Assembly (NCBI GenBank): GCA_017473165.1
Contig: JAFUNA010000022.1
Location: 21,471-85,470 of the forward strand
Direction: 5' to 3'
DNA: 64,000 nucleotides
Source: Clostridia bacterium
GTDB taxonomy: Bacteria > Bacillota > Clostridia > Oscillospirales > Acutalibacteraceae
Part shown: piece after piece, positions 1 through 64,000 of the stretch
How positions within the stretch are numbered: position 1 is the stretch's first letter
Layout: every line of letters begins with the position of its first letter
The notes under the pieces: model-generated
Database searches by the model: none
What the model was told of the DNA's origin: nothing
Seen by the model: only the letters and a program-made list of their open reading frames with translations
Program-made: the position numbers and the translations under genes

Positions 1-1
1 G

Positions 2-694
2 ATTTCGTCACGGATTGCCGCCGAATTTTCCAATGCGAAAATTTCATTCAAATCTTCAACCGCCCTTGCCAACGAGGTTGAGGCTCTGCGTAAGCAGGTT
101 GATGCCCTCACCGAGCAGCTTGTTGACTATGAGCAAATCCGAAGCAAAAACGAGCTCTATCAGGAATTCCTCGGCATCAAAGAAGAGCATTCCGACTATG
201 TTTTTGCCGAGGCTGCAATCATCGGCAGGGATGCGGCGGATAATCTCGGCTCGTTCACGCTCAACAGGGGCTCCGCAAACGGTATAAAGGTCAACGACCC
301 CGTAATCTACGGCAAATATCTTGTGGGCGTTGTTTCGTCGGTAACTCCGACCCAATGCAGGGTTAACACAATCCTCAACCCCAAGGTAAACGTGAGTGCC
401 TATGAGGTACGTACCCGTGATCTGGGCTTTGTTACCTCAACGGTTGCCCTCGCACAGGAGGGTAAATGCCATATGCCCGGACTTTCGTCATCAACGGCGG
501 TTACCGCAGGCGGAATTGTATGCACCTCGGGCGTCGGCGGAATTTATCCCAGAGATTTGATTATCGGAAACATAGTTGACGTTGTTGACGGCACGGTTGA
601 CATCTCCGCAAGTGCAATTATCGAGCCGGGCGTTGATTTTGCCGACATAACCGACGTTTTTATCATTACATCATTCGACGGACAGAACGAATAA
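2..694 (+). CDS. mreC: MreC, rod-shape-determining protein (5'-truncated by window edge)
   Basis: The reading frame is open from the first bases of the window to a TAA at 692-694, giving 230 C-terminal residues with no start codon inside the window. The visible part begins with the end of a coiled coil (roughly residues 15-60 of the fragment, rich in E, L and Q) followed by the beta-rich MreC domain, with the sequence SRNDG-like turn replaced by LNRGSANGIKVND and later GVGGIYPRDLIIG. MreC bridges the cytoplasmic MreB filaments to PBP2 in the elongasome outside the membrane. mreD starts two bases after the stop and PBP2 follows, the standard mreBCD-mrdA order, so the family call is secure. mreB would be expected just left of the window. 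Confidence 0.93.
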   Translation: MSSRIAAEFSNAKISFKSSTALANEVEALRKQVDALTEQLVDYEQIRSKNELYQEFLGIKEEHSDYVFAEAAIIGRDAADNLGSFTLNRGSANGIKVNDPVIYGKYLVGVVSSVTPTQCRVNTILNPKVNVSAYEVRTRDLGFVTSTVALAQEGKCHMPGLSSSTAVTAGGIVCTSGVGGIYPRDLIIGNIVDVVDGTVDISASAIIEPGVDFADITDVFIITSFDGQNE

Positions 695-695
695 C

Positions 696-1214
696 ATGAC
701 TTTGGAATCACAACGCAAAAAGTTGATAACCCGCAGACTTTGCCTTGCACTGATTTTGCTGCTGCTGTCTGTTCTTCAGAACACCGACGGCTTTTTTCCG
801 CAGATTTTCGGCGTCAGGGCTTTGATTCTTATACCCGCCGTGGTCTGCATGGCGATGTATGAGCGTGACATATGGGGAATGCTGCTCGGACTTTTCGCCG
901 GTGCACTCTGGGACATAACCGCCTCGGGTGCAAGCTTCAACGCCCTCTATCTGCTTACGGTCGGCTTTGTTTGCGGCACTCTGATTAACACAATCATGCG
1001 TAACAACGTTGTAACGGCAATGATTCTCTCAACCCTTGCAACGCTTATCTATAATATCGGCTACTGGGCGGTCAGCTTTGTCGGCGGCGGAATGGACAAC
1101 GCAGGCTTCATTCTTATCCGCTATTATCTGCCCTCAATTCTCTACACAATGCTCTTTATCCCCCTCACCTTCATCACCGTCAGAGCGGTGGAAAAGAAAT
1201 TTGCGGTTGAGTAA
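696..1214 (+). CDS. mreD: MreD, rod-shape-determining membrane protein
   Basis: This 172-residue integral membrane protein has about five hydrophobic helices and starts one base after the mreC stop codon, so the two are translationally coupled. The family is poorly conserved in sequence; the call rests on length, topology, the GxxxGxxWD-type segment (LLGLFAGALWDI near residues 68-79) and position between mreC and a class B PBP2. MreD helps hold MreC and PBP2 in the elongasome. No Shine-Dalgarno site is obvious beyond the end of mreC, which fits coupling. Confidence 0.88.
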   Translation: MTLESQRKKLITRRLCLALILLLLSVLQNTDGFFPQIFGVRALILIPAVVCMAMYERDIWGMLLGLFAGALWDITASGASFNALYLLTVGFVCGTLINTIMRNNVVTAMILSTLATLIYNIGYWAVSFVGGGMDNAGFILIRYYLPSILYTMLFIPLTFITVRAVEKKFAVE

Positions 1215-1238
1215 TTTTTACACAAAGGAGGAAACAAA

Positions 1239-3284
1239 ATGCACGCAAAAATCACAGCAAAAAGACGCATAATCTCCGTGTGCGTGCTTACAGCCTTCCT
1301 TGTCTTTTTTGCCTTTGACCTTGTTAAAATTCAGCTCATCGACGGCCCCGAATACGATGCCGCAAGCTCCTCCGTGAGCGAAAACTATGCTGCAATCAAG
1401 GCTTCAAGAGGCGAAATAGTTGACGTTAACGGCAAACCGCTTGTCTATAACAACCAGTCCTATTCAATAATTTTTGACAGTGCCTATTTCCCGACAAAAA
1501 ATGACGAAAGAAATGCCATAATTGAGAGTCTTATTTCTCTTTTCGAAAAACATTCTCTCCAATGGCTTGACGAAATTCCCCTTGTTTTCGATGAAAGCGG
1601 TGCAATCGCATTCAGACCCGAAAGCGAGGACCTTGTTGAGGAAATGAAGAGCAAAGATATGCTCCACCTCAATGATTACGCAACCCCCGAGGACTGCTTC
1701 AACGCCCTCATTGACGAGTTTGACCTGCAGTCATACGCTCCCGAAACGGCAAGAAAAATCGGCTCTGTCCGCTACGGAATGCTCAAATCCTATTTCAGAA
1801 TCGGAAATCCCTACACCTTCGCAACGGAAGTTACCGACGAAGTTGTTTCGAAAATAAAAGAAAACAGCAACTATTTCAAGGGCGTTGACTTTGAGGTTAT
1901 CCCAGTCAGAGAATACGCCGACGGCACTCTTGCACCCCACATTCTCGGCAGAATCGGTGCAATCGATGCCGACGAATACGCCGAGAAAAAGGCGGAGGGC
2001 TATAGCATGACCGACCTTATCGGCAAAAGCGGAATCGAGCTTGCCATGGAAAAATATCTCCGCGGCACCGACGGCGAGGAAACCGTTTTCACCGACGGCA
2101 GCGGCAACCGTACAACCGAAGTCACAACCGAGCCCGCGCCCGGCAGCACCGTTGTGCTGACAATCGATGCGGGACTCCAGAAGGTTGCGGCGGATTCGCT
2201 TGAAAAAGCTCTCTGGGACTATGCCGGCACAAAAGGCAACATGGTTGAAAGTGCGGGTGCTGCCGTTGTTCTCAGCTGCAAGGACAGCTCAATTCTTGCA
2301 AGTGTAAGCTATCCCACCTATGACATTTCAACCTACAGCGACCACGTTGAGGAGCTCAACAAGGCTGCGGGCTCGCCCCTGTGGAACAGAGCTCTTCTTT
2401 CAACCTACGCAACGGGCTCAACAATGAAGCCCTCCGTTGCGATTGCCGCCCTTGAAGAGGGAATAATTGACGAGGAAACCCGTATTCATTGCAGCGGCTC
2501 ATATGTTTATCTCAATCAGCACTTCAAGTGCGAGCAGGCTCACGACAACAGCAACGTTGACGTTGTCAATGCCATTGACGAATCCTGCAACACCTTCTTT
2601 TATGAGGTCGGCAGACTTCTCGGCATTGAAAAAATGAATGAATACAGAACTCTTTTCGGCCTCGGAGCAAAAACAGGCTGCGAAATTGCGGAGGCTGCGG
2701 GCGTGCTCGACAGCCCCGAATACCGTGCAACCCTCAATCAGAAATGGCTTCCCGGTTACACAATCCAGTCTGCAATCGGACAGGCAGGCAATCTTTTCAC
2801 TCCCATTCAGCTTGCAAACTACTGTGCCGCCATCGCAAACGGCGGAACACGATATAAAACCCACTTTGTAAAGAGCATCAAGTCATATGACTATTCGCAG
2901 ACAATCGTTGAAACAAAGCCCGAAATTCTTTCAAACACAGGCGTTTCCAAGGAAACTCTTGACCTTGTAAAACAGGGTATGTATCAGGTTGGTACAACGG
3001 GCTACTGTGCAAAATATTTTGCGGGACTTCCCGTAAAGGTTGCCGCAAAAACAGGTACATCACAGGAAATCCGCCGTCTTGACGGAGTTTCGGTCAAGAT
3101 TAACAACGGCTTCCTTATTGCATTTGCTCCCTACGAAAATCCCGAAATCGCCATTGCGGTTGTGGGCGAGGGCATGACCTCGGGTGCATTCGTTGCTCCC
3201 GTTGTAGCGGATATTGTTGATTATTATTACGGTCAGAGTGACGAAATGGCAAAGTATCAGCCCGAAAATACGCTGATACCGTAA
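1239..3284 (+). CDS. mrdA: Penicillin-binding protein 2, elongasome transpeptidase
   Basis: A 681-residue class B PBP that cross-links peptidoglycan for lateral wall growth. One N-terminal membrane helix (about residues 11-30) is followed by the dimerisation/pedestal domain and a transpeptidase domain carrying all three active-site motifs: STMK with Ser394 and Lys397, SCN at 449-451, and KTGT at 604-607. The ATG is preceded by a near-perfect AAGGAGG at a good distance. It lies 24 bp behind mreD and closes the mre cluster. The length is typical of Clostridial PBP2. A MrdA/PBP2 role rather than a SpoVD/FtsI role is inferred from the mreCD neighbourhood; there is no PASTA domain. Confidence 0.92.
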   Translation: MHAKITAKRRIISVCVLTAFLVFFAFDLVKIQLIDGPEYDAASSSVSENYAAIKASRGEIVDVNGKPLVYNNQSYSIIFDSAYFPTKNDERNAIIESLISLFEKHSLQWLDEIPLVFDESGAIAFRPESEDLVEEMKSKDMLHLNDYATPEDCFNALIDEFDLQSYAPETARKIGSVRYGMLKSYFRIGNPYTFATEVTDEVVSKIKENSNYFKGVDFEVIPVREYADGTLAPHILGRIGAIDADEYAEKKAEGYSMTDLIGKSGIELAMEKYLRGTDGEETVFTDGSGNRTTEVTTEPAPGSTVVLTIDAGLQKVAADSLEKALWDYAGTKGNMVESAGAAVVLSCKDSSILASVSYPTYDISTYSDHVEELNKAAGSPLWNRALLSTYATGSTMKPSVAIAALEEGIIDEETRIHCSGSYVYLNQHFKCEQAHDNSNVDVVNAIDESCNTFFYEVGRLLGIEKMNEYRTLFGLGAKTGCEIAEAAGVLDSPEYRATLNQKWLPGYTIQSAIGQAGNLFTPIQLANYCAAIANGGTRYKTHFVKSIKSYDYSQTIVETKPEILSNTGVSKETLDLVKQGMYQVGTTGYCAKYFAGLPVKVAAKTGTSQEIRRLDGVSVKINNGFLIAFAPYENPEIAIAVVGEGMTSGAFVAPVVADIVDYYYGQSDEMAKYQPENTLIP

Positions 3285-3583
3285 TTCAACGCATAATTCG
3301 CAATGCTTAATGCGTAATTGTTTTAAATTAAAATTTAATGAAATCAGAAAATATAATTTCACTGCATTTCCACCCTAACCGCTTTTTCACAGTTTAAAGC
3401 GGTGAAGCATCATGCAAGATGTGTTACGGCTTATTTTCAGCTTTTGCGGTGCAATATATATTCGGAGCGAAGCAATCCTTAACTATTCACCATTCACTTT
3501 TAACTTTTCACTTACATCAAGCGACCCTAATTCCGAATTACGCATTACGAATTCCTAATTGACATAACGAAAGGAACAAAATT
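3285..3583. repeat. Intergenic spacer with AATTACG-type inverted flanks
   Basis: This 299-bp gap holds no gene that I can support. Its left end (3285-3325) carries GCATAATTCGCAATGC and AATGCGTAATT, and its right end (about 3529-3560) carries the inverted counterpart AATTCCGAATTACGCATTAC. Between them are the pieces TTTTGCGGTGCAATATA (about 3434-3450), GGAGCGAAGC and runs of ACTATTCAC/CACTTTTAAC. The same pieces recur at 13.9, 15.7-15.95, 34.86, 47.28 and 59.1 kb, so this is a dispersed repeat. Confidence 0.7.
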
Positions 3584-4306
3584 ATGGCAGAAATCATAGT
3601 TGTTGCCTCGGGCAAAGGCGGCTCGGGCAAATCATCTTTTGTAACAGGTGTCAGCAGAGCTCTTGCCTCACAGGGCAAAAGGGTTCTTGCAATCGACTGT
3701 GATATCGGTCTGCGTTCGCTCGACCTGCTTTTCGGAGTTACGGAAAACGTTGTCTTTGATTGGGGCGATTTGCTTCTTGACCGCTGCGAGCGTGAACAGG
3801 CTCTCATCAAGGGCGACATCGATTTGCTTGCCGCACCCAGAAATTTTTACAGCGAATTCACTCCCGAAGCCGTTGCAAAGCTCTTTAAATCCTTCTCAAA
3901 AGACTATGACTATATTTTCCTTGACGGACCTGCGGGCATCGACAGAGGATTTCAGCTTGCTGCCGCTGCCGCAGACAAGGCAATCGTGCTCTCAACGCCC
4001 GACAGCGTTTGCGTACGCAGCTGCTCAAGAGCCTTTGACGAGCTCCGCCGCCTGAAAATTGAGGACGTTCGTCTTGTTATCAATATGTTTGAGGTAAAGC
4101 CCGTCTGCAAGCACAAGCTTCTCAACATTGACCAATGCATTGATGAAACGGGCGTACAGCTTCTCGGCGTTGTGCCCAGAGATATCAACGTCGGCTACTG
4201 CTCCGTAACGGGCACAATTCCCGGCGAATTTTCGCCCTCAACTCTTGCATTCAAACGCATTGCAAAACGAATTACGGGCAAAAGAGTGCCTCTTGTCTGC
4301 GAATAA
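3584..4306 (+). CDS. MinD/ParA-type P-loop ATPase
   Basis: A 240-residue deviant-Walker ATPase with KGGSGKSS at residues 10-17, a switch I-like DCDIGLRSLD segment and a Walker B-like FLDGPAG. The overall architecture and the DIGLRSLD motif resemble MinD, which recruits a division inhibitor to the membrane. However, no minC or minE is adjacent, and the C-terminal end (RIAKRITGKRVPLVCE) is not a clear amphipathic membrane-targeting helix. mnmE follows after 10 bp, so it is probably co-transcribed with the tRNA-modification genes. It could equally be an orphan MinD-like positioning ATPase. The start is set by GAAAGGAAC about 8 bp upstream of the ATG. Confidence 0.75.
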   Translation: MAEIIVVASGKGGSGKSSFVTGVSRALASQGKRVLAIDCDIGLRSLDLLFGVTENVVFDWGDLLLDRCEREQALIKGDIDLLAAPRNFYSEFTPEAVAKLFKSFSKDYDYIFLDGPAGIDRGFQLAAAAADKAIVLSTPDSVCVRSCSRAFDELRRLKIEDVRLVINMFEVKPVCKHKLLNIDQCIDETGVQLLGVVPRDINVGYCSVTGTIPGEFSPSTLAFKRIAKRITGKRVPLVCE

Positions 4307-4316
4307 GGTGATAAAA

Positions 4317-5684
4317 ATGAAAAACCGAACAATTGCCGCCATCGCAACACCCAACGCACCCGGCGGAATAGGAATTGTACGTATTTCGGGCGAAAATGCG
4401 GTTGAAATTGCCGCAAAAATATTTCATCCCGTCAGCGGAAAGGCTCTGACCGAAAGCAGGGGTTATTGTGCACATTTCGGTGAGGTTTTTGATAATAATG
4501 AAAAAATCGACGAGGCAGTTTGCCTCGTTTTTCGTGCACCCCGAAGCTATACGGGTGAGGACACCGCCGAAATTTCCTGTCACGGCGGTCTTTATATAAC
4601 AAAGCGTGTGCTGCGTGCCGCACTTGAAGCAGGTGCAGCCCCCGCCGAGGCGGGCGAATTCACAAAGCGTGCATTCATCAACGGCAAAATCGACCTTGCC
4701 GCCGCCGAAAGTGTCATGGCACTCATCGGAGCATCGGGCAAGCAGGCCGCCGCTGCCGCACTCAACACTCTTGACGGCAATCTGAGCCGTGAAATCCGAA
4801 AATGTGCCGATAATATCATCGGCGTGTGTGCATCTCTTGCCGCATGGGTGGACTATCCCGACGAGGATATCGAGGACACCGATGCAGGGGATATGCTGCC
4901 CGTTTTCACCGAAACACGCACCGCCCTTGCCGATATCATCCGCCGCTATGACTGCGGACGAGCCGTCACCGACGGAATTGACGCCGTAATCGTCGGCAGA
5001 CCCAATGTGGGCAAATCAACGCTGATGAATATGCTCACGGGCTTTGAACGCTCAATCGTAACCGACATTGCGGGCACGACCCGTGACGTTGTTGAGGAGC
5101 GGATTGTGCTCGGTGAAATTGTTATGCGTATCGCTGACACGGCGGGAATCCGTGAAACCGAAAATGTTGTTGAAAATATCGGCGTTAGTCTTGCGAAACG
5201 CAGACTCGAGCGTGCGGAGCTTGTGCTTGCCGTGTTTGACGGCAGCGAGGCACTCACCGCCGACGATTGTGACATTATGGAACAATGCAGGGGCAAGCGT
5301 GCCGTTGCACTTCTCAATAAAACCGACCTTCCCGTCGCCGCCGACAGGGAAATCATCAACGCCGCCTTCAGCCATGTTGTCGAGCTTTCGGCATCAACGG
5401 GCGAGGGCAGAGACGAGCTTGAAAAGGCGGTCAGAAAAATTTTTTCCACCGACGAGTTTGACCCCAACGCCGCCTGCCTCACAAGCGAGCGACAGCGTCA
5501 ATGCTGCGTAAATGCGATGACTCACATTGACGAGGCGATTGCCGCACTCAATACGGGAGTCACACTCGATGCGGTCAACGTCTGTGCCGACTGTGCGATT
5601 GATGCACTCCTCGAGCTGACGGGCGAAAAAGCCACCTCCGCAGTAGTCGATGAGGTATTCTCCCGTTTCTGCGTGGGCAAATAA
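4317..5684 (+). CDS. mnmE: tRNA modification GTPase MnmE
   Basis: MnmE (TrmE) works with MnmG to install the (carboxymethyl)aminomethyl group on the wobble uridine of tRNAs, in the cytoplasm. The 455 residues show the N-terminal formyl-THF-binding domain starting with TIAAIATPNAPGGIGIVR, the inserted G domain with P-loop GRPNVGKST at 227-235 and DTAG downstream, and the diagnostic C-terminal CxGK (CVGK, 452-455). I chose the ATG at 4317, preceded by AAGGTGA, rather than an upstream in-frame ATG inside the previous gene. Its partner mnmG is next but separated by a 341-bp repeat-filled gap. Confidence 0.96.
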   Translation: MKNRTIAAIATPNAPGGIGIVRISGENAVEIAAKIFHPVSGKALTESRGYCAHFGEVFDNNEKIDEAVCLVFRAPRSYTGEDTAEISCHGGLYITKRVLRAALEAGAAPAEAGEFTKRAFINGKIDLAAAESVMALIGASGKQAAAAALNTLDGNLSREIRKCADNIIGVCASLAAWVDYPDEDIEDTDAGDMLPVFTETRTALADIIRRYDCGRAVTDGIDAVIVGRPNVGKSTLMNMLTGFERSIVTDIAGTTRDVVEERIVLGEIVMRIADTAGIRETENVVENIGVSLAKRRLERAELVLAVFDGSEALTADDCDIMEQCRGKRAVALLNKTDLPVAADREIINAAFSHVVELSASTGEGRDELEKAVRKIFSTDEFDPNAACLTSERQRQCCVNAMTHIDEAIAALNTGVTLDAVNVCADCAIDALLELTGEKATSAVVDEVFSRFCVGK

Positions 5685-5900
5685 ACATTTTTCTTTATTG
5701 TAATAATAAGTGCGTTTATTATTCTATTTTCGCATCAAAACAGCTTATTTTAGTTTACAGCCAATGGAAATTTTCTAAACGATGCAGAGTTAAATCCGAT
5801 TCACGCAATCGCCTCCAGAGCAGAGGTTTTTTCAAGTGCAAAGTGCAAAGTTTAAAGTGCAAAGTTAACGGTCGCTTCGCTCCGATAATGAAATTTGAAT

Positions 5901-6003
5901 GTAGGGGACGGTGACCTCAACGTCCCGAATGCACCGTCAGGTGCATAACAAAAATTATTGCAGACCTATGGTCTGCCCGGGTTGTCGGGTCGCCAACCCC
6001 TAC
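5901..6003 (+). repeat. 103-bp hairpin unit, copy 1 (GTAGGGG...CCCCTAC)
   Basis: Exactly 103 bp bounded by GTAGGGG and CCCCTAC. Inside are four hairpins: a GGGACG/CGTCCC stem, TGCACC-GTCA-GGTGCA, GCAGAC-CTAT-GGTCTGC and GGGTTG/CAACCC. The third stem (GCAGAC/GTCTGC) differs from the GCAAGC/GCTTGC found at 32.8, 40.2 and 56.1 kb, but both arms change together. The unit sits in the 341-bp gap between mnmE and mnmG. The rest of that gap (5685-5900) holds an AT-rich stretch and three GTGCAAAGT tandem pieces at 5838-5870; I see no gene there. Confidence 0.85.
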
Positions 6004-6025
6004 AAATGAAATAAAAGGTGTTTTT

Positions 6026-7900
6026 ATGGAATACATTTCAGAAAATTTTGATGTCGCCGTTATCGGTGCAGGTCACGCAGGCATCGAGGCAGGTCTTGCC
6101 GCTGCCCGTCTTGGCTGCAAAACCGCTGTTTTCACAATCAATCTCGACTGGGTCGGCAATATGCCCTGCAATCCGTCAATCGGCGGAACTTCAAAGGGTC
6201 ATCTTGTGCGTGAAATCGATGCCCTTGGCGGTGAAATGGCAATCGCCGCCGACCTCAACACCCTCCAGAGCCGTATGCTCAATCTCGGCAAAGGTCCTGC
6301 GGTGCACAGTCTGCGTGCACAGATTGACCGCCGTGCCTATTCCGACTACATGAAGGGTGTCATGGAAAAAACCGATAATCTCTACCTCAAACAGGCTGAA
6401 ATCATCGACCTTCGCAAAGACGGCGACGAATGGATTCTCAAAACCCGACTTGAAGCCCTTCACCGTGCCAAAGCCGTTATCCTTGCAACGGGAACATTCC
6501 TTGCAGGCAAGGTCTATATCGGCGACGTTTCCTATGACAGCGGACCCGACGGAATGTTTCCCGCCGTTGAGCTTGCAAAGTCGCTCAAAGAGCTCGGACT
6601 TCTCACCCGCCGCTTCAAAACGGGCACTCCCCCAAGAATCAACCGCCGCAGCGTTGACACCGCAAGCCTTGAGCCGCAGTACGGCGACGAAAGAATCGTG
6701 CATTTTTCTTTTAACAATGATATTGAGGTTTGCAACACCGAGCCTTGCTATATTACATACACGGGAGCTGAAACAAAGCGGATTATTCTTGAAAATCTGC
6801 ACCGCTCTCCCCTTTATTCGGGCAAAATTGACGGCGTAGGCCCCCGATACTGCCCCAGCATTGAGGATAAAATCGTGCGTTTCTCCGAAAAAGAACGCCA
6901 TCAGATTTTTGTTGAGCCCTGCGGTGCAAAAACCGATGAAATGTATCTTCAGGGACTTTCGTCATCCCTGCCCGAGGATGTTCAGCTGAAAATTGTCCGC
7001 TCCATTCCGGGACTCGAAAACGCAGAGTTTCTTCGCACGGCATATGCCATAGAATATGACTGCGTTGACCCGCTTTCACTCCGTCAGACCCTTGAATTCA
7101 AGGATTTTGAGGGGCTTTACGGTGCGGGACAGTTCAACGGCTCCAGCGGTTACGAGGAAGCCGCCGCACAGGGACTTGTTGCGGGCATGAACGCCGCCCT
7201 TAAAATTAAGGGCAAGGAGCCTGTTATCCTTGACCGAACAACCTCTTATATCGGCACGCTGATTGATGACCTTGTAACAAAAGGCTGCTCCGACCCCTAC
7301 AGAATGATGACCTCACGCTCTGAATACAGACTCATTCTCCGACAGGACAACGCCGACCGCAGACTGACCGAAATCGGCTACAAAGCGGGTCTGATTTCAG
7401 AGGAAAGATATAACGAATTTCTCAAAAAGCTTGAACTGATTGCAAAAGAGCGTGAAAGAATTGAAAATCTTTCAATCCCCAAAACTCCCGAGCTTGATGC
7501 CGTTCTTGTTTCACGTGAAACATCTGCAATGGAAAAAGGCGTTAAGATGATTGAGCTTTTAAAAAGACCCCAGCTCAACTATGACGTTTTGGCTCCCTTT
7601 GACAAAACACGACCCGATTTGCCCTATGAAATCTTTGAGCAGGTTGAGATTGATATTAAGTATGAGGGCTACATCAAGCGTCAGCAGATGCAGATTAATG
7701 ACCTTCGTCGGCTTGAAGTCAAGCGTCTGCCCGAGAATCTGGACTATAATCTCATCACGGGTCTGCGGCTTGAAGCAACCGAAAAGCTTTGCAAAATCCG
7801 ACCCGAAACCGTTGGTCAGGCTTCAAGAATTTCTGGCGTTTCCCCTGCCGATATTTCGGTTTTACTTATCTACCTTGAGAGGAACGGTATAAATGGTTAA
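6026..7900 (+). CDS. mnmG: tRNA uridine-5-carboxymethylaminomethyl enzyme MnmG (GidA)
   Basis: MnmG is the FAD-dependent partner of MnmE in wobble-uridine modification. The 624 residues include the dinucleotide-binding GAGHAG at 14-19, the CNPSIGG motif near residue 50, and the DDLVTKG and TSRSEYRL segments of the family, so length and motifs are complete. The ATG is preceded by AAAAGGTG. A perfect 16-bp parS site lies inside the coding sequence at 7507-7522, translated as part of VSRETS. The last eight bases overlap rsmG. Confidence 0.97.
7507..7522. promoter_or_regulatory. parS: parS centromere site inside mnmG
   Basis: TGTTTCACGTGAAACA, a perfect 16-bp palindrome identical to the Bacillus-type ParB-binding site consensus. 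It lies within mnmG, about 3.1 kb upstream of parB. Recognition by the ParB encoded at 10601 is an inference from family knowledge. Confidence 0.92.
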
Positions 7901-8603
7901 CACCAATCTGTTGATATCCGATGCCGAAAAGCTCGGTCTTTCAATTGAAAACGATAAAATCAAGCAGTTTGAAAAGCTTGCCGAGCTGCTTGTTGAGCAA
8001 AATAAAACAATGAACCTCACCGCCATAACCGACCCCGACGGCATCGCCGTCAAGCATTTTGCGGACAGTATTTCCGTGCTGAATGCTGCGAAATTTGACG
8101 AAAAAGCAAGAGTGCTCGATGTCGGAACAGGTGCGGGCTTTCCGGGCATTCCCCTTCTTATCATGCGACCCGGCCTTGACCTCACAATGCTCGACAGCAC
8201 GGCTAAAAAGCTGAAATATGTTGCAAGCACGGTTGAAGAGCTCGGTCTTACCGCAAACGTGCTCCATACCCGTGCCGAGGAAGCGGGTCAGAGCAAGGAA
8301 TACAGAGAAACATTTGATATAGTATGCTCACGAGCCGTTGCCGCACTTAACGTTCTTTGCGAATACTGCCTGCCTTTTGTCAAGGTCGGCGGAGTTTTCG
8401 TTGCAATGAAGGCGGCGAAGGCACAGGAAGAAATCGAGGGTGCAAAGGCTGCAATTAAGCTTCTGGGCGGTAAGATTATTGACGAAAAAAGCTTTACGCT
8501 CTCTGACGGCGGCGAAAGAAACTTAATTATCATCAAAAAGATTTCGCACGTTCCGCCAAAATATCCAAGAGTATCGGCTCAAATTGCGAAAAAGCCCCTT
8601 TAA
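7893..8603 (+). CDS. rsmG: 16S rRNA (guanine-527 N7)-methyltransferase RsmG (GidB)
   Basis: A 236-residue SAM-dependent methyltransferase that methylates G527 of 16S rRNA. The NLTAI motif (41-45) and the SAM loop [13 protein letters not shown] (75-87) are diagnostic. It overlaps mnmG by eight bases, the usual gidA-gidB arrangement, so the two are almost certainly co-translated. A short GC stem followed by TTTTT at 8615-8635 may end the transcript. Confidence 0.96.
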
Positions 8604-8614
8604 TTTTAACATTT

Positions 8615-8635
8615 GCCGTCGAATCGGCGGTTTTT
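8615..8635 (+). terminator. Possible weak terminator after rsmG
   Basis: GCCG and CGGC can pair around a TCGAAT loop and are followed two bases later by TTTTT. The stem is only four base pairs, so this is tentative. Confidence 0.35.
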
Positions 8636-8715
8636 ATGACAATCGAATTTGCTGGACAATCCCCCTGCTGAGTGTTACAATTCAAGTAACGAAACGGACA
8701 GGGGGATTTGAATTT

Positions 8716-9546
8716 TTGAAAAACACTAAATACAAAATCGGCGGACAAATTATTCTTGTCCCTCAGGAGGAAATTTATCCGAATCCCAATCAGCCGAGAA
8801 CACGGTTTGACTTTGACGAGCTTGAAGGTCTTGCACAAAGCATCCGTCAGAACGGAATAATCCAGCCTATTGCGGTGCGGATTAATTCAAAGGGCGAATA
8901 CGAGCTCATTTCGGGTGAACGCAGACTGCGTGCATCACGGCTTGTGGGCATGACGCAGATACCTTGCATAATAATGGAAGCATCTGACGAAAAATCGGCA
9001 CTTTTTGCCCTGCTTGAAAACATTCAACGCAGCGACCTCGGATTTTTTGAAGAAGCACAGGCAATTGAAAAGCTGATTATCGACTACGGAATGAGCCGTG
9101 ACGATGTTTGCAAAAAGCTCGGAAAAGCACCGCCCACCATATCGAACAAGCTCCGATTACTCCGACTTCCCGAAGAGGTACGACTGAAAATTGTTCAGGA
9201 AAATCTTACGGAACGCCACGCACGGGCACTTTTAAAGCTGACAAGCATCAGTCAGATGGAGCGTGCCATGTCAATCATCGGCGAAAAGCATCTGAACGTT
9301 GCCGAAACGGAACGCCTGATTGCACAGATACTTACCAACGACAGCCGCCGCAGACAGCCGCCCGTTAAGCTTTTCAAGGATGTACGAATTTTCGTTAACA
9401 CCCTTAACCATGCGGTTGACACAATGCGTCGGGCAGGAATTGAGGCGGATTCCGCCAAAAGCGAAACCGACGAATATATCGAATATATTGTACGAATACC
9501 CAAAAGCCGAAACTGCGTTATAAAAGCAAAGAAAACTTCGGCATAA
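8716..9546 (+). CDS. noc: ParB-family protein, Noc-like paralog
   Basis: A 276-residue ParB/Spo0J-family DNA-binding protein. It has the N-terminal NPNQPRTRF box (23-31), the CTP-binding GERRLRAS motif (67-74) and a helix-turn-helix around 127-152. Its position directly after rsmG and before parA-parB is where Noc, the nucleoid-occlusion ParB paralog, is found in Bacillus. However, the N-terminus lacks an obvious amphipathic membrane-anchoring helix, so it may be a second ParB rather than a functional Noc. The TTG start is chosen because CAGGGGGAT lies 9 bp upstream and the homology starts there; an upstream in-frame ATG would add 44 unrelated residues. No Noc-type ATTTCCCGGGAAAT site was seen. 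Confidence 0.82.
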   Translation: MKNTKYKIGGQIILVPQEEIYPNPNQPRTRFDFDELEGLAQSIRQNGIIQPIAVRINSKGEYELISGERRLRASRLVGMTQIPCIIMEASDEKSALFALLENIQRSDLGFFEEAQAIEKLIIDYGMSRDDVCKKLGKAPPTISNKLRLLRLPEEVRLKIVQENLTERHARALLKLTSISQMERAMSIIGEKHLNVAETERLIAQILTNDSRRRQPPVKLFKDVRIFVNTLNHAVDTMRRAGIEADSAKSETDEYIEYIVRIPKSRNCVIKAKKTSA

Positions 9547-9695
9547 ATTTGGCTTCTCCCCGGGGAGAAGGTGTCCGCAGGACGAATGAGGGGTAATCAG
9601 AAAAAACCTTCTGATATTCATTTATTTCACCGTTCTGTTAATTCCGACAACTCCTAACTTACCATATCTTTCTCTTTCACACCCACATCCGGCGG

Positions 9696-9722
9696 GAGGG
9701 GCAGGCTAAATGTCTGCCCCTC
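9696..9722. other. GC-rich hairpin next to parS
   Basis: GAGGGGCAG and CTGCCCCTC pair around a nine-base loop, ending four bases before a parS site. It may end the noc transcript, but no U-tract follows directly. The preceding 9548-9595 stretch (GGCTTCTCCCCGGGGAGAAG and GTGTCCGCAGGACG) is another short palindromic repeat-like segment in the 277-bp gap before parA. Confidence 0.45.
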
Positions 9723-9726
9723 TTGC

Positions 9727-9742
9727 TGTTTCACGTGAAACA
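9727..9742. promoter_or_regulatory. parS: parS centromere site upstream of parA
   Basis: A second perfect TGTTTCACGTGAAACA, 82 bp upstream of the parA start. It is close enough to the likely parA promoter that ParB binding or spreading could also affect parAB transcription; that regulatory role is inference. Confidence 0.93.
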
Positions 9743-9762
9743 ATTAATTTTTTTATTTTATC

Positions 9763-9791
9763 TTCCATTTTCATAACACCTATGCTATAAT
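9763..9791 (+). promoter_or_regulatory. Candidate parA promoter
   Basis: A good -10 (TATAAT, 9786-9791) sits 33 bp upstream of the parA start codon. The -35 at 17 bp spacing is poor (TTCCAT), so strength is uncertain. Confidence 0.5.
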
Positions 9792-9823
9792 ATTAATTAC
9801 ATTATATAAATGGAGAGATTATT

Positions 9824-10594
9824 TTGGGCAAGATTATTTCAATCGTTAACCAAAAGGGCGGAGTCGGCAAAACAACCTCCGCCGTTAACCTTGTTGCCGC
9901 ACTCGGCATCAAAGGATATAAAACTCTGCTTGTTGACATCGACCCGCAGGGCAACTCCACAAGCGGCTTCGGAATTAACAAGAGAAATCTTGAAAAATCG
10001 TCATATAACGTGCTTATCGGCGACTGCCCCGCATCGGCGGCAACGGTCAAAACCGATTTCAAAAATGTTAGCGTAATTCCGTCGAGCATGGACCTTGCAG
10101 GTGCGGAGCTTGAGCTGATTGAGCTTGAGAAAAGAGAAGCCCGCCTCAAAAATGCTCTCGCATCGGTGCGTGATGATTTCGATTTCATTTTTCTTGACTG
10201 TCCCCCCTCTCTCGGACTCATCACCCTCAACGCTCTCTGTGCTTCGGACACTCTGATTGTTCCCATTCAGTGCGAATTTTTTGCCCTCGAAGGACTTTCA
10301 CAGCTCATTCAGACCGTACGCACCGTCAAGCGTCTTTACAATCCCTACATAGAAATTGAAGGCGTGCTGCTGACAATGTATAACGGTCAGCTCAATCTTA
10401 CGCAGCAGGTTGTTGAGGAAGTCAAACGCTGCTTCCCGAAAAAGGTCTACGCAACGGTTATTCCCAGAAACGTAAGGCTTTCCGAGGCTCCGAGCTACGG
10501 TCAGCCCGTTATGTATTACGATAAATCGTCCAAGGGTGCTCACGCATATCTTGACCTTGCAGACGAATTTTTAAAATTGAACGGAAAGGGGTAA
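9824..10594 (+). CDS. parA: Chromosome-partitioning ATPase ParA (Soj)
   Basis: A 256-residue ParA/Soj ATPase that binds DNA non-specifically in its ATP form and moves ParB-parS complexes. The deviant Walker A KGGVGKT is at 11-17, and FLDCPPSLG is the Walker B region. The start is a TTG with GGAGAGA seven bases upstream. parB follows after six bases. Two parS sites lie within 2.4 kb upstream. Confidence 0.96.
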   Translation: MGKIISIVNQKGGVGKTTSAVNLVAALGIKGYKTLLVDIDPQGNSTSGFGINKRNLEKSSYNVLIGDCPASAATVKTDFKNVSVIPSSMDLAGAELELIELEKREARLKNALASVRDDFDFIFLDCPPSLGLITLNALCASDTLIVPIQCEFFALEGLSQLIQTVRTVKRLYNPYIEIEGVLLTMYNGQLNLTQQVVEEVKRCFPKKVYATVIPRNVRLSEAPSYGQPVMYYDKSSKGAHAYLDLADEFLKLNGKG

Positions 10595-10600
10595 ACGAGA

Positions 10601-11467
10601 ATGGCACCTAAAAAAAGCGGTCTTGGCAGAGGACTTGACTCGCTTCTTATGGAAAATTCCATGGATGAAACAAGCTCAGCACAGGCAGTTAAACTCAATT
10701 TAATGGATATTGAGCCCAACAAAGAACAGGCAAGAAAAAGCTTTGACGAGGATGCTCTTTCGGAGCTTGCGGATTCAATCGCACAGCACGGCGTGCTTCA
10801 GCCCTTGCTTGTCCGTCCGTTAATCGGCGGCGGATATCAGCTCATCGCAGGCGAAAGACGCTGGCGAGCAAGCCGCATTGCAGGGCTTACAGAAGTTCCC
10901 GTTATTATAAAGGATTTAAGCGATACCGAGGCGGCTGTAATTTCTTTAATAGAAAATTTACAGCGTGAGGACCTCAATCCCGTTGAAGAAGCTCTGGGCT
11001 TTGCAAGCCTTATGAAGGACTTCAATTTAACACAGGAGGAGGCTGCACAGAAGGTCGGCAAGTCCCGTCCCGCAGTTGCAAACGCACTCCGACTTTTCAA
11101 ATTGCCCGAAAAGGTTCTCGACATGGTGCGTGAAAACAAGCTTTCCGCAGGTCATGCAAGAGCATTGGCGGCAATCAGCGATGAAAAGACGGTTATTTCC
11201 GCAGCGGAATTAATCATAGAAAAAGGGCTTTCCGTCAGAGAAACCGAAAAGCTGGTCAAGACTCTTACCGCCGAAAAGAAGGAAGCAAAAAAAGCCCCTC
11301 CAAGGGCAACCTTCTTTGACGAGGTTGAGCTTTCGCTCAATAACTCTCTCGGCAGAAAAGCAAGGGTAGTTACCAAAAACGGAAAGGAAAACGGAACTCT
11401 TGAAATTGCATTTTACGATAAAGACGATCTTGCAAGAATCGCATCGGTTCTTGCGGCGTTGGAATGA
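10601..11467 (+). CDS. parB: Chromosome-partitioning protein ParB (Spo0J)
   Basis: A 288-residue CTP-dependent clamp that loads at parS and spreads on DNA. The N-terminal GLGRGLDSLL (7-16) is the ParA-stimulating peptide typical of Spo0J and is missing in the Noc-like paralog. GERRWRAS is at 84-91 and the helix-turn-helix around 143-168 (QKVGKSRPAVANAL). The C-terminus is the leucine-zipper-like dimerisation region. It forms an operon with parA; the next gene begins 16 bp downstream. Confidence 0.96.
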   Translation: MAPKKSGLGRGLDSLLMENSMDETSSAQAVKLNLMDIEPNKEQARKSFDEDALSELADSIAQHGVLQPLLVRPLIGGGYQLIAGERRWRASRIAGLTEVPVIIKDLSDTEAAVISLIENLQREDLNPVEEALGFASLMKDFNLTQEEAAQKVGKSRPAVANALRLFKLPEKVLDMVRENKLSAGHARALAAISDEKTVISAAELIIEKGLSVRETEKLVKTLTAEKKEAKKAPPRATFFDEVELSLNNSLGRKARVVTKNGKENGTLEIAFYDKDDLARIASVLAALE

Positions 11468-11483
11468 TGATGAGGTGTCACAA

Positions 11484-12434
11484 ATGAAAGATTACAAACA
11501 CGCTCTGCTTGTTATGGAAAAGCATAATTATCCCCTTGATGCAAGAGAGGTTATAATCAGAGCAAACGAAAAAATTCTTGCAAACGAAAAAGCAAATAAA
11601 ATCTACGATTACATGTATAAGATGTACTGGGTTAAGAAGAAGAACTTCGACAAATTCAGAAATAAGGTCAATGAGCTTGCAGAGCTTATCGACGAATCGC
11701 CCTACACAATTAACCTTGTTCTTCTCATCAACTGCACAAAGCCCCTCAAGGCTGCCTACAAAAAAGCGGGCATCAGCGAGGATATTTATTGGAGATCGGT
11801 TCTTGACCTCAAATCAAAGATGCTTGAATGCAAGGAAAACTTTGACATTTACGGAACATTCGTTGAAGGCTGGTTCATGAGCTTTTATACTCTCCGCCGC
11901 TTTGCACTCGGAAGATTCCAGTATGACCTTTCCGATTTCGGCGAGGAATTCTATGAGGGACACGGAATTCACATCAAGGACAGCGAATTCTGCCTCGGAA
12001 TGCACATTCCATCCCATCAGGAGCCTCTCACCTATGAAATAAGACTTGATTCATATAAGAGAGCATTTGAATTCTTCAAGGACAGATTTGACGGCAAGCA
12101 TATCATCATCTGCTGCGGCTCATGGCTGCTTTATCCCGACAATCTCAACATTCTTCCCGAAAAATCAAACACATGCGATTTCATTCTCGACTTTGAGCCT
12201 CTCGACATCAAGCGTACCTATGATTTCGGCGATTGCTGGAGAATTTTCGGACAGAATAAGAGCTGCCTTAAACCCGAAGAGCTTCAGAGAGATACAACCA
12301 TGCAGAAGGCATTTGCCGAATGGTTTGACCGGGGCAAAAAGGCAGGCAGCGCCTACAGCATGATTGTCTTTGACGGCGAAAATATTCTCACCCGCATGAC
12401 AAGAGAAGAAATGAAACAAAAATACGGCTATTAA
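11484..12434 (+). CDS. Acyltransferase-domain protein (GNAT-like C-terminal domain)
   Basis: A 316-residue soluble protein with a helical N-terminal half (Y- and K-rich) and a C-terminal half containing GIHIKDSEFCLGMHIPSH and YDFGDCWRIFG. The arrangement matches the Firmicute acyltransferase-domain proteins whose N- and C-terminal parts are GNAT-related; this is recognition of the family rather than of a known substrate. The ATG with GATGAGGTG upstream is preferred over an in-frame start inside parB. It is last in the rightward parAB unit and ends at a convergent terminator facing remB. Confidence 0.6.
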   Translation: MKDYKHALLVMEKHNYPLDAREVIIRANEKILANEKANKIYDYMYKMYWVKKKNFDKFRNKVNELAELIDESPYTINLVLLINCTKPLKAAYKKAGISEDIYWRSVLDLKSKMLECKENFDIYGTFVEGWFMSFYTLRRFALGRFQYDLSDFGEEFYEGHGIHIKDSEFCLGMHIPSHQEPLTYEIRLDSYKRAFEFFKDRFDGKHIIICCGSWLLYPDNLNILPEKSNTCDFILDFEPLDIKRTYDFGDCWRIFGQNKSCLKPEELQRDTTMQKAFAEWFDRGKKAGSAYSMIVFDGENILTRMTREEMKQKYGY

Positions 12435-12475
12435 AAAATTAATCCACTCGATTCACATCGGGTGGATTTTCTTTA
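12433..12475. terminator. Bidirectional terminator between convergent operons
   Basis: AATCCAC (12441-12447) and GTGGATT (12461-12467) pair, with an inner CGAT/ATCG extension. A T-run follows on the + strand and an A-run precedes it, giving a U-tract for the leftward remB transcript. Confidence 0.85.
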
Positions 12476-12486
12476 TATATAATGTT

Positions 12487-12759
12487 TTATACATTTGTAA
12501 GCGAATCAACGTAGTTTGTGCGTTTGAGAAGCGTTGACGAGGAAATCTGGGCGATATAAACCTTATCCTCGCCCTTTTTATTGCGGCATACAATAAAGGA
12601 TTTCGGCAAATCGTAGCAGACATTTTCAACAATTCCGTCTTTTTCCGCTTTGGCAAGATAATTTCGGGTATTCTTTGAAACCGTTGTTGTGTCAAGGTCA
12701 AAAATTCCGATTATATCGTCAAAATTGATAACCTTATCAAGTCCCAGATGAAGATACAT
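12487..12759 (-). CDS. remB: Extracellular matrix regulator RemB (DUF370)
   Basis: A 90-residue protein starting MYLHLG and containing DIIGIFDLDTTTVSK and LPKSFIVC, the signature of the RemA/RemB family of small DNA-binding regulators. The ATG at 12759 has TGGAGC six bases upstream and is the conserved start; a longer in-frame ORF running back into recF is a shadow. It overlaps the recF end by 23 bp, as in Bacillus, where remB lies between recF and gyrB. Here gyrB is absent. Confidence 0.9.
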   Translation of the reverse strand: MYLHLGLDKVINFDDIIGIFDLDTTTVSKNTRNYLAKAEKDGIVENVCYDLPKSFIVCRNKKGEDKVYIAQISSSTLLKRTNYVDSLTNV

Positions 12760-13858
12760 AGTTGAGCTCCATTTCTTTGATTTTGCCGTCAATAACCTCA
12801 AATGCCTTGCCCTTTTTGGAGCGTAAAAGCTGTGACGGGTCGCAGCAGGTGATAAAAACCTGCCAGCTGTCAAGATAGTTGAGAATAAACGTCTGTCTGC
12901 CTTCGTCAAGCTCGCTCATAACGTCGTCAAGCAAAACAACGGGTGCTTCGCCAGTAATTTTTTCAATAATTGATGCTTCGCCAAGCTTCATTGCAAGGGC
13001 ACAGGACCTCTGCTGACCCTGCGAGCCGAAGGTGCGGGCATCTCTGCCGTTGAGCGTCATGACAAGGTCGTGAGTGTGCGGACCTGCGTTGGTATAAAGC
13101 CTTTTGAGGTCTGCCTCACGGCATTTTTCTATTTCTGCAATAAGCTTTTCTTTTATCTGCTGTTCGTCAATGTTTTCCGGGGAAAAGTCATAGTAAAAGC
13201 TGAATTTTTCTCTGCCCGAGCTGATGCCCTCATAAATTTCACCCGAAAGAGCAGAAAGCTGCTCAACATAGTCAAGGCGGTATTTAATGATTTTTGTGCC
13301 GAGATTCGCAAGCTCTGTGTCCCAAGGCTGAATATAGCCCGTTTCAAATGCCGCTTCGCCCATTTTTTTGAGCAGGGCATTTCTCTGGTCAAGCACACGC
13401 AGATAGCGTGACATTATAACCGCATAATTAGGCTTTATAAGGCTCAATGCGATGTCAAGCATCTTTCTTCTTTCGCCCGGTCCGTCCTGCACGATTCCGA
13501 GGGTAGCGGGCGAAAAAACAACGGCAAAATATTTGCCCATCATAACACGGGGTGATTCTTCTTTAACACCGTTTAAAACAAGCTCCTTGCGGCGATTGAT
13601 TTTCATAACCGCATTTTGTTCACGCTGATGTGAATAAAAATCGTTTTCAATCTCCGCCTCGTCCTTTCCCTGCTCAATGAGCTGGGAATTTTTTCGGGCA
13701 CGGAAGCTGTAAAACCCCGTCAGAAGCCAGATGCTTTCAATTATATTTGTTTTTCCCTGACCGTTTTCGCCATAGATAACGTTCATTTCGGCATGGGGAA
13801 AGAATTCAATCATCTCAAGATTTCTGAAATTCTTTGCGGAATGGTGTTTAATTATCAC
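12737..13858 (-). CDS. recF: DNA replication/repair ATPase RecF
   Basis: A 373-residue SMC-like ATPase that loads RecA at gaps. Walker A GENGQGKT is at 30-37, the ABC-like signature SQGQQRS at 279-285, and Walker B VVLLDDVMSELD at 307-318. It starts at a GTG (13858); the closest in-frame ATG-type alternatives would remove the Walker A region. The Shine-Dalgarno (AAGGGA) is about 14 bp away and weak. The upstream gap to the S4 gene is filled with repeat. Confidence 0.95.
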   Translation of the reverse strand: MIIKHHSAKNFRNLEMIEFFPHAEMNVIYGENGQGKTNIIESIWLLTGFYSFRARKNSQLIEQGKDEAEIENDFYSHQREQNAVMKINRRKELVLNGVKEESPRVMMGKYFAVVFSPATLGIVQDGPGERRKMLDIALSLIKPNYAVIMSRYLRVLDQRNALLKKMGEAAFETGYIQPWDTELANLGTKIIKYRLDYVEQLSALSGEIYEGISSGREKFSFYYDFSPENIDEQQIKEKLIAEIEKCREADLKRLYTNAGPHTHDLVMTLNGRDARTFGSQGQQRSCALAMKLGEASIIEKITGEAPVVLLDDVMSELDEGRQTFILNYLDSWQVFITCCDPSQLLRSKKGKAFEVIDGKIKEMELNYVSSSGT

Positions 13859-13899
13859 GTTTTCATACCATTCCCTTCTTCTTTATGAATAACACTATA

Positions 13900-14045
13900 T
13901 TAAAGTGCAAAGTTCAAAGTGATAAGTGCAAAGTTAATGACGGGATACACCCGTACCCATTATAATATCAGTTTTTGCGGAGCAATATACAAATGCGTCG
14001 CAGACCCTTATCTTTGCACTTTGCTCTTTGCATTTTGCACTTAAA
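13900..14045. repeat. GTGCAAAGT-flanked repeat element
   Basis: The left flank AAGTGCAAAGTTCAAAGT and right flank ACTTTGC...TTTTGCACTT are inverted relative to each other. They enclose ACGGG-ATACA-CCCGT, TTTTTGCGGAGCAATATA and GTCGCAGACCCTTA. A close relative lies at 42.66-42.78 kb, where the middle hairpin is ACGGG-TTTCA-CCCGT. It separates recF from the S4 gene. Confidence 0.75.
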
Positions 14046-14071
14046 AAATTTACTGTAGAGTAAAATTTAAA

Positions 14072-14311
14072 TTATTCAACAATATAAATAACATTCTCAA
14101 ACTCCGCTTTGTCGCCGCTGCGGAGTTTTTTTCCTCTCTGGGTACAGATTTCTCCGTTGACCCTGACTTCACCCTCCTGAATAACGATTTTTGCGTGACC
14201 GCCCGTCTGAACGGCATCGTTCATCTTCAGAAAAGAATCAAGTCTTATAAAATCGGTATCAATTTTCTTTGACACCTGCTTTTTTTCGGCAACTTTAACT
14301 TTAATCTTCAT
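14072..14311 (-). CDS. S4-domain RNA-binding protein (YaaA/RlbA type)
   Basis: A 79-residue protein that is essentially one S4 RNA-binding domain: FIRLDSFLKMNDAVQTGGHAK, then EVRVNGEICTQRGKKLRSGD. In Bacillus the equivalent yaaA lies between dnaN and recF, exactly the order seen here. The ATG overlaps the dnaN stop region by 11 bp, so translation is coupled. Its role is in RNA or ribosome binding; no precise function is claimed. Confidence 0.88.
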   Translation of the reverse strand: MKIKVKVAEKKQVSKKIDTDFIRLDSFLKMNDAVQTGGHAKIVIQEGEVRVNGEICTQRGKKLRSGDKAEFENVIYIVE

Positions 14312-15410
14312 TTTTCAGCCTCACGGGAAGAATTAAGAATATATAATTGTCTCCTGCATTCGGAACAATAAGAATGGGTGCAAGAGGACCGTTGAGAAGA
14401 ATTCTTACCTCGTCGTCATCGCAAGCTTTAAGTGCTTCAAGCATATACTTATTATTAAAGCCTACCGTGCATTCATCGCCTTCGATAGCTGCAGGAATTC
14501 TGTCATTTGCCGTACCGAGCGAGGTTATGCTCGACATTTTAATCATGCCGTCGCTGATAACGCACTTAACGGGGCTCTTGATTTTGTCGGTGATTATGAG
14601 AGAAGTTCTGTCAATGCTTTCAATCAGTCTTCTTGTGTCAACCTTTACGGTTGTCTTGACTGCGGAAGGAATTGCAGCCTTGTAGTTAAGGAATTCACCG
14701 TCAAGAAGGCGGGAGATAATGCGGTAACCGTTGAGGTCAAAAACAATGTGACGCTTGCCGACTCCGATTGAAACATCAGCATCGTCGTCGCCCGCAAGCT
14801 TAACAACCTCTGAAAGAGTTTTTGCGGGAACAACAAACGAAAGAGGCTCGCCATCATAGTCGATGCTCTCATTTCTGATTGCAAGACGAACGCCGTCAAC
14901 GGCAATCAGTCGGAGGTGATGGTTGTCAGCCTCAAACTTGATGCCCGTGTGAACGATTTTACTGTCCTTGACGGCAACGGAGAAAATTGTTTTTCTTATC
15001 ATATCCTTGAGCACATTCTGGTGCACGGTAACGGGATATCCGCCTGAAACAGAAGGAAGGTCGGGATAATCTTCAGCAGAAATACCGATAAGATTCGACT
15101 GGAATTCGCCGCTTGAAATTGTTGCGATTTTCTTTTCGTCGCTAAAAATTTCAACGGTGTCGCCGGGAAGCTTTCTTAAGGTTTCGCTGAACATATGGGC
15201 ATTGAGAACAAGCTCGCCGGGCTCTTCAACTCTTGCGGCAATGGTTGTTGTTATACCCATTTCAAGGTCATAGCCCGTGAGAGTCAGAGAATTGTTTTCG
15301 GCAACGATAAGAATACCCTCAATTGAAGGTATGGCAGTCTTTGTTGACGCAGCTCTCTGAACATTCTGGCATATGAATGAAAGTTCATTGGTGTTACAGG
15401 TAAATTTCAT
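14301..15410 (-). CDS. dnaN: DNA polymerase III beta sliding clamp
   Basis: A 369-residue ring-forming clamp that tethers the replicase to DNA. It begins MKFTCNTNELSFICQNVQRA and ends VPNAGDNYIFLILPVRL, close to the clamp's normal I-L-P-V/M-R-L terminus. The start at 15410 is set by AGGAGGAGA five to ten bases upstream; a longer in-frame start at 15449 would run through this site. dnaA, which normally precedes dnaN, is absent; a 543-bp spacer with DnaA-box-like sites is there instead. Confidence 0.96.
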   Translation of the reverse strand: MKFTCNTNELSFICQNVQRAASTKTAIPSIEGILIVAENNSLTLTGYDLEMGITTTIAARVEEPGELVLNAHMFSETLRKLPGDTVEIFSDEKKIATISSGEFQSNLIGISAEDYPDLPSVSGGYPVTVHQNVLKDMIRKTIFSVAVKDSKIVHTGIKFEADNHHLRLIAVDGVRLAIRNESIDYDGEPLSFVVPAKTLSEVVKLAGDDDADVSIGVGKRHIVFDLNGYRIISRLLDGEFLNYKAAIPSAVKTTVKVDTRRLIESIDRTSLIITDKIKSPVKCVISDGMIKMSSITSLGTANDRIPAAIEGDECTVGFNNKYMLEALKACDDDEVRILLNGPLAPILIVPNAGDNYIFLILPVRLKNED

Positions 15411-15442
15411 TTGGAATCTCCTCCTGTTTATGAATTTTGAGT

Positions 15443-15705
15443 TATTCACTTTTTAACGTCCCTTATCGGCATAAAAGCGGAGCTTTTTAAAAAATCCGTT
15501 TTTCCGTTCTCTATAGGTAAGGTTATATATCGTTATATTATAGTAGTAGCAGTAGGGGGCGTTGAAAAATGGTAAAACTCCTGAAAGTCTTGATAAATAT
15601 GGAAAACTGCCCGAAATTTATCAACAATTTTTAGTGGATAAATAAGGGTTATCAACTTCCCGTTTTTTGGCAAAGTTAAAAAGTGAAAAACCCCTGTGTG
15701 GAAAA
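15443..15705. other. DnaA-box-like cluster upstream of dnaN (candidate oriC or DnaA-regulated promoter)
   Basis: In 263 bp of AT-rich sequence I find five 9-mers close to TTATNCACA: TTATTCACT at 15443, TTATCAACA at 15618, TTATCCACT (reverse strand) at 15633-15641, TTATCAACT at 15649, and TTTTCCACA (reverse strand) at 15697-15705. Only the last fully fits TTWTNCACA; the others have one or two mismatches. Position beside dnaN and AT content fit an origin or a DnaA-controlled dnaN promoter. dnaA is not in the window, so origin function is not established. Confidence 0.5.
15537..15566 (-). promoter_or_regulatory. Candidate dnaN promoter
   Basis: On the reverse strand TATAAT (15537-15542) is preceded at 18 bp by TTCAAC (15561-15566), 127 bp from the dnaN start. 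The -35 is a moderate match. It lies within the DnaA-box-like cluster. Confidence 0.45.
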
Positions 15706-15731
15706 GTATAATTATGTGGTAAAACTTTATC

Positions 15732-15953
15732 AATTCGGAATGCGTAATTCGTAATTCGGAATTAATATTACTGTCTGTTAATTAAACTCATTCATTCACT
15801 CCGTAAAATCTCTATCTTTAGAGAGCACAATGAGCTGGTTATGTTTAGCAGAAATATTCTGTTTGATTTGCCTCCACTTCGGGGCGAAGGGGTTTAATCA
15901 GCTTTTGCGGAGCAATATAATTCCGCATTACGCATTCCGAATTACGAATTCAA
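15732..15953. repeat. AATTCGTAATTCGG inverted-flank repeat before recR
   Basis: The left flank (15732-15762, AATTCGGAATGCGTAATTCG) and right flank (15921-15952, ATTCCGCATTACGCATTCCG) form an inverted pair about 190 bp apart. The interior includes TCTTTAGAGA, CCACTTCGGGGCGAAGGGG and GCTTTTGCGGAGCAATATA. The right end abuts the recR stop codon. No gene is seen in this spacer. Confidence 0.7.
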
Positions 15954-16553
15954 TTAAAGTTCTTTTCTTCCCTCCAACGCACGGATGAGCGTGAATTCAT
16001 CGGCATATTCGAGGTCAGCGCCGACGGGCACGCCGTATGCAAGGCGGCTTACATTAACGCCCATTGGCTTTATCAGCCTTGAAATATACATTGATGTTGC
16101 CTCACCCTCAACGGTGGGGTTGGTTGCCATGATAACCTCCTTGACCGTATCGTCGGCAAGGCGGTAGAGAAGCTCTTTGATTTTGATATCTTCGGGATTT
16201 ATGTCGTTCATCGGAGAAATAACGCCGTGCAGAACGTGATAAAGTCCGTTATATTCGTGGGTACGCTCGATTGCAATTACGTCACGGGGGTCCTCAACAA
16301 CGCAGATTGTGGATTTATCCCTCGACTTCGAGGCACAGACGGTGCAAATGCTGTCGTCGGTGAGGTTGCAGCAGATTTCGCATTGTTTGATTGCCGTGCG
16401 AGCATTCATAATAGAATCGGTAAATTTTTTTGCGTCCGCATCGCTCATTGAAAGAATGTGGAATGCAAGCCTTTGAGCACTTTTTCTTCCGATTGACGGA
16501 AGCCTTGCAAACTGGTCAATGAGCTGCTCAAGGGACGGAGTGAAGCCGCCCAT
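15954..16553 (-). CDS. recR: Recombination mediator RecR
   Basis: A 199-residue RecFOR-pathway protein. It has the helix-hairpin-helix LIDQFARLPSIGRKSAQR, the C4 zinc finger (CEICCNLTDDSICTVC, around 55-70) and the Toprim domain beginning ICVVEDPRDV. Its ATG overlaps the ybaB stop by one base. dnaX-ybaB-recR is a widely conserved operon. Confidence 0.96.
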   Translation of the reverse strand: MGGFTPSLEQLIDQFARLPSIGRKSAQRLAFHILSMSDADAKKFTDSIMNARTAIKQCEICCNLTDDSICTVCASKSRDKSTICVVEDPRDVIAIERTHEYNGLYHVLHGVISPMNDINPEDIKIKELLYRLADDTVKEVIMATNPTVEGEATSMYISRLIKPMGVNVSRLAYGVPVGADLEYADEFTLIRALEGRKEL

Positions 16554-16885
16554 TAAAACAGACCGGGGATTGAAAGGCCGCCTTTAGCCTTTTCCATGCC
16601 CTGCTCCATAGCATCGTTAGCCTTGCGGATGCTTTCGTTGAAAGCGGAAATGATGAGGTCCTGAAGCATTTCAACGTCATCGGGGTCAACAACCTCGGGC
16701 TTGAGGTTAACAGCGGTTACCTCGTGAGCACCGTTAACAACAACTTCAACTGCACCGCCGCCGACGGTTGAAGAAAATTCGGTTGCTTCAACCTCCTGCT
16801 GGATTCTTGTCATATTTTCCTGCATTTCCTGAATTTTTTTCATCATGTTGCCGCCCTGGGGAGCACCGGGAATTCTTGCTTTCAT
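16553..16885 (-). CDS. YbaB/EbfC-family nucleoid-associated protein
   Basis: A 110-residue homodimeric DNA-binding protein of the YbaB/EbfC family. An N-terminal G/A/R-rich stretch is followed by the helical MMKKIQEMQENMTRIQQEVE and the beta region VGGGAVEVVVNGAHEV. It sits between dnaX and recR with a one-base overlap to recR and 13 bp to dnaX. The ATG has AAGGAGAAT upstream. Confidence 0.94.
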   Translation of the reverse strand: MKARIPGAPQGGNMMKKIQEMQENMTRIQQEVEATEFSSTVGGGAVEVVVNGAHEVTAVNLKPEVVDPDDVEMLQDLIISAFNESIRKANDAMEQGMEKAKGGLSIPGLF

Positions 16886-16898
16886 TGTATATTCTCCT

Positions 16899-18581
16899 TT
16901 AATTGTTATTATTAAAATTATTTATCTTATTTTTAAGATTTTCCAGCGGACTTTGAGCCGCGGGCTTATTTTTTTCGGGATTTGAAACCGCAATTTTCAT
17001 TTTTCTGCCCATGACCTCAAAAACGGCTCTTGAAAGCTCTCTTGCATGGGATTCTGTGCAGATAAAATCAAAAAGCGTTGGATTTTCGGAGCTGATAACA
17101 ACTCTGCCGCTCTTTATTGATGCCGTTGAGTCCGCCAAAATTCCGAAAAGAGGAATATCGTATTTCATGACCTTTTCAAGCACATCCGACCAGTTGAGGA
17201 AAGGTCCGTCGGGTACGGGTAAATCATCGTCGGGTGCGTTGGGAATGGGGGGCTTGTCAACGGTTTCGTCAATTTTAACCTGCGGTTTTTCCTCTGCAGG
17301 CTTCGGTGCGGGCTCGGGAGCCGGAGCGGGAGCAGGTGAGGGTGCAGGCTGCGGTTTCGGCTGCTCGGATACAGGTGCACTTGTCGGAGCAGGAGAAGAT
17401 GATGCCGCAACAGGTCGGTTAAGCGAAATTTTTTCAAGCTTATCCTCGATTGCCGAAATTCTGTCCTCAAGTGCGGCGGAAATTCCGTCTGTGCCCGATG
17501 ATGAGGGTGCACACATCTTTATCACAGCTGCTTCAAGCTGAATTTTCTTGTTTGCGGCGTTTTTGATTATCTTTGCGGTCTGCTCGAGAATTTCGATGCA
17601 GGAAAGAATTTTGGAAAGCTTCAGCTCCCCTGCTCTCTGCTTGATTTTCAAAAGCTCGTCCTTTGAGCAGACAATCAGACCTTCGCAGTCGTTGACGGTT
17701 TTTGCAACCATCAGATTGCGGAAATGAAGTGTCAGCTCGGTGCAAAGGCTGTCGATGTCGCAGCTTTCGCTGTGAAGCTTTGAAACAAGCTTCAATGCGT
17801 TGGTGAAATCTCCCGTTGCAACGAATTCCGAGAAGGAGAAAAGGTGAATTGTTCCCGCAATTCCAGCAGCGTCGCTGACCGTCGCTTCGTCTATATCCGT
17901 GCCCATTGCAAAGCATCTGTCGAGAAGCGAAAGGGCATCTCGCATTCCGCCGTCAGCAATTCGGGCAATAAGGCTTGCGGCATTGGGAGTCAGATTTACG
18001 TTTTCCTTTTCGGAAACATACATAAGCCTTGCGGTTATATCCTCGGGAGCAATTCTCTTGAAGTCAAAACGCTGACATCTTGAAAGAATTGTTGAGGGCA
18101 GCTTATGAATTTCCGTTGTTGCGAGGATAAAAATAACGTGTGAGGGAGGTTCTTCAAGGGTTTTCAGAAGGGCATTGAATGCGCCGATTGAAAGCATATG
18201 AACCTCGTCGATGATATAAACTCTGTATTTTGCGTTTGCGGGAGTGAAATTGGCTTCCTCACGCAAATCACGGATGTTGTCAACGCCGTTGTTGCTGGCG
18301 GCATCGATTTCGATAACGTCAAGGATTGCACCGCTGTCAATACCCTTGCAGATTTCGCATTCGTTGCAGGGATTTCCGTCAACGGGAGAAAGGCAGTTGA
18401 CCGCCTTTGAAAGAATTTTTGCACAGGTTGTTTTGCCTGTTCCTCGGGAGCCCGTGAAAAGATAGGCATGAGAAATTCTTCCGCTTTCAAGCTGACTGCG
18501 CAGGGTTTTTGTGACGTGGGGCTGACCGTAGACATCGTTAAAGGTACGGGGACGCCATTTTCTGTAAAGCGCCTGATACAA
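16899..18581 (-). CDS. dnaX: DNA polymerase III gamma/tau subunit
   Basis: The clamp-loader ATPase, 560 residues from the chosen start. It opens (M)YQALYRKWRPRTF, has Walker A GSRGTGKT at 44-51, the zinc-binding cysteines after residue 64 (NPCNECEIC), the DEVHMLS Walker B and the SRC sensor. A Pro/Ala-rich linker of about 50 residues separates the clamp-loader core from the tau C-terminal region. The start is a TTG at 18581 with GGGAG eight bases upstream; a GTG three codons earlier is the alternative, and the longer ORF would run through the SRP RNA. The operon order scr-dnaX-ybaB-recR matches Bacillus. Confidence 0.95.
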   Translation of the reverse strand: MYQALYRKWRPRTFNDVYGQPHVTKTLRSQLESGRISHAYLFTGSRGTGKTTCAKILSKAVNCLSPVDGNPCNECEICKGIDSGAILDVIEIDAASNNGVDNIRDLREEANFTPANAKYRVYIIDEVHMLSIGAFNALLKTLEEPPSHVIFILATTEIHKLPSTILSRCQRFDFKRIAPEDITARLMYVSEKENVNLTPNAASLIARIADGGMRDALSLLDRCFAMGTDIDEATVSDAAGIAGTIHLFSFSEFVATGDFTNALKLVSKLHSESCDIDSLCTELTLHFRNLMVAKTVNDCEGLIVCSKDELLKIKQRAGELKLSKILSCIEILEQTAKIIKNAANKKIQLEAAVIKMCAPSSSGTDGISAALEDRISAIEDKLEKISLNRPVAASSSPAPTSAPVSEQPKPQPAPSPAPAPAPEPAPKPAEEKPQVKIDETVDKPPIPNAPDDDLPVPDGPFLNWSDVLEKVMKYDIPLFGILADSTASIKSGRVVISSENPTLFDFICTESHARELSRAVFEVMGRKMKIAVSNPEKNKPAAQSPLENLKNKINNFNNNN

Positions 18582-18606
18582 TTCTTTCACTCCCTTGAAA
18601 TGATAA

Positions 18607-18614
18607 TAAAAAAA
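18607..18614 (-). terminator. U-tract terminating the SRP RNA
   Basis: Seven T residues on the reverse strand directly follow the closing stem of the SRP RNA. Transcripts reading through would enter dnaX. Confidence 0.7.
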
Positions 18615-18750
18615 CTTTCCCTTAGTCATATGGCGGCAGGCAGACTGTGGCGCACAAGACTGTCCGCTTAATGCTGCTCGGTTCACCCGCCTGACATGGT
18701 TCACGGCGCCCTGTCGCACAGGACCCACCGCCACATGACTAAAGGAAAGC
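18614..18750 (-). ncRNA. ffs: Signal recognition particle RNA (scr/ffs)
   Basis: On the reverse strand the conserved SRP core reads ATGTCAGGCGGGTGAACC then GAGCAGCATTAAG, with the GUCAGG and AGCAGCA internal-loop sequences intact and an apical CGG-GUGAA-CCG loop instead of the common GGAA tetraloop. The ends pair over a long stem: GCTTTCCTTTAGTCATGTGG near 18750-18731 with CCATATGACTAAGGGAAAG near 18632-18614. It is immediately upstream of dnaX, as in Bacillus. A consensus promoter and a U-tract bracket it, so it is an independent transcript. The length of about 135 nt is intermediate, without obvious Alu-domain completeness that I could verify by eye. Confidence 0.9.
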
Positions 18751-18765
18751 TCCGTTCATCAATAT

Positions 18766-18794
18766 ATTATATAATATAATTATTATAATATCAA
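18766..18794 (-). promoter_or_regulatory. Sigma-A promoter of the SRP RNA
   Basis: On the reverse strand TTGATA (18789-18794) and TATAAT (18766-18771) are separated by exactly 17 bp. The predicted start lies a few bases before the SRP RNA stem. Confidence 0.88.
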
Positions 18795-18905
18795 GGGTAA
18801 ATTTTTATTTTTGAGGGATAAATTAAAAAATATGGCTCATTTTCGCAGGAATTTTTCACAAAATCAAATAAAAATGAATATTGTGTTGTAGAGAAAGGAT
18901 TAAAA

Positions 18906-19088
18906 GTAGGGGACGGCGTCCTCGACGTCCCGTGAATTCAGCACGATTTTTCGGGAGGGGTAACCCCTACACTCAAATTGAAATATCACGGTAGGGGCTG
19001 CCTCCCTTTTAAGGGATGGGGACCGCTTGCGGTGGAGGGATTTCTTATCCGCCCGAATAAAATCGGTCATAGGCGGAGCCTATCCGAA
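18906..19088 (+). repeat. Composite hairpin repeat upstream of the 19.2-kb ATPase gene
   Basis: A 65-bp GTAGGGG...CCCCTAC unit (18906-18970) with GGGACG/CGTCCC and CGGGAGGGG pieces is followed by GGTAGGGGCTGCCTCCC, AAGGGATGGGGACCGC, TTGCGGTGGAGGGATTTC and GGTCATAGGCGGAGCCTATCC. The second half recurs at 44.59-44.69 kb. The preceding 18795-18905 stretch is AT-rich and shows nothing further. Confidence 0.75.
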
Positions 19089-19190
19089 ACTCGCCGCAGG
19101 CGAATATCACTTTCGGCAAAGCCGAAATATCACATCGCTTGCGATATATCACACAACGAAGTTGTATATAACATTGCAAAGCAATATTTA
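19089..19190 (+). repeat. ATATCAC hairpin array, copy 1
   Basis: Five small hairpins in series: CGCC-GCA-GGCG, TTTCGGCAAAGCCGAAA, ATCGCTTGCGAT, CAAC-GAA-GTTG and ATTGCAAAGCAAT, separated by ATATCAC, ATATCACA, ATATCACA and ATATAACA. The last hairpin ends three bases before the GGGAGGAAG Shine-Dalgarno of the gene at 19205, so the array would form most of its 5' leader. Confidence 0.85.
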
Positions 19191-19204
19191 CGGGAGGAAG
19201 ATAT

Positions 19205-20290
19205 ATGTACGAAGCTTATTTTCTCGGGTCAAGCGGCAAAAACGGATTTTTCTCATGCTTTTCACAGCTGACGCCGAAAATCGAAGGACAGTATACCTAT
19301 ATCATCAAAGGCGGTCCGGGTACGGGCAAATCAACGCTGATGCGTAAAATCGCCGATGAAATGGAGAAAAAAGACATCAACTGCGAAAGAATTTTCTGCT
19401 CCTCTGACCCCGATTCTCTTGACGGAGTTATTTTTCCGTCGCTTCGGGTCAGCATTTGTGACGGCACGTCACCCCACACTCTCGACCCCGATTATCCGGG
19501 CGCAACGGGAGAAATCGTCAACCTCGGGGAGTGCTGGGACAAGAAAAAAATCTATGAAAACAAAGAGAAAATTATTGAGCTGACGGATAAAAACAAAGCC
19601 TGCCACAAACGCAGCAGGCGGTTTATTGAATCTGCATTTTCAGTTTTCGGCGACGGCGAAAAAATCTGCCGTGACGCTCTTGACGAAAACCGTCTTATCC
19701 GTTACGCATCAAGGGTTTCGGCTCGTCACATCAAAAAGCCGTCGGGCAGGGTCGGGCTTGAAAAAATCAGATTGCTCGACGCAATTACGCCCAAGGGATA
19801 TTATTTTCTTTCCGAAACGGCGGAGTCGCTTTGCAGCGAAAAAATCGTTTTTGAGGACAGCTTCGGAGTTGCGGCGGCAAAGGTTATTGCCGAAATCCGC
19901 TCCTATGCCCTCGCATCGGGCTTTTCGGTTATTTCAAGCCCGTCGGTTTCAAACGACAACGAAATCCGCCATATTATCATAAAAGAATTATCTCTCGGCT
20001 TTTTTACTGCCGACAAGCTCTGCAATCTTGAAATTCAGCCAACAAAAACGGTTTCTCTGCGTCGGTTTTATTCCGCCGACATACTTGCCGCCCACAAGGC
20101 ACGGCTTGCATTTTCTTCAAAAGCGGCAAAAGAGCTGCTTGACGAGGCGGTCTGTGCACTCAAAATTGCAAAATCCGTTCATGACGATTTGGAAAAATGC
20201 TATATCGATGCCATGGACTACGGAAAAATTTCCGAAATCGGGAAATCCCTTTCCGAAAGAATATGGCAGAGCGAATGGTGGAGCGATTAG
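19205..20290 (+). CDS. P-loop ATPase (PRK06851-like)
   Basis: A 361-residue soluble protein with Walker A GGPGTGKST at 36-44 (KGGPGTGKSTLMRKIA). It resembles a Firmicute family of uncharacterised ATPases (PRK06851-like) that I recognise by the GSSGKNGFFSCF start and the P-loop context; the biological role is unknown. A strong GGGAGGAAG precedes the ATG. Its 3' end overlaps the convergent PLC-like gene by four bases. A hairpin array forms the upstream leader. Confidence 0.65.
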   Translation: MYEAYFLGSSGKNGFFSCFSQLTPKIEGQYTYIIKGGPGTGKSTLMRKIADEMEKKDINCERIFCSSDPDSLDGVIFPSLRVSICDGTSPHTLDPDYPGATGEIVNLGECWDKKKIYENKEKIIELTDKNKACHKRSRRFIESAFSVFGDGEKICRDALDENRLIRYASRVSARHIKKPSGRVGLEKIRLLDAITPKGYYFLSETAESLCSEKIVFEDSFGVAAAKVIAEIRSYALASGFSVISSPSVSNDNEIRHIIIKELSLGFFTADKLCNLEIQPTKTVSLRRFYSADILAAHKARLAFSSKAAKELLDEAVCALKIAKSVHDDLEKCYIDAMDYGKISEIGKSLSERIWQSEWWSD

Positions 20291-21177
20291 CGGAGTGAGC
20301 TTTCGTATTTGCCGATGAGCTCGTTTTTAACAATGCCCTTAAGCAGGTTAAGCTTCAGAATCAGAGCTGCCTTTGAGGTGTCGGCAGTCATGAAATCGCC
20401 CGCAACAATGTTAACCTTGCGGAGCTTTTCGGGGTCTTTGGCGATATCCGAAATAATCTGCGGGAAATAGGGCTTGCTCATTCTTTCAAGGTCGTCGGGG
20501 AAATTTGTCATGCCGTTATCCGTGCCGGGGTTGGGAGTCTGCTGGGTCTGAAACCAGAAAAATCCGTCAATATTCAAGTCAAAATATTTGAGAATTTCCT
20601 TTGCAAATTTATCGGGTCGCAGACCGTAAACCTTGGCATCCCAGGGGTCGGGCATGGGGCAGTCGCAGCTGTAGTCATATTCTTTATTTTTGTTGATAAT
20701 TATATACTTTTTGCCCGATTTTCTTATATCGCCCATAGTTACGTCGCATATATTTTCAAAGTCGGTGAAGGCATATTTTTCGGGTGAAAGATATTCTCTT
20801 ATCAATCGGCTGGTTTCGTCGGAATTGCCCTTATATTTAAGCGTAATCGGTCCGACCTTCTGATTCATATAGGTCTTAATTCCGAAAATGAAAAATTCAT
20901 CGGATTCTGCCAGAATCGCTTTGAGATTTTCAAAGGCACATTTTGCAGGCATACCCTTGGCTAGACCGTGGGCAACGATAAGCTTGCCGTCTTTTGTCAT
21001 TTTGAGACGGATGTCAAAGAAACGGACACCGCATTTATACTGCTCATAGAAAGAGCCCTTCTGGCATTCCGCAAATCTTATCATGCCCATTGTTCCCGAG
21101 TTATGGGAGCCGGGCATAGCAATTTTAGTTATTTTGGCATCGTCTTTTATATAGGACATCCAGTTTTCGTAAAACAT
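20287..21177 (-). CDS. PI-PLC-like phosphodiesterase
   Basis: A 296-residue protein with the X-domain signature of bacterial phosphatidylinositol-specific phospholipase C: MPGSHNSGT with His25, FFDIRL with Asp55 and Arg57, and VAHG with His70. These two histidines are the expected acid/base pair and are present. There is no signal peptide or lipobox, whereas secreted PI-PLCs have one, so it may act inside the cell or be released by lysis. The substrate is unknown. It lies three bases downstream of the RlmI-type methyltransferase and is probably in the same transcript. Confidence 0.75.
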   Translation of the reverse strand: MFYENWMSYIKDDAKITKIAMPGSHNSGTMGMIRFAECQKGSFYEQYKCGVRFFDIRLKMTKDGKLIVAHGLAKGMPAKCAFENLKAILAESDEFFIFGIKTYMNQKVGPITLKYKGNSDETSRLIREYLSPEKYAFTDFENICDVTMGDIRKSGKKYIIINKNKEYDYSCDCPMPDPWDAKVYGLRPDKFAKEILKYFDLNIDGFFWFQTQQTPNPGTDNGMTNFPDDLERMSKPYFPQIISDIAKDPEKLRKVNIVAGDFMTADTSKAALILKLNLLKGIVKNELIGKYESSLR

Positions 21178-21180
21178 AGC

Positions 21181-22404
21181 TTACACCACCTGAAAAATAT
21201 AGAATTTAAGATAATCCGTTTCGGGAACATTCCAGAGAATCGGATGGTCACGGCATTGCTGACGCACCTCGATTTGCTTGAGCTGTACGCCTGCATCGGC
21301 GGCGGCGGAATGGAGCATCTTAACAAAAAGCTCGTTGTTCATGAAATGGGAGCAGGAGCAGGTTGCAAGGTAGCCGCCCCGTGGAAGGAGCTTCATTGCA
21401 CGGTAGTTGATTTCCTTGTAGCCCCTCTCCGCACCCTTAACGGTTTTGCGGCTTTTGGTGAATGCAGGCGGGTCGAGAATAATGAAATCATAGGGCTTTC
21501 CGCCTTTTGCCTCAAGCTCGGGGAGCAGGTCAAAAACATCGGCGGCAAGGAAATCCATTCTGCCGTCAAGACCGTTGCGGACTGCGTTTTCCCTTGCCAT
21601 TTCAACTGCAGTTTTCGAAACATCAACGGCGGTTACTCTTTCAGCACCGCCCATTGCGGCGTTGAGAGCGAATGAGCCCGTGTGAGTGAAGCAGTCGAGC
21701 ACCCTTTTGCCCTTTGCGAGCTGTGCAACGGTGAGTCGGTTATATTTCTGGTCAAGGAAAAAGCCTGTTTTCTGACCGTTTTCAACATCAACAAGATATT
21801 TTATTCCGTTTTCGGTGATTTCGGTAACGGCGGAATCGGGGTGGGGAATGGGCTCATACCAGCCCTTGTATTCCTCAAGACCCTCAAGCTTGCGGATTGC
21901 AACGTCATTACGCTCAAAAAGACCGCTGATTTCCTGCCCGTCGTCACGGAGAATTTTCACAAGGGTTGTGTAAATCATGTCCTTGATTTTTTCCATGCCG
22001 TAGGAGAGCACCTGCGTGACGATGATATCGGAAAATCTGTCAACCGTCAGACCCGGCAGACCGTCAGCCTCGCCGAAAACAAGTCGGCAGCATGAAAAAT
22101 CGCTGCCCATAACGGTTTTGCGGTAGTCGATTGCATATTTGAGGCGTCTTTCCCAGAAAGCGGGAGAAAAATTATCGTTTGCATTGGTTGAGAGCACACG
22201 GACACGGATTTTGCTGTTTTCGCTCAAAAAACCCGTGCCGAGATATGAGCCCTTTTGTGAAAGAACGTCAACAAGACAGCCGTTTTCAAATTCGCCGAAG
22301 GAGTCGGTTATTTCGGCGTCATAGACCCACGGATGACCCTTTTTGAGGGCAGCCTCCGCTTTTTTGGTGACGGTTACGATGGGGTAGTTTCGTTTGGATT
22401 TCAT
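21181..22404 (-). CDS. rlmI: 23S rRNA methyltransferase, RlmI/RlmL-type class I SAM enzyme
   Basis: A 407-residue protein with an N-terminal PUA domain (starting KKAEAALKKGHPWVYDAEI), a central EEHGI-like domain and a C-terminal Rossmann methyltransferase with VLDCFTHTGSFALNAAMGGA and the catalytic-loop FIILDPPAF. RlmI methylates a cytosine in 23S rRNA in E. coli; the exact site here is inferred. The ATG lies upstream of the PLC-like gene with a three-base gap between the two. Confidence 0.85.
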   Translation of the reverse strand: MKSKRNYPIVTVTKKAEAALKKGHPWVYDAEITDSFGEFENGCLVDVLSQKGSYLGTGFLSENSKIRVRVLSTNANDNFSPAFWERRLKYAIDYRKTVMGSDFSCCRLVFGEADGLPGLTVDRFSDIIVTQVLSYGMEKIKDMIYTTLVKILRDDGQEISGLFERNDVAIRKLEGLEEYKGWYEPIPHPDSAVTEITENGIKYLVDVENGQKTGFFLDQKYNRLTVAQLAKGKRVLDCFTHTGSFALNAAMGGAERVTAVDVSKTAVEMARENAVRNGLDGRMDFLAADVFDLLPELEAKGGKPYDFIILDPPAFTKSRKTVKGAERGYKEINYRAMKLLPRGGYLATCSCSHFMNNELFVKMLHSAAADAGVQLKQIEVRQQCRDHPILWNVPETDYLKFYIFQVV

Positions 22405-22489
22405 AGTTTTACCACTTTCGGTTGAATTTATATTGATTATAATAACATGATATAAGCTGTATTGTCAATTTTATATTTATTACGGCGGC

Positions 22490-22598
22490 TTGGGTCAAGC
22501 CGCCCTACAACTCGCCGCAGGCGAAAATCACTTTTGCGAAAGCAAAAATATCACATCGCTTGCGATATATAACACGGCGGCATAAGCCGTATATCACT
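22490..22598 (+). repeat. ATATCAC hairpin array, copy 2
   Basis: A GGCGGCTTGGGTCAAGCCGCC hairpin (22481-22501 region) leads into CGCC-GCA-GGCG, TTTTGC-GAAA-GCAAAA, ATCGCTTGCGAT and GGCATAAGCC, with AAATCAC, ATATCACA and ATATAACA spacers. It lies between two leftward genes and runs antisense to them, ending at the terminator of the lipoprotein gene. Confidence 0.85.
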
Positions 22599-22630
22599 AA
22601 AAAAGCACCCTGCGTTTGCAGAGTGCTTTC
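22599..22630 (-). terminator. Terminator of the lipoprotein gene
   Basis: AAAGCACCCTGC and GCAGAGTGCTTT pair around GTTT, with a six-base U-tract on the reverse strand and T-rich sequence on the forward strand. Confidence 0.88.
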
Positions 22631-22637
22631 TGTTTGA

Positions 22638-23522
22638 TTATTCAGCTGCTGCGGTTGTTGCGTTGGGGTCGGTTCTGTCGATTGTGTATCTGATTGCGTT
22701 TCTGTAACGGAACTGAACGGGAACCGTGCCCATGTCTGCGAGTGAACCTGTGCCTGTTACTTCTGTTTTAACGTCGATAACCTTAACGTATTCGATTGAA
22801 GTAACCTCGTCGGTTTCTCTGTTTGCCTGAATGATAATCTGGCAGTCATTGTATGTAAGAGTGGGCTGTGCAACGGTGAGATATTTTTCAGCCTTCTTGA
22901 ACTCGGTCATAACATCGTCGATGCTGCCCATGTCATATGCCTTTTCGATTGTTGCGGGAAGAGCGGGGCTCTTGAGAGTGAGGGTAATTGTTCTGAAAAG
23001 ACCGTCGTCAACGCAGGTTGCGCTTTCAACGTCTGCAAGTGTGAGTGCACTTACATATTCAGCACCCTTTACGGGCATGAATGCAACAAGGTCATCGCCG
23101 TATTCTGCGGTTGCACCGTCGTTGTGGAGCATATAGCTGTCAAGAGTGTTGATTGCAGCGTTGACATAATCGTTTTCGCTCATTGCGATGTCGTTGCCTT
23201 CTGCATCCTTTGACTTGCCGATGCTCTTATCCTGGCTCATTTCAACCTTTGCCTTAACGCCCTTGATTTCGTTGACGTGAAGGTTGAAATAATCAAAGAT
23301 TGTTGCTGTGTTTGCGGCAAGTGCCTCGGGTGAATAGGTTGTGTCTGTGATAACGTTGCTTTCCTCGTCAACGCTTGAGGTGATGTCTGTGGGGAGAGGA
23401 GTTTTAACGTTGACAACTGTTGTTGTTTCGCCCTCTTCCTCTGTAGACGAGCAGCCTGCAAACGCAAAAACAAGTGAGAAAATGAGAACAACGCTTATAA
23501 TTGCCGAAATTGTCTTTTTCAT
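22638..23522 (-). CDS. Secreted lipoprotein of unknown function
   Basis: A 294-residue protein with a classical lipoprotein signal: MKKTISAIISVVLIFSLVF then a FAGC lipobox with Cys24. The mature part has a Glu/Thr-rich tether followed by a globular region with no motif I recognise. It is monocistronic: a strong terminator follows, and the upstream 170 bp contains an AAGGAGA Shine-Dalgarno and an AT-rich stretch. Some clostridial lipoproteins of this size are substrate-binding proteins, but there is no transporter nearby, so I assign no function. Confidence 0.8.
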   Translation of the reverse strand: MKKTISAIISVVLIFSLVFAFAGCSSTEEEGETTTVVNVKTPLPTDITSSVDEESNVITDTTYSPEALAANTATIFDYFNLHVNEIKGVKAKVEMSQDKSIGKSKDAEGNDIAMSENDYVNAAINTLDSYMLHNDGATAEYGDDLVAFMPVKGAEYVSALTLADVESATCVDDGLFRTITLTLKSPALPATIEKAYDMGSIDDVMTEFKKAEKYLTVAQPTLTYNDCQIIIQANRETDEVTSIEYVKVIDVKTEVTGTGSLADMGTVPVQFRYRNAIRYTIDRTDPNATTAAAE

Positions 23523-23692
23523 TTAAGTAAATCTCCTTTCGCAGGCGGAATTTTCCGCACTTGGCGATGATAATAGAATCATTATATCACAAAGGCTCAT
23601 AAATTTCAGCCAAAAAATTACAAAAGAATAATTTTTGTTAATTTCGGAAAAATTGAGCCGTTTGCTTTGTAGAAAATGCACAAGAAAAAATC

Positions 23693-24958
23693 TTATACGT
23701 TCAGACCCTTTTCGTCAAACAGGAACAGAGTTTCAAGGCAGATGTCAAGACCTGCTTCAAGAGTTTTCATGTCAAGATTTTCGTGGGTATCAAGTCTTGT
23801 GTGGTAATAGCGTGCGGGAGCGGGGTCCATTGCGGAAAATGCGGTTGCTTTGATGCCTGCCTGCGAAAAAGCGGCGGCATCGGTTGAGCCGAGGGAAACT
23901 GTTCTGTAGGGGATATCGTAGCCTGCGATTTTTCCGCCTTCCTTGAGAAGCTTTGAAGCCTCGCCGTCATTCTTTACAAGACCCGACATATCCTTATTAT
24001 ATACGCCCATGAAGTCGAAGTCACGGATGGTATCGAGAGCAATAACAACGGTTTCAACGTCGGAAAACTCGTTGGCATGAGCCTTGCAGAAAGCTTTTGA
24101 GCCGCGAAGACCCGTTTCCTCCGAGCCCGTGCAGATTGCCATAACCTCGGTGTTTTCAAAGGTGATTTCGTTGTCCTGAAGGAATTTGAGGATTGCGAGA
24201 GAAGTGAAGCAGCCCGAAAGGTCGTCATTTGCGCCCTCAACAACAAGCTTGCCGTTGCACATGAAAATTACGGGAATAAAGAAGATGTTGCAGCCGAGAA
24301 GAACATAGCTTAAAACGTCAACGGTGAAGGTTGCTGTGAATGCGGGGTCGATTGTTGACTTAACGGTTGTAAGAATGCTGATTACGGTGCAGTAAACAAG
24401 ACCTGCAATTGCACCGCCGAGAACGGTTATGAGAAGCTTGGGGCCGCCGAGATAGCTGTATCTCCATTCCTTAACCGAGTCGGCATGACCGGTGAAAACG
24501 ATGCGGCGTTTAACCTCACCCGTGGGCTTGCGGATGCCGTAGGTATTATATGATGTTGCCTTCGGAGTGAATTTATCGAGAGTCTGTTTATAGAAAAGGA
24601 ATTCGGTGATGCCGAAAAACAGGCTGATAACCGAAAAAACAACGGGCACATAGAAAAGATACGGAATGTCAAAAAACTGACCGAGGAAGAATACGATGGT
24701 TGAAACAATCATCATCACGCCCGCCATGGGAATCCAGCCCATGAATGCCTTGGGATGAACGGTGAAAGACTCGATTTTAACGTCGTCGCAGCAGGTTTTG
24801 AGCTCCTCCGACATATATTCGATTCCTTTTTTCTCCGCCTCGGAGCCCGAATATCTGGGACCGATTTCCTTGCACACTTTCTTGATGCTTCTTGCGGCAT
24901 AGTTTGTATACATACGCCGTGTTGACGGATAATTTTTTACGCTTTCGCTTGCTTTCAC
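23693..24958 (-). CDS. Membrane-embedded M28-family metallopeptidase
   Basis: A 421-residue zinc aminopeptidase-like protein. Putative ligands and catalytic residues are all visible: HAD with His158 and Asp160, ANDD with Asp245, SEETG with Glu280/281, Asp309 in ALDT, and His386 in YYHTRLD. Two hydrophobic hairpins are unusual: residues about 75-122 before the first ligand, and about 172-234 between HAD and ANDD, so membrane segments interrupt the peptidase fold. I chose the GTG at 24958, with AAAGGAG nine bases upstream, over an ATG 23 codons earlier that lies before this Shine-Dalgarno. The substrate is unknown. Confidence 0.8.
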   Translation of the reverse strand: MKASESVKNYPSTRRMYTNYAARSIKKVCKEIGPRYSGSEAEKKGIEYMSEELKTCCDDVKIESFTVHPKAFMGWIPMAGVMMIVSTIVFFLGQFFDIPYLFYVPVVFSVISLFFGITEFLFYKQTLDKFTPKATSYNTYGIRKPTGEVKRRIVFTGHADSVKEWRYSYLGGPKLLITVLGGAIAGLVYCTVISILTTVKSTIDPAFTATFTVDVLSYVLLGCNIFFIPVIFMCNGKLVVEGANDDLSGCFTSLAILKFLQDNEITFENTEVMAICTGSEETGLRGSKAFCKAHANEFSDVETVVIALDTIRDFDFMGVYNKDMSGLVKNDGEASKLLKEGGKIAGYDIPYRTVSLGSTDAAAFSQAGIKATAFSAMDPAPARYYHTRLDTHENLDMKTLEAGLDICLETLFLFDEKGLNV

Positions 24959-25051
24959 TAAAAGCAACTCCTTTCGAGGGCTTTCCCCTGTAACATTTTT
25001 ATTAATAATGCGGTTTTTATTTGACAACCGCTGAATTTCGGATTAAAATTA

Positions 25052-25375
25052 AGTGCAGAATGCAGAGTGAAGAGTGAAGAGTTAAGGGTCACTTAATATA
25101 AGTGAATAGTTAAAAGTGAATAGTGAATAGTTAAGGGTCTGCGACACAATTATATTTAATTGAGCGTGTAGGGGTTGGCGACTCGACAACCCGGGCAAGC
25201 TAAAGGCTTGCAATAAATTTTGTTATGCACCTGACGGTGCATTCGGGACGTTGAGGTCACCGTCCCCTACAGCTGAAATAAGATTTCACGGTTACAATCG
25301 GTCATAGGCGAAGCCTATCCGACACTTTGCACTTACAACTTTGAACTTTGCACTTAACACAAAGATTCCTTTTAA
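25052..25375 (-). repeat. Composite nested repeat upstream of the VanY-like gene, containing 103-bp unit copy 2
   Basis: The 103-bp unit occupies 25168-25270 in reverse orientation. It is flanked on the left by GTGAATAGTTAA-type runs and GGGTCTGCGAC, and on the right by GGTCATAGGCGAAGCCTATCC and ACTTTGCACTT. The whole block is the reverse complement of the block at 32711-33003. It fills the 454-bp gap before vanY-like and ends about 40 bp from its start codon. Confidence 0.85.
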
Positions 25376-25412
25376 CTCTTTATTATTCAAAAAAAGAAAA
25401 CGAGGTATAGAA

Positions 25413-26267
25413 ATGAAAAAGATGTTAACCGTTGTGCTGGTTGCGATTGTTGCCGTTGTTGCGGCGGGATATATTGCCGTAACCTTCAGAAAATCCCCCG
25501 AAATTGTTGACGGAAATCCTTCCGAAAATGTTCAGGCAATGGCTGAAATTACGGAAACAACAAAAAAGAACATAATCGACGGTATTTTCGGCAATGACGA
25601 AGAAACAACAACCGAAGTACCGACCACCGAGAAAATCAAGGCTGAAAAAATCGAGGATTACGCCTATGCCTATGCGGGCTTCATGCCCTGTTATGCCGAC
25701 ATGGAGGTTGAGGACTGGCGTCTGATTCTTGTCAACAGGGACTACATTCTGCCCGACGGCTATGTGCCCGAGCTTGCACCCTGCATAACCGATGACCCCG
25801 ACAGCCTCAAGCTGGATTCAAGGGTTGCACCCTATTATAATGAAATGTATCTTGCCGCAAAGGCAGACGGAATTGAGCTGACACCCGTTTCGGGCTACCG
25901 CTCCGTTGAGCGTCAGACAAACAATTTTGAAAGAAAAATTCAGAAATATATTGACGAGGGCTACGGCAAAACCGAAGCCACTCAGATGGCGGCAACAATT
26001 ATTCTGCCTCCCGGCACGAGCGAGCATAACGCAGGTCTTGCCATGGATATCTGCAGTCTTTACGAGAGCTTTGAAAACACAAAGGAATTCAAGTGGCTGA
26101 ACGAAAACGCCGCCGACTACGGCTTTATTCTCCGCTATCCCGAGGATAAGCAGGACATCACAAAGATTATTTATGAGCCCTGGCATTGGAGATATGTGGG
26201 CGTTGACGCCGCCAAGGAAATGAAGGCAAGCGGTCAGTGCCTTGAGGAATACCTCGGAGTTGAATAA
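25413..26267 (+). CDS. VanY-like D-alanyl-D-alanine carboxypeptidase
   Basis: A 284-residue membrane-anchored M15B peptidase. An N-terminal helix (4-25) and a Thr/Glu-rich linker precede the domain with GYRSVERQ (161-168), SEHNAGLAMDI giving His205 and Asp212, and EPWHWR giving His258 as zinc ligands. It would trim the terminal D-Ala of peptidoglycan stem peptides outside the cell; a vancomycin-resistance role is not suggested because no vanHAX or vanRS genes are near. The ATG at 25413 with ACGAGGT upstream is preferred to an in-frame ATG in the repeat. Confidence 0.88.
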   Translation: MKKMLTVVLVAIVAVVAAGYIAVTFRKSPEIVDGNPSENVQAMAEITETTKKNIIDGIFGNDEETTTEVPTTEKIKAEKIEDYAYAYAGFMPCYADMEVEDWRLILVNRDYILPDGYVPELAPCITDDPDSLKLDSRVAPYYNEMYLAAKADGIELTPVSGYRSVERQTNNFERKIQKYIDEGYGKTEATQMAATIILPPGTSEHNAGLAMDICSLYESFENTKEFKWLNENAADYGFILRYPEDKQDITKIIYEPWHWRYVGVDAAKEMKASGQCLEEYLGVE

Positions 26268-26469
26268 ATGATGAATGATGAATGATGTGCACCTTCGGTG
26301 CATGATGTGTTGCTTCGCAACATTTCGGAAGGGCTTCGCCCTTACTCATTTAAATTCGGGTGTGGGCAAAGCCCACCCTTAACTCGCCGAAGACGAATAT
26401 CACTTTTGTCGAAGACAAAAATATCACATTGCGAAGCAATATATCACACGGCATAAGCCGTATATCACT
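26268..26469 (+). repeat. ATATCAC hairpin array, copy 3 (longest; with TTCG-loop hairpins)
   Basis: This 202-bp gap between convergent genes is almost entirely hairpins. After ATGATGAATGATGAATG come GTGCAC-CTTCG-GTGCA, TTGCTTCGCAA and AAGGGCTTCGCCCTT, then GTGGGC-AAA-GCCCAC, CTCGCCGAAGACGA, TTTTGTC-GAA-GACAAAA, ATTGC-GAA-GCAAT and CGGC-ATAA-GCCG with ATATCAC(A) spacers. It ends inside the 3' end of the sugar transferase gene's flank. Confidence 0.85.
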
Positions 26470-27060
26470 TCATATTCTGCGTTTATTATGCGGCTCGCCG
26501 CCTTCGGATATGTTTTCTCTTTTAAGGACAACGGCAACCGTTTTAATCATAATTTTAATATCGAACAAAATGCTCTGTTTTTCGACATATTCCTTGTCAA
26601 ACAGGGCTTTTTCTTCGTCGGTGAGCATATCTCTGCCGTTAACCTGTGCCCAGCCCGTGATGCCGGGTCGCACGGAAAATACGCCGTAATCCCTGCGGAG
26701 ATTGCGGATTTCCTTTTCCTCGGGAATGAGGGGTCGGGGACCGACAAAGCTCATGTCGCCGATGAGCACGTTGAAAAGCTGGGGAAGCTCGTCAAGGCTT
26801 GTTTTACGCAGGAATCTGCCGCTTTTTGTGATTTGAAATTCCGCTTCGGTAAGGTCGCTTGTTGCGGTGTTGCGGGTGTCGTTTTTCATTGTACGGAATT
26901 TATAGATATAGAAAAGCTTATTATCCTTTTTGACCCTGTATTGCTTGAAAACAATGGGTCCGCCATCGTCAATCAGCACGATTAAGCCGATTAAAACAAA
27001 CAACGGTGAAAGGATTATGATGAGCAGAAGGCTCACCGTGAAATCAAAAAACCGTTTCAT
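26470..27060 (-). CDS. Bacterial sugar transferase (monotopic phosphoglycosyl transferase)
   Basis: A 196-residue small PGT that would transfer a phospho-sugar from a UDP-sugar to undecaprenyl phosphate, starting a surface glycan. It has an N-terminal re-entrant hydrophobic helix (about 8-31), KFRTM (54-58), the catalytic Asp90-Glu91 dyad in TSLDELPQ, GDMSFVGPRP (101-110) and RPGITGWAQVNGR. It lies 9 bp behind the cyclase gene. No glycan cluster surrounds it, which is unusual for this family. Confidence 0.9.
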   Translation of the reverse strand: MKRFFDFTVSLLLIIILSPLFVLIGLIVLIDDGGPIVFKQYRVKKDNKLFYIYKFRTMKNDTRNTATSDLTEAEFQITKSGRFLRKTSLDELPQLFNVLIGDMSFVGPRPLIPEEKEIRNLRRDYGVFSVRPGITGWAQVNGRDMLTDEEKALFDKEYVEKQSILFDIKIMIKTVAVVLKRENISEGGEPHNKRRI

Positions 27061-27069
27061 TTCACACCT

Positions 27070-27678
27070 CTATCGGTTATTTCTTGACCAGAAAATGTAG
27101 TCGTCAATCAGCACGGCTCTTGCGGGAGCACCCTCAAGTCCGTCATAGAGCACGGGAGGGGCAAAGAGAAAATAATTGCCGGGCTCGACTTTGGAAAGGT
27201 CAAGACCTTCAAGCACGGCAACGCCGCCCTGAAGGAAGGCTTTGTGGGGGCCTGTCTGGTTACCCTTGCAGCCGACGGAAAGCGAATCCGTGCCGATAAG
27301 CAGAAGTCCTCTTTCCGCAAGCTCCTCTGCGGAGGAGTCCATGAAAAATGCTCTGCCGCCGCCTTTAATCAGCAGCCGCTCGCATTTTTTGGGGAAACAG
27401 CGGTCAACATAGTCCCCTGTTATAACGCCCTTGGGCACTTCGATAACCGTGCACGGACCGATAAACGGTTCAAGCGGCAGGTCATCGATTGTATTGCCGC
27501 CGCTGATGAAGTGGAGAGGTGCGTCGGCATGGGTTCCCGTGTGAACGCAGGCGTGAACAACGGAGAGATTGCAGTCGGATTTTTCGCCGATTTCGCAAAC
27601 CTGCTCCGCCTTCGGCTCGGGGTCACCGGGATATATTTCGCAGGAAAAGAATTTTCGGGAAATGTCGATGATTTTCAT
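27070..27678 (-). CDS. Cyclase/kynurenine formamidase-like metal hydrolase
   Basis: A 202-residue member of the putative cyclase family (PF04199). The metal-binding HTGTHADAPLHF motif gives His46, His50, Asp52 and His56. Such enzymes hydrolyse N-formylkynurenine or related amides; no tryptophan-degradation gene is near, so the substrate is open. The ATG at 27678 has GGAGGGAA upstream; the longer ORF is an artefact of reading through the repeat at 27711. Confidence 0.82.
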   Translation of the reverse strand: MKIIDISRKFFSCEIYPGDPEPKAEQVCEIGEKSDCNLSVVHACVHTGTHADAPLHFISGGNTIDDLPLEPFIGPCTVIEVPKGVITGDYVDRCFPKKCERLLIKGGGRAFFMDSSAEELAERGLLLIGTDSLSVGCKGNQTGPHKAFLQGGVAVLEGLDLSKVEPGNYFLFAPPVLYDGLEGAPARAVLIDDYIFWSRNNR

Positions 27679-27710
27679 GTTTCCCTCCGTTTTTAAACCA
27701 ACAATTATTT

Positions 27711-27897
27711 GTAGGGGACGGCGTCCCCGACGTCCCGAACAGACCGTAGGTCTGTAAAATGTTGATTTCAAATAGATCTAAACTAATAAATCAGAATATT
27801 AGATGATTAAAAGACTGTCAAAAGCCTGACATCTGTTTCACTATTATTAATTATGTGCCTACGGCACATCCGGGTCGTCGAGGACGCCGACCCCTAC
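27711..27897 (+). repeat. Expanded GTAGGGG...CCCCTAC unit (187 bp)
   Basis: It begins GTAGGGGACGG and ends CCGACCCCTAC like the 103-bp units. Hairpins GGGACG/CGTCCC and ACAGACC-GTA-GGTCTGT lie on the left, and ATGTGCC-TAC-GGCACAT and GGGTCG/CGACCC on the right. About 90 bp of AT-rich sequence separates the halves. It occupies most of the gap between the cyclase and prfB. Confidence 0.75.
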
Positions 27898-27917
27898 ATT
27901 CTGTAGCCGTAAGCAAT

Positions 27918-29039
27918 TTATTTGTTCGAGCTGTCCTTCAGCGATTCCATCTTGAGATAAGCGTTGATGAAGCCGTCGATGTCGCCGTCCATAACGGCGT
28001 TGATGTTGCCTGCTTCAAAGCCTGTTCTGTGGTCCTTTGCGAGGGTGTAGGGCATGAAAACATAGGAGCGTATCTGGCTGCCCCATGCAATTTCTCTCTG
28101 CTCGCCCTTGATGTCGTCAATCTTGTCGAGATGCTCTCTTTCCTTGATTTCGATGAGCTTGGATTTGAGCATCTTCATTGCAACATCCCTGTTCTGATGC
28201 TGGCTTCTTTCAACCTGGCAGGCACAAACGATGCCTGTGGGGATATGGGTAATACGGACTGCGGACGAGGTTTTGTTAACCTTCTGACCGCCCGCACCGC
28301 TGGCACGGTAATAGTCGATTTTGAGGTCGTCGGGGTTGATTTCAACCTCAACAGTGTCGTCGATTTCGGGCATAACTTCAAGAGAAGCAAAGGAAGTGTG
28401 GCGTCTGCCCGATGCGTCAAAGGGTGAAACACGGACAAGTCTGTGAACGCCCATTTCGCCTTTAAGATAGCCGTATGCGTTTTCACCCTCAACAACGAGA
28501 ACAGCAGATTTAAGACCTGCTTCGTCGCCGTCAAGGAAGTCAATCATGCTGATTTTGAAGCCGTGCTTTTCGCCCCAGTGCTGATACATTCTGACAAGCA
28601 TCTGGTTCCAATCCTGTGCCTCTGTTCCGCCCGCACCTGCGTGGAAGGTAAGGATAGCGTTTTTGCCGTCATATTCGCCCGAAAGCAGAGTGCTTAAGGT
28701 CATTGCTTCAAGTTTTTCAACAAAGCCGTCAACGCCTGCCTTGCATTCGTCGAGCATATCGAGGTCCTCTTCCTCGTTTGAAAGCTCAATGAGAACAAGG
28801 GTGTCGTTATATTCGTTTTCGAGAGAATTGTATGCACCAACCTTGTTTTTGAGCTGGCTGATTCTCTGCTGAACCTTCTGGGAATTTGCAAGGTCATTCC
28901 AGAAGCCCTCTTCGGCGGTCTGCGCCTCAAGGGTTTCGATTTCTTTATTCATATCGTCAAGACCCAGAGCCTCACGGAGCTGGTTTAACTTTTCCTCATA
29001 GTCGAGGAGTGAAAGACGCAATTCTTCAAACTGAACCAT
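27918..29039 (-). CDS. prfB: Peptide chain release factor 2 (no programmed frameshift)
   Basis: RF2 releases peptides at UGA and UAA. The 373 residues include the stop-codon-reading region with SPFDASGRRHTSFAS and the catalytic GGQ in SGAGGQKVNKTSS. The frame is continuous: the early CUUUGA-type frameshift site that autoregulates RF2 in many bacteria, including E. coli and Bacillus, is absent around codon 25 (LREALGLDDMNKE). The ATG at 29039 has AGGAGA six bases upstream and is preferred to an ATG six codons earlier that precedes it. Confidence 0.95.
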   Translation of the reverse strand: MVQFEELRLSLLDYEEKLNQLREALGLDDMNKEIETLEAQTAEEGFWNDLANSQKVQQRISQLKNKVGAYNSLENEYNDTLVLIELSNEEEDLDMLDECKAGVDGFVEKLEAMTLSTLLSGEYDGKNAILTFHAGAGGTEAQDWNQMLVRMYQHWGEKHGFKISMIDFLDGDEAGLKSAVLVVEGENAYGYLKGEMGVHRLVRVSPFDASGRRHTSFASLEVMPEIDDTVEVEINPDDLKIDYYRASGAGGQKVNKTSSAVRITHIPTGIVCACQVERSQHQNRDVAMKMLKSKLIEIKEREHLDKIDDIKGEQREIAWGSQIRSYVFMPYTLAKDHRTGFEAGNINAVMDGDIDGFINAYLKMESLKDSSNK

Positions 29040-29072
29040 ATAAAATCTCCTGTGCATAATTTTTCATGATGT

Positions 29073-29101
29073 ATTATACCTAAAAAATCCGCAATTGTAA
29101 A
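29073..29101 (-). promoter_or_regulatory. prfB promoter
   Basis: On the reverse strand TTTACA (29096-29101), 17 bp, TATAAT (29073-29078). It lies 34 bp upstream of the prfB start codon. Confidence 0.82.
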
Positions 29102-29128
29102 GAAGATAAATAATTTTTTAAATAATAA

Positions 29129-29157
29129 TTGCAATTTTTTCATTTTTTAGGTATTAT
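29129..29157 (+). promoter_or_regulatory. Divergent promoter facing the RING-protein gene
   Basis: TTGCAA (29129-29134), 17 bp, TATTAT (29152-29157), back to back with the prfB promoter. The spacer and -10 (TTTTTTAGGTAT) mirror those of the prfB promoter. A transcript would carry about 350 nt of hairpin repeats before the gene at 29529. Confidence 0.6.
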
Positions 29158-29181
29158 ATAATGTGAATCAGTATGTATGAT

Positions 29182-29381
29182 GTAGGGGTTGGCGACCCGA
29201 CAACCCGCGCAGACCGCAGGGTCGATATCCGAAGTGACCTTGAAAGTTCATCTGAATTTCCGCTTAAATCTTAAACGTAGGGCGGCTTGACCCCAAGCCG
29301 CCGTGGATTACGGTTGTTTTTCGGCGGGATGAGGTCATCCCGCCCTACGCTTGATTTCGATAGTACATTGTATTATATAAT
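29182..29381 (+). repeat. Composite hairpin repeat upstream of the RING-protein gene
   Basis: It contains a partial GTAGGGG unit (GTAGGGGTTGGCGACCCG, then GCAGACCGCAGGGTC) and a 72-bp unit bounded by GTAGGGC and GCCCTAC (29277-29348), with GGCGGCTTG-ACCC-CAAGCCGCC and GGCGGGATGAGGTCATCCC. The 72-bp unit recurs inverted at about 56.01-56.08 kb and in part at 47.39 kb. Confidence 0.75.
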
Positions 29382-29508
29382 CGGGCGTGGGCAACGCCCA
29401 CCCGAAACTCGCCGTCAGGCGAATATCACTTTTGCGAAAGCAAAAATATCACATTGCAAAGCAATATTTCACACGGCATAAGCCGTATATCACATTCCGA
29501 AGGAATAT
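29382..29508 (+). repeat. ATATCAC hairpin array, copy 4 (six modules)
   Basis: GTGGGC-AAC-GCCCAC, CGCCGTCAGGCG, TTTTGC-GAAA-GCAAAA, ATTGC-AAA-GCAAT, CGGC-ATAA-GCCG and TTCC-GAA-GGAA in order, with ATATCAC, ATATCACA, ATTTCACA and ATATCACA spacers. It ends a few bases before the AAAGGAG of the next gene. Confidence 0.88.
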
Positions 29509-29528
29509 AAAAAAGGAGATGATTGCCC

Positions 29529-30611
29529 GTGAACTACGATAACCTGCCTTGCCCTGTGTGCGGAAAGCCCATGGCGGAGGGTGACGATATCGTTGTCTGC
29601 CCTGTGTGTGCAACTCCCCAGCACAGAGAATGCTGGATAGAGCGGGGCAGATGTGCAAACGATGACCTTCATTCATCGGGCTATGTTTGGAAAAAAGAAA
29701 ATAAAACGGAAGTAAAAACCGAAGAAACGGCGGCAAATCCCGATAACCGCATCTGCCATATCTGCGGCAGCGAAAATCCCGCCGACAGCCTTCATTGCGG
29801 CAACTGCGGAGCACTTTTCGGAGAGGAAGTAAAGCCCGATGACAACTCCCCCAAAAAATGTGCATACTGCGGCAGGGATAACGACAGCGATGCACTTCAT
29901 TGCAAATATTGCGGTGCACCCGTGGGCGGTCAGAGCTTTTATAAGAATAATCCCTTCCTTTCGGGGTCGGGAATTGCCGAGGATGAGCTGATTGCGGGTC
30001 AGAAGGCAACGGATGTTGCGTTTTTTGTTCAGGCGAGCTCAAAAAAATATCTGCCCAAGTTCAAAAAATTCGCAAACGGAAAGAAAATTTCTTTCAACTT
30101 TGCCGCATTTTTCTTTGCACCCTACTGGTTTTTCTACAGAAAGCTCTACAAAGCGGGAATTTTTGCAATTGTTATTCTTGCAACCGCATCAATGGTGCTT
30201 TCGGGCTTCACAAATCAGATGAATGCGGCGGCAAACGAATATCTCAATGTATATGAGAATATAGAAATAACCGAGGAAACAACAGACGAGGAATACAAGG
30301 CAGCGGAAGCGGAACTGCTGAAAGCGGCGAAAGCCATGAGGGAAAAGGCAACAAAGCCGATGTTGATTGTTGGCGGAGTGCAGCTTGTTCTTCATCTGCT
30401 TTTCGCTCTGACTGCCGACAGGATTTATTATAAAAAGGTTTTTGCCGACCTCAAGGAAATTCAAAACGCCGTTGAGGATGACAATTTCAAGAAAATGATG
30501 ATTACCCGCCGAGGCGGACTTTCGCCTCTTGCCTTCGCCGCAAGCATTATGGGCAACAATATGCTGCTCATGGCACTTGACTACGTTGCGGCACTGATTA
30601 ACGGAATGTAA
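29529..30611 (+). CDS. Prokaryotic RING-finger/zinc-ribbon membrane protein
   Basis: About 360 residues with three zinc modules followed by membrane helices. Residues 7-45 (CPVCGKP...CPVCATPQHRECW) fit the prokaryotic RING finger family 1 pattern, and two CxxC-x(10-12)-CxxC zinc ribbons follow (CHICGSE...CGNCG and CAYCGRD...CKYCG). The C-terminal part resembles DUF2628: SFNFAAFFFAPYWFFYRKLYKAG, then two or three hydrophobic segments. The role is unknown; RING-type ligase activity is not claimed. I use the GTG at 29529, ten bases after AGGAG; a TTG two codons earlier is equally possible. Confidence 0.72.
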   Translation: MNYDNLPCPVCGKPMAEGDDIVVCPVCATPQHRECWIERGRCANDDLHSSGYVWKKENKTEVKTEETAANPDNRICHICGSENPADSLHCGNCGALFGEEVKPDDNSPKKCAYCGRDNDSDALHCKYCGAPVGGQSFYKNNPFLSGSGIAEDELIAGQKATDVAFFVQASSKKYLPKFKKFANGKKISFNFAAFFFAPYWFFYRKLYKAGIFAIVILATASMVLSGFTNQMNAAANEYLNVYENIEITEETTDEEYKAAEAELLKAAKAMREKATKPMLIVGGVQLVLHLLFALTADRIYYKKVFADLKEIQNAVEDDNFKKMMITRRGGLSPLAFAASIMGNNMLLMALDYVAALINGM

Positions 30612-30662
30612 AATATAAAATTGCAAAGCAATATATAACACGGCACAAGCCGTATATCACTT
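30609..30662 (+). repeat. ATATCAC hairpin array, copy 5 (short)
   Basis: Two modules, ATTGC-AAA-GCAAT and CGGC-ACAA-GCCG, with an ATATAACA spacer. It starts at the stop codon of the RING-protein gene and ends about 10 bp before the GGAGG of galU. Confidence 0.8.
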
Positions 30663-30683
30663 AAACCAACGGAGGAATATATC

Positions 30684-31568
30684 ATGAAAGTCAGAAAGGC
30701 TATTATCCCCGCAGCAGGTCTTGGCACAAGAGTTCTGCCCGCATCAAAATCAGTTCCCAAGGAAATGCTGAATATCGTTGACAAGCCCGCTATTCAGTAC
30801 ATAGTTGAAGAGGCTGTTGCCGCAGGAATTGAGGATATCCTTATCATCACAAACAGAGGAAAGGGTGCAATTGAGGACCATTTTGACCATTCCTTTGAGC
30901 TTGAAGCAGGTCTTGTCGGCAATCCCTCAAAAGCAAAGCTTTATGAGGACGTAAAAGCCGTTGCAAACCTTGCAAACATCTATTTTATCCGCCAGAAAGA
31001 AACAAAGGGTCTTGCTCACGCACTTCTCTGCGGTAAATCGTTTGTCGGCAACGAGCCCTTTGCCGTGCTTTACGGCGACGACGTTATCGTTTCCGATGAC
31101 CCCGTAACCGCACAGCTTACCCGCTGCTACGAAAAATACGGCAAGGGTGTTGTTGGTGTCAACGAGGTTTCAGAGGAGCTTATCAGACTTTACTGCACGC
31201 TCGACGTTTCACCCATCGAGGGCGAGGACAGAGCAATGACCTGCCGCCGTATAATCGAAAAACCCAAGCCCGAAGAAATTCTTTCGCTCTACGCCATTCT
31301 CGGCAGAGTTGTTCTTCCTCCCGAAGCATTTGACCTTATCGAAAAAGGTCTTGCCGCAACTCCCGAGGGCAAGGAATTCTATCTCACCGATGTTTTCACC
31401 GAGCTCGGCATGAACGATAAGCTTCTTGCATATGACTTTGACGGCAAGAGATATGACATGGGCAATAAGCTCGGAATTATGAAGGCAAACTGCGAGGTTG
31501 CTCTCAATCATGACGAAATCGGCGAGGATTTCAAGGCTTACCTCAAAGAATTGGTTAAGACATTCTAA
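30684..31568 (+). CDS. galU: UTP-glucose-1-phosphate uridylyltransferase GalU
   Basis: A 294-residue nucleotidyltransferase making UDP-glucose. The N-terminal AAGLGTRVLPASKSVPKEML is the nucleotide-binding and catalytic signature, with VDKPAIQYIVEEAVAAG next and the YGDDV metal site later. Length is typical. GGAGG lies upstream of the ATG. UDP-glucose could feed cell-envelope glycans, for instance via the sugar transferase at 26.5 kb, but that link is inference. Confidence 0.95.
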   Translation: MKVRKAIIPAAGLGTRVLPASKSVPKEMLNIVDKPAIQYIVEEAVAAGIEDILIITNRGKGAIEDHFDHSFELEAGLVGNPSKAKLYEDVKAVANLANIYFIRQKETKGLAHALLCGKSFVGNEPFAVLYGDDVIVSDDPVTAQLTRCYEKYGKGVVGVNEVSEELIRLYCTLDVSPIEGEDRAMTCRRIIEKPKPEEILSLYAILGRVVLPPEAFDLIEKGLAATPEGKEFYLTDVFTELGMNDKLLAYDFDGKRYDMGNKLGIMKANCEVALNHDEIGEDFKAYLKELVKTF

Positions 31569-31575
31569 ATTTATC

Positions 31576-31604
31576 TTGACTAATCTGTAATTTAAATGTA
31601 TATT
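31576..31604 (+). promoter_or_regulatory. Promoter of the epimerase-like gene
   Basis: TTGACT (31576-31581), 17 bp, TATATT (31599-31604), 33 bp upstream of the ATG. It shows that the gene is transcribed separately from galU. Confidence 0.82.
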
Positions 31605-31636
31605 ATAAAAGTAAATTATTCAAGGAGGAATAAGAA

Positions 31637-32656
31637 ATGAAAGTATTTATGATCGGCGGCACAGGCCTTCTCGGCTGCGAAGCTGCAAGAATTTTCCTCG
31701 AAAGAGGCCATCAGGTAAAGAGCGTTGCTCTTCCCCCTCTCCCCGAAGGTGCTCCCATTCCCAAGGAAATGGAAATCGAGCTTTGCAACATCTACGAAAA
31801 GACTGACGAAGAAATCAAGGCTATCATGGCAGGCTGTGACTGCTTTGTTTTCGCTGCAGGTATCGACGAAAGAGTTGAATTCCCTGCTCCCGTTTATGAC
31901 GCATATTATAAATATAATATCGCTCCCCTCAAGAGAATTCTTCCCCTCTGCAAGGAAATCGGCATGAAGAATGCCGTTATCCTCGGCTCATACTTTGCAT
32001 ATCTTGCAAAGCAGCGTCCCGACATGAAGCTCACAGAAAAGCATCCCTACATAAGAAGCCGTATCGATCAGGAAGAGGTTGCTTTCTCATTTGCTGACGA
32101 AAACTTTGACGTTTCCGTTCTTGAGCTTCCCTACATCTTCGGCACACAGCCCGGCAGAAAGCCCGTTTGGGTTATCCTTATCGAGCAGATCAAGATGATG
32201 GATAAGCTTCCCTGCACAATGTATCCGGGCGGCGGCACAGCAATGCTCACAGTCCGTCAGGTTGGTGAGGTTATCGTTGGCGCAGCCGAAAAGTCAAAGG
32301 GTGCAAAGGCATGGCCCATCAGCATGTATAACCAGACATGGAAGGAATTCCTTAAGATTGTTTATGCCGCAAGAGGCATGGGCGAAAACAGAAAAATCAT
32401 CAGCGTTCCTCCCTGGATGATGAGAATGGGTCTCGGCAAGGTTAAGAAGGAATACGCCGCAAAGGGCATCGAAAGCGGTATTGACGTTGACGGACTTGCA
32501 GATATCATGGATATCAACCTCTTCATCGACAGAAAATATGCTGTTGAGCTTGGTGCAACAGAGGACGATATCAAGGCTGCAATCACAGATTCAATCAAGG
32601 TAAGCCAGGCTTCCTATGACGGTAAGGTTAAGCTCCTTGAAATGAAGGGCGAATAA
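31637..32656 (+). CDS. NAD-dependent epimerase/dehydratase family protein
   Basis: A 339-residue extended short-chain dehydrogenase. The N-terminal GGTGLLG (7-13) binds NAD(P). The usual catalytic YxxxK is not evident in the expected place: the segment after VILGSYFAYLAKQRP offers Tyr-Leu-Ala-Lys, which would serve as YxxxK only with altered spacing. Codon use is strongly biased, suggesting high expression. It has its own promoter and a strong terminator. The adjacent fusion oxidoreductase and symporter suggest a sugar-modification locus, but the substrate is unknown. Confidence 0.78.
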   Translation: MKVFMIGGTGLLGCEAARIFLERGHQVKSVALPPLPEGAPIPKEMEIELCNIYEKTDEEIKAIMAGCDCFVFAAGIDERVEFPAPVYDAYYKYNIAPLKRILPLCKEIGMKNAVILGSYFAYLAKQRPDMKLTEKHPYIRSRIDQEEVAFSFADENFDVSVLELPYIFGTQPGRKPVWVILIEQIKMMDKLPCTMYPGGGTAMLTVRQVGEVIVGAAEKSKGAKAWPISMYNQTWKEFLKIVYAARGMGENRKIISVPPWMMRMGLGKVKKEYAAKGIESGIDVDGLADIMDINLFIDRKYAVELGATEDDIKAAITDSIKVSQASYDGKVKLLEMKGE

Positions 32657-32670
32657 TTTTCAGAAAAATC

Positions 32671-32697
32671 GGGAGTTGTTTCGGCAACTCCCTTTTT
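32671..32697 (+). terminator. Terminator after the epimerase-like gene
   Basis: GGGAGTTG and CAACTCCC pair around TTTCGG and are followed by TTTTT. Confidence 0.92.
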
Positions 32698-32710
32698 GAG
32701 TTAAATAAAA

Positions 32711-33003
32711 TAAAGTGCAAAGTTCAAAGTGGTAAGTGCAAAGTGTCGGATAGGCTCCGCCTATGACCGATTATAACCGTGAAATCTTATTTCAGCCGTA
32801 GGGGACGGCGTCCTCGACGTCCCGAATGCACCGTCAGGTGCATAACAAAATTTATTGCAAGCCTTTAGCTTGCCCGGGTTGTCGAGTCGCCAACCCCTAC
32901 ACGCTCAATTAAATATAATTGCGTCGCAGACCCTTAACTATTCACTATTCACTTATATTAAGTGACCCTTAACTTTGCAATTTGCACTCTGCACTTTACA
33001 CTT
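32711..33003 (+). repeat. Composite nested repeat with 103-bp unit copy 3
   Basis: The left flank AAGTGCAAAGTTCAAAGTGG and right flank (ACTTTGC...CACTTTACACTTA) are inverted. Inside them are GGATAGGC-TCC-GCCTATGACC and GTCGCAGACCCTTAAC, and in the centre a 103-bp GTAGGGG...CCCCTAC unit (32798-32900). The block is the reverse complement of that at 25.05-25.38 kb. It occupies nearly all of the 373-bp gap before the fusion gene. Confidence 0.88.
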
Positions 33004-33029
33004 AATTTCAAATTATCAAGGTGATTACT

Positions 33030-34856
33030 ATGGCACAGCTTAAAATGTACTGGCTCAAGGGCACTCCCGTTGCGGATTTAACTCTGCCCGAGGGCTACAC
33101 AATCGTAAATTATAAAGAATGTATCGAAGACAAGGCGGCATGGGTTGAATGCTGCAAAAACGGTCTTGTCGGCGATGACACCGCTCCCGAATTTTTTGAC
33201 GAGTGCGTAGCCGATGTTGATGACTGCGTGCCCGAAAAGGACGTTTTCTTCCTTGACTATGCGGGCGAGCATATCGGAACAATCGCCGCCATTTACCATC
33301 CCGACGAAAAAGAGGGTCAGGTACATATGGTCGGCATCAAAACCGAATTCAGAGGCAAGGGTCTGGGCAAATATATCAACAATATTGCCGTAAAGAAGCT
33401 TGCAAATCAGGGCGCGGACTATATTTATCTCACCACAGACGAATGGCGTAAGGGTGCGGTAAAGAGCTATCTGACCGCAGGCTTTATCCCCGTTGAATAT
33501 GACGAGGGAATGAAGGCTCGCTGGAAATGGATGCTTGCAGAGCTTGAGGTTGACAGCGTCGACATGGTTTATGAGGACCGTTCATTCTGCAGACGCCTTG
33601 AAAAAGCTCCCACAATCAAGGTCGGCGTGCTTGGTGTCGGCAGAGGCAGAAGCATGGTTGAATACTGCCGCAGCGTAAAGGGTGCAAAAACCGTTGCAAT
33701 CTGCGACAACTATCTTCCCCAGCTCAACCTTGCAAAGAGAGATTACGAGGGTGAGGGCATCACCTTCTATGATAATTACGAAGATTTTCTTACCCATGAT
33801 ATGGACGTTGTTGTGCTTGCAAACTACGCAACGGAGCACGCTCCCTTTGCAATCAAGGCTCTCGAAAAGGGCTTCAACGTTATCAGCGAAGTTCTTCCCG
33901 TTCAGACAATGAAGGAAGCTGTTGAGCTTGTTGAAGCAGTTGAAAAATCGGGCAAAAAGTATTTCTTTGCCGAAAACTGCTGCTATATGCCTGCTCCCAA
34001 GAAGATGAAGGAGCTCTGCGACGAAGGCGTTCTCGGCAACTTTGAATACGGCGAGGGCGAATATATGCACAATCTCGAGGCAGACTGGCATATGCACACC
34101 CAGGGCAGACCCGACCATTGGCGTACTCTTATGCACGCTTTCTATTACTGCACACATTCAATCGGTCCTCTTATCCACATCACGGGCTTAAGACCCGTCA
34201 AGGTAAGCGGATTTGAGGTTGCTTACAATGACAGAATGTACCGCATGGGTGCAAAGGCAGCTCCCATCGGACTTGAAATAATAACTCTCGAAAACGGCGG
34301 AATTCTCAAGAGCGTTCACGGCATCGGCTGCCAGAGCCATTCAATCTGGTTCTCGCTCAACGGCTCAAAGGGCAGAATGGAAACCGCCCGTGAGGATGCC
34401 GAAAGCGGCGATGTTCAGACCCTTTACGTCAACTGCGACGAAAATGAGGGCGACAACAACTCAAAGCCCGAACAGGTTTCAACAAGAGATGCTCTTTCAC
34501 GTCTTGCGGAAACGTCGGGTCACGGCGGTGCGGACTACTATCTGATGCACAACATCATTGAGTCGCTCCGCGGCAACGAGGCTGCAGACGTTATTGACGT
34601 TTACGAGGCAATGGATATGTTCCTGCCCGGTATGTTTGCCTATTTCTCGGCACTTGAGGGCGGAATTCCCATGGAAATCCCCAACATGAGAGTTCCCGAG
34701 GAAAGAGAAAAGTGGAGAAACGATACCCGCTGCACCGACCCCAAGACCGCAGGCGATATGTTCATCCCCGGCTATTCCAAGGGTAACCCCGATATCCCCG
34801 AAGAAACTTATCTTAAGCTTCAGGAAAAATACCGTGAGGAAATGGCTAAAAAATAA
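33030..34856 (+). CDS. GNAT acetyltransferase - Gfo/Idh/MocA oxidoreductase fusion
   Basis: A 608-residue two-domain protein. Residues about 20-170 form a GNAT fold with the acetyl-CoA loop RGKGLG at 108-113. Residues about 195-590 are a Gfo/Idh/MocA oxidoreductase with the NAD(P) loop GVLGVGRGR (199-207). Where most family members have the EKP motif, this one reads SEVLP (286-290), so the usual lysine is missing. Such oxidoreductases act on sugars or inositols, and the next gene is a GPH sugar symporter, which supports a carbohydrate substrate. The ATG at 33030 is chosen because AAGGTGA lies five bases upstream; a GTG three codons earlier falls within that site. Confidence 0.85.
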   Translation: MAQLKMYWLKGTPVADLTLPEGYTIVNYKECIEDKAAWVECCKNGLVGDDTAPEFFDECVADVDDCVPEKDVFFLDYAGEHIGTIAAIYHPDEKEGQVHMVGIKTEFRGKGLGKYINNIAVKKLANQGADYIYLTTDEWRKGAVKSYLTAGFIPVEYDEGMKARWKWMLAELEVDSVDMVYEDRSFCRRLEKAPTIKVGVLGVGRGRSMVEYCRSVKGAKTVAICDNYLPQLNLAKRDYEGEGITFYDNYEDFLTHDMDVVVLANYATEHAPFAIKALEKGFNVISEVLPVQTMKEAVELVEAVEKSGKKYFFAENCCYMPAPKKMKELCDEGVLGNFEYGEGEYMHNLEADWHMHTQGRPDHWRTLMHAFYYCTHSIGPLIHITGLRPVKVSGFEVAYNDRMYRMGAKAAPIGLEIITLENGGILKSVHGIGCQSHSIWFSLNGSKGRMETAREDAESGDVQTLYVNCDENEGDNNSKPEQVSTRDALSRLAETSGHGGADYYLMHNIIESLRGNEAADVIDVYEAMDMFLPGMFAYFSALEGGIPMEIPNMRVPEEREKWRNDTRCTDPKTAGDMFIPGYSKGNPDIPEETYLKLQEKYREEMAKK

Positions 34857-34945
34857 TTCGGAATTCGGAATGCGTAATTCGGAATTATAATGTAACCAAC
34901 GGCATCACCGTAGGGGACGACCTGCGTGTCGTCCCGTAAAATAAA
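34857..34945 (+). repeat. AATTCGG repeat and partial GTAGGGG unit
   Basis: AATTCGGAATTCGGAATGCG starts within the stop codon of the fusion gene (TAATTCGG), followed by a short GTAGGGGACGACCTG / GTGTCGTCCCG hairpin (34911-34937). Confidence 0.65.
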
Positions 34946-34968
34946 CCAAAACAGAAAGGAAAGATACC

Positions 34969-36459
34969 ATGCAAGACAAGAAATATGTCGGCAAAAAAGA
35001 GCTGTGGATGTACGCTCTCGGTGCGGGCGGACAGGGCATGATTTATGCCATGATGTCCAGCTACATCAGCGACTACTATGTTAATGTTCTTCAGCTTCCC
35101 CTTATGTTTGTTCTCGTGCTCATGCTCGCTGCAAGAGTGTGGGACGCAATCAATGACCCCATGATGGGCATGATTGTTGACAGACGCACAATGAAAAAGG
35201 GCAGAATGAAGCCCTATATTATCATGGCAACCCCCATTATCGCCGTTCTGACATTACTTATGTACCTGAGCCCCGATATGGACAAAGCTCCCCTCATGAT
35301 ATTCTCCGCAGTTGTTTATGTTCTCTGGGGTATGGCTTACACAATGGCTGACGTTCCTTTCTGGACCATTCCCAACGTGCTCACTCCCAACTCAAAAGAG
35401 AGAAGCGACGTTATCTCCTTCACAAAGATTATCAACAGCATCGGCTCGGCACTTCCCGAGGTGCTTTTCCTTGCAATTCCCCTTATTCTCAATGCGTTCT
35501 ACGGAAAGTTCGGCAACGAGCCCAATCCCCTTGATTTTGAAAAGAAAAAGTATTTTCTCATTGCACTTTTTGCCGTTGTTATCGGCGGAATTATGTATGT
35601 TAACTGCTATTTCCACATCAAGGAAAGGGTTAACCTGCCCAACAAGAAAAAAGTTCCCGGTCAGCCCGGCAGCCTTTCAAGAATTTTCCATTGCAAGCCC
35701 CTTATGCTTGTTGTTCTGATGGGTATTTTCTCAAGCGGCAGATATCTTGTTCAGGCGGCTGCAATCCACGTTGCACGTTACTCCTTCTATATCGGACCCG
35801 AAAATCCCTCACAGGCTGATATCCTTAACAGCATCAGCCTTGTTAAAACGATTTTCCAGGTCTGCACAATTGTCGGTATGTTCGGCACAACGCTCATCAT
35901 GCCCATGCTCATGAAGAAGTTTGACTATAAGAAAATTGTTATCACAACCTGCCTTGCAGGCTTTGCTGCAAGCGTAATCACAACGGCTATCGGCTACGCA
36001 ACCGAGCTTTCAAGCATTTATATTCTTGCTCCCTTCATCATGATTCAGTCAATTCCCCTTGGCGTAATCAACGTTATTTCCTATGCGATGATTTGCGACA
36101 GCCTTGACTATATGGAGCTTACAACAGGTGTCAGAGAAAACGGTCTCGGCTCGGCTTGCCAGGGCTTCATCAACAAAATCGGCAACGCATTCTCAACCTG
36201 CGGAATCATTGTTCTTTATATGGCAATCGATATGGACCCCGCCGCAATGCTTTCAAAGGAAGCAATTATGGCTGCGGTTGATGTTGATTTCGGCCAGAGA
36301 TTTGCAATGTTTACCCTTGTGTCGCTCCTTCCCGGTGTCAGCATGCTTCTTTGCTCAATCCCCATGTTCTTCTACAAAATTGCTGGCAAGAACAAGGAAA
36401 AGATGCTTGCCGAACTCAAAGAAAAGAGAGAAAAAGAAGGCATGGTTATTGCTGAATAA
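34969..36459 (+). CDS. GPH-family sugar:cation symporter (MFS)
   Basis: A 496-residue protein with about twelve membrane helices. WDAINDPMMGMIVDR near the second helix is the typical glycoside-pentoside-hexuronide:cation symporter motif. It would import a sugar or glycoside with Na+ or H+. GAAAGGAAAG lies upstream of the ATG. It follows the fusion oxidoreductase by 112 bp in the same direction, so the two may form a uptake-and-oxidation pair. The stop codon lies in the loop of a GCTGAATAAATTCAGC hairpin. Confidence 0.88.
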   Translation: MQDKKYVGKKELWMYALGAGGQGMIYAMMSSYISDYYVNVLQLPLMFVLVLMLAARVWDAINDPMMGMIVDRRTMKKGRMKPYIIMATPIIAVLTLLMYLSPDMDKAPLMIFSAVVYVLWGMAYTMADVPFWTIPNVLTPNSKERSDVISFTKIINSIGSALPEVLFLAIPLILNAFYGKFGNEPNPLDFEKKKYFLIALFAVVIGGIMYVNCYFHIKERVNLPNKKKVPGQPGSLSRIFHCKPLMLVVLMGIFSSGRYLVQAAAIHVARYSFYIGPENPSQADILNSISLVKTIFQVCTIVGMFGTTLIMPMLMKKFDYKKIVITTCLAGFAASVITTAIGYATELSSIYILAPFIMIQSIPLGVINVISYAMICDSLDYMELTTGVRENGLGSACQGFINKIGNAFSTCGIIVLYMAIDMDPAAMLSKEAIMAAVDVDFGQRFAMFTLVSLLPGVSMLLCSIPMFFYKIAGKNKEKMLAELKEKREKEGMVIAE

Positions 36460-36468
36460 ATTCAGCAG

Positions 36469-36523
36469 TGATATACAACTTCGTTGTGTGAAATATTGCT
36501 TTGCAATGTGAAATTTTCGGCGA
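36469..36523 (-). repeat. ATATCAC hairpin array, copy 6 (reverse orientation)
   Basis: GTGATATA, CAAC-TTC-GTTG, TGTGAAAT, ATTGC-TTT-GCAAT and TGTGAAAT read on the + strand, the reverse complement of modules 3 and 4. It starts about ten bases after the symporter stop. Confidence 0.82.
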
Positions 36524-36526
36524 ATT

Positions 36527-36629
36527 GTAGGGGACGGCGACCCCGACGTCCCGAATGCACCGTCAGGTGCATAACAAAAGATATTGCAGACCTATGGTCT
36601 GCCCGGGTTGGCGACTCGACAACCCCTAC
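36527..36629 (+). repeat. 103-bp hairpin unit, copy 4
   Basis: Exactly 103 bp from GTAGGGG to CCCCTAC. Its third stem is GCAGAC/GTCTGC as in copy 1, and its fourth hairpin loop is inverted (GGCGACTCGAC) relative to the TGTCGAGTCGCC of other copies. It ends 32 bp before the bipA start. Confidence 0.88.
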
Positions 36630-36661
36630 AAATACTCAATAAAACGAAACAGGTGAATCCT

Positions 36662-38482
36662 TTGTCCCAGAAAAAAGACTTAAGAAATATTGCTATCATC
36701 GCTCACGTTGACCACGGCAAAACAACCATGGTTGACGAAATGCTCAAGCAGAGCGGTACCTTCCGTGAAAACGAGCAGGTTGCGGACCGTGTTATGGACT
36801 CCAATGACCTTGAGCGTGAAAGAGGAATTACAATCCTTTCCAAAAACACTTCAATCCACTATAAAGGCACAAAAATCAACATTGTTGACACTCCGGGTCA
36901 TGCTGACTTCGGCGGTGAGGTTGAACGCATTCTCATGATGGTTGACGGCGTGCTTCTGCTTGTTGACGCCTTTGAGGGCTGTATGCCCCAGACGAGATTT
37001 GTTCTCAAAAAGGCTCTCAACCTCAAAAAGAAGGTGCTTGTTGTTATCAACAAGATTGACCGTCCCAACGCACGCCCCTATGAGGTTGTTGACGAGGTGC
37101 TTGACCTCTTTATCGACCTTGGTGCAGACGAGGATCAGCTTGAATTCCCCGTTGTTTACGCAAGTGCAAGAGACGGCTACGCAAACCTTGACCCCGATGC
37201 AAGGTCGGGCGATATGCGTCCCCTTTTCGATGCAATTCTCGAAAACATCGATGCTCCCGAGGGTAACCCCGACGAGCCCCTGCAGGTGCTCTTCTCGAGC
37301 CTTGATTATGACGACTATGTGGGCAGAATCGGTGTCGGCAGAGTTGAAAGAGGCAGAATCAAGAAGAATCAGCAGATTGCAATGTGCAAAACCGACGGCA
37401 CAACCGAAAACGTAAGGGTTTCCCGCCTTTATCAGTTTGAGGGTCTTTCACGAGTTGAGTGCGAGGAAGCCGAAGCGGGCGATATCATCTGCGTTTCGGG
37501 CATTGAGGGTCTTAACATCGGCGAAACTGCCTGTGCACCCGATTGCGTAGAGGCTCTGCCCTTCATCAAGATTGATGATCCCACAATTTCAATGAACTTT
37601 ATCGTTAACGACAGCCCCTTTGCAGGCAAGGAGGGCAAGTTCGTAACTTCAAGAAATATCCGTGACCGCCTTTTCAAGGAGGTTGAAACCAACGTAAGCA
37701 TGAGAGTTGAGGAAACCGAATCAACCGACACCTTCAAGGTTTCGGGCAGAGGCGAGCTTCATCTTTCAATCCTCATTGAAACAATGCGCCGTCAGGGCTA
37801 CGAATTCCAGGTTTCAAGACCCAAGGTTATCTTCAAGGAAATCGACGGTCAGCTCATGGAGCCCATGGAACTCCTTATTGTTGAAGTGCCCGAGCAGTAT
37901 GTCGGTGCGGTTATCGAAAAGCTCGGTTCACGCAAGGGCGAGCTTGAAAACATGGGTGCCCGTGAAGGCGGCTCAACCCACCTTGAATTCAAAATTCCTT
38001 CAAGAGGTCTTATCGGCTACCGTGCCGAATTCCTCACCGACACCAACGGCAACGGCATCATGAATCAGCTCTTTGACGGCTATGCACCCTATAAGGGCGA
38101 CATCCAGACCCGTGAAAGAGGCTCGATTGTTGTTCACGAAACAGGTGTCAGCACCGCCTACGGACTTTTCAACACCCAGGACAGAGGCAGACTCTTTATT
38201 CCTGCGGGCGTTGATGTTTATGAGGGTATGATTGTGGGCGAATGTGCAAAGAATGAAGATATAGTCTGCAACGTATGCAAGCAGAAGCATCTGACAAACA
38301 CCCGTGCGTCGGGCTCGGATGATGCACTCCGCCTTGTGCCCCACAGCGTGCTCAGCCTTGAGCAGTGCATGGAATTCATCAAGGATGACGAGCTTCTTGA
38401 GGTAACTCCCACCTCGCTCCGACTCCGCAAGAGAATTCTTTCAAAAGAGCTCCGAATGAAACAGCAGTTCAAGAAGAAATAA
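36662..38482 (+). CDS. bipA: Ribosome-associated GTPase BipA (TypA)
   Basis: A 606-residue translational GTPase related to EF-G that assists 50S assembly and stress adaptation. The P-loop AHVDHGKT is at 14-21 and the switch/G3 DTPGHADFG follows; domain V contains [10 protein letters not shown] and the C-terminal RIRLRKR-type region is present. The TTG start is set by AGGTGA five bases upstream and by family length; the longer ORF would read through the 103-bp repeat. ribF starts one base after its stop. Confidence 0.95.
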
Positions 38483-38483
38483 T

Positions 38484-39386
38484 ATGACAGAAATTAAAAC
38501 CGCCGTCACTCTTGGCAGCTTTGACGGACTCCACAAAGGACATATTGCGGTTATAACCTGTGCTTTTGAAATGCAGAAAAAGCACGGGTTTCTGCCTTTG
38601 GTGCTTCTTTTTGATAAGCACCCCATGCTCACCGTTTCGGGCAAAGCACCCGATATGATACTCCAGCCCAATCTGCGTGACGAGCTGATTGCAAAGACGG
38701 GTGCGGGCAAAAGAATTGTGTCGTTCAGAGAAGTTCGTGATATGTCGTGTCGTGAGTTTTTTGAGAAAATTCTCATTGAAAAGCTCAATGCGGGCGGAGT
38801 CTGCTGCGGCTGGAATTACCGTTTCGGCAAAAACAACGAGGGCGGCATTGAAGAATTGAAGGCTCTCTGCAGCGAATACGGCGTGGAGCTTAAGATCAGC
38901 CCTCCCGTTGATTTCGGCGGCATCCCCGTCAGCTCAACAAGAATCCGTCAGGCGGTTGAAAGAGGCGACATTCCTCTTGCAAACGCAATGCTCGGCAGAG
39001 AATTCCGCTACAGATTAACCGTTGTTGACGGTCAGCACAGGGGCAGACTTATCGGTGCACCGACCATAAATCAACGCTTTGAGAACGGCTTTGTTATTCC
39101 CAAAAAGGGAGTTTATGCCTCCTCAACGCTTGTTGACGGAGTGCTTTATCCCTCGGTTACGAATATCGGACTGCGACCCTCTTTTGAAAACGAGGATTTC
39201 CGCAGCGAAACCTGTATTCTGGGCTTCAGCGGAAACCTTTACGGTCAGGAAATCGAGGTAAGACTGCTCGGATATCTCCGTGACGAAAGAAAATTTGACT
39301 CCATGGAAGCTCTTTCGGCACAGATTAAAGCCGATGCCGAAAAAAGCGAAGAAATATTCAAAAGGGAAGGTGAAAACCATGTATGA
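38484..39386 (+). CDS. ribF: Bifunctional riboflavin kinase/FMN adenylyltransferase RibF
   Basis: A 300-residue enzyme making FMN and FAD from riboflavin. The N-terminal adenylyltransferase domain has LGSFDGLHKGH (HxGH-type) and SSTRIRQAV; the C-terminal kinase domain has APTINQRF and GVYAS. The start overlaps bipA's end region (one-base gap), so translation is coupled. The kinase motif PTxN reads PTIN, as expected. The last eight bases overlap the uracil-DNA glycosylase gene. Confidence 0.95.
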   Translation: MTEIKTAVTLGSFDGLHKGHIAVITCAFEMQKKHGFLPLVLLFDKHPMLTVSGKAPDMILQPNLRDELIAKTGAGKRIVSFREVRDMSCREFFEKILIEKLNAGGVCCGWNYRFGKNNEGGIEELKALCSEYGVELKISPPVDFGGIPVSSTRIRQAVERGDIPLANAMLGREFRYRLTVVDGQHRGRLIGAPTINQRFENGFVIPKKGVYASSTLVDGVLYPSVTNIGLRPSFENEDFRSETCILGFSGNLYGQEIEVRLLGYLRDERKFDSMEALSAQIKADAEKSEEIFKREGENHV

Positions 39387-39951
39387 AAACTGGGAACAGC
39401 TCAAATCCGATTGCATGAAGTGCAAAAAATGCCCTCTCGGCGAAACAAGAACAAATCTTGTTTTCGGAGTGGGCAATGAAAACGCAGAGGTTATGTTTAT
39501 CGGCGAGGGACCGGGTGAAAACGAGGATTTGCAGGGCGAGCCCTTCGTTGGCAGAGGCGGAAAGCTTCTTGACAAATTCCTTGAAGCCGTTGACCTTGAC
39601 CGCAAAAAGAATATCTATATTGCAAACATGGTTAAGTGCCGACCCCCGAAAAACCGTGACCCTCTCCCCGAGGAGCAGGATTGCTGCATTGAGTGGCTGC
39701 GTGAGCAGACAAGGCTCATCAGGCCGAAAATTATTGTTTGCCTCGGCAGAATTTCGGCACAGAGGCTCATTTCAAAGGACTTCAAGGTAACGCAGCAGCA
39801 CGGACAGTTCATCGAAAAGGGCGGAATCCTCTTTATGGGCACATTCCACCCCGCCGCACTTCTGCGAAATCCCAACCAGAAGCCCGATGCACTTGAAGAT
39901 TTTCTTGCCCTTCAGCGAAAAATCAAGGAAATCTGCGAACACACATATTAA
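39379..39951 (+). CDS. Family 4 uracil-DNA glycosylase (Fe-S)
   Basis: A 190-residue enzyme that removes uracil from DNA. Cys12, Cys15 and Cys18 in DCMKCKKCPLGETR supply part of the 4Fe-4S site; GEGPGENEDLQGEPFVGRGGKLLD is the catalytic and uracil-binding region, and FHPAALLRNP is the late conserved motif. The ATG at 39379, inside the ribF end, has AAGGTGA upstream. The stop codon TAA shares bases with the AAGTGCAAAGT repeat that follows. Confidence 0.92.
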   Translation: MYENWEQLKSDCMKCKKCPLGETRTNLVFGVGNENAEVMFIGEGPGENEDLQGEPFVGRGGKLLDKFLEAVDLDRKKNIYIANMVKCRPPKNRDPLPEEQDCCIEWLREQTRLIRPKIIVCLGRISAQRLISKDFKVTQQHGQFIEKGGILFMGTFHPAALLRNPNQKPDALEDFLALQRKIKEICEHTY

Positions 39952-40391
39952 GTGCAAAGTTCAAAGTGATAAGTGCAAAGTGTCGGATAGGCTCCGCCTA
40001 TGACCGATTATAACCGTGAAATCTTATTTCAGCCGTAGGGGACGGCGTCCTCGACGTCCCGCATATTTAGCACAAAATTTCGGGAGGGGTGACCCCTCCC
40101 CTACAATGCAAAATGAAATAATAAAGAATATTGAATAGATAATAAATAATATTTTGACGGTAGGGCGGGATGACCTATTTCAGCCGTAGGGGACGGTGAC
40201 CTCAACGTCCCGAATGCACCGTCAGGTGCATAACAAAATTTATTGCAAGCCTTTAGCTTGCCCGGGTTGTCGAGTCGCCAACCCCTACACGCACATTTTA
40301 ATATAATTGCGTCGCAGACCATTAACTTTGCACTTTGCATTTTGCACTCTGCACTTTAGTTTGCAGCGGTTTGATTGTTAAAGTGTATTTG
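39950..40391 (+). repeat. Long composite repeat A, with 103-bp unit copy 5
   Basis: From the flank AAGTGCAAAGTTCAAAGTG it continues with GGATAGGC-TCC-GCCTATGACC, a 70-bp GTAGGGG...CCCCTAC unit (40035-40104), an AT-rich stretch with AATAATAAAGAATATTG, a truncated GTAGGGCGGGATGACC, the 103-bp unit (40185-40287), GTCGCAGACC, TTTGCACTTTGC, and GTTTGCAGCGGTTTG. The same order, nearly base for base, is found at 55.80-56.30 kb, where an additional 56 bp follows GGGATGACC. No gene is present in this 442-bp gap. Confidence 0.88.
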
Positions 40392-40393
40392 AA

Positions 40394-41188
40394 TTATACA
40401 TTACGAATTATATTAACAATTATTCTCCCTTTTTTGGAAACGCCCGAACAATCATCAACAATAATTCTGCCCTTGCGGCGGAAAACGATTTTGTCGCCCG
40501 ACCGGATTTTTCGGTCGGGCTTTGTGCATTCAAGATCGTTGACAAAAACAACTCCGCCCTCAATCGCATCGGCGGCATCGCCCCTCGAAACCCCGAAAGC
40601 GTTTTTCACAACGCTGTCGAGCCGCATTGACGAAACGGTGAAGCTGTCGGGCACTCCGACTGCCTTTGTGCCCTGCCTTGCATCGGAAACCGAAAGAATT
40701 CTGCCCGTGAGAGTGCCCCTGCCCGCCTTGCCGAGATTTTCAAGGATAAAGGGTGCGATTTTCGAGAGCACCGCCATTTTGCAGCCGTTTTCCGAAACGA
40801 TTATGTCGCCCGTCATTTCACGGCGGATTCCGAGACCCATCAACGCTCCGAGATAGTCACGGTGGCTCAATGCGGGAGAAAATCTGTCCTTTGTCAGCTC
40901 GATTACCGTAAGCGGGTCATCATCGGTAAATTCCGCAAAATGCGAAAAAAGCTCCCCTTCGCTTTGAGCGTCTATGTAGTCGGGCAGAAAAACCGCAACG
41001 GTGCGCTCCGCATCCTCAAAGCTGCCCCAGAAAATCATTTTTACGTCGGGATAGGGCAAACGCAGACCTGTGGCAACGGATTTTTGGTGCATATCAAGAA
41101 AATCCGAGTTGGTTATCATCGAATTTTCGCTGCATTGCCGTGCCTTGTCTTCAATTTTTGAAATTAAAAGCTTGTCCTCTGTATTCAT
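40394..41188 (-). CDS. ylmH: YlmH-family S4-domain RNA-binding protein
   Basis: A 264-residue protein with the YlmH layout: an N-terminal domain containing LRLPYPDVKMIFWGSFEDAER and HRDYLGALMGLGIRRE, and a C-terminal S4 domain starting MRLDSVVKNAFGVSRGDA. In Firmicutes it is linked to ribosome-associated quality control and lies in the division cluster; here it stands alone. The ATG at 41188 with TTGGAGA upstream is preferred over an in-frame start 50 codons earlier that lies in the neighbouring gene. The C-terminal tail IIRNV is encoded by an ATTACGAATTAT-like piece of the intergenic repeat. Confidence 0.88.
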   Translation of the reverse strand: MNTEDKLLISKIEDKARQCSENSMITNSDFLDMHQKSVATGLRLPYPDVKMIFWGSFEDAERTVAVFLPDYIDAQSEGELFSHFAEFTDDDPLTVIELTKDRFSPALSHRDYLGALMGLGIRREMTGDIIVSENGCKMAVLSKIAPFILENLGKAGRGTLTGRILSVSDARQGTKAVGVPDSFTVSSMRLDSVVKNAFGVSRGDAADAIEGGVVFVNDLECTKPDRKIRSGDKIVFRRKGRIIVDDCSGVSKKGRIIVNIIRNV

Positions 41189-41201
41189 AATTTCTCCAAA
41201 G

Positions 41202-41230
41202 AAAAAACCGGCGGTTCTCGCCGGCTTTTG
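41202..41230 (-). terminator. Terminator of the 82-residue lipoprotein gene
   Basis: On the reverse strand AAAGCCGGCG and CGCCGGTTTT pair around AGAAC, followed by a six-base U-tract. Confidence 0.9.
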
Positions 41231-41234
41231 TTTT

Positions 41235-41483
41235 TTACATTCCAACTGTGGTTGTTGCGGATGTTGACGCCGAATTGCTTTGAGTTTCGGTGTCAAAGAT
41301 TCCCGATTCGCTTTTGTCCGAAACCGAGCCGTCCTCAAAGCTGTCGCTCATGTTATCGGTTGTGATAACGGGAATATCGTTGTTTGATGTGTCCGAAACC
41401 TTGCCGCCGTCAGCCCCGTCACAGCCCGCAAAAAGGCAGGCAATGAGAAGCATTGCAGCAAGTACGGCAGTAATTTTTTTCAT
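41235..41483 (-). CDS. Small Ser/Thr/Asp-rich lipoprotein
   Basis: An 82-residue protein: a lipoprotein signal MKKITAVLAAMLLIACLFAGC with Cys21 in a FAGC lipobox, then about 60 residues of low-complexity Ser, Thr and Asp without a globular core. GGAGC lies upstream of the ATG and a strong terminator follows, so it is a real gene. It has no assignable function and may be a surface tether. Confidence 0.72.
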   Translation of the reverse strand: MKKITAVLAAMLLIACLFAGCDGADGGKVSDTSNNDIPVITTDNMSDSFEDGSVSDKSESGIFDTETQSNSASTSATTTVGM

Positions 41484-41551
41484 AATTAACCGCTCCTTTT
41501 ATGGTTTGCATATAGCATTCCCGAAAAACGGGCGGTTATTCATTTTAAAAA

Positions 41552-41965
41552 TTATCTGAACTCGTATTTCTCGCCCGCAATCATATAGTCGCCGTCATAT
41601 GTGCCCGAATTTGCAATGCCCGTGTTCTGAATAACATAGCGTGCATCGTCAAAGAAGGTCATGGTGGGGTTATCGGAATTCTTTTCCTTGAATTCGTTAT
41701 AGGTGCGGGTGTCGTTATAAAAATAGTATGTCTTTTCGCTTGTTTTTGTGTCGCCGTCATACATTGCAACAAAATATTCCAGATAGTAATTTTCGCCTTT
41801 GTAAGCAATAATGCGGTTTTGCTTCTGGGTTATTCCGAAGGATGAAATAACATCCATCTGAAGAAGGGTTTCGGGGTCCTGCTCAACGCTGTCGGGACCC
41901 GATGAGGTGCAGGCGGTGCAGAGAAGCATGATTGCCGCTGCAAGCAGAGCAATTATTTTTTTCAT
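41552..41965 (-). CDS. Lipoprotein of unknown function
   Basis: A 137-residue protein with a lipoprotein signal and Cys19 in an LCTAC lipobox. The mature 118 residues are rich in Tyr, Asp and Lys and look like a small beta-rich domain (YYLEYFVAMYDGD, TYYFYNDTRTYNEF). I recognise no family. Its ATG overlaps the stop codon of the upstream membrane-protein gene (ATGA), which implies coupled translation and a shared role at the cell surface. Confidence 0.75.
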   Translation of the reverse strand: MKKIIALLAAAIMLLCTACTSSGPDSVEQDPETLLQMDVISSFGITQKQNRIIAYKGENYYLEYFVAMYDGDTKTSEKTYYFYNDTRTYNEFKEKNSDNPTMTFFDDARYVIQNTGIANSGTYDGDYMIAGEKYEFR

Positions 41966-42600
41966 TTTTTCTGCTCCTTAACCTTCTTCTTCTTTTCTTC
42001 CTTGGGCTCGCCGATTTCAACAAGATAGAACGCAAGAGTCCACACGATTATGCCCGCGAAAAGGAAGATGATTGCATTCTGGAAGCCGGCAAAGCCAAGG
42101 AAATCAACCTTAACGAGGTTGCCGAGAATGCCGACAATCCAGTTTGAGGTGAAAATTTCAACAACGTTGATTGTACCGTCCATAAGGGGCTGTGCGGCGG
42201 AATTGAAAACCGCATTCATGGCAACGGTTGATGCAATGCCCAAACCGCTTGCAGCAAGCACGGGAATGCGTTTGTTGCTGAAAATCGACCAGATGAAAAC
42301 AAAGAGGGCTGCAACAAGTGCAACGGCAAAAAGCACAACAACGGCAATGAGCTTTGACTTAATCGGGTCAAGAGCCTCGGGCCATGTGAAAACACCGCCG
42401 CCGTCGGAGAAAATCAGGTTGTGCCACATTTCCTCTTTGCCTGTGATTACATCAAAAATGAATTTGATTGAAATTGTTTCTTCAAGACCTGCATCGAAAA
42501 GAGTTGTTGAAACTCTGAAAAGAAGGAATTCAAGAAAAACAACGGCGGGAAAAACTGCCGCTGCGAGCAGGGCATTTACGATACGGAAAACGTATTTCAT
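41962..42600 (-). CDS. Four-helix membrane protein, unknown
   Basis: A 212-residue protein with four hydrophobic segments (about 5-28, 72-96, 100-120, 160-185) and a basic C-terminal tail (EEKKKKVKEQKK). It is the first gene of a two-gene unit with the 137-residue lipoprotein, linked by an ATGA overlap. The ATG at 42600 with GAAAGGA eight bases upstream is chosen over an upstream ATG. I recognise no family and assign no function. Confidence 0.75.
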   Translation of the reverse strand: MKYVFRIVNALLAAAVFPAVVFLEFLLFRVSTTLFDAGLEETISIKFIFDVITGKEEMWHNLIFSDGGGVFTWPEALDPIKSKLIAVVVLFAVALVAALFVFIWSIFSNKRIPVLAASGLGIASTVAMNAVFNSAAQPLMDGTINVVEIFTSNWIVGILGNLVKVDFLGFAGFQNAIIFLFAGIIVWTLAFYLVEIGEPKEEKKKKVKEQKK

Positions 42601-42654
42601 TTGTAAAATCCTTTCTTGCGGAAGATTGGATAAGTGAAAAGATAACACTGCACC

Positions 42655-42778
42655 GGAGTGCAAAGTTCAAAGTGATAAGTGCAAAGTTAATGACGGGTTT
42701 CACCCGTACCCATTTATATAATCGGAGCGTAGCGACCCTTCACTTTGCTCTTTGCTCTTTGCATTTTGCACTTAAACA
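42655..42778. repeat. GTGCAAAGT-flanked repeat element
   Basis: Inverted GTGCAAAGT/ACTTTGC flanks enclose ACGGG-TTTCA-CCCGT and GGAGCGTAGCGACCCTT. It is closely related to the element at 13.9-14.05 kb and to the tail of the array at 59.06-59.16 kb. It fills the gap between the membrane-protein gene and glnS. Confidence 0.75.
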
Positions 42779-42795
42779 ACCGCAGGGTTCATATT

Positions 42796-44451
42796 TTATT
42801 TCCAGGATGATTTGAGGTCAACTGTTCTGTTGAAAACAAGCTTGTCGGCGGTTGAGTTCTTGTCTACGCAGAAATAGCCCTGACGCATAAACTGGAAGGC
42901 ATCGCCGCATTTTGCGTCTTTGAGTCCGCCTTCAACAAGGCAGCCTTCAAGAATTTCAAGAGAATTGGGGTTAAGATGGGTAAGATAATTCTCTTTGCCG
43001 TCCATAAAGGGGTTTTCAACGTTGAAAAGACGGTCATAAAGACGGATTTCGCAGGGTACGCTGTCGGAAGCGCTTACCCAATGGATTGTGCCCTTGACCT
43101 TTCTGCCGTCGGGAGAATCGCCGCCCTTTGTTTCGGGGTCATAGGTGCAGTGAACGCAGGTAACGTTGCCCTCATCGTCGGTTTCCCAGCTGTTGCAGGT
43201 TACAAGATATGCACTCTTGAGGCGTACCTCATTGCCGGGGAAAAGTCTGAAATATTTCTTGGGAGGCTCAACCATGAAGTCGTCACGCTCAACGAAAATT
43301 TCTCTTGAGAAATGAACGGTTCTTGTGCCGAGCTCGGGCTTGAGAGGATTGATTTCAACCTCGATTGCCTCGCTCTGTCCTTCGGGATAGTTGTCGATAA
43401 CAACCTTAAGGGGTCGCATAACAGCCATTGCTCTGGGAGCGTTTTCGTTGAGATTATCTCTTACGCAAGCCTCAATCAGACCGTAGTCAACAACGCTGTC
43501 TGCCTTTGCAACACCGATGCGGTTGATGAATTCACGAACAGCCGCTGCGGGGTAGCCTCTTCTTCTCATGCCGCAGAGGGTAATCATTCTGGGGTCATCC
43601 CAGCCGTCAACGATGCCCTTCTGCACCATTTCAAGGTTATATCTCTTGCTGGTTACGCAGTAGTTGAGGTTAAGACGGGCAAACTCAATCTGTCTGGGGG
43701 GCTCTTCAAAGCCGATTTCGTTGATGAACCAGTCATAGAGGGGTCTGTGGTTTTCAAATTCGAGAGAGCAGAGGGAATAGGTAACGTTTTCTCTTGCATC
43801 CGAAAGGGGATGAGCAAAGTCATACATGGGATAAACGCACCATTTGTCGCCTGTCTGGTGGTGTGTGACATGAGCGATTCTGTAGATAACAGGGTCACGC
43901 ATATTGATGTTGGGCGATGACATATCAATCTTTGCACGGAGTGTCTTTTCTCCGTTTGCGAATTCGCCTGCCGTCATGCGGGCAAAGAGGTCAAGATTTT
44001 CCTCGATTGAACGGTTACGGTAGGGGCTTTCCTTGCCGGGCTCGGTGAGAGTGCCTCTGTATTCTTTGATTTCTTCGGCGGTAAGGTCACATACATATGC
44101 CTTGCCCTTCTTGATGAGCTTTATCGCACATTCATAAAGAAAATCAAAGTAGCTTGATGCATAAAGAACCTCGTTCCACTTGAAGCCGAGCCATTCGATA
44201 TCCTCTTTGATTGCATCAACGTATTCAACGTCTTCCTTTGAGGGGTTGGTGTCGTCAAGACGGAGATTGCAGATACCGCCGTACTTTTCGGCTGTTGTGA
44301 AGTCGATTGTTATAGCCTTTGCGTGACCGATGTGAAGATAGCCGTTGGGCTCGGGCGGGAAACGGGTCTGAACACGGGTGTTGACTCCGTTTGCAAGGTC
44401 TTCGTCGATAAAGTCAAATATAAAATTGGAATTGGTTTTGATTTCGTCCAT
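42796..44451 (-). CDS. glnS: Glutaminyl-tRNA synthetase
   Basis: A 551-residue class Ib synthetase. It has [16 protein letters not shown] with the HIGH motif at 40-43, the GlnRS-type insertion, VTSKRYNL as the KMSKS equivalent, and the beta-barrel anticodon-binding C-terminal domain. The FPPEPNG form and total length separate it from GluRS. Many Firmicutes instead make Gln-tRNA by GatCAB amidation, so a dedicated GlnRS is notable. The ATG is preceded by AAAGGATG. gltX lies 263 bp upstream in the same direction. Confidence 0.95.
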
Positions 44452-44469
44452 TGTAATACATCCTTTCTG

Positions 44470-44713
44470 TATAAGCGTAAAGTGAATAGTGAAAAGTGAA
44501 GAGTGAAGAGTGAATAGTTAATGGTCTGCGACGCATTTATATGCGGGACGTCGAGGACGCCGTCCCCTACGGTTGAAATAAGTTTTCACGGTAGGGGCTG
44601 CCTCCCTTTTAAGGGAGGGGGACCGCTTGCGGTGGAGGGATTTCTCATCCGCCTAAATAAAATCGGTCACAGGCGGAGCCTATCCGAAACTATTCACTTT
44701 TAACTTTTAACTG
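44470..44713. repeat. Composite repeat between gltX and glnS
   Basis: GTGAATAGTGAAAAGTGAAG-type runs on the left and ACTATTCACTTTTAAC on the right form inverted flanks. Inside are GGTCTGCGACGC, a reversed GGGACG/CGTCCC hairpin (about 44545-44570), GGTAGGGGCTGCCTCCC with AAGGGAGGGGGACCGC, and GGTCACAGGCGGAGCCTATCC. The right part matches 18.99-19.08 kb. It is also the right end of the glnS-gltX gap. Confidence 0.75.
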
Positions 44714-44714
44714 T

Positions 44715-46376
44715 TCACTGAAAATTATTAATCGCTTCGCTGAGTCTTGCCTTTATTTCATCCTCGCCGAGGAGCTGCATGATTGAATAAAGGTCGGGAG
44801 TGTTTCTTCTGGAAGTAAGTGCTATGCGGATAACCGTTGAAACGTCGCCGACATGACCCTTGAAGGCTTCGGGATTCTTCTTGAATTCCTTAACGTTGGG
44901 TGTGAAGCCGAGGGGCTCGCACATATCCTTGATTCTTGCAAACCATTGGTCTTTATCGTCTGCAAGTGAGAATTCGTTCATGTATTTTTCAACTATTGCC
45001 GCAGCATCAGCCTTTGAAATGTTTTCGGGCAGCGTGTAATCTGCGGTGTAGATTGAATTGTAGAAGTAGGAAACGTAATCCTTGACCTCGCTCCATTTTG
45101 CAATATCCTTGCGGGGCTTGGGATTTTCTCTGTCGATGTTTACAACCGCCGTTGAGAATTCGGGGTCGGCGGTAAAGATTTCGTAAAATTCGGGGTCATA
45201 GACCTTTGCCCATGCGGCAACGTTATCGTAAACCTGCTGTGCGGTCATAACCGAAATAACGTTTTTGCTCACGTCATTGAGCTTCACAAGGTCGAAAAGA
45301 CAGCCGCTCGAGCTCATTTTTTTGAGATTGAAGGGGAATTTGGAAATATCTTCCTTGGGATTTGCCTTTCTCCAGTCCTCAAAGTTTGAGTTGATGAGGG
45401 TCAGAAGATATTCAAGCACGCTCTCCTTGGGGAAGCCGCCCTCAACAAAATAGCTGACTGCAGCCTCGGGGTCTTTTCTCTTTGAAAGCTTTCTCTTGTC
45501 GCCCGTTTCCTCGTCGATTTTGAGCACCTGGGGAGTGTGGGCATATTTCGGAACTCTGTAGCCGCAAGCCTTGAAAAGCTCGATGTGCTTGGGCACGGAG
45601 GAAATCCATTCCTCGCCTCGGATAACGTGGGTTGTTCTCATGAAATGGTCATCACAGGCGTGGGCAAAATGGTAAGTGGGAATTCCGTCGGACTTAAGAA
45701 GAACCTCGTCGATTATGTTTTCGGGCATCTCGATTTTGCCTCTGATAACGTCGTCAAAGATAATTTTCTTTTCGCCGCTGTTGCCCGAACGCAGACGGAG
45801 CACCCAGGGCTTGCCGTCGGCAATATTCTTTTCGATTTCTTCAAGGCTTAAGTCACGGCATTTTGCCCATTTTCCGAAGTAGCCCCAGATAAGAGCATCG
45901 CCCTTGGTCTGCTCCTCACGGATTGCGGAAAGCTCGTCCGCCGTGCAGAAGCAGGGATATGCAAGACCTTTTTCAACAAGGCTCTTGCCGATTGTCTGAT
46001 AGATTTCGGCACGCTGGCTTTGTGTGTAAGGACCGTAAGCACCCTTTTCGGTGCCGAAGCCCGTTACGCCCTCGTTGAATTCAACGCCGAAGTAGTCAAA
46101 GCCGCTGATGATTGCGGAAACACCGTCGTCAACCTCACGCTTTTTGTCGGTGTCCTCGATGCGGAGATATGCAACGCCGTTTGTTGCCTGTGCGGTGAGC
46201 ACGTCAACAAGTGCGCCGAAAAGTCCGCCGATATGGAGATAGCCCGTGGGGGAAGGAGCAAAACGGGTCACTCTTGCACCCTCGGGAAGATTTCTTTCGG
46301 GATAAAGATTTTCGTAATAGTCGGGAGTTTTGTCGATTTGGGGAAACAGAAGCTCCGCAAGTTTTTTGTAATCCAA
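44715..46376 (-). CDS. gltX: Glutamyl-tRNA synthetase
   Basis: A 553-residue synthetase. FAPSPTGYLHIGGLFGAL carries HIGG at 48-51, DTDKKREVDDG and YTQSQRAEIY follow, and KLSKRKDPEA is the KMSKS loop. It charges tRNA-Glu. The start is a TTG with CAGGTG seven bases upstream. Because a separate GlnRS is encoded next door, this enzyme is probably discriminating, but that is inference. Confidence 0.95.
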   Translation of the reverse strand: MDYKKLAELLFPQIDKTPDYYENLYPERNLPEGARVTRFAPSPTGYLHIGGLFGALVDVLTAQATNGVAYLRIEDTDKKREVDDGVSAIISGFDYFGVEFNEGVTGFGTEKGAYGPYTQSQRAEIYQTIGKSLVEKGLAYPCFCTADELSAIREEQTKGDALIWGYFGKWAKCRDLSLEEIEKNIADGKPWVLRLRSGNSGEKKIIFDDVIRGKIEMPENIIDEVLLKSDGIPTYHFAHACDDHFMRTTHVIRGEEWISSVPKHIELFKACGYRVPKYAHTPQVLKIDEETGDKRKLSKRKDPEAAVSYFVEGGFPKESVLEYLLTLINSNFEDWRKANPKEDISKFPFNLKKMSSSGCLFDLVKLNDVSKNVISVMTAQQVYDNVAAWAKVYDPEFYEIFTADPEFSTAVVNIDRENPKPRKDIAKWSEVKDYVSYFYNSIYTADYTLPENISKADAAAIVEKYMNEFSLADDKDQWFARIKDMCEPLGFTPNVKEFKKNPEAFKGHVGDVSTVIRIALTSRRNTPDLYSIMQLLGEDEIKARLSEAINNFQ

Positions 46377-46540
46377 GATTTACACCTGCCATTATTTATA
46401 AATATACCCTATTATTATTGCAGAAAAATACGCAAGTATCAAGAGGAAATTTCAAAAAAACACACAGAAAAGGTAAATTTTTTTTACAATTCGTTCCGTG
46501 GAATAAAATTGAAACAAACTGCCGACAATATGAATGTAAA

Positions 46541-46576
46541 TTTCCGTAGGGGACGACCTCTGCGTCGTCCCGTGCA
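46541..46576 (+). repeat. Partial GTAGGGG unit before the LytM gene
   Basis: GTAGGGGACGACCTCTGCG then TCGTCCCG, a single hairpin like that at 34.9 kb. The remaining gap back to gltX (46377-46540) is AT-rich with no gene. Confidence 0.6.
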
Positions 46577-46608
46577 AATCACGAAAAATTGAAAGAGGTC
46601 AATAAGTA

Positions 46609-47295
46609 ATGAAAAGAAGAATAAAAAAGCATCCCAACATCTATCTTGCCCTGTTTGTGTGCCTTGTTGCGGTGGGAATCGGCACGGTGACAGGCTTTTT
46701 TGCGGAAGACAGGGGCACAATCGATGCAACCGAGCCCGAATTCACCCGTGTGACGGTTGAATGGAGCGAGGAGGAATTCACTCCGCCCGTAACCGATGAG
46801 GTCAACATCGGCGTCAGCGGAATTGCTGACGAGAGAATCTCAACAACCGAAAAAATTGAGGAAAACAAGCCTTTTTCGGGCGATTTTGCTCTGCCCATGG
46901 GGTCGGATGTTATCAACGATTTCAGCAACGGAGAAATGGTGCAGTCCAAGACCATGGGCGACTGGAGAGTGCATAACGGCGTTGATTTCGGCGGAAGTGC
47001 GGGCAACGACGTGGGTGCCGTTGCCGACGGTAAAATCACAAAGGTTTATGACGATGTATTCTGGGGCACGGTTGTTGAAATCGACCACGGAAACGGCATG
47101 ACGGCGAAATATTGCGGCATGAAAACGGCAACCTGCCTGCCCGAAGGCACGCAGGTTGAAAAGGGAGAAAAAATCGGAACTCTGGGGCATATTCCTGTTG
47201 AAATCAGCGACGAGGATCACCTTCACCTCGAAATCCTCATCGACGGCGAAAACGTTGACCCGCTGAAGGCACTTAATAAAATTCGGAATTCGTAA
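46609..47295 (+). CDS. SpoIIQ-like M23 (LytM) peptidase
   Basis: A 228-residue membrane-anchored protein with a basic N-terminus, one helix (about 11-31), an acidic linker and a LytM domain: RVHNGVDFGG with His122 and Asp126, and DEDHLHLEI with His204 and His206. These zinc residues are intact, as in clostridial SpoIIQ and unlike Bacillus SpoIIQ. No SpoIIIA gene is near, so an engulfment role is a suggestion; a general DD-endopeptidase is also possible. The last residues IRNS and the stop codon are encoded by an AATTCGTAATTCGG intergenic repeat. Confidence 0.78.
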   Translation: MKRRIKKHPNIYLALFVCLVAVGIGTVTGFFAEDRGTIDATEPEFTRVTVEWSEEEFTPPVTDEVNIGVSGIADERISTTEKIEENKPFSGDFALPMGSDVINDFSNGEMVQSKTMGDWRVHNGVDFGGSAGNDVGAVADGKITKVYDDVFWGTVVEIDHGNGMTAKYCGMKTATCLPEGTQVEKGEKIGTLGHIPVEISDEDHLHLEILIDGENVDPLKALNKIRNS

Positions 47296-47530
47296 TTCGG
47301 AATGCGGAATTAAAATACAACCAACGGCAACATCGCAGGGGATTCGTGAATCGACCGCATTAATTTCGCACAAAACAAAATGTGTGTGTAGGGCGGGATG
47401 ACCTCATCCCGCCGAAAAATCACCCGTAATCTATGGCGGCAAGGAAACTCCCTCCGTCTTTTGCTTCGCAAAATCCACCTCCCTCAAGAGGGAGGCAAAT
47501 CGTCGCCCTACGCACGGTTTTGAAGTCATA
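47281..47530. repeat. Composite repeat after the LytM gene
   Basis: It starts inside the LytM gene's last codons with ATTCGGAATTCGTAATTCGG. Further pieces are GATTCGTGAATCGACCGC, GTAGGGCGGGATGACCTC with ATCCCGCCG (47388-47412), and CTCCCTCAAGAGGGAGGC (about 47481-47498). The region is part of the 647-bp gap before rpsO. Confidence 0.65.
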
Positions 47531-47538
47531 TTTCTAAT

Positions 47539-47650
47539 AGGGTGTGCGCAACGCCTACCCTCAACTCGCCGTAAGGCGAATATCACTTTTGTCGCAGACA
47601 AAAATATCACATTGCGAAGCAATATATCACACAACGGAGTTGTATATCAC
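47539..47650 (+). repeat. ATATCAC hairpin array, copy 7
   Basis: GGTGTGCGCAACGCCTACC, CGCCGTAAGGCG, TTTTGTC-GCA-GACAAAA, ATTGC-GAA-GCAAT and CAAC-GGA-GTTG with ATATCAC, ATATCACA and ATATCACA spacers. Beyond it, 47651-47770 holds GGCGGC and GCCGCC pieces around an otherwise plain stretch before the rpsO promoter. Confidence 0.87.
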
Positions 47651-47806
47651 TTATATATTATGGCGGCCGCCATGTGTCACCCGGCTCCCCATGGGCATTT
47701 CTGCCACCTGTGACGGCAGCCGCCTTGTTTTCGGGAAGCAATTGCTCCCATAATCATTCTATGCAGGCTGCGGAAATCGGGCATAGAAATAAATTTCAAA
47801 AAAGTC

Positions 47807-47835
47807 TTTACAAAAAGATTTTATTGTGCTATAAT
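47807..47835 (+). promoter_or_regulatory. rpsO promoter
   Basis: TTTACA (47807-47812), 17 bp, TATAAT (47830-47835). It leaves a leader of about 100 nt before the rpsO ATG. Confidence 0.9.
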
Positions 47836-47842
47836 TCCGTTT

Positions 47843-47935
47843 GCACATGCCCGCTTCTCGGGTTGCGGAGTAAACCTCAACGAGGTGTTCACCTGCCGCA
47901 TTCTGGGGGCAGAGGCAAATATTATAATGAGGTGA
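47843..47935 (+). promoter_or_regulatory. Candidate S15-responsive leader of rpsO
   Basis: The leader can fold into CCCGCTTCTCGGG, then TTGCGG...CCGCA enclosing CCTC-AAC-GAGG. rpsO leaders in many bacteria bind S15 and repress translation. The fold is drawn by eye; S15 binding is inference. Confidence 0.45.
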
Positions 47936-47942
47936 AAAAACA

Positions 47943-48206
47943 ATGACACAGGCAGAAAAGACCGCAATCATGCAGGAATATGCTCTTCACGAGGGCGACA
48001 CAGGTTCACCCGAAGTTCAGATCGCTGTTCTCACAAAGAGAATCAACGACCTCACCGAGCATCTCAAGGTTCACAAGAAGGACCACCACTCAAGAAGAGG
48101 CCTTCTTATGATGGTTGGTCACAGAAGAAACCTTCTTGCATACCTTCAGAAGGTTGACATTGAGCGTTACCGTTCAATCATTGCAAGACTTGGTATCCGT
48201 AAATAA
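47943..48206 (+). CDS. rpsO: 30S ribosomal protein S15
   Basis: S15, 87 residues, a primary 16S rRNA-binding protein. The family motifs [33 protein letters not shown] and RRNLLAYL are all present at normal length. TGAGGTG lies upstream. pnp follows, the conserved rpsO-pnp pair, but here 396 bp with a hairpin terminator and repeats separate them. Confidence 0.98.
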
Positions 48207-48216
48207 TTTCAGCATT

Positions 48217-48265
48217 AAAGCAGGCAGGAAACATAATATTCTTGCCTGCTTTGTCACGTTTTTCG
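48217..48265 (+). terminator. Terminator after rpsO
   Basis: AAAGCAGGCA and TGCCTGCTTT pair around a 16-base loop. The T-run is offset (TTTGTCACGTTTTT), so some read-through into pnp is likely. Confidence 0.65.
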
Positions 48266-48390
48266 GCAGATTAATCCGTTAAAACGTTAATTTGTTACAT
48301 CGTTAAAGCACGAATCTTTCAGGCGGCTGATATCGGTTTTAGCGGTAAATCGAGCTTCTGAAAACAAATTAAAATAACAGCAGTTTCCTT

Positions 48391-48527
48391 GTAGGGGAGG
48401 GCGACTCGACCTCCCGGGCAGACCATAGGTCTGCAAAAGGCGATTTTCTTTATAGAAACTTTCGTTTCGGCTGTTATTATTATGCACCTTGCGGCGCATT
48501 CGGGACGTCGGGGTCGCCGTCCCCTAC
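48391..48527 (+). repeat. Expanded GTAGGGG...CCCCTAC unit (137 bp)
   Basis: GTAGGGGAGGGCGACTCG, GCAGACC-ATA-GGTCTGC, a short unique middle, TGCACCTTGCGGCGCA and GGGACGTCGGGG/CGCCGTCCC, ending CCCCTAC. Same ends and hairpin order as the 103-bp units with extra sequence in the middle. It lies in the rpsO-pnp gap. Confidence 0.8.
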
Positions 48528-48602
48528 AATTGTTTTCAGCAGTTGGATTTATTGCTAAACCGTGCCGCCTGTGGAAATATAATTTTACAGAGAGGTACAA
48601 AA

Positions 48603-50801
48603 ATGTTTTTCGAAGCTTTCAAAACTTACGAAACCGAAATCGCAGGCAGACCTTTTGTTGTTGAAGTCGGCAAAATGGCACAGCTTGCAGGCGGCGCTTG
48701 CCTTGTCCGCTACGGCGAAACCAACGTTCTCTGCACAGCTACAATGGCTGCAAAGCCCAGAGAAGGCGTAGACTTCTTCCCCCTTTCAGTTGACTACGAA
48801 GAGAAGCTCTATTCAGTCGGCAGAATTCCCGGCTCATTCCAGCGCCGTGAAGGCAGAGCAAGCGAAAAGGCTACTCTTGCTTCCCGTGTTATCGACAGAC
48901 CCATCAGACCCCTTTTCCCCAAGGATATGAGAAACGATGTCGGCGTTGTTGCAACGGTTATGTCCGTTGACCCCGACTGCCAGCCCGAAATCGCAGCAAT
49001 GCTCGGCGTTTCAATCGCTATCTCAATTTCCGAAATTCCCTGGGAAGGCCCCATTTCAGGCGTTGTTGTAGGTCTTGTTGACGGTCAGTATGTCATCAAC
49101 CCCACTCTCGAGCAGAGAGCAAAGAGCGATATGTATGTTACCGTTGCTTCAACAAGCGAGCTTGTTGCAATGATTGAAGCAGGTGCAAACGAAGTTTCAA
49201 ACGACGATATGTTTGACGGTATCATGTTTGCTCACAAGGAAAACCAGAGAATCGTTGAGTTCATCAACATGATCAAGGCTGAATGCGGCAAAGAAAAGGT
49301 TGATTTCCCCTCAAACGATCCCGACCCCGAAATGTACGAAGCAATCAAGGATTTCGCAATCGAGGATATCCGTTTTGCTCTTGATACAGACGACAAGAGA
49401 ATCCGTGACGAGCGTCTTAAGCCTGTTTACGATAAGGTTCACGAGAAGTTCGACGAAATTTACCCCGACATGGAAGTAAAAATCGAAGAATGCCTTTATA
49501 AAGTTCAGAAGTATGTAGTACGCCGCTGGCTTCTTGACGACGGCAAGCGTGTTGACGGCAGAGGAATCAACGAAATCCGTCCCCTCAACGCACAGGTTGA
49601 CCTTCTTGACAGAGTTCACGGCTCGGGTATGTTTACAAGAGGACAGACACAGGTTCTTTCAATCACAACCCTCGGCCCCATGAGCGATGCACAGCTTCTT
49701 GACGGTCTTGACGAGGAAGAATCAAAGCGTTATATGCACCACTACAACTTCCCCTCATACTCCGTTGGCGAAACAAAGCCCTCCAGAGGTCCCGGCAGAC
49801 GTGAAATCGGTCACGGTGCACTCGCAGAGCGTTCACTCGTTCCCGTTCTTCCCTCCGTTGAGGAATTCCCCTACACAATCCGTGTTGTTTCCGAAGTTCT
49901 TTCATCAAACGGCTCAACCTCACAGGGCTCCGTTTGCGGTTCAACACTTTCACTTATGGCAGCAGGTGTTCCCATCAAGGCTCCCGTTGCAGGTATTTCA
50001 TGCGGTCTTATCACCGAAGGCGACCGCTTCATGACAATGGTTGATATCCAGGGTCTTGAGGACTTCTTCGGCGACATGGACTTCAAGGTTGCAGGTACAA
50101 AGAAGGGTATCACATCAATTCAGATGGACCTCAAGGTACACGGTCTTACACCCGCTATCATCAGAGAAGCTCTCGACAAGACATATACAGCAAGATGCTA
50201 TATTCTTGACGAAATCATGCTTCCCGTTATCGCAGAGCCCAGAGCAGAGCTTTCAAAGTGGGCTCCCAAGATGCTTACAACAAAGATTGACCCCGAAAAG
50301 ATCGGTGACGTTATCGGCAAGCAGGGCAAGGTTATTCAGAAGATTTGCGCTGAATGCAACTGTAAGATTGACGTTCAGGAAGACGGTAATATCTTTGTTT
50401 CATCAACAAGCATCGACGATGCACGCAGAGCAATCTCGATTGTTGAAACAATTGCAAACGATCCCGAGGTTGGTGCAATCTACAAGGGTATCGTAACACG
50501 CCTTATGAGCTTCGGTGCATTCGTTGAAATCGCTCCCGGCAAGGAAGGCATGGTTCACATCAGCCAGCTTGACGTTAAGAGAACCGAAAAGGTTGAAGAC
50601 GCAGTTAACGTTGGCGATGAGGTTATCGTTAAGGTACTTCCCAAGGATGATCAGGGCAGACTCAACTTCTCACGCCGTGAGGCACTTATTGAGGTTGAAG
50701 GACTTGTTCCCGAAAACACCGTTTCGGATGCTCCCAGAAAGCCCAGAAGGGATTTCAAGGGCGACAGAGGCGGCAGAGCTCCCAGAAGAAATAATGACTA
50801 A
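48603..50801 (+). CDS. pnp: Polynucleotide phosphorylase
   Basis: A 732-residue 3'-5' phosphorolytic exoribonuclease. It has two RNase PH-like cores (N-terminal GACLVRYGETNVLCTATM, second core FTRGQTQVL), the FFGDMDFKVAGT catalytic loop, then a KH domain (DVIGKQGKVIQKI) and an S1 domain (GIVTRLMSFGAFVEI). A short R/G/D-rich tail follows. The ATG at 48603 with GAGAGG upstream is the family start; the longer ORF reads through the repeat. A strong terminator follows. Confidence 0.97.
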   Translation: MFFEAFKTYETEIAGRPFVVEVGKMAQLAGGACLVRYGETNVLCTATMAAKPREGVDFFPLSVDYEEKLYSVGRIPGSFQRREGRASEKATLASRVIDRPIRPLFPKDMRNDVGVVATVMSVDPDCQPEIAAMLGVSIAISISEIPWEGPISGVVVGLVDGQYVINPTLEQRAKSDMYVTVASTSELVAMIEAGANEVSNDDMFDGIMFAHKENQRIVEFINMIKAECGKEKVDFPSNDPDPEMYEAIKDFAIEDIRFALDTDDKRIRDERLKPVYDKVHEKFDEIYPDMEVKIEECLYKVQKYVVRRWLLDDGKRVDGRGINEIRPLNAQVDLLDRVHGSGMFTRGQTQVLSITTLGPMSDAQLLDGLDEEESKRYMHHYNFPSYSVGETKPSRGPGRREIGHGALAERSLVPVLPSVEEFPYTIRVVSEVLSSNGSTSQGSVCGSTLSLMAAGVPIKAPVAGISCGLITEGDRFMTMVDIQGLEDFFGDMDFKVAGTKKGITSIQMDLKVHGLTPAIIREALDKTYTARCYILDEIMLPVIAEPRAELSKWAPKMLTTKIDPEKIGDVIGKQGKVIQKICAECNCKIDVQEDGNIFVSSTSIDDARRAISIVETIANDPEVGAIYKGIVTRLMSFGAFVEIAPGKEGMVHISQLDVKRTEKVEDAVNVGDEVIVKVLPKDDQGRLNFSRREALIEVEGLVPENTVSDAPRKPRRDFKGDRGGRAPRRNND

Positions 50802-50806
50802 ATAAT

Positions 50807-50843
50807 TAAGGGGTTGTTCAAACGAACAGCCCCTTAAACTTTT
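50807..50843 (+). terminator. Terminator after pnp
   Basis: TAAGGGGTTGTTC and GAACAGCCCCTTA pair around AAAC, followed by AACTTTTA. Confidence 0.88.
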
Positions 50844-50889
50844 ATAAAGCAAAAAACAAAATCAATGCAACAGCTTCACTTGCTTCCCT

Positions 50890-50976
50890 TAACTCGCCGC
50901 AGGCGAATATCACTTTTGCGGATGCAAAAATTTCACATTGCAAAGCAATATTTCACACAACGAAGTTGTATATCAC
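50890..50976 (+). repeat. ATATCAC hairpin array, copy 8
   Basis: CGCC-GCA-GGCG, TTTTGC-GGAT-GCAAAA, ATTGC-AAA-GCAAT and CAAC-GAA-GTTG with ATATCAC, ATTTCACA and ATTTCACA spacers. It lies between the terminators of two convergent genes. Confidence 0.87.
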
Positions 50977-50978
50977 TG

Positions 50979-51006
50979 AAAAAAGCACCCCGCAAGGTGC
51001 TTTTTT
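50979..51006. terminator. Bidirectional terminator, DUF4838 gene
   Basis: AAAAAAGCACC and GGTGCTTTTTT pair around CCGCAA, with six-base runs on both sides, so it works in both directions. The DUF4838 gene ends three bases later. Confidence 0.9.
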
Positions 51007-51008
51007 CT

Positions 51009-52895
51009 TTATCCCCAGTTATAGGGTCTTTGGATGAAATCAACGTTTTCCTTTTCGGGAATTATGCCGAATGACGAAACTCTGTCCATTCCGTGGGCTT
51101 CAAATTCGTCATAAAGCTCCTCGATTGCCTGCATTCTGAACGGGTTGAGGAAAATATATTCGCCCATAAAGAGATTTGCTTTGTAATATTCCCAGCTCAA
51201 ATAATCAACCTCGATGTTGAATTTCTGCTCCTCGGTAACGTCGGCATTGAGTGCCTTCTGCCAAAGATAATCGCTTTTGAAAACGGCATAGGGTGAGCAG
51301 AAGCCCGCCTGATAGTGCCAGTCAAAGTCAAAGGCGTGTGCCGTTGCCTTGGTCATTGCGGTCTGCAGGTCGATATATTCTCTGATATAGGGTGCGGCTT
51401 CCTCGCCGTAATAAGCGTTGATGAAATCCGTCATGTGGTATTCAACGTCGCAGTCAACGTCCCATTGGAGCTTACGGAGAAGATAGTTTCTCAAATCGTT
51501 GAACGCCGCATAGTGACCGTCGCCGCAGTTATAGATATAGCCCGTGATTCCGATATCGTGCATATATTTCATCGTGGGCTGCATGGTTTCAAAATTCGAG
51601 AAGAACTGTGCCGTGTTGAGGAAATTGATTGTGTAATCGTAGATATATGTTGTGTCGGCAACCTTAACCCAGTTGGCAAAATCCTCTGCAATCTGCGGCT
51701 CGGGGTCGCCGAACTGCATATCAAAGGTTTCGTTTTCAACGCCGTCCATCGCACCGCATTCCGTCAGCGGATGGCTTCTGCACGCCTTGTGGAGTCCGCA
51801 GAGCACGGGGGCAACATTCTTGCTGCACTTAAGGCTCAGATCCGTGGGCGGACGGTCGGTTTCGTTGTAGGCATAGAATGTGAACATGAAATCGGGGAAT
51901 TCATCGTCAAGAGCATCGGCAAAACTGTTTGTGAAAATGAGGGTCGGAGCACAGACCGTGCCGTATTTTTCATAAAGAGCCTCGCAGCTCTCGCAGCGGC
52001 AGTAATTCATGTTGTCCTTCTGACCGATGTGGATGTATTTTGCATCCTTTTCGCATTCGAGAATTGCTTTTCTGCCGTTTTCAACCGCAATTTCAAGCAC
52101 CTCGGGGTGCGAAAGACAAACGTGGTCGGTTGAACGTCTGCCGTCGGGCTGAAGGGCAAAATATTCGGGATGTTCCGCAAAAAGTGAGTCGGGAACAAGC
52201 CTGTCAAGGGTTACGTCCCAGAGAACATAGGTCAGAGCACCGCCGTATTCGGGCATATCATAATGAAATGAAACGTTCATTTTCGTTCTTGCACGGTAGG
52301 CATCGTTTGTGCCGACTGTATCGTTTCTGCGAACGGAAAATGAGGGCTGAACCGTTCTGTTGAGGTTTGCGTCAATTATTAAATCCTTACTTTCGGGAAC
52401 AACCTCGAGCTCGGGAGTGAACCAGCGCACGCCGAAATATTCCTCGAGCAGAGTGTAAACTCCGTAGAGAGTGCCGCGGCTGTCACCGCCCGCAATGAGC
52501 AGGTAATCGCCGTTTGAATAAAGCAGAAAACCGTCAGCACCGATTGCCTTGCGGTCAACGGCTGTGATTTTCTTTTCGAGCTCCGTTTCGCCGAGGACAA
52601 TTGCTTTCTGTCCGTTTTCAAGTGCCGATTCGGCAACGTGAGGGAGCTTTGCACCGCTGATTTTTTCAACGTACGTCTGCAATTCCTCAACCGCCGTGAG
52701 GATACATTCGTCAGCACCGTCGGCTGTAACGATTGCAAAATCGGATTTTCCGTTTTCAACAATCGCCATGGGAGTTGTCACCTCGGGAGCAACATAGGTG
52801 CTGCCGCCGTAGCTGATATCCGTGCTGACGGGGATAATTCCGAGTGCAAAAAGAATAACCTGAAAAAGAGAGATAACCGCTTTGAAAGTTGCCAT
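51009..52895 (-). CDS. Secreted DUF4838-domain protein (glycoside hydrolase-like)
   Basis: A 628-residue protein with a hydrophobic signal or anchor (about 5-24). The segment around 45-165 resembles the GH20/GH67-type N-terminal domain (GDSRGTLYGVYTLLEEYFGVRWFTPELEVVP), followed by the DUF4838 domain with CRCESCEALYEKYG. It probably acts on extracellular glycans; no catalytic activity is shown for the family as far as I know. It is the first gene reading left before the terminator and lies 25 bp downstream of the PBP gene. Confidence 0.75.
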   Translation of the reverse strand: MATFKAVISLFQVILFALGIIPVSTDISYGGSTYVAPEVTTPMAIVENGKSDFAIVTADGADECILTAVEELQTYVEKISGAKLPHVAESALENGQKAIVLGETELEKKITAVDRKAIGADGFLLYSNGDYLLIAGGDSRGTLYGVYTLLEEYFGVRWFTPELEVVPESKDLIIDANLNRTVQPSFSVRRNDTVGTNDAYRARTKMNVSFHYDMPEYGGALTYVLWDVTLDRLVPDSLFAEHPEYFALQPDGRRSTDHVCLSHPEVLEIAVENGRKAILECEKDAKYIHIGQKDNMNYCRCESCEALYEKYGTVCAPTLIFTNSFADALDDEFPDFMFTFYAYNETDRPPTDLSLKCSKNVAPVLCGLHKACRSHPLTECGAMDGVENETFDMQFGDPEPQIAEDFANWVKVADTTYIYDYTINFLNTAQFFSNFETMQPTMKYMHDIGITGYIYNCGDGHYAAFNDLRNYLLRKLQWDVDCDVEYHMTDFINAYYGEEAAPYIREYIDLQTAMTKATAHAFDFDWHYQAGFCSPYAVFKSDYLWQKALNADVTEEQKFNIEVDYLSWEYYKANLFMGEYIFLNPFRMQAIEELYDEFEAHGMDRVSSFGIIPEKENVDFIQRPYNWG

Positions 52896-52920
52896 GATTC
52901 TTCCTCCGATTTTCCTGTTT

Positions 52921-54291
52921 TTATTTTATTCCGTTTTTCAGAAAATACTGCATAACCTTATCCGAAACCTTTGAGGCAACGCCCGAGCCGTAGCCGCCGT
53001 TTTCCGCAATGCAGACAACGGCAAGGGGCAAATCCTCTCTTTGAGAATAGCCGACAAACCATGAATGGCTCTTTTCGCCGTCAATCTGTGCCGTGCCCGT
53101 TTTGCCGCACATTTCAAGGTTTTCAAATTTCCAATCGCCGTATTTATCCTCAACATTGGAGCGAAGAAGCTCCCGAAGCTTTGTTGCCGTTTCGGGGTTG
53201 ATTTTCACAATCGCTTCGCTTGTTCTGCCAACCATTTCCGAAACCGTGCCCGTGGAGCGGATTCTGTCGGGAGCATAGCCCGTGCCGCCGTTGGCAATTG
53301 CACCCATAATCGCAAGAAAATGGGAGGGGTTTACGAGCGTTGTTGACTGACCGATACCCGCCCAGCCAAGCTCGGCTTTGCTCTTTGTGTCGGGTGAAAA
53401 AGTGCTTTTCGCAAGGCGGATTTCCTTTGCGTAGAGCTGACTGTTGAAGCCCATTGATTCCGCCATAGCCTTAAGCTTTGCCGCACCGAGCTCAATCGAA
53501 ATTTCCGCAAACGCACAGTTGCAGGATTCGTTCATCGCCTTTTGAAAATCCACCTCGCCGTGCACGCCGTTGCAGACAACAACGCCGTCACCCGTTTCGT
53601 ATTCGCCGTCACATTCAAAGGTGCGTGAATAAATGTCGGGGATGTTTTCGATTGCACAGGCGGCAGTCACGATTTTCATAATAGAGCCGGGAGTGTAAAC
53701 GCCCGAAATGACCTTGTCAAGGAAAACCGCCTCGTATTTTTCGTTGGTCAGAAGGTCATCGGGTCGGTTGTTTATGTCATAAGTCGGCTTTGAAACGCTG
53801 CAGAGAAGCTTGCCTGTTTTGTAGTTATAGACCGCAACCGCACCGTTATACTCGCCCATTGCCTTGTAAGCGATTTTGTTGGCTTCGCTGTCGATGTTGA
53901 GGGTGATGTTTGTGCCCGTGCCGCTCTGCTTGAGGTTATAAATGCCCTCAATGCGGCTGTAGCCCGAAAGCACGTCACGGTAAAGATAATGAGTGCCCGT
54001 TGAGATATATCCCGCCGTGTCGCCCACAACGTGGAGCACCGAGCGGCGTAAATCAGCACCCTCTGCAAAAATTCTTTCGTTGTCGGAGCTTTTTGCAAGC
54101 TCAACGCCGTTGCAGTCATAAATCGTGCCTGCGTTGATAATCTGACCGCCCGAATAGATGTGGCGGTTAGCCTTGTGTGAAGCCCATTCCGAGCCGTTAA
54201 TCATAAGGCTGCCGACGAAAATTCCGATGCCTGCGATAAAAGCGAGAATCAGCACATAAATTATCGCCGCACGTCTTGAAGTTACTCTCAT
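52921..54291 (-). CDS. Class B penicillin-binding protein (PbpA/FtsI-like)
   Basis: A 456-residue monofunctional transpeptidase: one N-terminal helix (10-31), a short pedestal, and a transpeptidase domain with SIMK (Ser203, Lys206), SCN (256-258) and KTGT (397-400). It is shorter than PBP2 at 1239 and lacks PASTA domains, like PbpA proteins that pair with a SEDS protein. Its ATG overlaps the SEDS gene's stop (ATGA). The partner arrangement strongly suggests a SEDS-PBP glycosyltransferase-transpeptidase complex; the division or spore stage it serves is unknown. Confidence 0.92.
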   Translation of the reverse strand: MRVTSRRAAIIYVLILAFIAGIGIFVGSLMINGSEWASHKANRHIYSGGQIINAGTIYDCNGVELAKSSDNERIFAEGADLRRSVLHVVGDTAGYISTGTHYLYRDVLSGYSRIEGIYNLKQSGTGTNITLNIDSEANKIAYKAMGEYNGAVAVYNYKTGKLLCSVSKPTYDINNRPDDLLTNEKYEAVFLDKVISGVYTPGSIMKIVTAACAIENIPDIYSRTFECDGEYETGDGVVVCNGVHGEVDFQKAMNESCNCAFAEISIELGAAKLKAMAESMGFNSQLYAKEIRLAKSTFSPDTKSKAELGWAGIGQSTTLVNPSHFLAIMGAIANGGTGYAPDRIRSTGTVSEMVGRTSEAIVKINPETATKLRELLRSNVEDKYGDWKFENLEMCGKTGTAQIDGEKSHSWFVGYSQREDLPLAVVCIAENGGYGSGVASKVSDKVMQYFLKNGIK

Positions 54292-55613
54292 GACCTGCCT
54301 CCTTTCGCCTTTGAGGGCTGCACCCTCGGCGGATTAACCGTCGGAGGGTTGGGAGGCAGTCTTTTTTTGACTGCGATGTCGGGTTTGGGCGGGGTGAAGG
54401 GTGCACCCGCCGCACGGATGAATGCAAGCAGGCCCCACGAGCAGAGCATACTCGAGCCGCCTCGGCTCACGAAGGGCAGGGTGACGCCCGTCAGCGGAAG
54501 CAAATCCGTTATGCCGAAAACGTTGAGCGAAAGCTGGAAAAGCAGCATTCCCGCCGCCGCAACGGCTGCGATTGCATAGAAGGTTGAGGGTGCCTGTTTT
54601 GCGGATTTTACGGCAAAAAACGCAATAACCGCAAAGCTGAGCAGCACCGCAATTCCGAGCAGCAGACCCATTTCTTCGCAAATCAGACCGAAAACAAGGT
54701 CGGTTGATGCCGCATAGATATTCCGCAGATATCCTTCGCCGATGCCGAGTCCGAAAAGACCGCCGCTCGCCGAATAAATCAGCACTCTTGTCTGCTGATA
54801 GCCTGTTGTGTCGATAAAATCCCAGACGTGGCGGTAAGCCGAAAAACGGTTTGCAACGTAGGGCTTGAAGTAAATTATCAGAGCCGCACCCATGAGGGCA
54901 ACGGTGCAGATGAGGGCGATTGTGCGGATATCTCCCGAGCGGAGAAATGCAATAAGAATAAATGTAAAAAAGAAAATAAGAGCCGTACCGAAATCCCTCA
55001 TGAGGAAAAGTGCACCGATGCAGCCGAGGGAGAAAATTATGTATTTTGTAAGGCTTGTTGCCGAAAGGAGCTTATCGAGCGACGCCGCTCCGACCCAGAT
55101 AAAGGCGATTTTCACAAGCTCCGAGGGCTGAATCGAGAAAAATCCGAGGTCAATCCAGTTGAGAGTGCCGTTGGTTGTTTCCGCAAGCACAAGGTTAGCC
55201 GCAAGCACGAGGATTGCACCAACGGCGGCGGGATACCGCAGAAAATTCGCAACGTGGACATCCTTTATCAGCAGAAGCATGATAAGATAAACCGCAAGCC
55301 CGATTCCGATGGCGATGAGCTGTTTGAGGGCGTAGCTTTCGCTGAAGCTTGCGCAGACCGTCAGCCCGATTCCCGAAAGGAAAAAGGCGATTGCCTCAAG
55401 CTCAAAGTAGTCGTTGCCCGTAACGAGCACGCCCAGGAGCATATAAATCCATTCGGCGGCGATATAGCCGAAGAAAATGTAGACCATTGTGAGGCTCAAT
55501 TCTTCCTGCCTGCAGAGCACGCAGGCGGCACAGACAAGCTGAAACGCCGTCATGAGAGCCATAACGGTAACCTGCTGGAATTTATACTGTTTTTTGACAG
55601 CTTTGTCGGACAT
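54288..55613 (-). CDS. SEDS peptidoglycan polymerase (FtsW/RodA/SpoVE family)
   Basis: A 441-residue protein with about ten membrane helices. The family signature IQPSELVKIAFIW and the C-terminal ITDLLPLTGVTLPFVSRGGSS are present. It polymerises lipid II into glycan strands. A basic, Pro-rich cytoplasmic tail (KKRLPPNPPTVNPPRVQPSKAKGGRS) follows. It overlaps its PBP partner by four bases. I cannot decide between FtsW, RodA and SpoVE from sequence alone. Confidence 0.92.
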   Translation of the reverse strand: MSDKAVKKQYKFQQVTVMALMTAFQLVCAACVLCRQEELSLTMVYIFFGYIAAEWIYMLLGVLVTGNDYFELEAIAFFLSGIGLTVCASFSESYALKQLIAIGIGLAVYLIMLLLIKDVHVANFLRYPAAVGAILVLAANLVLAETTNGTLNWIDLGFFSIQPSELVKIAFIWVGAASLDKLLSATSLTKYIIFSLGCIGALFLMRDFGTALIFFFTFILIAFLRSGDIRTIALICTVALMGAALIIYFKPYVANRFSAYRHVWDFIDTTGYQQTRVLIYSASGGLFGLGIGEGYLRNIYAASTDLVFGLICEEMGLLLGIAVLLSFAVIAFFAVKSAKQAPSTFYAIAAVAAAGMLLFQLSLNVFGITDLLPLTGVTLPFVSRGGSSMLCSWGLLAFIRAAGAPFTPPKPDIAVKKRLPPNPPTVNPPRVQPSKAKGGRS

Positions 55614-55631
55614 CTTTTCACCGCCCTTTAT

Positions 55632-55670
55632 ATATTCCTTCGGAATGTGATATACGGCTTATGCCGTGTG
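55632..55670 (-). repeat. ATATCAC hairpin array, copy 9 (short, reverse)
   Basis: TTCC-TTC-GGAA, TGTGATATA and CGGC-TTAT-GCCG, then GTGTGAA, upstream of the SEDS gene and within its likely leader. A single GTAGGGG hairpin follows at 55685-55711. Confidence 0.8.
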
Positions 55671-55796
55671 AATTTTTGAAAATTGTAGGGGACGGCGTCC
55701 TCGACGTCCCGCAAAATCTGCCGTATTTCCATTTTACCATATAATCACATAAATTTCAATTTAATTATACTTTAATTAACAGCAATGCACTTTGTT

Positions 55797-56295
55797 AAGT
55801 GCAAAGTTCAAAGTGATAAGTGCAAAGTGTCGGATAGGCTCTGCCTATGACCGATTATAACCGTGAAATCTTATTTCAGCCGTAGGGGACGGCGTCCTCG
55901 ACGTCCCGCAAATTCAGCACAATTTTTTCGGGAGGGGTGACCCCTCCCCTACAATGCAAAATGAAATAATAAAGAATATTGAATAGATAATAAATAATAT
56001 TTTGACGGTAGGGCGGGATGACCTCATCCCGCCGAAAAATCACCCGTAATCTACGGCGGCTTGGGGTCAAGCTGCCCTATTTCAGCGGTAGGGGACGGTG
56101 ACCTCAACGTCCCGAATGCACCGTCAGGTGCATAACAAAATTTATTGCAAGCCTTTAGCTTGCCCGGGTTGTCGAGTCGCCAACCCCTACACGCACATTT
56201 AAATATTATTGCGTCGCAGACCCTTAACTTTGCATTTTGCTCTTTGCACTCTGCACTTTAGTTTGCAGCGGTTTGCTTGTTAAAGTGTGTTTGAT
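55797..56295 (+). repeat. Long composite repeat B, with 103-bp unit copy 6
   Basis: Nearly the same as 39950-40391 over its entire length: AAGTGCAAAGTTCAAAGTG flank, GGATAGGC-TCT-GCCTATGACC, a 71-bp GTAGGGG unit (55882-55952), AATAATAAAGAATATTG, GTAGGGCGGGATGACC, the 103-bp unit (56088-56190) and GTTTGCAGCGGTTTG. It retains an extra 56 bp (ATCCCGCCG...GGCGGCTTGGGG) that the other copy lacks. The rest of the 968-bp gap (55712-55796, 56296-56499) is AT-rich with no gene. Confidence 0.9.
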
Positions 56296-56499
56296 TTGTT
56301 AATTATATTCTTTGATTTTTTTAAAACTGTTAACAAATATCAGCAAGATTATTAATTTTAATATTATATGATAACTTTGTCCGAAAAAATTTTTTCGCAT
56401 ATAATGTTGTTGGGATGAAATTGCACACAACAAATTGCGTTTTCGCACCTTTTAATCCCCCTATATAATATATAAAATATTTTAAAAATAAAAAAATTA

Positions 56500-56528
56500 T
56501 TGCAAGCGAGGAGAAAATGGTGTATAAT
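56500..56528 (+). promoter_or_regulatory. Promoter of the cysteine desulfurase-thiI operon
   Basis: TTGCAA (56500-56505), 17 bp, TATAAT (56523-56528), 54 bp upstream of the ATG. Confidence 0.85.
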
Positions 56529-56581
56529 GTTTTAAATATGATTATAATGGGTGTAGTGCCGACAGGGAAGAAGTTGATTTG

Positions 56582-57736
56582 ATGGACGCATATTTTGATA
56601 ACAGTGCAACAACCGCACCGTGCTGCGAGGCGGTAAATGCCGTTGCCGATGCCATGACACGCTGCTGGGGAAATCCCTCTTCTCTTCACCGTCAGGGCAA
56701 CCTTGCCAAGGAGCTTCTCGATTCCTCAAGAGAGTCCGTCGCAAAGGCTCTTTCCTGTGTTCCCGAAGAAATTTTCTTTACCTCGGGCGGAACGGAAAGC
56801 AACAACCTTGCCTTAAAAGGTGCGGCATATCAGATGCGGCGTATGGGCAGACGGATTGTTTCAACAAGCATCGAACACCCCAGCGTTGACGAAACGCTCA
56901 ACAGGCTCGAAGCCGAGGGCTTTGAGGTCATAAAGCTCAAGGTTGACAGCTACGGCAGAATAAACGAAAGAGAGCTTTATTCCGCCGTCAACTCAAACAC
57001 GATTCTCATAACAATGATGCTGGTCAACAACGAGGTGGGAACAATAATGCCCGTTCAGGCGGCAAAAAGAGCCGCAATGATGGCTCGCTCCCCCGCTCTT
57101 ATCCATTGCGATGCGGTTCAGGCATTCGGAAAAATGCCGATAAAGCCCGCTTTGCTCGGTGTTGACCTTATGACAATAAGCTCCCATAAAATCCACGGTC
57201 CGAAGGGTGTGGGTGCTCTCTACATCCGCAAGGGCGTTAAGATTAAGCCCGTAACAACGGGCGGCGAGCAGGAGCAGCAGAAAAACAACAATAATCTTTC
57301 AATCAGACCGGGAACGGAGGCAATGCCCGCAATCGCAGGCTTTGCGGCGGCGGCAAGAGCCCTGCCCGACCCCAAAAGAGAGCTGGAGCACATAACCATG
57401 CTCCGTGACTATATGGTGTCAAAGCTGACGGAGCTTGACGGAGTTGTTGTCAACTCTCCGCCCGATGCCCTGCCATATGTGACCAACGTTTCCGTAATCG
57501 GAATAAAGTCCGAGCCCATGCTCAACTTCCTTTCCGACAGAGGAATCTGCGTTTCAAGCGGCTCGGCGTGCTCAAAGGGCAAAAAGAGCCATGTGCTTCT
57601 TCAGATGGGGCTTGACAGAAAAAGACTGGACAGTCCGCTGCGAATCAGCTTTTCAAGGTTCACAACCGTTCAGGAAATTGATGCTCTGATTACGGGCATC
57701 GCAGAGGGCAAAAAAGTTATAAGAGCAATTAAATAG
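56582..57736 (+). CDS. Cysteine desulfurase (NifS/IscS-like), ThiI partner
   Basis: A 384-residue PLP enzyme that takes sulfur from cysteine. It starts AYFDNSATT, has the PLP-binding Lys203 in SSHKIHGPKG and the catalytic Cys330 in SGSACSKGK. It precedes thiI by 53 bp; in Bacillus the NifZ-ThiI pair makes 4-thiouridine in tRNA, so that is the likely role. I use the ATG at 56582; an in-frame TTG immediately upstream is a possible alternative. Confidence 0.92.
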   Translation: MDAYFDNSATTAPCCEAVNAVADAMTRCWGNPSSLHRQGNLAKELLDSSRESVAKALSCVPEEIFFTSGGTESNNLALKGAAYQMRRMGRRIVSTSIEHPSVDETLNRLEAEGFEVIKLKVDSYGRINERELYSAVNSNTILITMMLVNNEVGTIMPVQAAKRAAMMARSPALIHCDAVQAFGKMPIKPALLGVDLMTISSHKIHGPKGVGALYIRKGVKIKPVTTGGEQEQQKNNNNLSIRPGTEAMPAIAGFAAAARALPDPKRELEHITMLRDYMVSKLTELDGVVVNSPPDALPYVTNVSVIGIKSEPMLNFLSDRGICVSSGSACSKGKKSHVLLQMGLDRKRLDSPLRISFSRFTTVQEIDALITGIAEGKKVIRAIK

Positions 57737-57738
57737 TC

Positions 57739-57762
57739 CCGTAGGGGCGACCTGTGGTCGTC
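57739..57762 (+). repeat. Short GTAGGGG hairpin between desulfurase and thiI
   Basis: CCGTAGGGGCGACCTGTGGTCGTCCG: one CGACC/GGTCG stem with the usual GTAGGGG lead. It is a minimal relative of the larger units, here inside an operon. Confidence 0.55.
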
Positions 57763-57789
57763 CGAAAAAAGATTTATCGGAGATATATC

Positions 57790-58965
57790 ATGAAAGAGAT
57801 AATTTTAATCAAAAACGGTGAGCTTGCACTCAAAGGTCTTAACAGACGCACCTTTGAGGATATGCTTGTAAAAAATATGCGACGCAGGCTCGAATCCGCA
57901 GGAAAGTTCAATTTTACAATCGCCCAGTCAACAATCGTTGCCGAGCCCGTTGACGAAAGCGTTGACCTTGACGAAGCGGTTGAAAGAATAAAGAAAATTT
58001 TCGGCATTGCAGGTTTTTCAAGAGCTGCAGCCGTTGAAAAGGATATGGAAACAATTCTGAGAAGTGCCGAAGAATACCTGGCTCCCCAGCTTCTCGGAAT
58101 CAGAAGCTTCAAGGTTGAGGCAAAGCGTTCCGACAAAAAATTTCCTCTCAATTCCCCCGAAATCTGCAGGGAAACGGGCGGTTATCTTTTAAGAAAATTT
58201 TCTCATCTCGTTGTTGACGTTCATAACCCCGATATGGTTGTGACCGTTGAAATCAGAGATTCTCACGCATATATCCACGGCAAACAGATTAAGGGTGCGG
58301 GCGGAATGCCCACGGGCTCCGCAGGCAGAGCAGCCGTGCTTATTTCGGGCGGAATCGACAGCCCCGTTGCTGCATATATGATGGCAAAAAGAGGTCTGGA
58401 GCTTATCGCCGTTCACTTTGCATCGCCCCCCTACACAAGCGAAAGAGCAGAGCAGAAGGTGCATTCGCTCCTCAAGCAGGTCAGCAAGTATTCGGGCAGA
58501 ATTGCTCTGTGGGTTGTACCCTTCACCGAAACACAGGAGCTTATAAAGGACAACTGCCCCGAGGATATTTTCACCGTCATCATGCGAAGAATGATGATGA
58601 GAGTTGCACAGAAAATTTCCGCAAGGGAAAGAGCCGGTGCAATGATAACGGGCGAAAGCGTCGGTCAGGTTGCAAGCCAGACGATGCCCGCAATTGCCTG
58701 CACGGATGCGGTTTGCGAAATGCCCGTATTCAGACCCCTTATCGGCATGGATAAGGACGAGGTTGTTGCAATTTCAAGAAAAATCGAAACTTTTGATATA
58801 TCAATTCTTCCCTATGAGGACTGCTGCACGGTGTTCACACCCAAGCATCCCAGAACAAAGCCCTCCCTTGACTATGTTGAGGAATGCGAAAAGGCACTTG
58901 AAGTGGACAGGCTGGTCAACGAAGCCGCAGATAATGCAAGACTGGTTGTAATCAGCGCATATTGA
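57790..58965 (+). CDS. thiI: tRNA 4-thiouridine synthetase ThiI
   Basis: A 391-residue enzyme that adenylates U8 of tRNA for thiolation. It has the ferredoxin-like and THUMP domains, then a PP-loop SGGIDS at 186-191. The C-terminal rhodanese domain of E. coli ThiI is absent, as in Bacillus, consistent with direct sulfur transfer from the adjacent desulfurase. The ATG at 57790 has ATCGGAGA upstream. Confidence 0.95.
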   Translation: MKEIILIKNGELALKGLNRRTFEDMLVKNMRRRLESAGKFNFTIAQSTIVAEPVDESVDLDEAVERIKKIFGIAGFSRAAAVEKDMETILRSAEEYLAPQLLGIRSFKVEAKRSDKKFPLNSPEICRETGGYLLRKFSHLVVDVHNPDMVVTVEIRDSHAYIHGKQIKGAGGMPTGSAGRAAVLISGGIDSPVAAYMMAKRGLELIAVHFASPPYTSERAEQKVHSLLKQVSKYSGRIALWVVPFTETQELIKDNCPEDIFTVIMRRMMMRVAQKISARERAGAMITGESVGQVASQTMPAIACTDAVCEMPVFRPLIGMDKDEVVAISRKIETFDISILPYEDCCTVFTPKHPRTKPSLDYVEECEKALEVDRLVNEAADNARLVVISAY

Positions 58966-59090
58966 TATTCCTGCGGAATGTGATATACGGCTTATGCCGT
59001 GTGATATATTGCTTCGCAATGTGAGATTTTCGGCTTTGCCGAAAGTGATATTCGCCTTACGGCGAGTTAAGGACGGGCTCTGCCCGTACC
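58966..59090 (-). repeat. ATATCAC hairpin array, copy 10 (complete, reverse)
   Basis: Reading left to right: TTCC-TGC-GGAA, CGGC-TTAT-GCCG, ATTGC-TTC-GCAAT, TTTCGGCTTTGCCGAAA, CGCC-TTAC-GGCG and ACGGGC-TCT-GCCCGT, with TGTGATATA, TGTGATAT, TGTGAGAT and GTGATAT spacers. This is the full module order of the other arrays in reverse complement. GGAGCGAAGCGACCCTTAAC and CACTTTTC/CACTATTCAC runs follow to 59158. Confidence 0.88.
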
Positions 59091-59171
59091 CGTTTATATA
59101 ATCGGAGCGAAGCGACCCTTAACTTTTCACTTTTCATTTTTCACTATTCACTTAAAAAAGGAGAAACGGAA

Positions 59172-60425
59172 ATGGCAGTTTGCGAGATTTTGTCCGTAGG
59201 CACGGAAATTCTGCTGGGCGATATACTCAACACAAATTCAAGATATCTTTCCCTTGAGCTTGCAAAGCTCGGCATCTCCGTGCTCCGACACACAACCGTC
59301 GGCGACAATGCCGAAAGGCTTGCGGCGGCACTCAAAACCGCCCTTGACCGCAGCGACATCGTTATCGCAACGGGAGGGCTCGGACCTACCGCAGACGACA
59401 TAACAAGGGACGTCTGCTGCGAGGTTATGGGCTTCGGGCTTGAGCTTGACGAAGCCATCGCAAAGAAAATCAAGGATTATTTTGACTCGAAGGGCTACGA
59501 TATGCCCGAAAGCAATCTGCGTCAGGCGTATGTGCCCGTGGGAGGCACGGTTTTCACCAACAACCACGGCACAGCCCCCGGTCTGGGACTCAAGAAAAAC
59601 GGAAAATGCGTTGCAATCCTGCCCGGACCGCCTTACGAAATGGCCCCCATGTTTCACGAAAGCGTTGTTCCGTTTCTTGCGGAATATGCAGACGGCGCAA
59701 TCGTTTCCCACACGGTGAGGACAATGGGAATCGGTGAGAGTGCCATGGCGGAGAATGTTGCGGATTTGCTTGAAATGGAAAATCCGACCGTTGCACCCTA
59801 TGCCAAAAAGGGCGAGGCACTTTTGAGAGTTACCGCAAAAGCTCACAGCGAGGGCGAAGCCGAGGAGCTTTGCAAGCCCGTGATTGAAGAAATAAAGAAA
59901 AGACTGGGCGGCTATGTTTACGGCATCGACAGCGAAAGCATCGAGCAGAGGGTTGTTGAGCTTCTGAAAGAAAACAATCTGAAAATCGCAACCGCCGAAA
60001 GCTGCACCGCAGGCTATATTCCCAAAAGAATAACCGACATTGCGGGTGCAAGCAGCGTTTTTGAATACGGTGCAATAACCTATTCAAACGAAATGAAGGA
60101 GAAAGTTCTCGGAGTTAAAAAAGAAACTCTGATAAAATACGGTGCGGTCAGCGAACAGACCGCAAGAGAAATGGCGGCGGGAATCCGCCGTGTGTCGGGT
60201 GCGGATATCGGAATATCCGTAACGGGAATTGCAGGTCCCGGAAGCGACGGCACAAACAAACCCGTGGGGCTTTGCTTTATTGCCCTTGATGCGGCGGATT
60301 TGCAGGTCTGCGAGAAAATCGAAACGGGTAAGAATGACAGGGAATACAACCGCTGGGTCACCGCTTCAAGAGCGCTGAATCTGGCAAGGAAGTATATAGA
60401 GGAAAAAGGAGAGAAAAGCAAATGA
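59172..60425 (+). CDS. cinA: CinA (competence/damage-inducible protein A)
   Basis: A 417-residue protein with an N-terminal MoaB/MogA-like domain (LSVGTEILLGDILNTNSRYLS, GGLGPTADDITRD) and a C-terminal PncC-type nicotinamide-nucleotide amidase domain (TAESCTAGYIPKRITDIAGAS). It recycles NMN or has a nucleotide-pyrophosphatase role in the family. AAAAGGAGAAAC precedes the ATG. It overlaps the following sortase by four bases (ATGA), an unusual partner. Confidence 0.94.
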   Translation: MAVCEILSVGTEILLGDILNTNSRYLSLELAKLGISVLRHTTVGDNAERLAAALKTALDRSDIVIATGGLGPTADDITRDVCCEVMGFGLELDEAIAKKIKDYFDSKGYDMPESNLRQAYVPVGGTVFTNNHGTAPGLGLKKNGKCVAILPGPPYEMAPMFHESVVPFLAEYADGAIVSHTVRTMGIGESAMAENVADLLEMENPTVAPYAKKGEALLRVTAKAHSEGEAEELCKPVIEEIKKRLGGYVYGIDSESIEQRVVELLKENNLKIATAESCTAGYIPKRITDIAGASSVFEYGAITYSNEMKEKVLGVKKETLIKYGAVSEQTAREMAAGIRRVSGADIGISVTGIAGPGSDGTNKPVGLCFIALDAADLQVCEKIETGKNDREYNRWVTASRALNLARKYIEEKGEKSK

Positions 60426-61399
60426 AAAAGGCTTTGATTGCTGCTTGCGCCGTGCTTGGCGTTATAACCGTTGTTTTCGGTGCACTTGCGGTTTATAATT
60501 TCGTATCCGTGCCCGAAACCGTAAAGCTTGAAGAAAAAGCGGCTGATTTTGTTCTTTCCGCCGACGTTGTGACCGATGCACCCGCACAGGCTCTTGCAAA
60601 GGTCATGTCAAAGGATATGAAGGAGCAGACAAGCTTCCCCGAAGGAATCCGTGAGGAATTAAAACAGGCTTATGCGGTCAACAATAATCTTGTGGGCTGG
60701 CTTTCCATTCCCGGAACCGAAATGGATACCGCCGTTTTGCAGGGCAGCGACAACAGTTATTACCTCAAAAAGGATTTCTACGAAAGAACAACCTACGAAA
60801 CAATCAACACAAACTACGGCAACATCTATCTTGACTACCGCTGTCTTGATGACGGACTTTCAAAGAATATGGTTATCCACGGTCACACAACGGGCAGGTC
60901 TGACGGAATTCCCAAGCAGTCCTTCCGCTCGCTCTATGACTACAGAAACCTCAACCATTTCAAGGAAAATCCCCTCATAAAATACAGCACCCTTACCGAG
61001 GAATATACATACAAAATCTGTGCGGTATTCCTTTCAACAACCCAGAGAAAAGACGATAACGGCTATATGTTCAACTACATATATCCCGATATGAGCGATA
61101 ACAACATGGTCGGCTATATTGAGCAGGTAAAGCAGAGAATGCTCTATGAAACGGGCGTATCCCTTGAGCCGACGGATAAAATCATAACCCTTTCAACCTG
61201 TATTTATGACTACGGCAAGAGTGTTGACACAAGACTTGTTGTTGTGGGCAGACTTCTTCACGAAGGCGAAAGCGAAGAAATCGACCTGACTCTTGTTAAA
61301 GATAATCCCGACTACCGCAGACCCCAGATCTGGTATAACGCCAAGGGAAAAACCAATCCCTACAAGGATTCTGCGAAGTGGGAGCCCAGTGCAAACTGA
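60422..61399 (+). CDS. Class B sortase
   Basis: A 325-residue cysteine transpeptidase with an N-terminal membrane helix (4-27) and a SrtB-type domain. Catalytic residues are visible: His155 in VIHGHT, Cys260 in TLSTC and Arg271 in RLVVVGR. It would attach a surface protein, or pilin, to the wall. It is coupled to cinA (ATGA) and followed by a second sortase. No LPXTG- or NPQTN-type substrate gene is in the window. Confidence 0.9.
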   Translation: MKKALIAACAVLGVITVVFGALAVYNFVSVPETVKLEEKAADFVLSADVVTDAPAQALAKVMSKDMKEQTSFPEGIREELKQAYAVNNNLVGWLSIPGTEMDTAVLQGSDNSYYLKKDFYERTTYETINTNYGNIYLDYRCLDDGLSKNMVIHGHTTGRSDGIPKQSFRSLYDYRNLNHFKENPLIKYSTLTEEYTYKICAVFLSTTQRKDDNGYMFNYIYPDMSDNNMVGYIEQVKQRMLYETGVSLEPTDKIITLSTCIYDYGKSVDTRLVVVGRLLHEGESEEIDLTLVKDNPDYRRPQIWYNAKGKTNPYKDSAKWEPSAN

Positions 61400-61677
61400 A
61401 GCGTGGCGAACATAATCCGAACCTGCCCGAAAGCGAGTCTTTTCAGCTCTTTTCGGCGTTTCGGATTTAGAAAGGCGTCAGCCTGTCGTCATCCTCAACA
61501 GCCAAAAATCATCTGAAAATCCTTCGCTTTCGGGTCGAAGATTTTTTGTCGTGAGGATTTTTGGCAATTCAAGGCACAAAACGCAGCAAATCCTTTGCGG
61601 ATTTGCGAGTATTTTAACATAGAAGTGACGAAAATAATCCGACAAAAAACACGGTTAGGATTGTGTTCGCCACGCTT
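61399..61677. mobile_element. MITE-like element with long terminal inverted repeats
   Basis: The left end AAGCGTGGCGAACATAATCC... (61399-61423) and right end ...GGATTGTGTTCGCCACGCTT (61653-61677) are inverted copies of about 25 bp with two mismatches. Internal inverted pairs include GCCAAAAATC (about 61500) with GATTTTTGGC (about 61555), and AAATCCTTCG with CGAAGATTT. The element has no transposase and fills the gap between the two sortase genes. No clear target duplication is seen. A structured RNA is an alternative. Confidence 0.65.
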
Positions 61678-61697
61678 TAGCATGGAGGATTTGAAAA

Positions 61698-63791
61698 ATG
61701 CCTAATAACGAAAATAACAACCAGAACAAAAAACTTCCCGACGGATTAAGCTCAATTGCCGATGATGAGGCGATAACCGAAATCGATCTCGGCGATTTCC
61801 TTGAGGAGAGCACAAAATCGGCTCCCCTTTTCGAAGGATTCCATGAGGATATCGAAAACACCGAAAAGAGCCTTGAGAGCGACCTTCAGAATCTCTATGA
61901 CGATATCATGAGCAGCGGTCCCGAAACAATCGTGCCAAAGCCCATGTCCGTTTTGACCGAAAAAGAGTCTCCCAAGAGTGCTCTGGACGAGCTCTGGATG
62001 AATCCCGAGGACTATTTTGATGCCGATATTCCCGTTGTTTCCCTTGACGAGGATGAAATTGAGGAGGAAATTCCCGAGGAAGCCTTCTTCAATCCCGAAG
62101 CCGCAGAGGAAGCAGCACCCGAAGAGGATTTTGAGAGAAACAGCATTTTCAGCCTGATTGATTCCCTCAAGTCCGAGAGCGACGTTGAAACCGGATTCAG
62201 CGAAATTCTTTCCGAAATCGAATCAAACGAGGGCATCGCAACAACAATCGACGGCAGCCTTGCCGATGCGCAGCGTCTTGTTTCGCAGGACTACACTCCC
62301 GAAGAGAGCTTTGAGGAGGTTTCCTTCGGCGATGAGGAAATTGATTGGAATGATATCGAAACGGAGGACGAAGCTCCCGCCGAGGAATATGCTCTTCCCG
62401 TTGAGGACGAAGCTCCCGCAGAAGAAACTGCAGAGATTTCCGTTGATGATATCGTAAAGCAGTATGCAACCGCAAAGCCCGAGGCTGCATCCGCACCTTC
62501 ACCCGTTGCACCTGCGGCAGAGGCATCGTTTGATGTTGACAACATTGACACAAATTCAGAGGAATTTGACCGTGAGCTTGCATTTCTTCTCGGCGACAAA
62601 GCTGCAGAAGCCGCAGGGGAAGAAGCTTCCGCACAGACAGGCTTTGTTATCAATGTGCCCGATGACGGCAATGACTACGAAAAAGCCGCCGCAGCTCCCG
62701 AAAAGCTTTACGAGGCTGCTCCCATGAGCACAATTCCCGTTGAAGAAAGCCTTGAAATCGTTACCGAGGACGACGGCAAGAAGAAGAAAAAGAAAAAAGA
62801 TAAGAAAAATAAGAATAAAGACAACGCACAGGCAGCGGAAAAGGAAGGCAAGAAGTCGGGCGGTGCAGGCGAGGTTGTGAGAAAGATTATTCTTTCCGTT
62901 TCAATCATCACAATCATTGTCAGCTGCGGAATCCTTGTCAACACCTACTTCATCGAGCCCATGAGATTCAAGTCGGGCAACGATGACCTTGTTGCCCAGA
63001 TGCAGGAAAACATCAACGCAAACGGCGATTCAACCGAGATTGCCGATGAAGTAAAGCAGCAGGCAGCGGTTGATTTCCCCGAGGGAATGCTTGCGAAATA
63101 TGCCCAGCTTTATGCAGCAAACGATGATTTGAGAGGCTGGATTTCAATTCCCGGCTTCGACATCAACCTTCCCATCGCACAGGGCACGGATAACAACTTC
63201 TATCTCAAGAAGGATATCTACGGAAAATATACAACCTACGGTGTACCCTTCTTTGACTACAGAATGACGGATTTCAAGAATCTTCACAAGAATACCGTTG
63301 TTTACGGTCACAATATGCGTCATGACGACCTCATTTTCGGTATGCTCGAAAACTACCGCTTCATCGAGGCAGGCTTCCAGAAAGCTCCCGTTATCGAATG
63401 TAACACAATCTACGGCGATTTCACATGGTTTGTCTATGCCGCATTCATTTCAAACTCCGACGCAAGTCAGGATAACGGCTATCTTTTCCCCTATAACTTT
63501 ATCGATGTAAGCGACGGAAAGTTTGCGGATTACATTGCCGAAATCGACAAGAGAAAATTCTACACAACAGGTGTTGACATTCAGCCCACCGACAAGATTC
63601 TGACCCTTTCAACCTGCTGCTATGATTTTGAGGATGCAAGACTTGTTGTTGTTGCAAGACTCAGAAGAGAGGGTGAAAGCGTTGCGGTTGACACCTCAAG
63701 AGCATATCTCAACGACGATATCAAGTATCCCCAGATTTGGTACGACGTAAACAAAAAGACAAACAACCACGCATCTGACCCCAGATGGTAA
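61698..63791 (+). CDS. Class B sortase with long acidic cytoplasmic N-terminal domain
   Basis: A 697-residue protein in three parts. Residues 1 to about 355 are strongly acidic and apparently disordered (Glu, Asp, Ala, Pro; repeated EEDEAPAEE and EDEAPAEETAE). Residues about 356-390 are a Lys-rich stretch (KKKKKKKDKKNKNKD). A membrane helix at about 396-416 leads to an external SrtB domain (about 450-670) with His538 in VYGHN, Cys640 in TLSTCC and Arg648 in ARLVVVAR. Typical SrtB is 220-320 residues, so the N-terminal half is an addition. GGAGG lies upstream of the ATG. Confidence 0.88.
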   Translation: MPNNENNNQNKKLPDGLSSIADDEAITEIDLGDFLEESTKSAPLFEGFHEDIENTEKSLESDLQNLYDDIMSSGPETIVPKPMSVLTEKESPKSALDELWMNPEDYFDADIPVVSLDEDEIEEEIPEEAFFNPEAAEEAAPEEDFERNSIFSLIDSLKSESDVETGFSEILSEIESNEGIATTIDGSLADAQRLVSQDYTPEESFEEVSFGDEEIDWNDIETEDEAPAEEYALPVEDEAPAEETAEISVDDIVKQYATAKPEAASAPSPVAPAAEASFDVDNIDTNSEEFDRELAFLLGDKAAEAAGEEASAQTGFVINVPDDGNDYEKAAAAPEKLYEAAPMSTIPVEESLEIVTEDDGKKKKKKKDKKNKNKDNAQAAEKEGKKSGGAGEVVRKIILSVSIITIIVSCGILVNTYFIEPMRFKSGNDDLVAQMQENINANGDSTEIADEVKQQAAVDFPEGMLAKYAQLYAANDDLRGWISIPGFDINLPIAQGTDNNFYLKKDIYGKYTTYGVPFFDYRMTDFKNLHKNTVVYGHNMRHDDLIFGMLENYRFIEAGFQKAPVIECNTIYGDFTWFVYAAFISNSDASQDNGYLFPYNFIDVSDGKFADYIAEIDKRKFYTTGVDIQPTDKILTLSTCCYDFEDARLVVVARLRREGESVAVDTSRAYLNDDIKYPQIWYDVNKKTNNHASDPRW

Positions 63792-63792
63792 A

Positions 63793-63860
63793 CATATTCC
63801 TTCGGAATGTGAAATATACCTGCGGCGAGTTTCGGACGGGCTCTGCCCGTACCCGATTAT
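63793..63860 (-). repeat. ATATCAC hairpin array, copy 11 (deleted)
   Basis: TTCC-TTC-GGAA and TGTGAAATATA are joined directly to CCTGCGGCGAG and ACGGGC-TCT-GCCCGT, so the middle modules present in copy 10 are missing. This is what a deletion between modules would leave. Confidence 0.75.
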
Positions 63861-63881
63861 ATACTTTTTGAAACAGTAATC

Positions 63882-64000
63882 TCATATGTCTGAAATACAA
63901 TATCTTACGCACATTCGAGCATTTTTCTCTTTGACATACGCCCGTATGCCTGCATCGAAGAAATGCCCGACTGCACGCAACCTATTGCATTTCAGATGCG
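63882..64000 (-). other. Possible 3' end of a leftward gene at the window edge
   Basis: On the reverse strand the frame is open from the window edge to a TGA at 63882-63884 for 39 codons (ending NARMCVRYCISDI). The composition is unlike the Glu/Asp-rich local genes, and I recognise no family. It could be a fragment of a gene entering from the right, or another dispersed repeat. Confidence 0.2.

Follow-up and report, generated by a model that had tools for sequence, protein, structure and literature searches.

The BOX elements of Streptococcus pneumoniae are modular intergenic repeats with a varying number of modules, which are longer than those considered here and fixed in sequence. REP and REPIN sequences are, according to two sources, small, oriented, non-coding intergenic hairpins that occur singly or as inverted doublets (PMC3116915; PMC3733652). 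In addition, Gut-1 (Rfam RF01706) was catalogued as a noncoding RNA of the human gut, the catalogue marking it as a certain RNA and recording it as 'human gut only' (Weinberg et al., 2010). This was the only paper found for RF01706, or for gut-1 together with candidate structured RNAs, and a literature search that left most subscription papers outside its scope returned none recasting Gut-1 as a DNA repeat. The window, i.e., the whole stretch of 64,000 nucleotides analyzed here, carries arrays of the Gut-1 type. We consider it somewhat probable that these arrays are dispersed, non-coding, REPIN-like DNA repeats, belonging mainly to one order of gut Clostridia, with a composite as the spreading form and an enzyme acting on single-stranded DNA.

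The initial annotation had described eleven spacers with a fixed series of small hairpins separated by a conserved ATATCAC(A). All eleven were found and read as described, while the series is complete in seven (at 19.09, 22.5, 26.4, 29.4, 47.6, 50.9, and 58.97 kb) and truncated in four (at 30.6, 36.5, 55.6, and 63.8 kb), so that 'fixed series' applies to seven of the eleven. Its order is CGCC/GGCG, a TTTTGC type, an ATTGC type, CGGC or CAAC and sometimes one more hairpin; the 63.8-kb copy retains a single complete module and has no exact ATATCAC. This heptamer is clearly enriched, occurring 28 times in the window, whereas 100 dinucleotide shuffles averaged 4.00 (sd 1.97, maximum 11) and never reached 28, and genome-wide the pattern ATATCAC-N4..30-ATATCAC gave 34 matches versus 0 when read backwards. 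However, it is less conserved than proposed, since ATATCAC, ATTTCAC, ATATAAC, and ATACCAC all occur as spacers. Ahead of most full arrays lie a leader hairpin and a heptamer of the CCTTAAC or CCGAAAC kind. The arrays are the following, the strand being that of ATATCAC:

19088..19190, + strand, Gut-1-type array after CCGAAAC with hairpins TCGCC, TTTCGGC, ATCGC, ACAAC, and ATTGC; under the Rfam cut-off
22509..22597, + strand, Gut-1-type array of four hairpins; under the Rfam cut-off
26353..26470, + strand, leader hairpin GTGGGC/GCCCAC, CCTTAAC, and four-hairpin array; RF01706 58.7 bits, opposite strand
29378..29510, + strand, leader hairpin, CCGAAAC, and five-hairpin array, with GTAG-type repeats to the left
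30609..30660, + strand, truncated array of two hairpins
36468..36530, - strand, truncated array of two hairpins; RF01706 65.2 bits at 36441-36519, opposite strand
47535..47652, + strand, leader hairpin, CCTCAAC, and four-hairpin array
50887..50978, + strand, CCTTAAC and four-hairpin array, then a terminator-like hairpin
55632..55672, - strand, truncated array of two hairpins
58957..59094, - strand, five-hairpin array, CCTTAAC, and leader hairpin; RF01706 54.4 bits
63780..63863, - strand, leader hairpin and remnant array with one complete module

The arrays lie in both orientations relative to genes, in agreement with a modular intergenic family, and ten products of genes beside them were tested, nine belonging to known families and one having no match. 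That they are not simple terminators or leaders was also borne out, as strings of hairpins without T runs were found in tandem, convergent, and divergent gaps; the arrangement of an intrinsic terminator, a single G+C-rich hairpin with a T run 3' of genes, does not describe them. In contrast, the statement that no described family corresponds to them did not hold. The RF01706 covariance model (77 nt) matches six of the eleven arrays over its full length at or above the gathering cut-off, the other five scoring under it, and all six matches are on the strand opposite to ATATCAC. An existing Rfam match that explained the modules would have spoken against a new kind of repeat; a match exists, but the label leaves the module organization unexplained and its model is on the opposite strand.

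RF01706 matches amount to 23 copies in the genome of the window and 48 in another of 1.4 Mb, and they were detected in 44 of 60 related genomes and in five of 398 across the phylum, the former genome being counted; in an E. coli control genome the match was under the cut-off. MAGs of goat- and deer-gut origin also carry Gut-1-type arrays (10 of 13 stretches). Orthologous sites are polymorphic. At 29.1-29.5 kb, a block of about 330 bp comprising the array and GTAG-type repeats is absent from all 10 aligned relatives, and the interval is 220-340 bp shorter in nine further loci with both flanks. The 58.97-kb array is absent from all 10 relatives compared, eight of which have the flanking genes a few bases apart, while the remaining two (G027 and G022) carry a leader and heptamer arrays instead. 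The 47.54-kb site is empty in four of seven aligned relatives, the other three having a different array, a leader with one module, and a leader with other heptamers. Between smpB and ssrA, 10 comparable sites contain an array (2), a lone hairpin (3) or nothing (5), SmpB being confirmed by Pfam in two. By-eye inspection of the aligned sites gave no clear case of target duplication at array junctions, and thus insertion is not strictly separable from repeated loss; gain is nevertheless favored, since most relatives have no array. Array-free sites were observed, but no excision intermediate. Lone arrays in tandem gaps have ATATCAC on the template strand in eight cases and on the coding strand in six. 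The 58.97-kb array, between close genes of the same direction, and the smpB-ssrA arrays are probably inside transcripts, and no fixed gene context was seen for composites and arrays across the gaps examined. Phages do not appear to be main carriers, judging by one degenerate pattern that matched a single IMG/VR contig.

The stems change between copies and stay complementary, as the initial annotation had proposed: 236 of 348 unique modules are perfect, with 138 distinct stems. In a first set, 140 of 185 unique spacer-bounded inserts had perfectly paired outer stems 4 bp or longer, versus about 0.7% of shuffled inserts, and in the enlarged set the backwards control pattern gave no perfect stem (0/29). 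Inside the window copies differ by whole modules; compensation pair by pair was observed only outside it, in one orthologous hairpin at the smpB-ssrA site. Among perfect-stem modules, loops on the ATATCAC strand are GNA in 84 cases versus TNC in one and GNNA in 60 versus TNNC in none, and this bias of 144 to 1 indicates that folding probably takes place on the ATATCAC strand. The closing pair is C-G in 214 of the 236, and 35 of the 60 GNNA loops are GNRA, the other 25 being GNYA. One-mismatch stems read on the ATATCAC strand have G.T 12 times versus A.C twice (p=0.013), an excess that fell from 11:0 with the larger sample. With DNA parameters (n=127), the predicted energy is lower on the ATATCAC strand in 45 cases, equal in 81 and lower on the complement in one, so the two strands differ little in predicted energy. 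GNA/GNNA loops with a C-G closing pair may be exceptionally stable as DNA, and no paper asserting this was found in our literature search.

The copies in the genome of the window are mostly single, unlike those in other families of the order, where two arrays are head to head in all 26 composites, 22 of them spanning 150-178 nt between the outer spacers. Read each on its own strand, the halves have the preferred loops in 30 of 38 cases on the right and 21 of 26 on the left, with no TNC or TNNC (19 of the 26 composites). P1:P3 pairing averages 10.8 for own pairs versus 5.0 for crossed types (264 pairs), the largest crossed value of 12 being due to the resemblance of some composite types. A hairpin of at least 9 bp, terminator-like in several cases, lies just outside the P1 side in 16 of the 26. 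A promoter-like site was predicted beside nine of the 26 versus a shuffled rate of 0.20, which is suggestive only. For eight of the 26, the orientation relies on a P1:P3 match no longer than 8 bases, and their two sides may therefore be swapped. Neighboring array pairs in the window are -+ in five cases, +- in none and -- in one, as counted by a detector that misses some imperfect heptamer arrays.

The window also contains heptamer arrays that resemble the short tandemly repeated repeats of cyanobacteria. They have leaders similar to those of Gut-1 arrays and the identical first heptamer (CCTTAAC and variants), but, unlike them, no hairpins between the heptamers, and they can replace a Gut-1 array, as at the 58.97-kb site. 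Seven of the eight listed contain five heptamers. They are located as follows:

59098..59153, + strand, CCTTAAC TTTTCAC TTTTCAT TTTTCAC TATTCAC, head to head with the Gut-1 array at 58957..59094
44475..44718, unstranded, two head-to-head heptamer arrays around a core; the core and 18964-19091 have in common a 128-nt block, 89% identical, which the Gut-1 array follows at the latter
39947..40354, unstranded, head-to-head heptamer arrays flanking GTAG-tagged hairpins
32710..33003, unstranded, head-to-head heptamer arrays
25048..25355, unstranded, head-to-head heptamer arrays

The suggestion of REP-like elements was supported as regards behavior, namely polymorphic sites, dispersal, and head-to-head order, and the initial interpretation is, overall, partly supported. 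Short palindromic extragenic repeats in both orientations are present, as are, in other families of the order, inverted doublets at fixed distance; no GTAG or CGTC tag was found beside the array hairpins, the spacers of which are of the ATATCAC type. The search for a Y1/REP-associated transposase did reveal four genes in the genome, but their loci have GTAG-tagged hairpins and a scan of them found no Gut-1 spacer pair. Furthermore, Y1 genes and Gut-1 arrays are not associated across 60 genomes (Fisher p=0.38). Y1 is absent from several of the most array-rich genomes, namely G059 (48 copies), G039 (33), G047 (27), and G007 (21), two of which are only 85-86% complete, while three genes accompany 31 copies in G046 and four accompany the 23 copies in the genome of the window. 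Based on this test and on the four loci with GTAG hairpins only, Y1/RAYT was rejected as a general partner. By-eye reading of the ORFs in one of 17 stretches between neighboring arrays showed nothing transposase-like. Inspection by eye also led us to drop an integron attC-like interpretation of the heptamers.

Each unit consists of successive heptamers that end in (A/C)AC and are separated from one another by a small hairpin, most frequently with one leader heptamer, four spacers, and four hairpins. The units are repeated, occupy polymorphic sites, differ between strands and, in composites, stand head to head. In the explanation that we favor, the head-to-head composite would be the form that spreads, and lone arrays would be halves or decayed composites. 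Hairpins would form in single-stranded DNA exposed during replication or repair, and a putative enzyme would recognize them and move, add or remove modules. The loop, the C-G closing pair, and the heptamer alone would matter, which would leave the stems free to vary, and any host role, such as insulation of neighboring transcripts or mRNA stability, would be secondary. The tolerance of G.T and the purine loops are, however, also compatible with RNA. A more specific and rather doubtful version is that of Y1-independent REPIN-like mobile elements whose unit of exchange is a single hairpin of the single-stranded DNA type bounded by heptamers. Heptamer and loop on one strand would be recognized by a putative nuclease or recombinase specific for single strands, which would result in module-by-module rebuilding of the arrays, and the recurrent five heptamers may reflect an oligomeric single-strand-binding protein looping the hairpins out.

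RNA elements in untranslated regions, with ATATCAC-strand hairpins protecting or processing mRNA and heptamers binding a single-strand RNA-binding protein, could likewise account for the G.T excess and for purine loops on one strand, and the probably transcribed intervals of several arrays and the compensatory changes at the smpB-ssrA hairpin agree with them. Nevertheless, we regard this as unlikely, given that orientation in tandem gaps is near even, composite halves prefer their loops on opposite strands, the freedom of the third loop position is unexpected under a GNRA rule, and hairpins of at least 9 bp, several of them terminator-like, lie just outside the P1 side in 16 of the 26 composites. 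It is still less likely that the complementarity is functionless, i.e., that template switching in replication keeps quasi-palindromes perfect and slippage at heptamers makes arrays grow or shrink. The diversity of stems, the graded smpB-ssrA site and the hairpin-less heptamer arrays with similar leaders fit such a process, but template switching alone does not predict GNA/GNNA loops, C-G closing pairs, the G.T excess, or the strict head-to-head order. Finally, the view of Gut-1 as an independent noncoding RNA, adopted in Rfam and, as a certain RNA, in the original catalogue (Weinberg et al., 2010), seems very improbable despite the six window matches above the cut-off: loops and mismatches favor the strand opposite to that of the Rfam model, and there are many copies per genome at polymorphic sites in no fixed gene context.

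A curated RNA family appears to represent one slice, with the strand flipped, of a DNA repeat that is modular and polymorphic. If true, the annotation of Gut-1 matches in gut metagenomes would change, and a repeat class would be added that acts like REPINs without a REPIN transposase. Because module number at orthologous sites ranges from zero through one to many, the growth or loss of arrays is directly testable in strain collections. Compared with known systems, the sequences of Gut-1 RNA are identical in kind to the window arrays; in Rfam they are a noncoding RNA modeled on the other strand, whereas here they are a multi-copy modular repeat at polymorphic sites and part of longer composites. 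BOX elements, compared by description only, are likewise modular and variable in module number. The arrays resemble REP and REPIN sequences as small oriented intergenic hairpins, single or in inverted doublets, without coding capacity, and differ from them in having several hairpins per element, freely changing stems, and heptamer spacers.

The eleven hairpin-bearing spacers described in the initial annotation were all present in the window and read as stated, while the fixed hairpin series was complete and ordered in seven arrays and truncated at 30.6, 36.5, 55.6 and 63.8 kb. ATATCAC occurs 28 times in the window against a shuffle mean of 4.00, a count reached in 0 of 100 shuffles, and the spaced double ATATCAC motif gave 34 matches genome-wide compared to 0 for the backwards control. 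The initial annotation could not name a described family for the arrays, but six of the eleven score above the gathering threshold of the Rfam model Gut-1 (RF01706), each time opposite to the ATATCAC strand. Weinberg et al. (2010) listed Gut-1 as a noncoding RNA of the human gut. Within the collection of papers searched, no publication treats Gut-1 as a DNA repeat. We believe that Gut-1 is a known sequence family that has probably been misfiled, its members being modular, strand-oriented, REPIN-like DNA repeats.

The modules between spacers were collected from 271 partly overlapping sources (window and loci), yielding 348 unique inserts. Perfect hairpins (stem of 4 or more, loop of 3 to 6) make up 236 of these, with 138 distinct stems, as compared to 0 of 29 inserts with the backwards spacer, confirming that stems change and yet remain complementary; another 26 of the 348 carry one mismatch. 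The hairpins are asymmetric between strands. Among 223 loops of 3-4 nt, GNA was found 84 times and TNC once, GNNA 60 times and TNNC never, and AAA 15 times against 4 for TTT. A C-G pair closes 214 of the 236 perfect hairpins, and mismatches are G.T in 12 cases vs. A.C in 2 (binomial p 0.013), with 12 of other kinds. Judging from these loop, closing-pair and mismatch asymmetries, the ATATCAC strand is probably the folding strand. In DNA, the d(cGNAg)/d(cGNNAg) loop rule leaves the third GNNA base free. In our set this base is a purine in 35 loops and a pyrimidine in 25, which favors the DNA rule over the RNA GNRA rule, as an argument rather than as proof.

Four strict spacers were counted in 26 of 43 single chains. 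A leader, i.e., a hairpin plus heptamer, precedes 24 of these 26; some three-spacer "single" chains are halves of head-to-head composites missed by the script. As to the leader, its commonest heptamer, with any seven bases accepted, is CCTTAAC (10/36). Eight arrays in the window lack hairpins and consist of heptamers that end in (A/C)A(C/T). Seven of them contain five heptamers, and in all eight the first is CCTTAAC, CATTAAC, CGTTAAC or CCGAAAC, following what by eye is a short hairpin-like leader. Heptamer runs in the window total 13 vs. 0.15 in mononucleotide shuffles, five being of another type. Two blocks of 128 nt, 18964-19091 and 44564-44691, share 89% identity; a Gut-1 array comes after the first and heptamers after the second. 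Head-to-head placement of a Gut-1 and a heptamer array is seen at 58.98-59.15 kb, where in the related genomes G027 and G022 the Gut-1 position is taken by a heptamer array and the leader and second array are retained. We infer that heptamer arrays are the same element in a form that lacks hairpins. Neighboring array pairs in the window are -+ in five cases, +- in none and -- in one, the latter including a probable false match at 6210, within an ORF. A second kind of heptamer array, with four to five copies of approximately (T/G)CG(G/T)AAT, was observed at 15735, 34858 and 47283 (+) and at 15920 and 3530 (-); similar runs directly precede ssrA in G021 and G022.

Array sites are polymorphic among relatives. 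A block of ~330 bp at 29.1-29.5 kb, comprising GTAG-type repeats, leader and array, is absent from all ten aligned relatives, with a short unrelated stretch in G036; both flanks were found in nineteen relatives, and by arithmetic the interval is 220-340 bp shorter in nine unaligned ones. The 58.97-kb Gut-1 array is missing from 10/10 relatives, eight having few intergenic bases and G027 and G022 leader and heptamer arrays. The 47.54-kb site, recovered in seven of ten searched genomes, is empty in G002, G010, G036 and G019, and holds another array in G021, a leader with one module in G023 and a leader with other heptamers in G022. Of 14 smpB-ssrA loci, ten were comparable, after exclusion of G032, G021 and G022 (different upstream gene) and G036 (contig end); SmpB was identified by Pfam in G002 and our genome (G000) only, and elsewhere by the reading-frame end. 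Arrays occur in G000 and G006, a lone hairpin in G031, G019 and G023, and neither in G016, G002, G024, G001 and G027. The terminal hairpin there has the stems GAAACAAC/GTTGTTTC, GAAGCAAC/GTTGCTTC and GAAACAGC/GCTGTTTC, two changes at one orthologous place, both compensated. In locus L117 (G059), a second tmRNA-end-like stretch lies in tandem behind the tmRNA, 3' of ssrA.

With stricter filters that lose weak matches, RF01706 was found at E <= 0.001 in 44 of 60 genomes (our own, 36 of the same genus and 23 of the same order), above cut-off in 38, and phylum-wide in 5 of 398 evenly drawn genomes, our own counted. There are 23 copies in our genome and 48 in another of 1.4 Mb; these numbers may be underestimates, since arrays frequently lie at MAG contig ends (many RF01706 matches, e.g., L042, L050, L079, L081), as assembly-breaking repeats would. 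An exact pattern was found in 13 stretches from named genomes, all MAGs titled Clostridia, Clostridiales, Bacillota, Eubacterium or Oscillospiraceae, ten of the 13 titles naming goat or deer gut. Near the end of a predicted viral contig from IMG/VR (L193, 120-200), a hairpin of the GTAG type and the heptamer CCTTAAC are followed by a G+C-rich array with ATATCAC spacers. According to a simple ORF caller, 32 single groups lie between tandem (14), convergent (8) or divergent (5) genes or lack an orientation call (5), and the ATATCAC strand is template in 8 and coding in 6 tandem gaps. Ten tested gene products adjoining window arrays belong to ordinary families or none. By eye, arrays in L064, L065 and L068 (G039) seem to directly precede ribosome-binding sites of opposite-strand genes; one 13.9-kb G039 contig carries several arrays.

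Some enzyme would mobilize these repeats, and a Y1/REP-associated transposase had been suggested. Y1_Tnp (PF01797) is present in 33 of the 60 genomes, including our own, with no link to Gut-1: both occur in 26 genomes, Gut-1 only in 18, Y1 only in 7 and neither in 9 (Fisher p 0.38; Spearman 0.15, p 0.25). The 12 genomes that have at least nine copies divide evenly: six carry Y1 (31, 23, 21, 17, 13 and 11 copies) and six lack it (48, 33, 27, 21, 11 and 9), an absence count to be read with the 85-86% completeness of G059 and G047. The four Y1 loci of our genome show GTAG-tagged hairpins, in inverted pairs in three, and no Gut-1 spacer pair. Y1 was thus rejected as a general partner of Gut-1. GTAG-tagged hairpins accompany solitary, RAYT-like Y1 genes in our genome (L017-L020) and also occur in the window (e.g., 18906, 36527, 40035, 55685). 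In L017, one at 1450 lies inside the Y1 reading frame (1279-1839) and is translated (GVLDVP), and a second, inverted one stands directly behind the gene. The main text of PMC3733652 contains neither "Clostridi" nor "Firmicutes".

Arrays frequently combine into longer elements, here called composites, in loci of six further families of the order (G039, G046, G047, G056, G058, G059), and L021 of our genome holds one as well. A composite consists in turn of an outer hairpin, P1-loop-P2, three GTGAAAT-spaced hairpins, P3 and three ATTTCAC-spaced hairpins. All 26 grouped composites are head to head, L064 being possibly two adjoining arrays, and 22 span 150-178 nt between outer spacers. Exact P1:P3 pairing over 9 or more bases was seen in 18 of 26, in 17 of which P1 also pairs with the adjacent P2; the three segments therefore change together. 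In the 19 of 26 composites analyzed for loops, the preferred loops lie mostly on each half's own strand (right 30/38, left 21/26), so a single transcript could not show both halves in preferred form. Some composites stand a few bases behind the terminator-like hairpin of a tRNA gene (L030, L067; tRNA-like by eye) or of the tmRNA 3' end (L050, L078, L125). The analysis establishes the structure, strand asymmetry, order and polymorphism of the arrays, which may in addition be recognized as single-stranded DNA and may exchange modules. In REPINs, inverted pairs are reported to make up 93% of 430 doublets (PMC3116915), and this inverted-pair rule is common to REPINs and Gut-1 composites.
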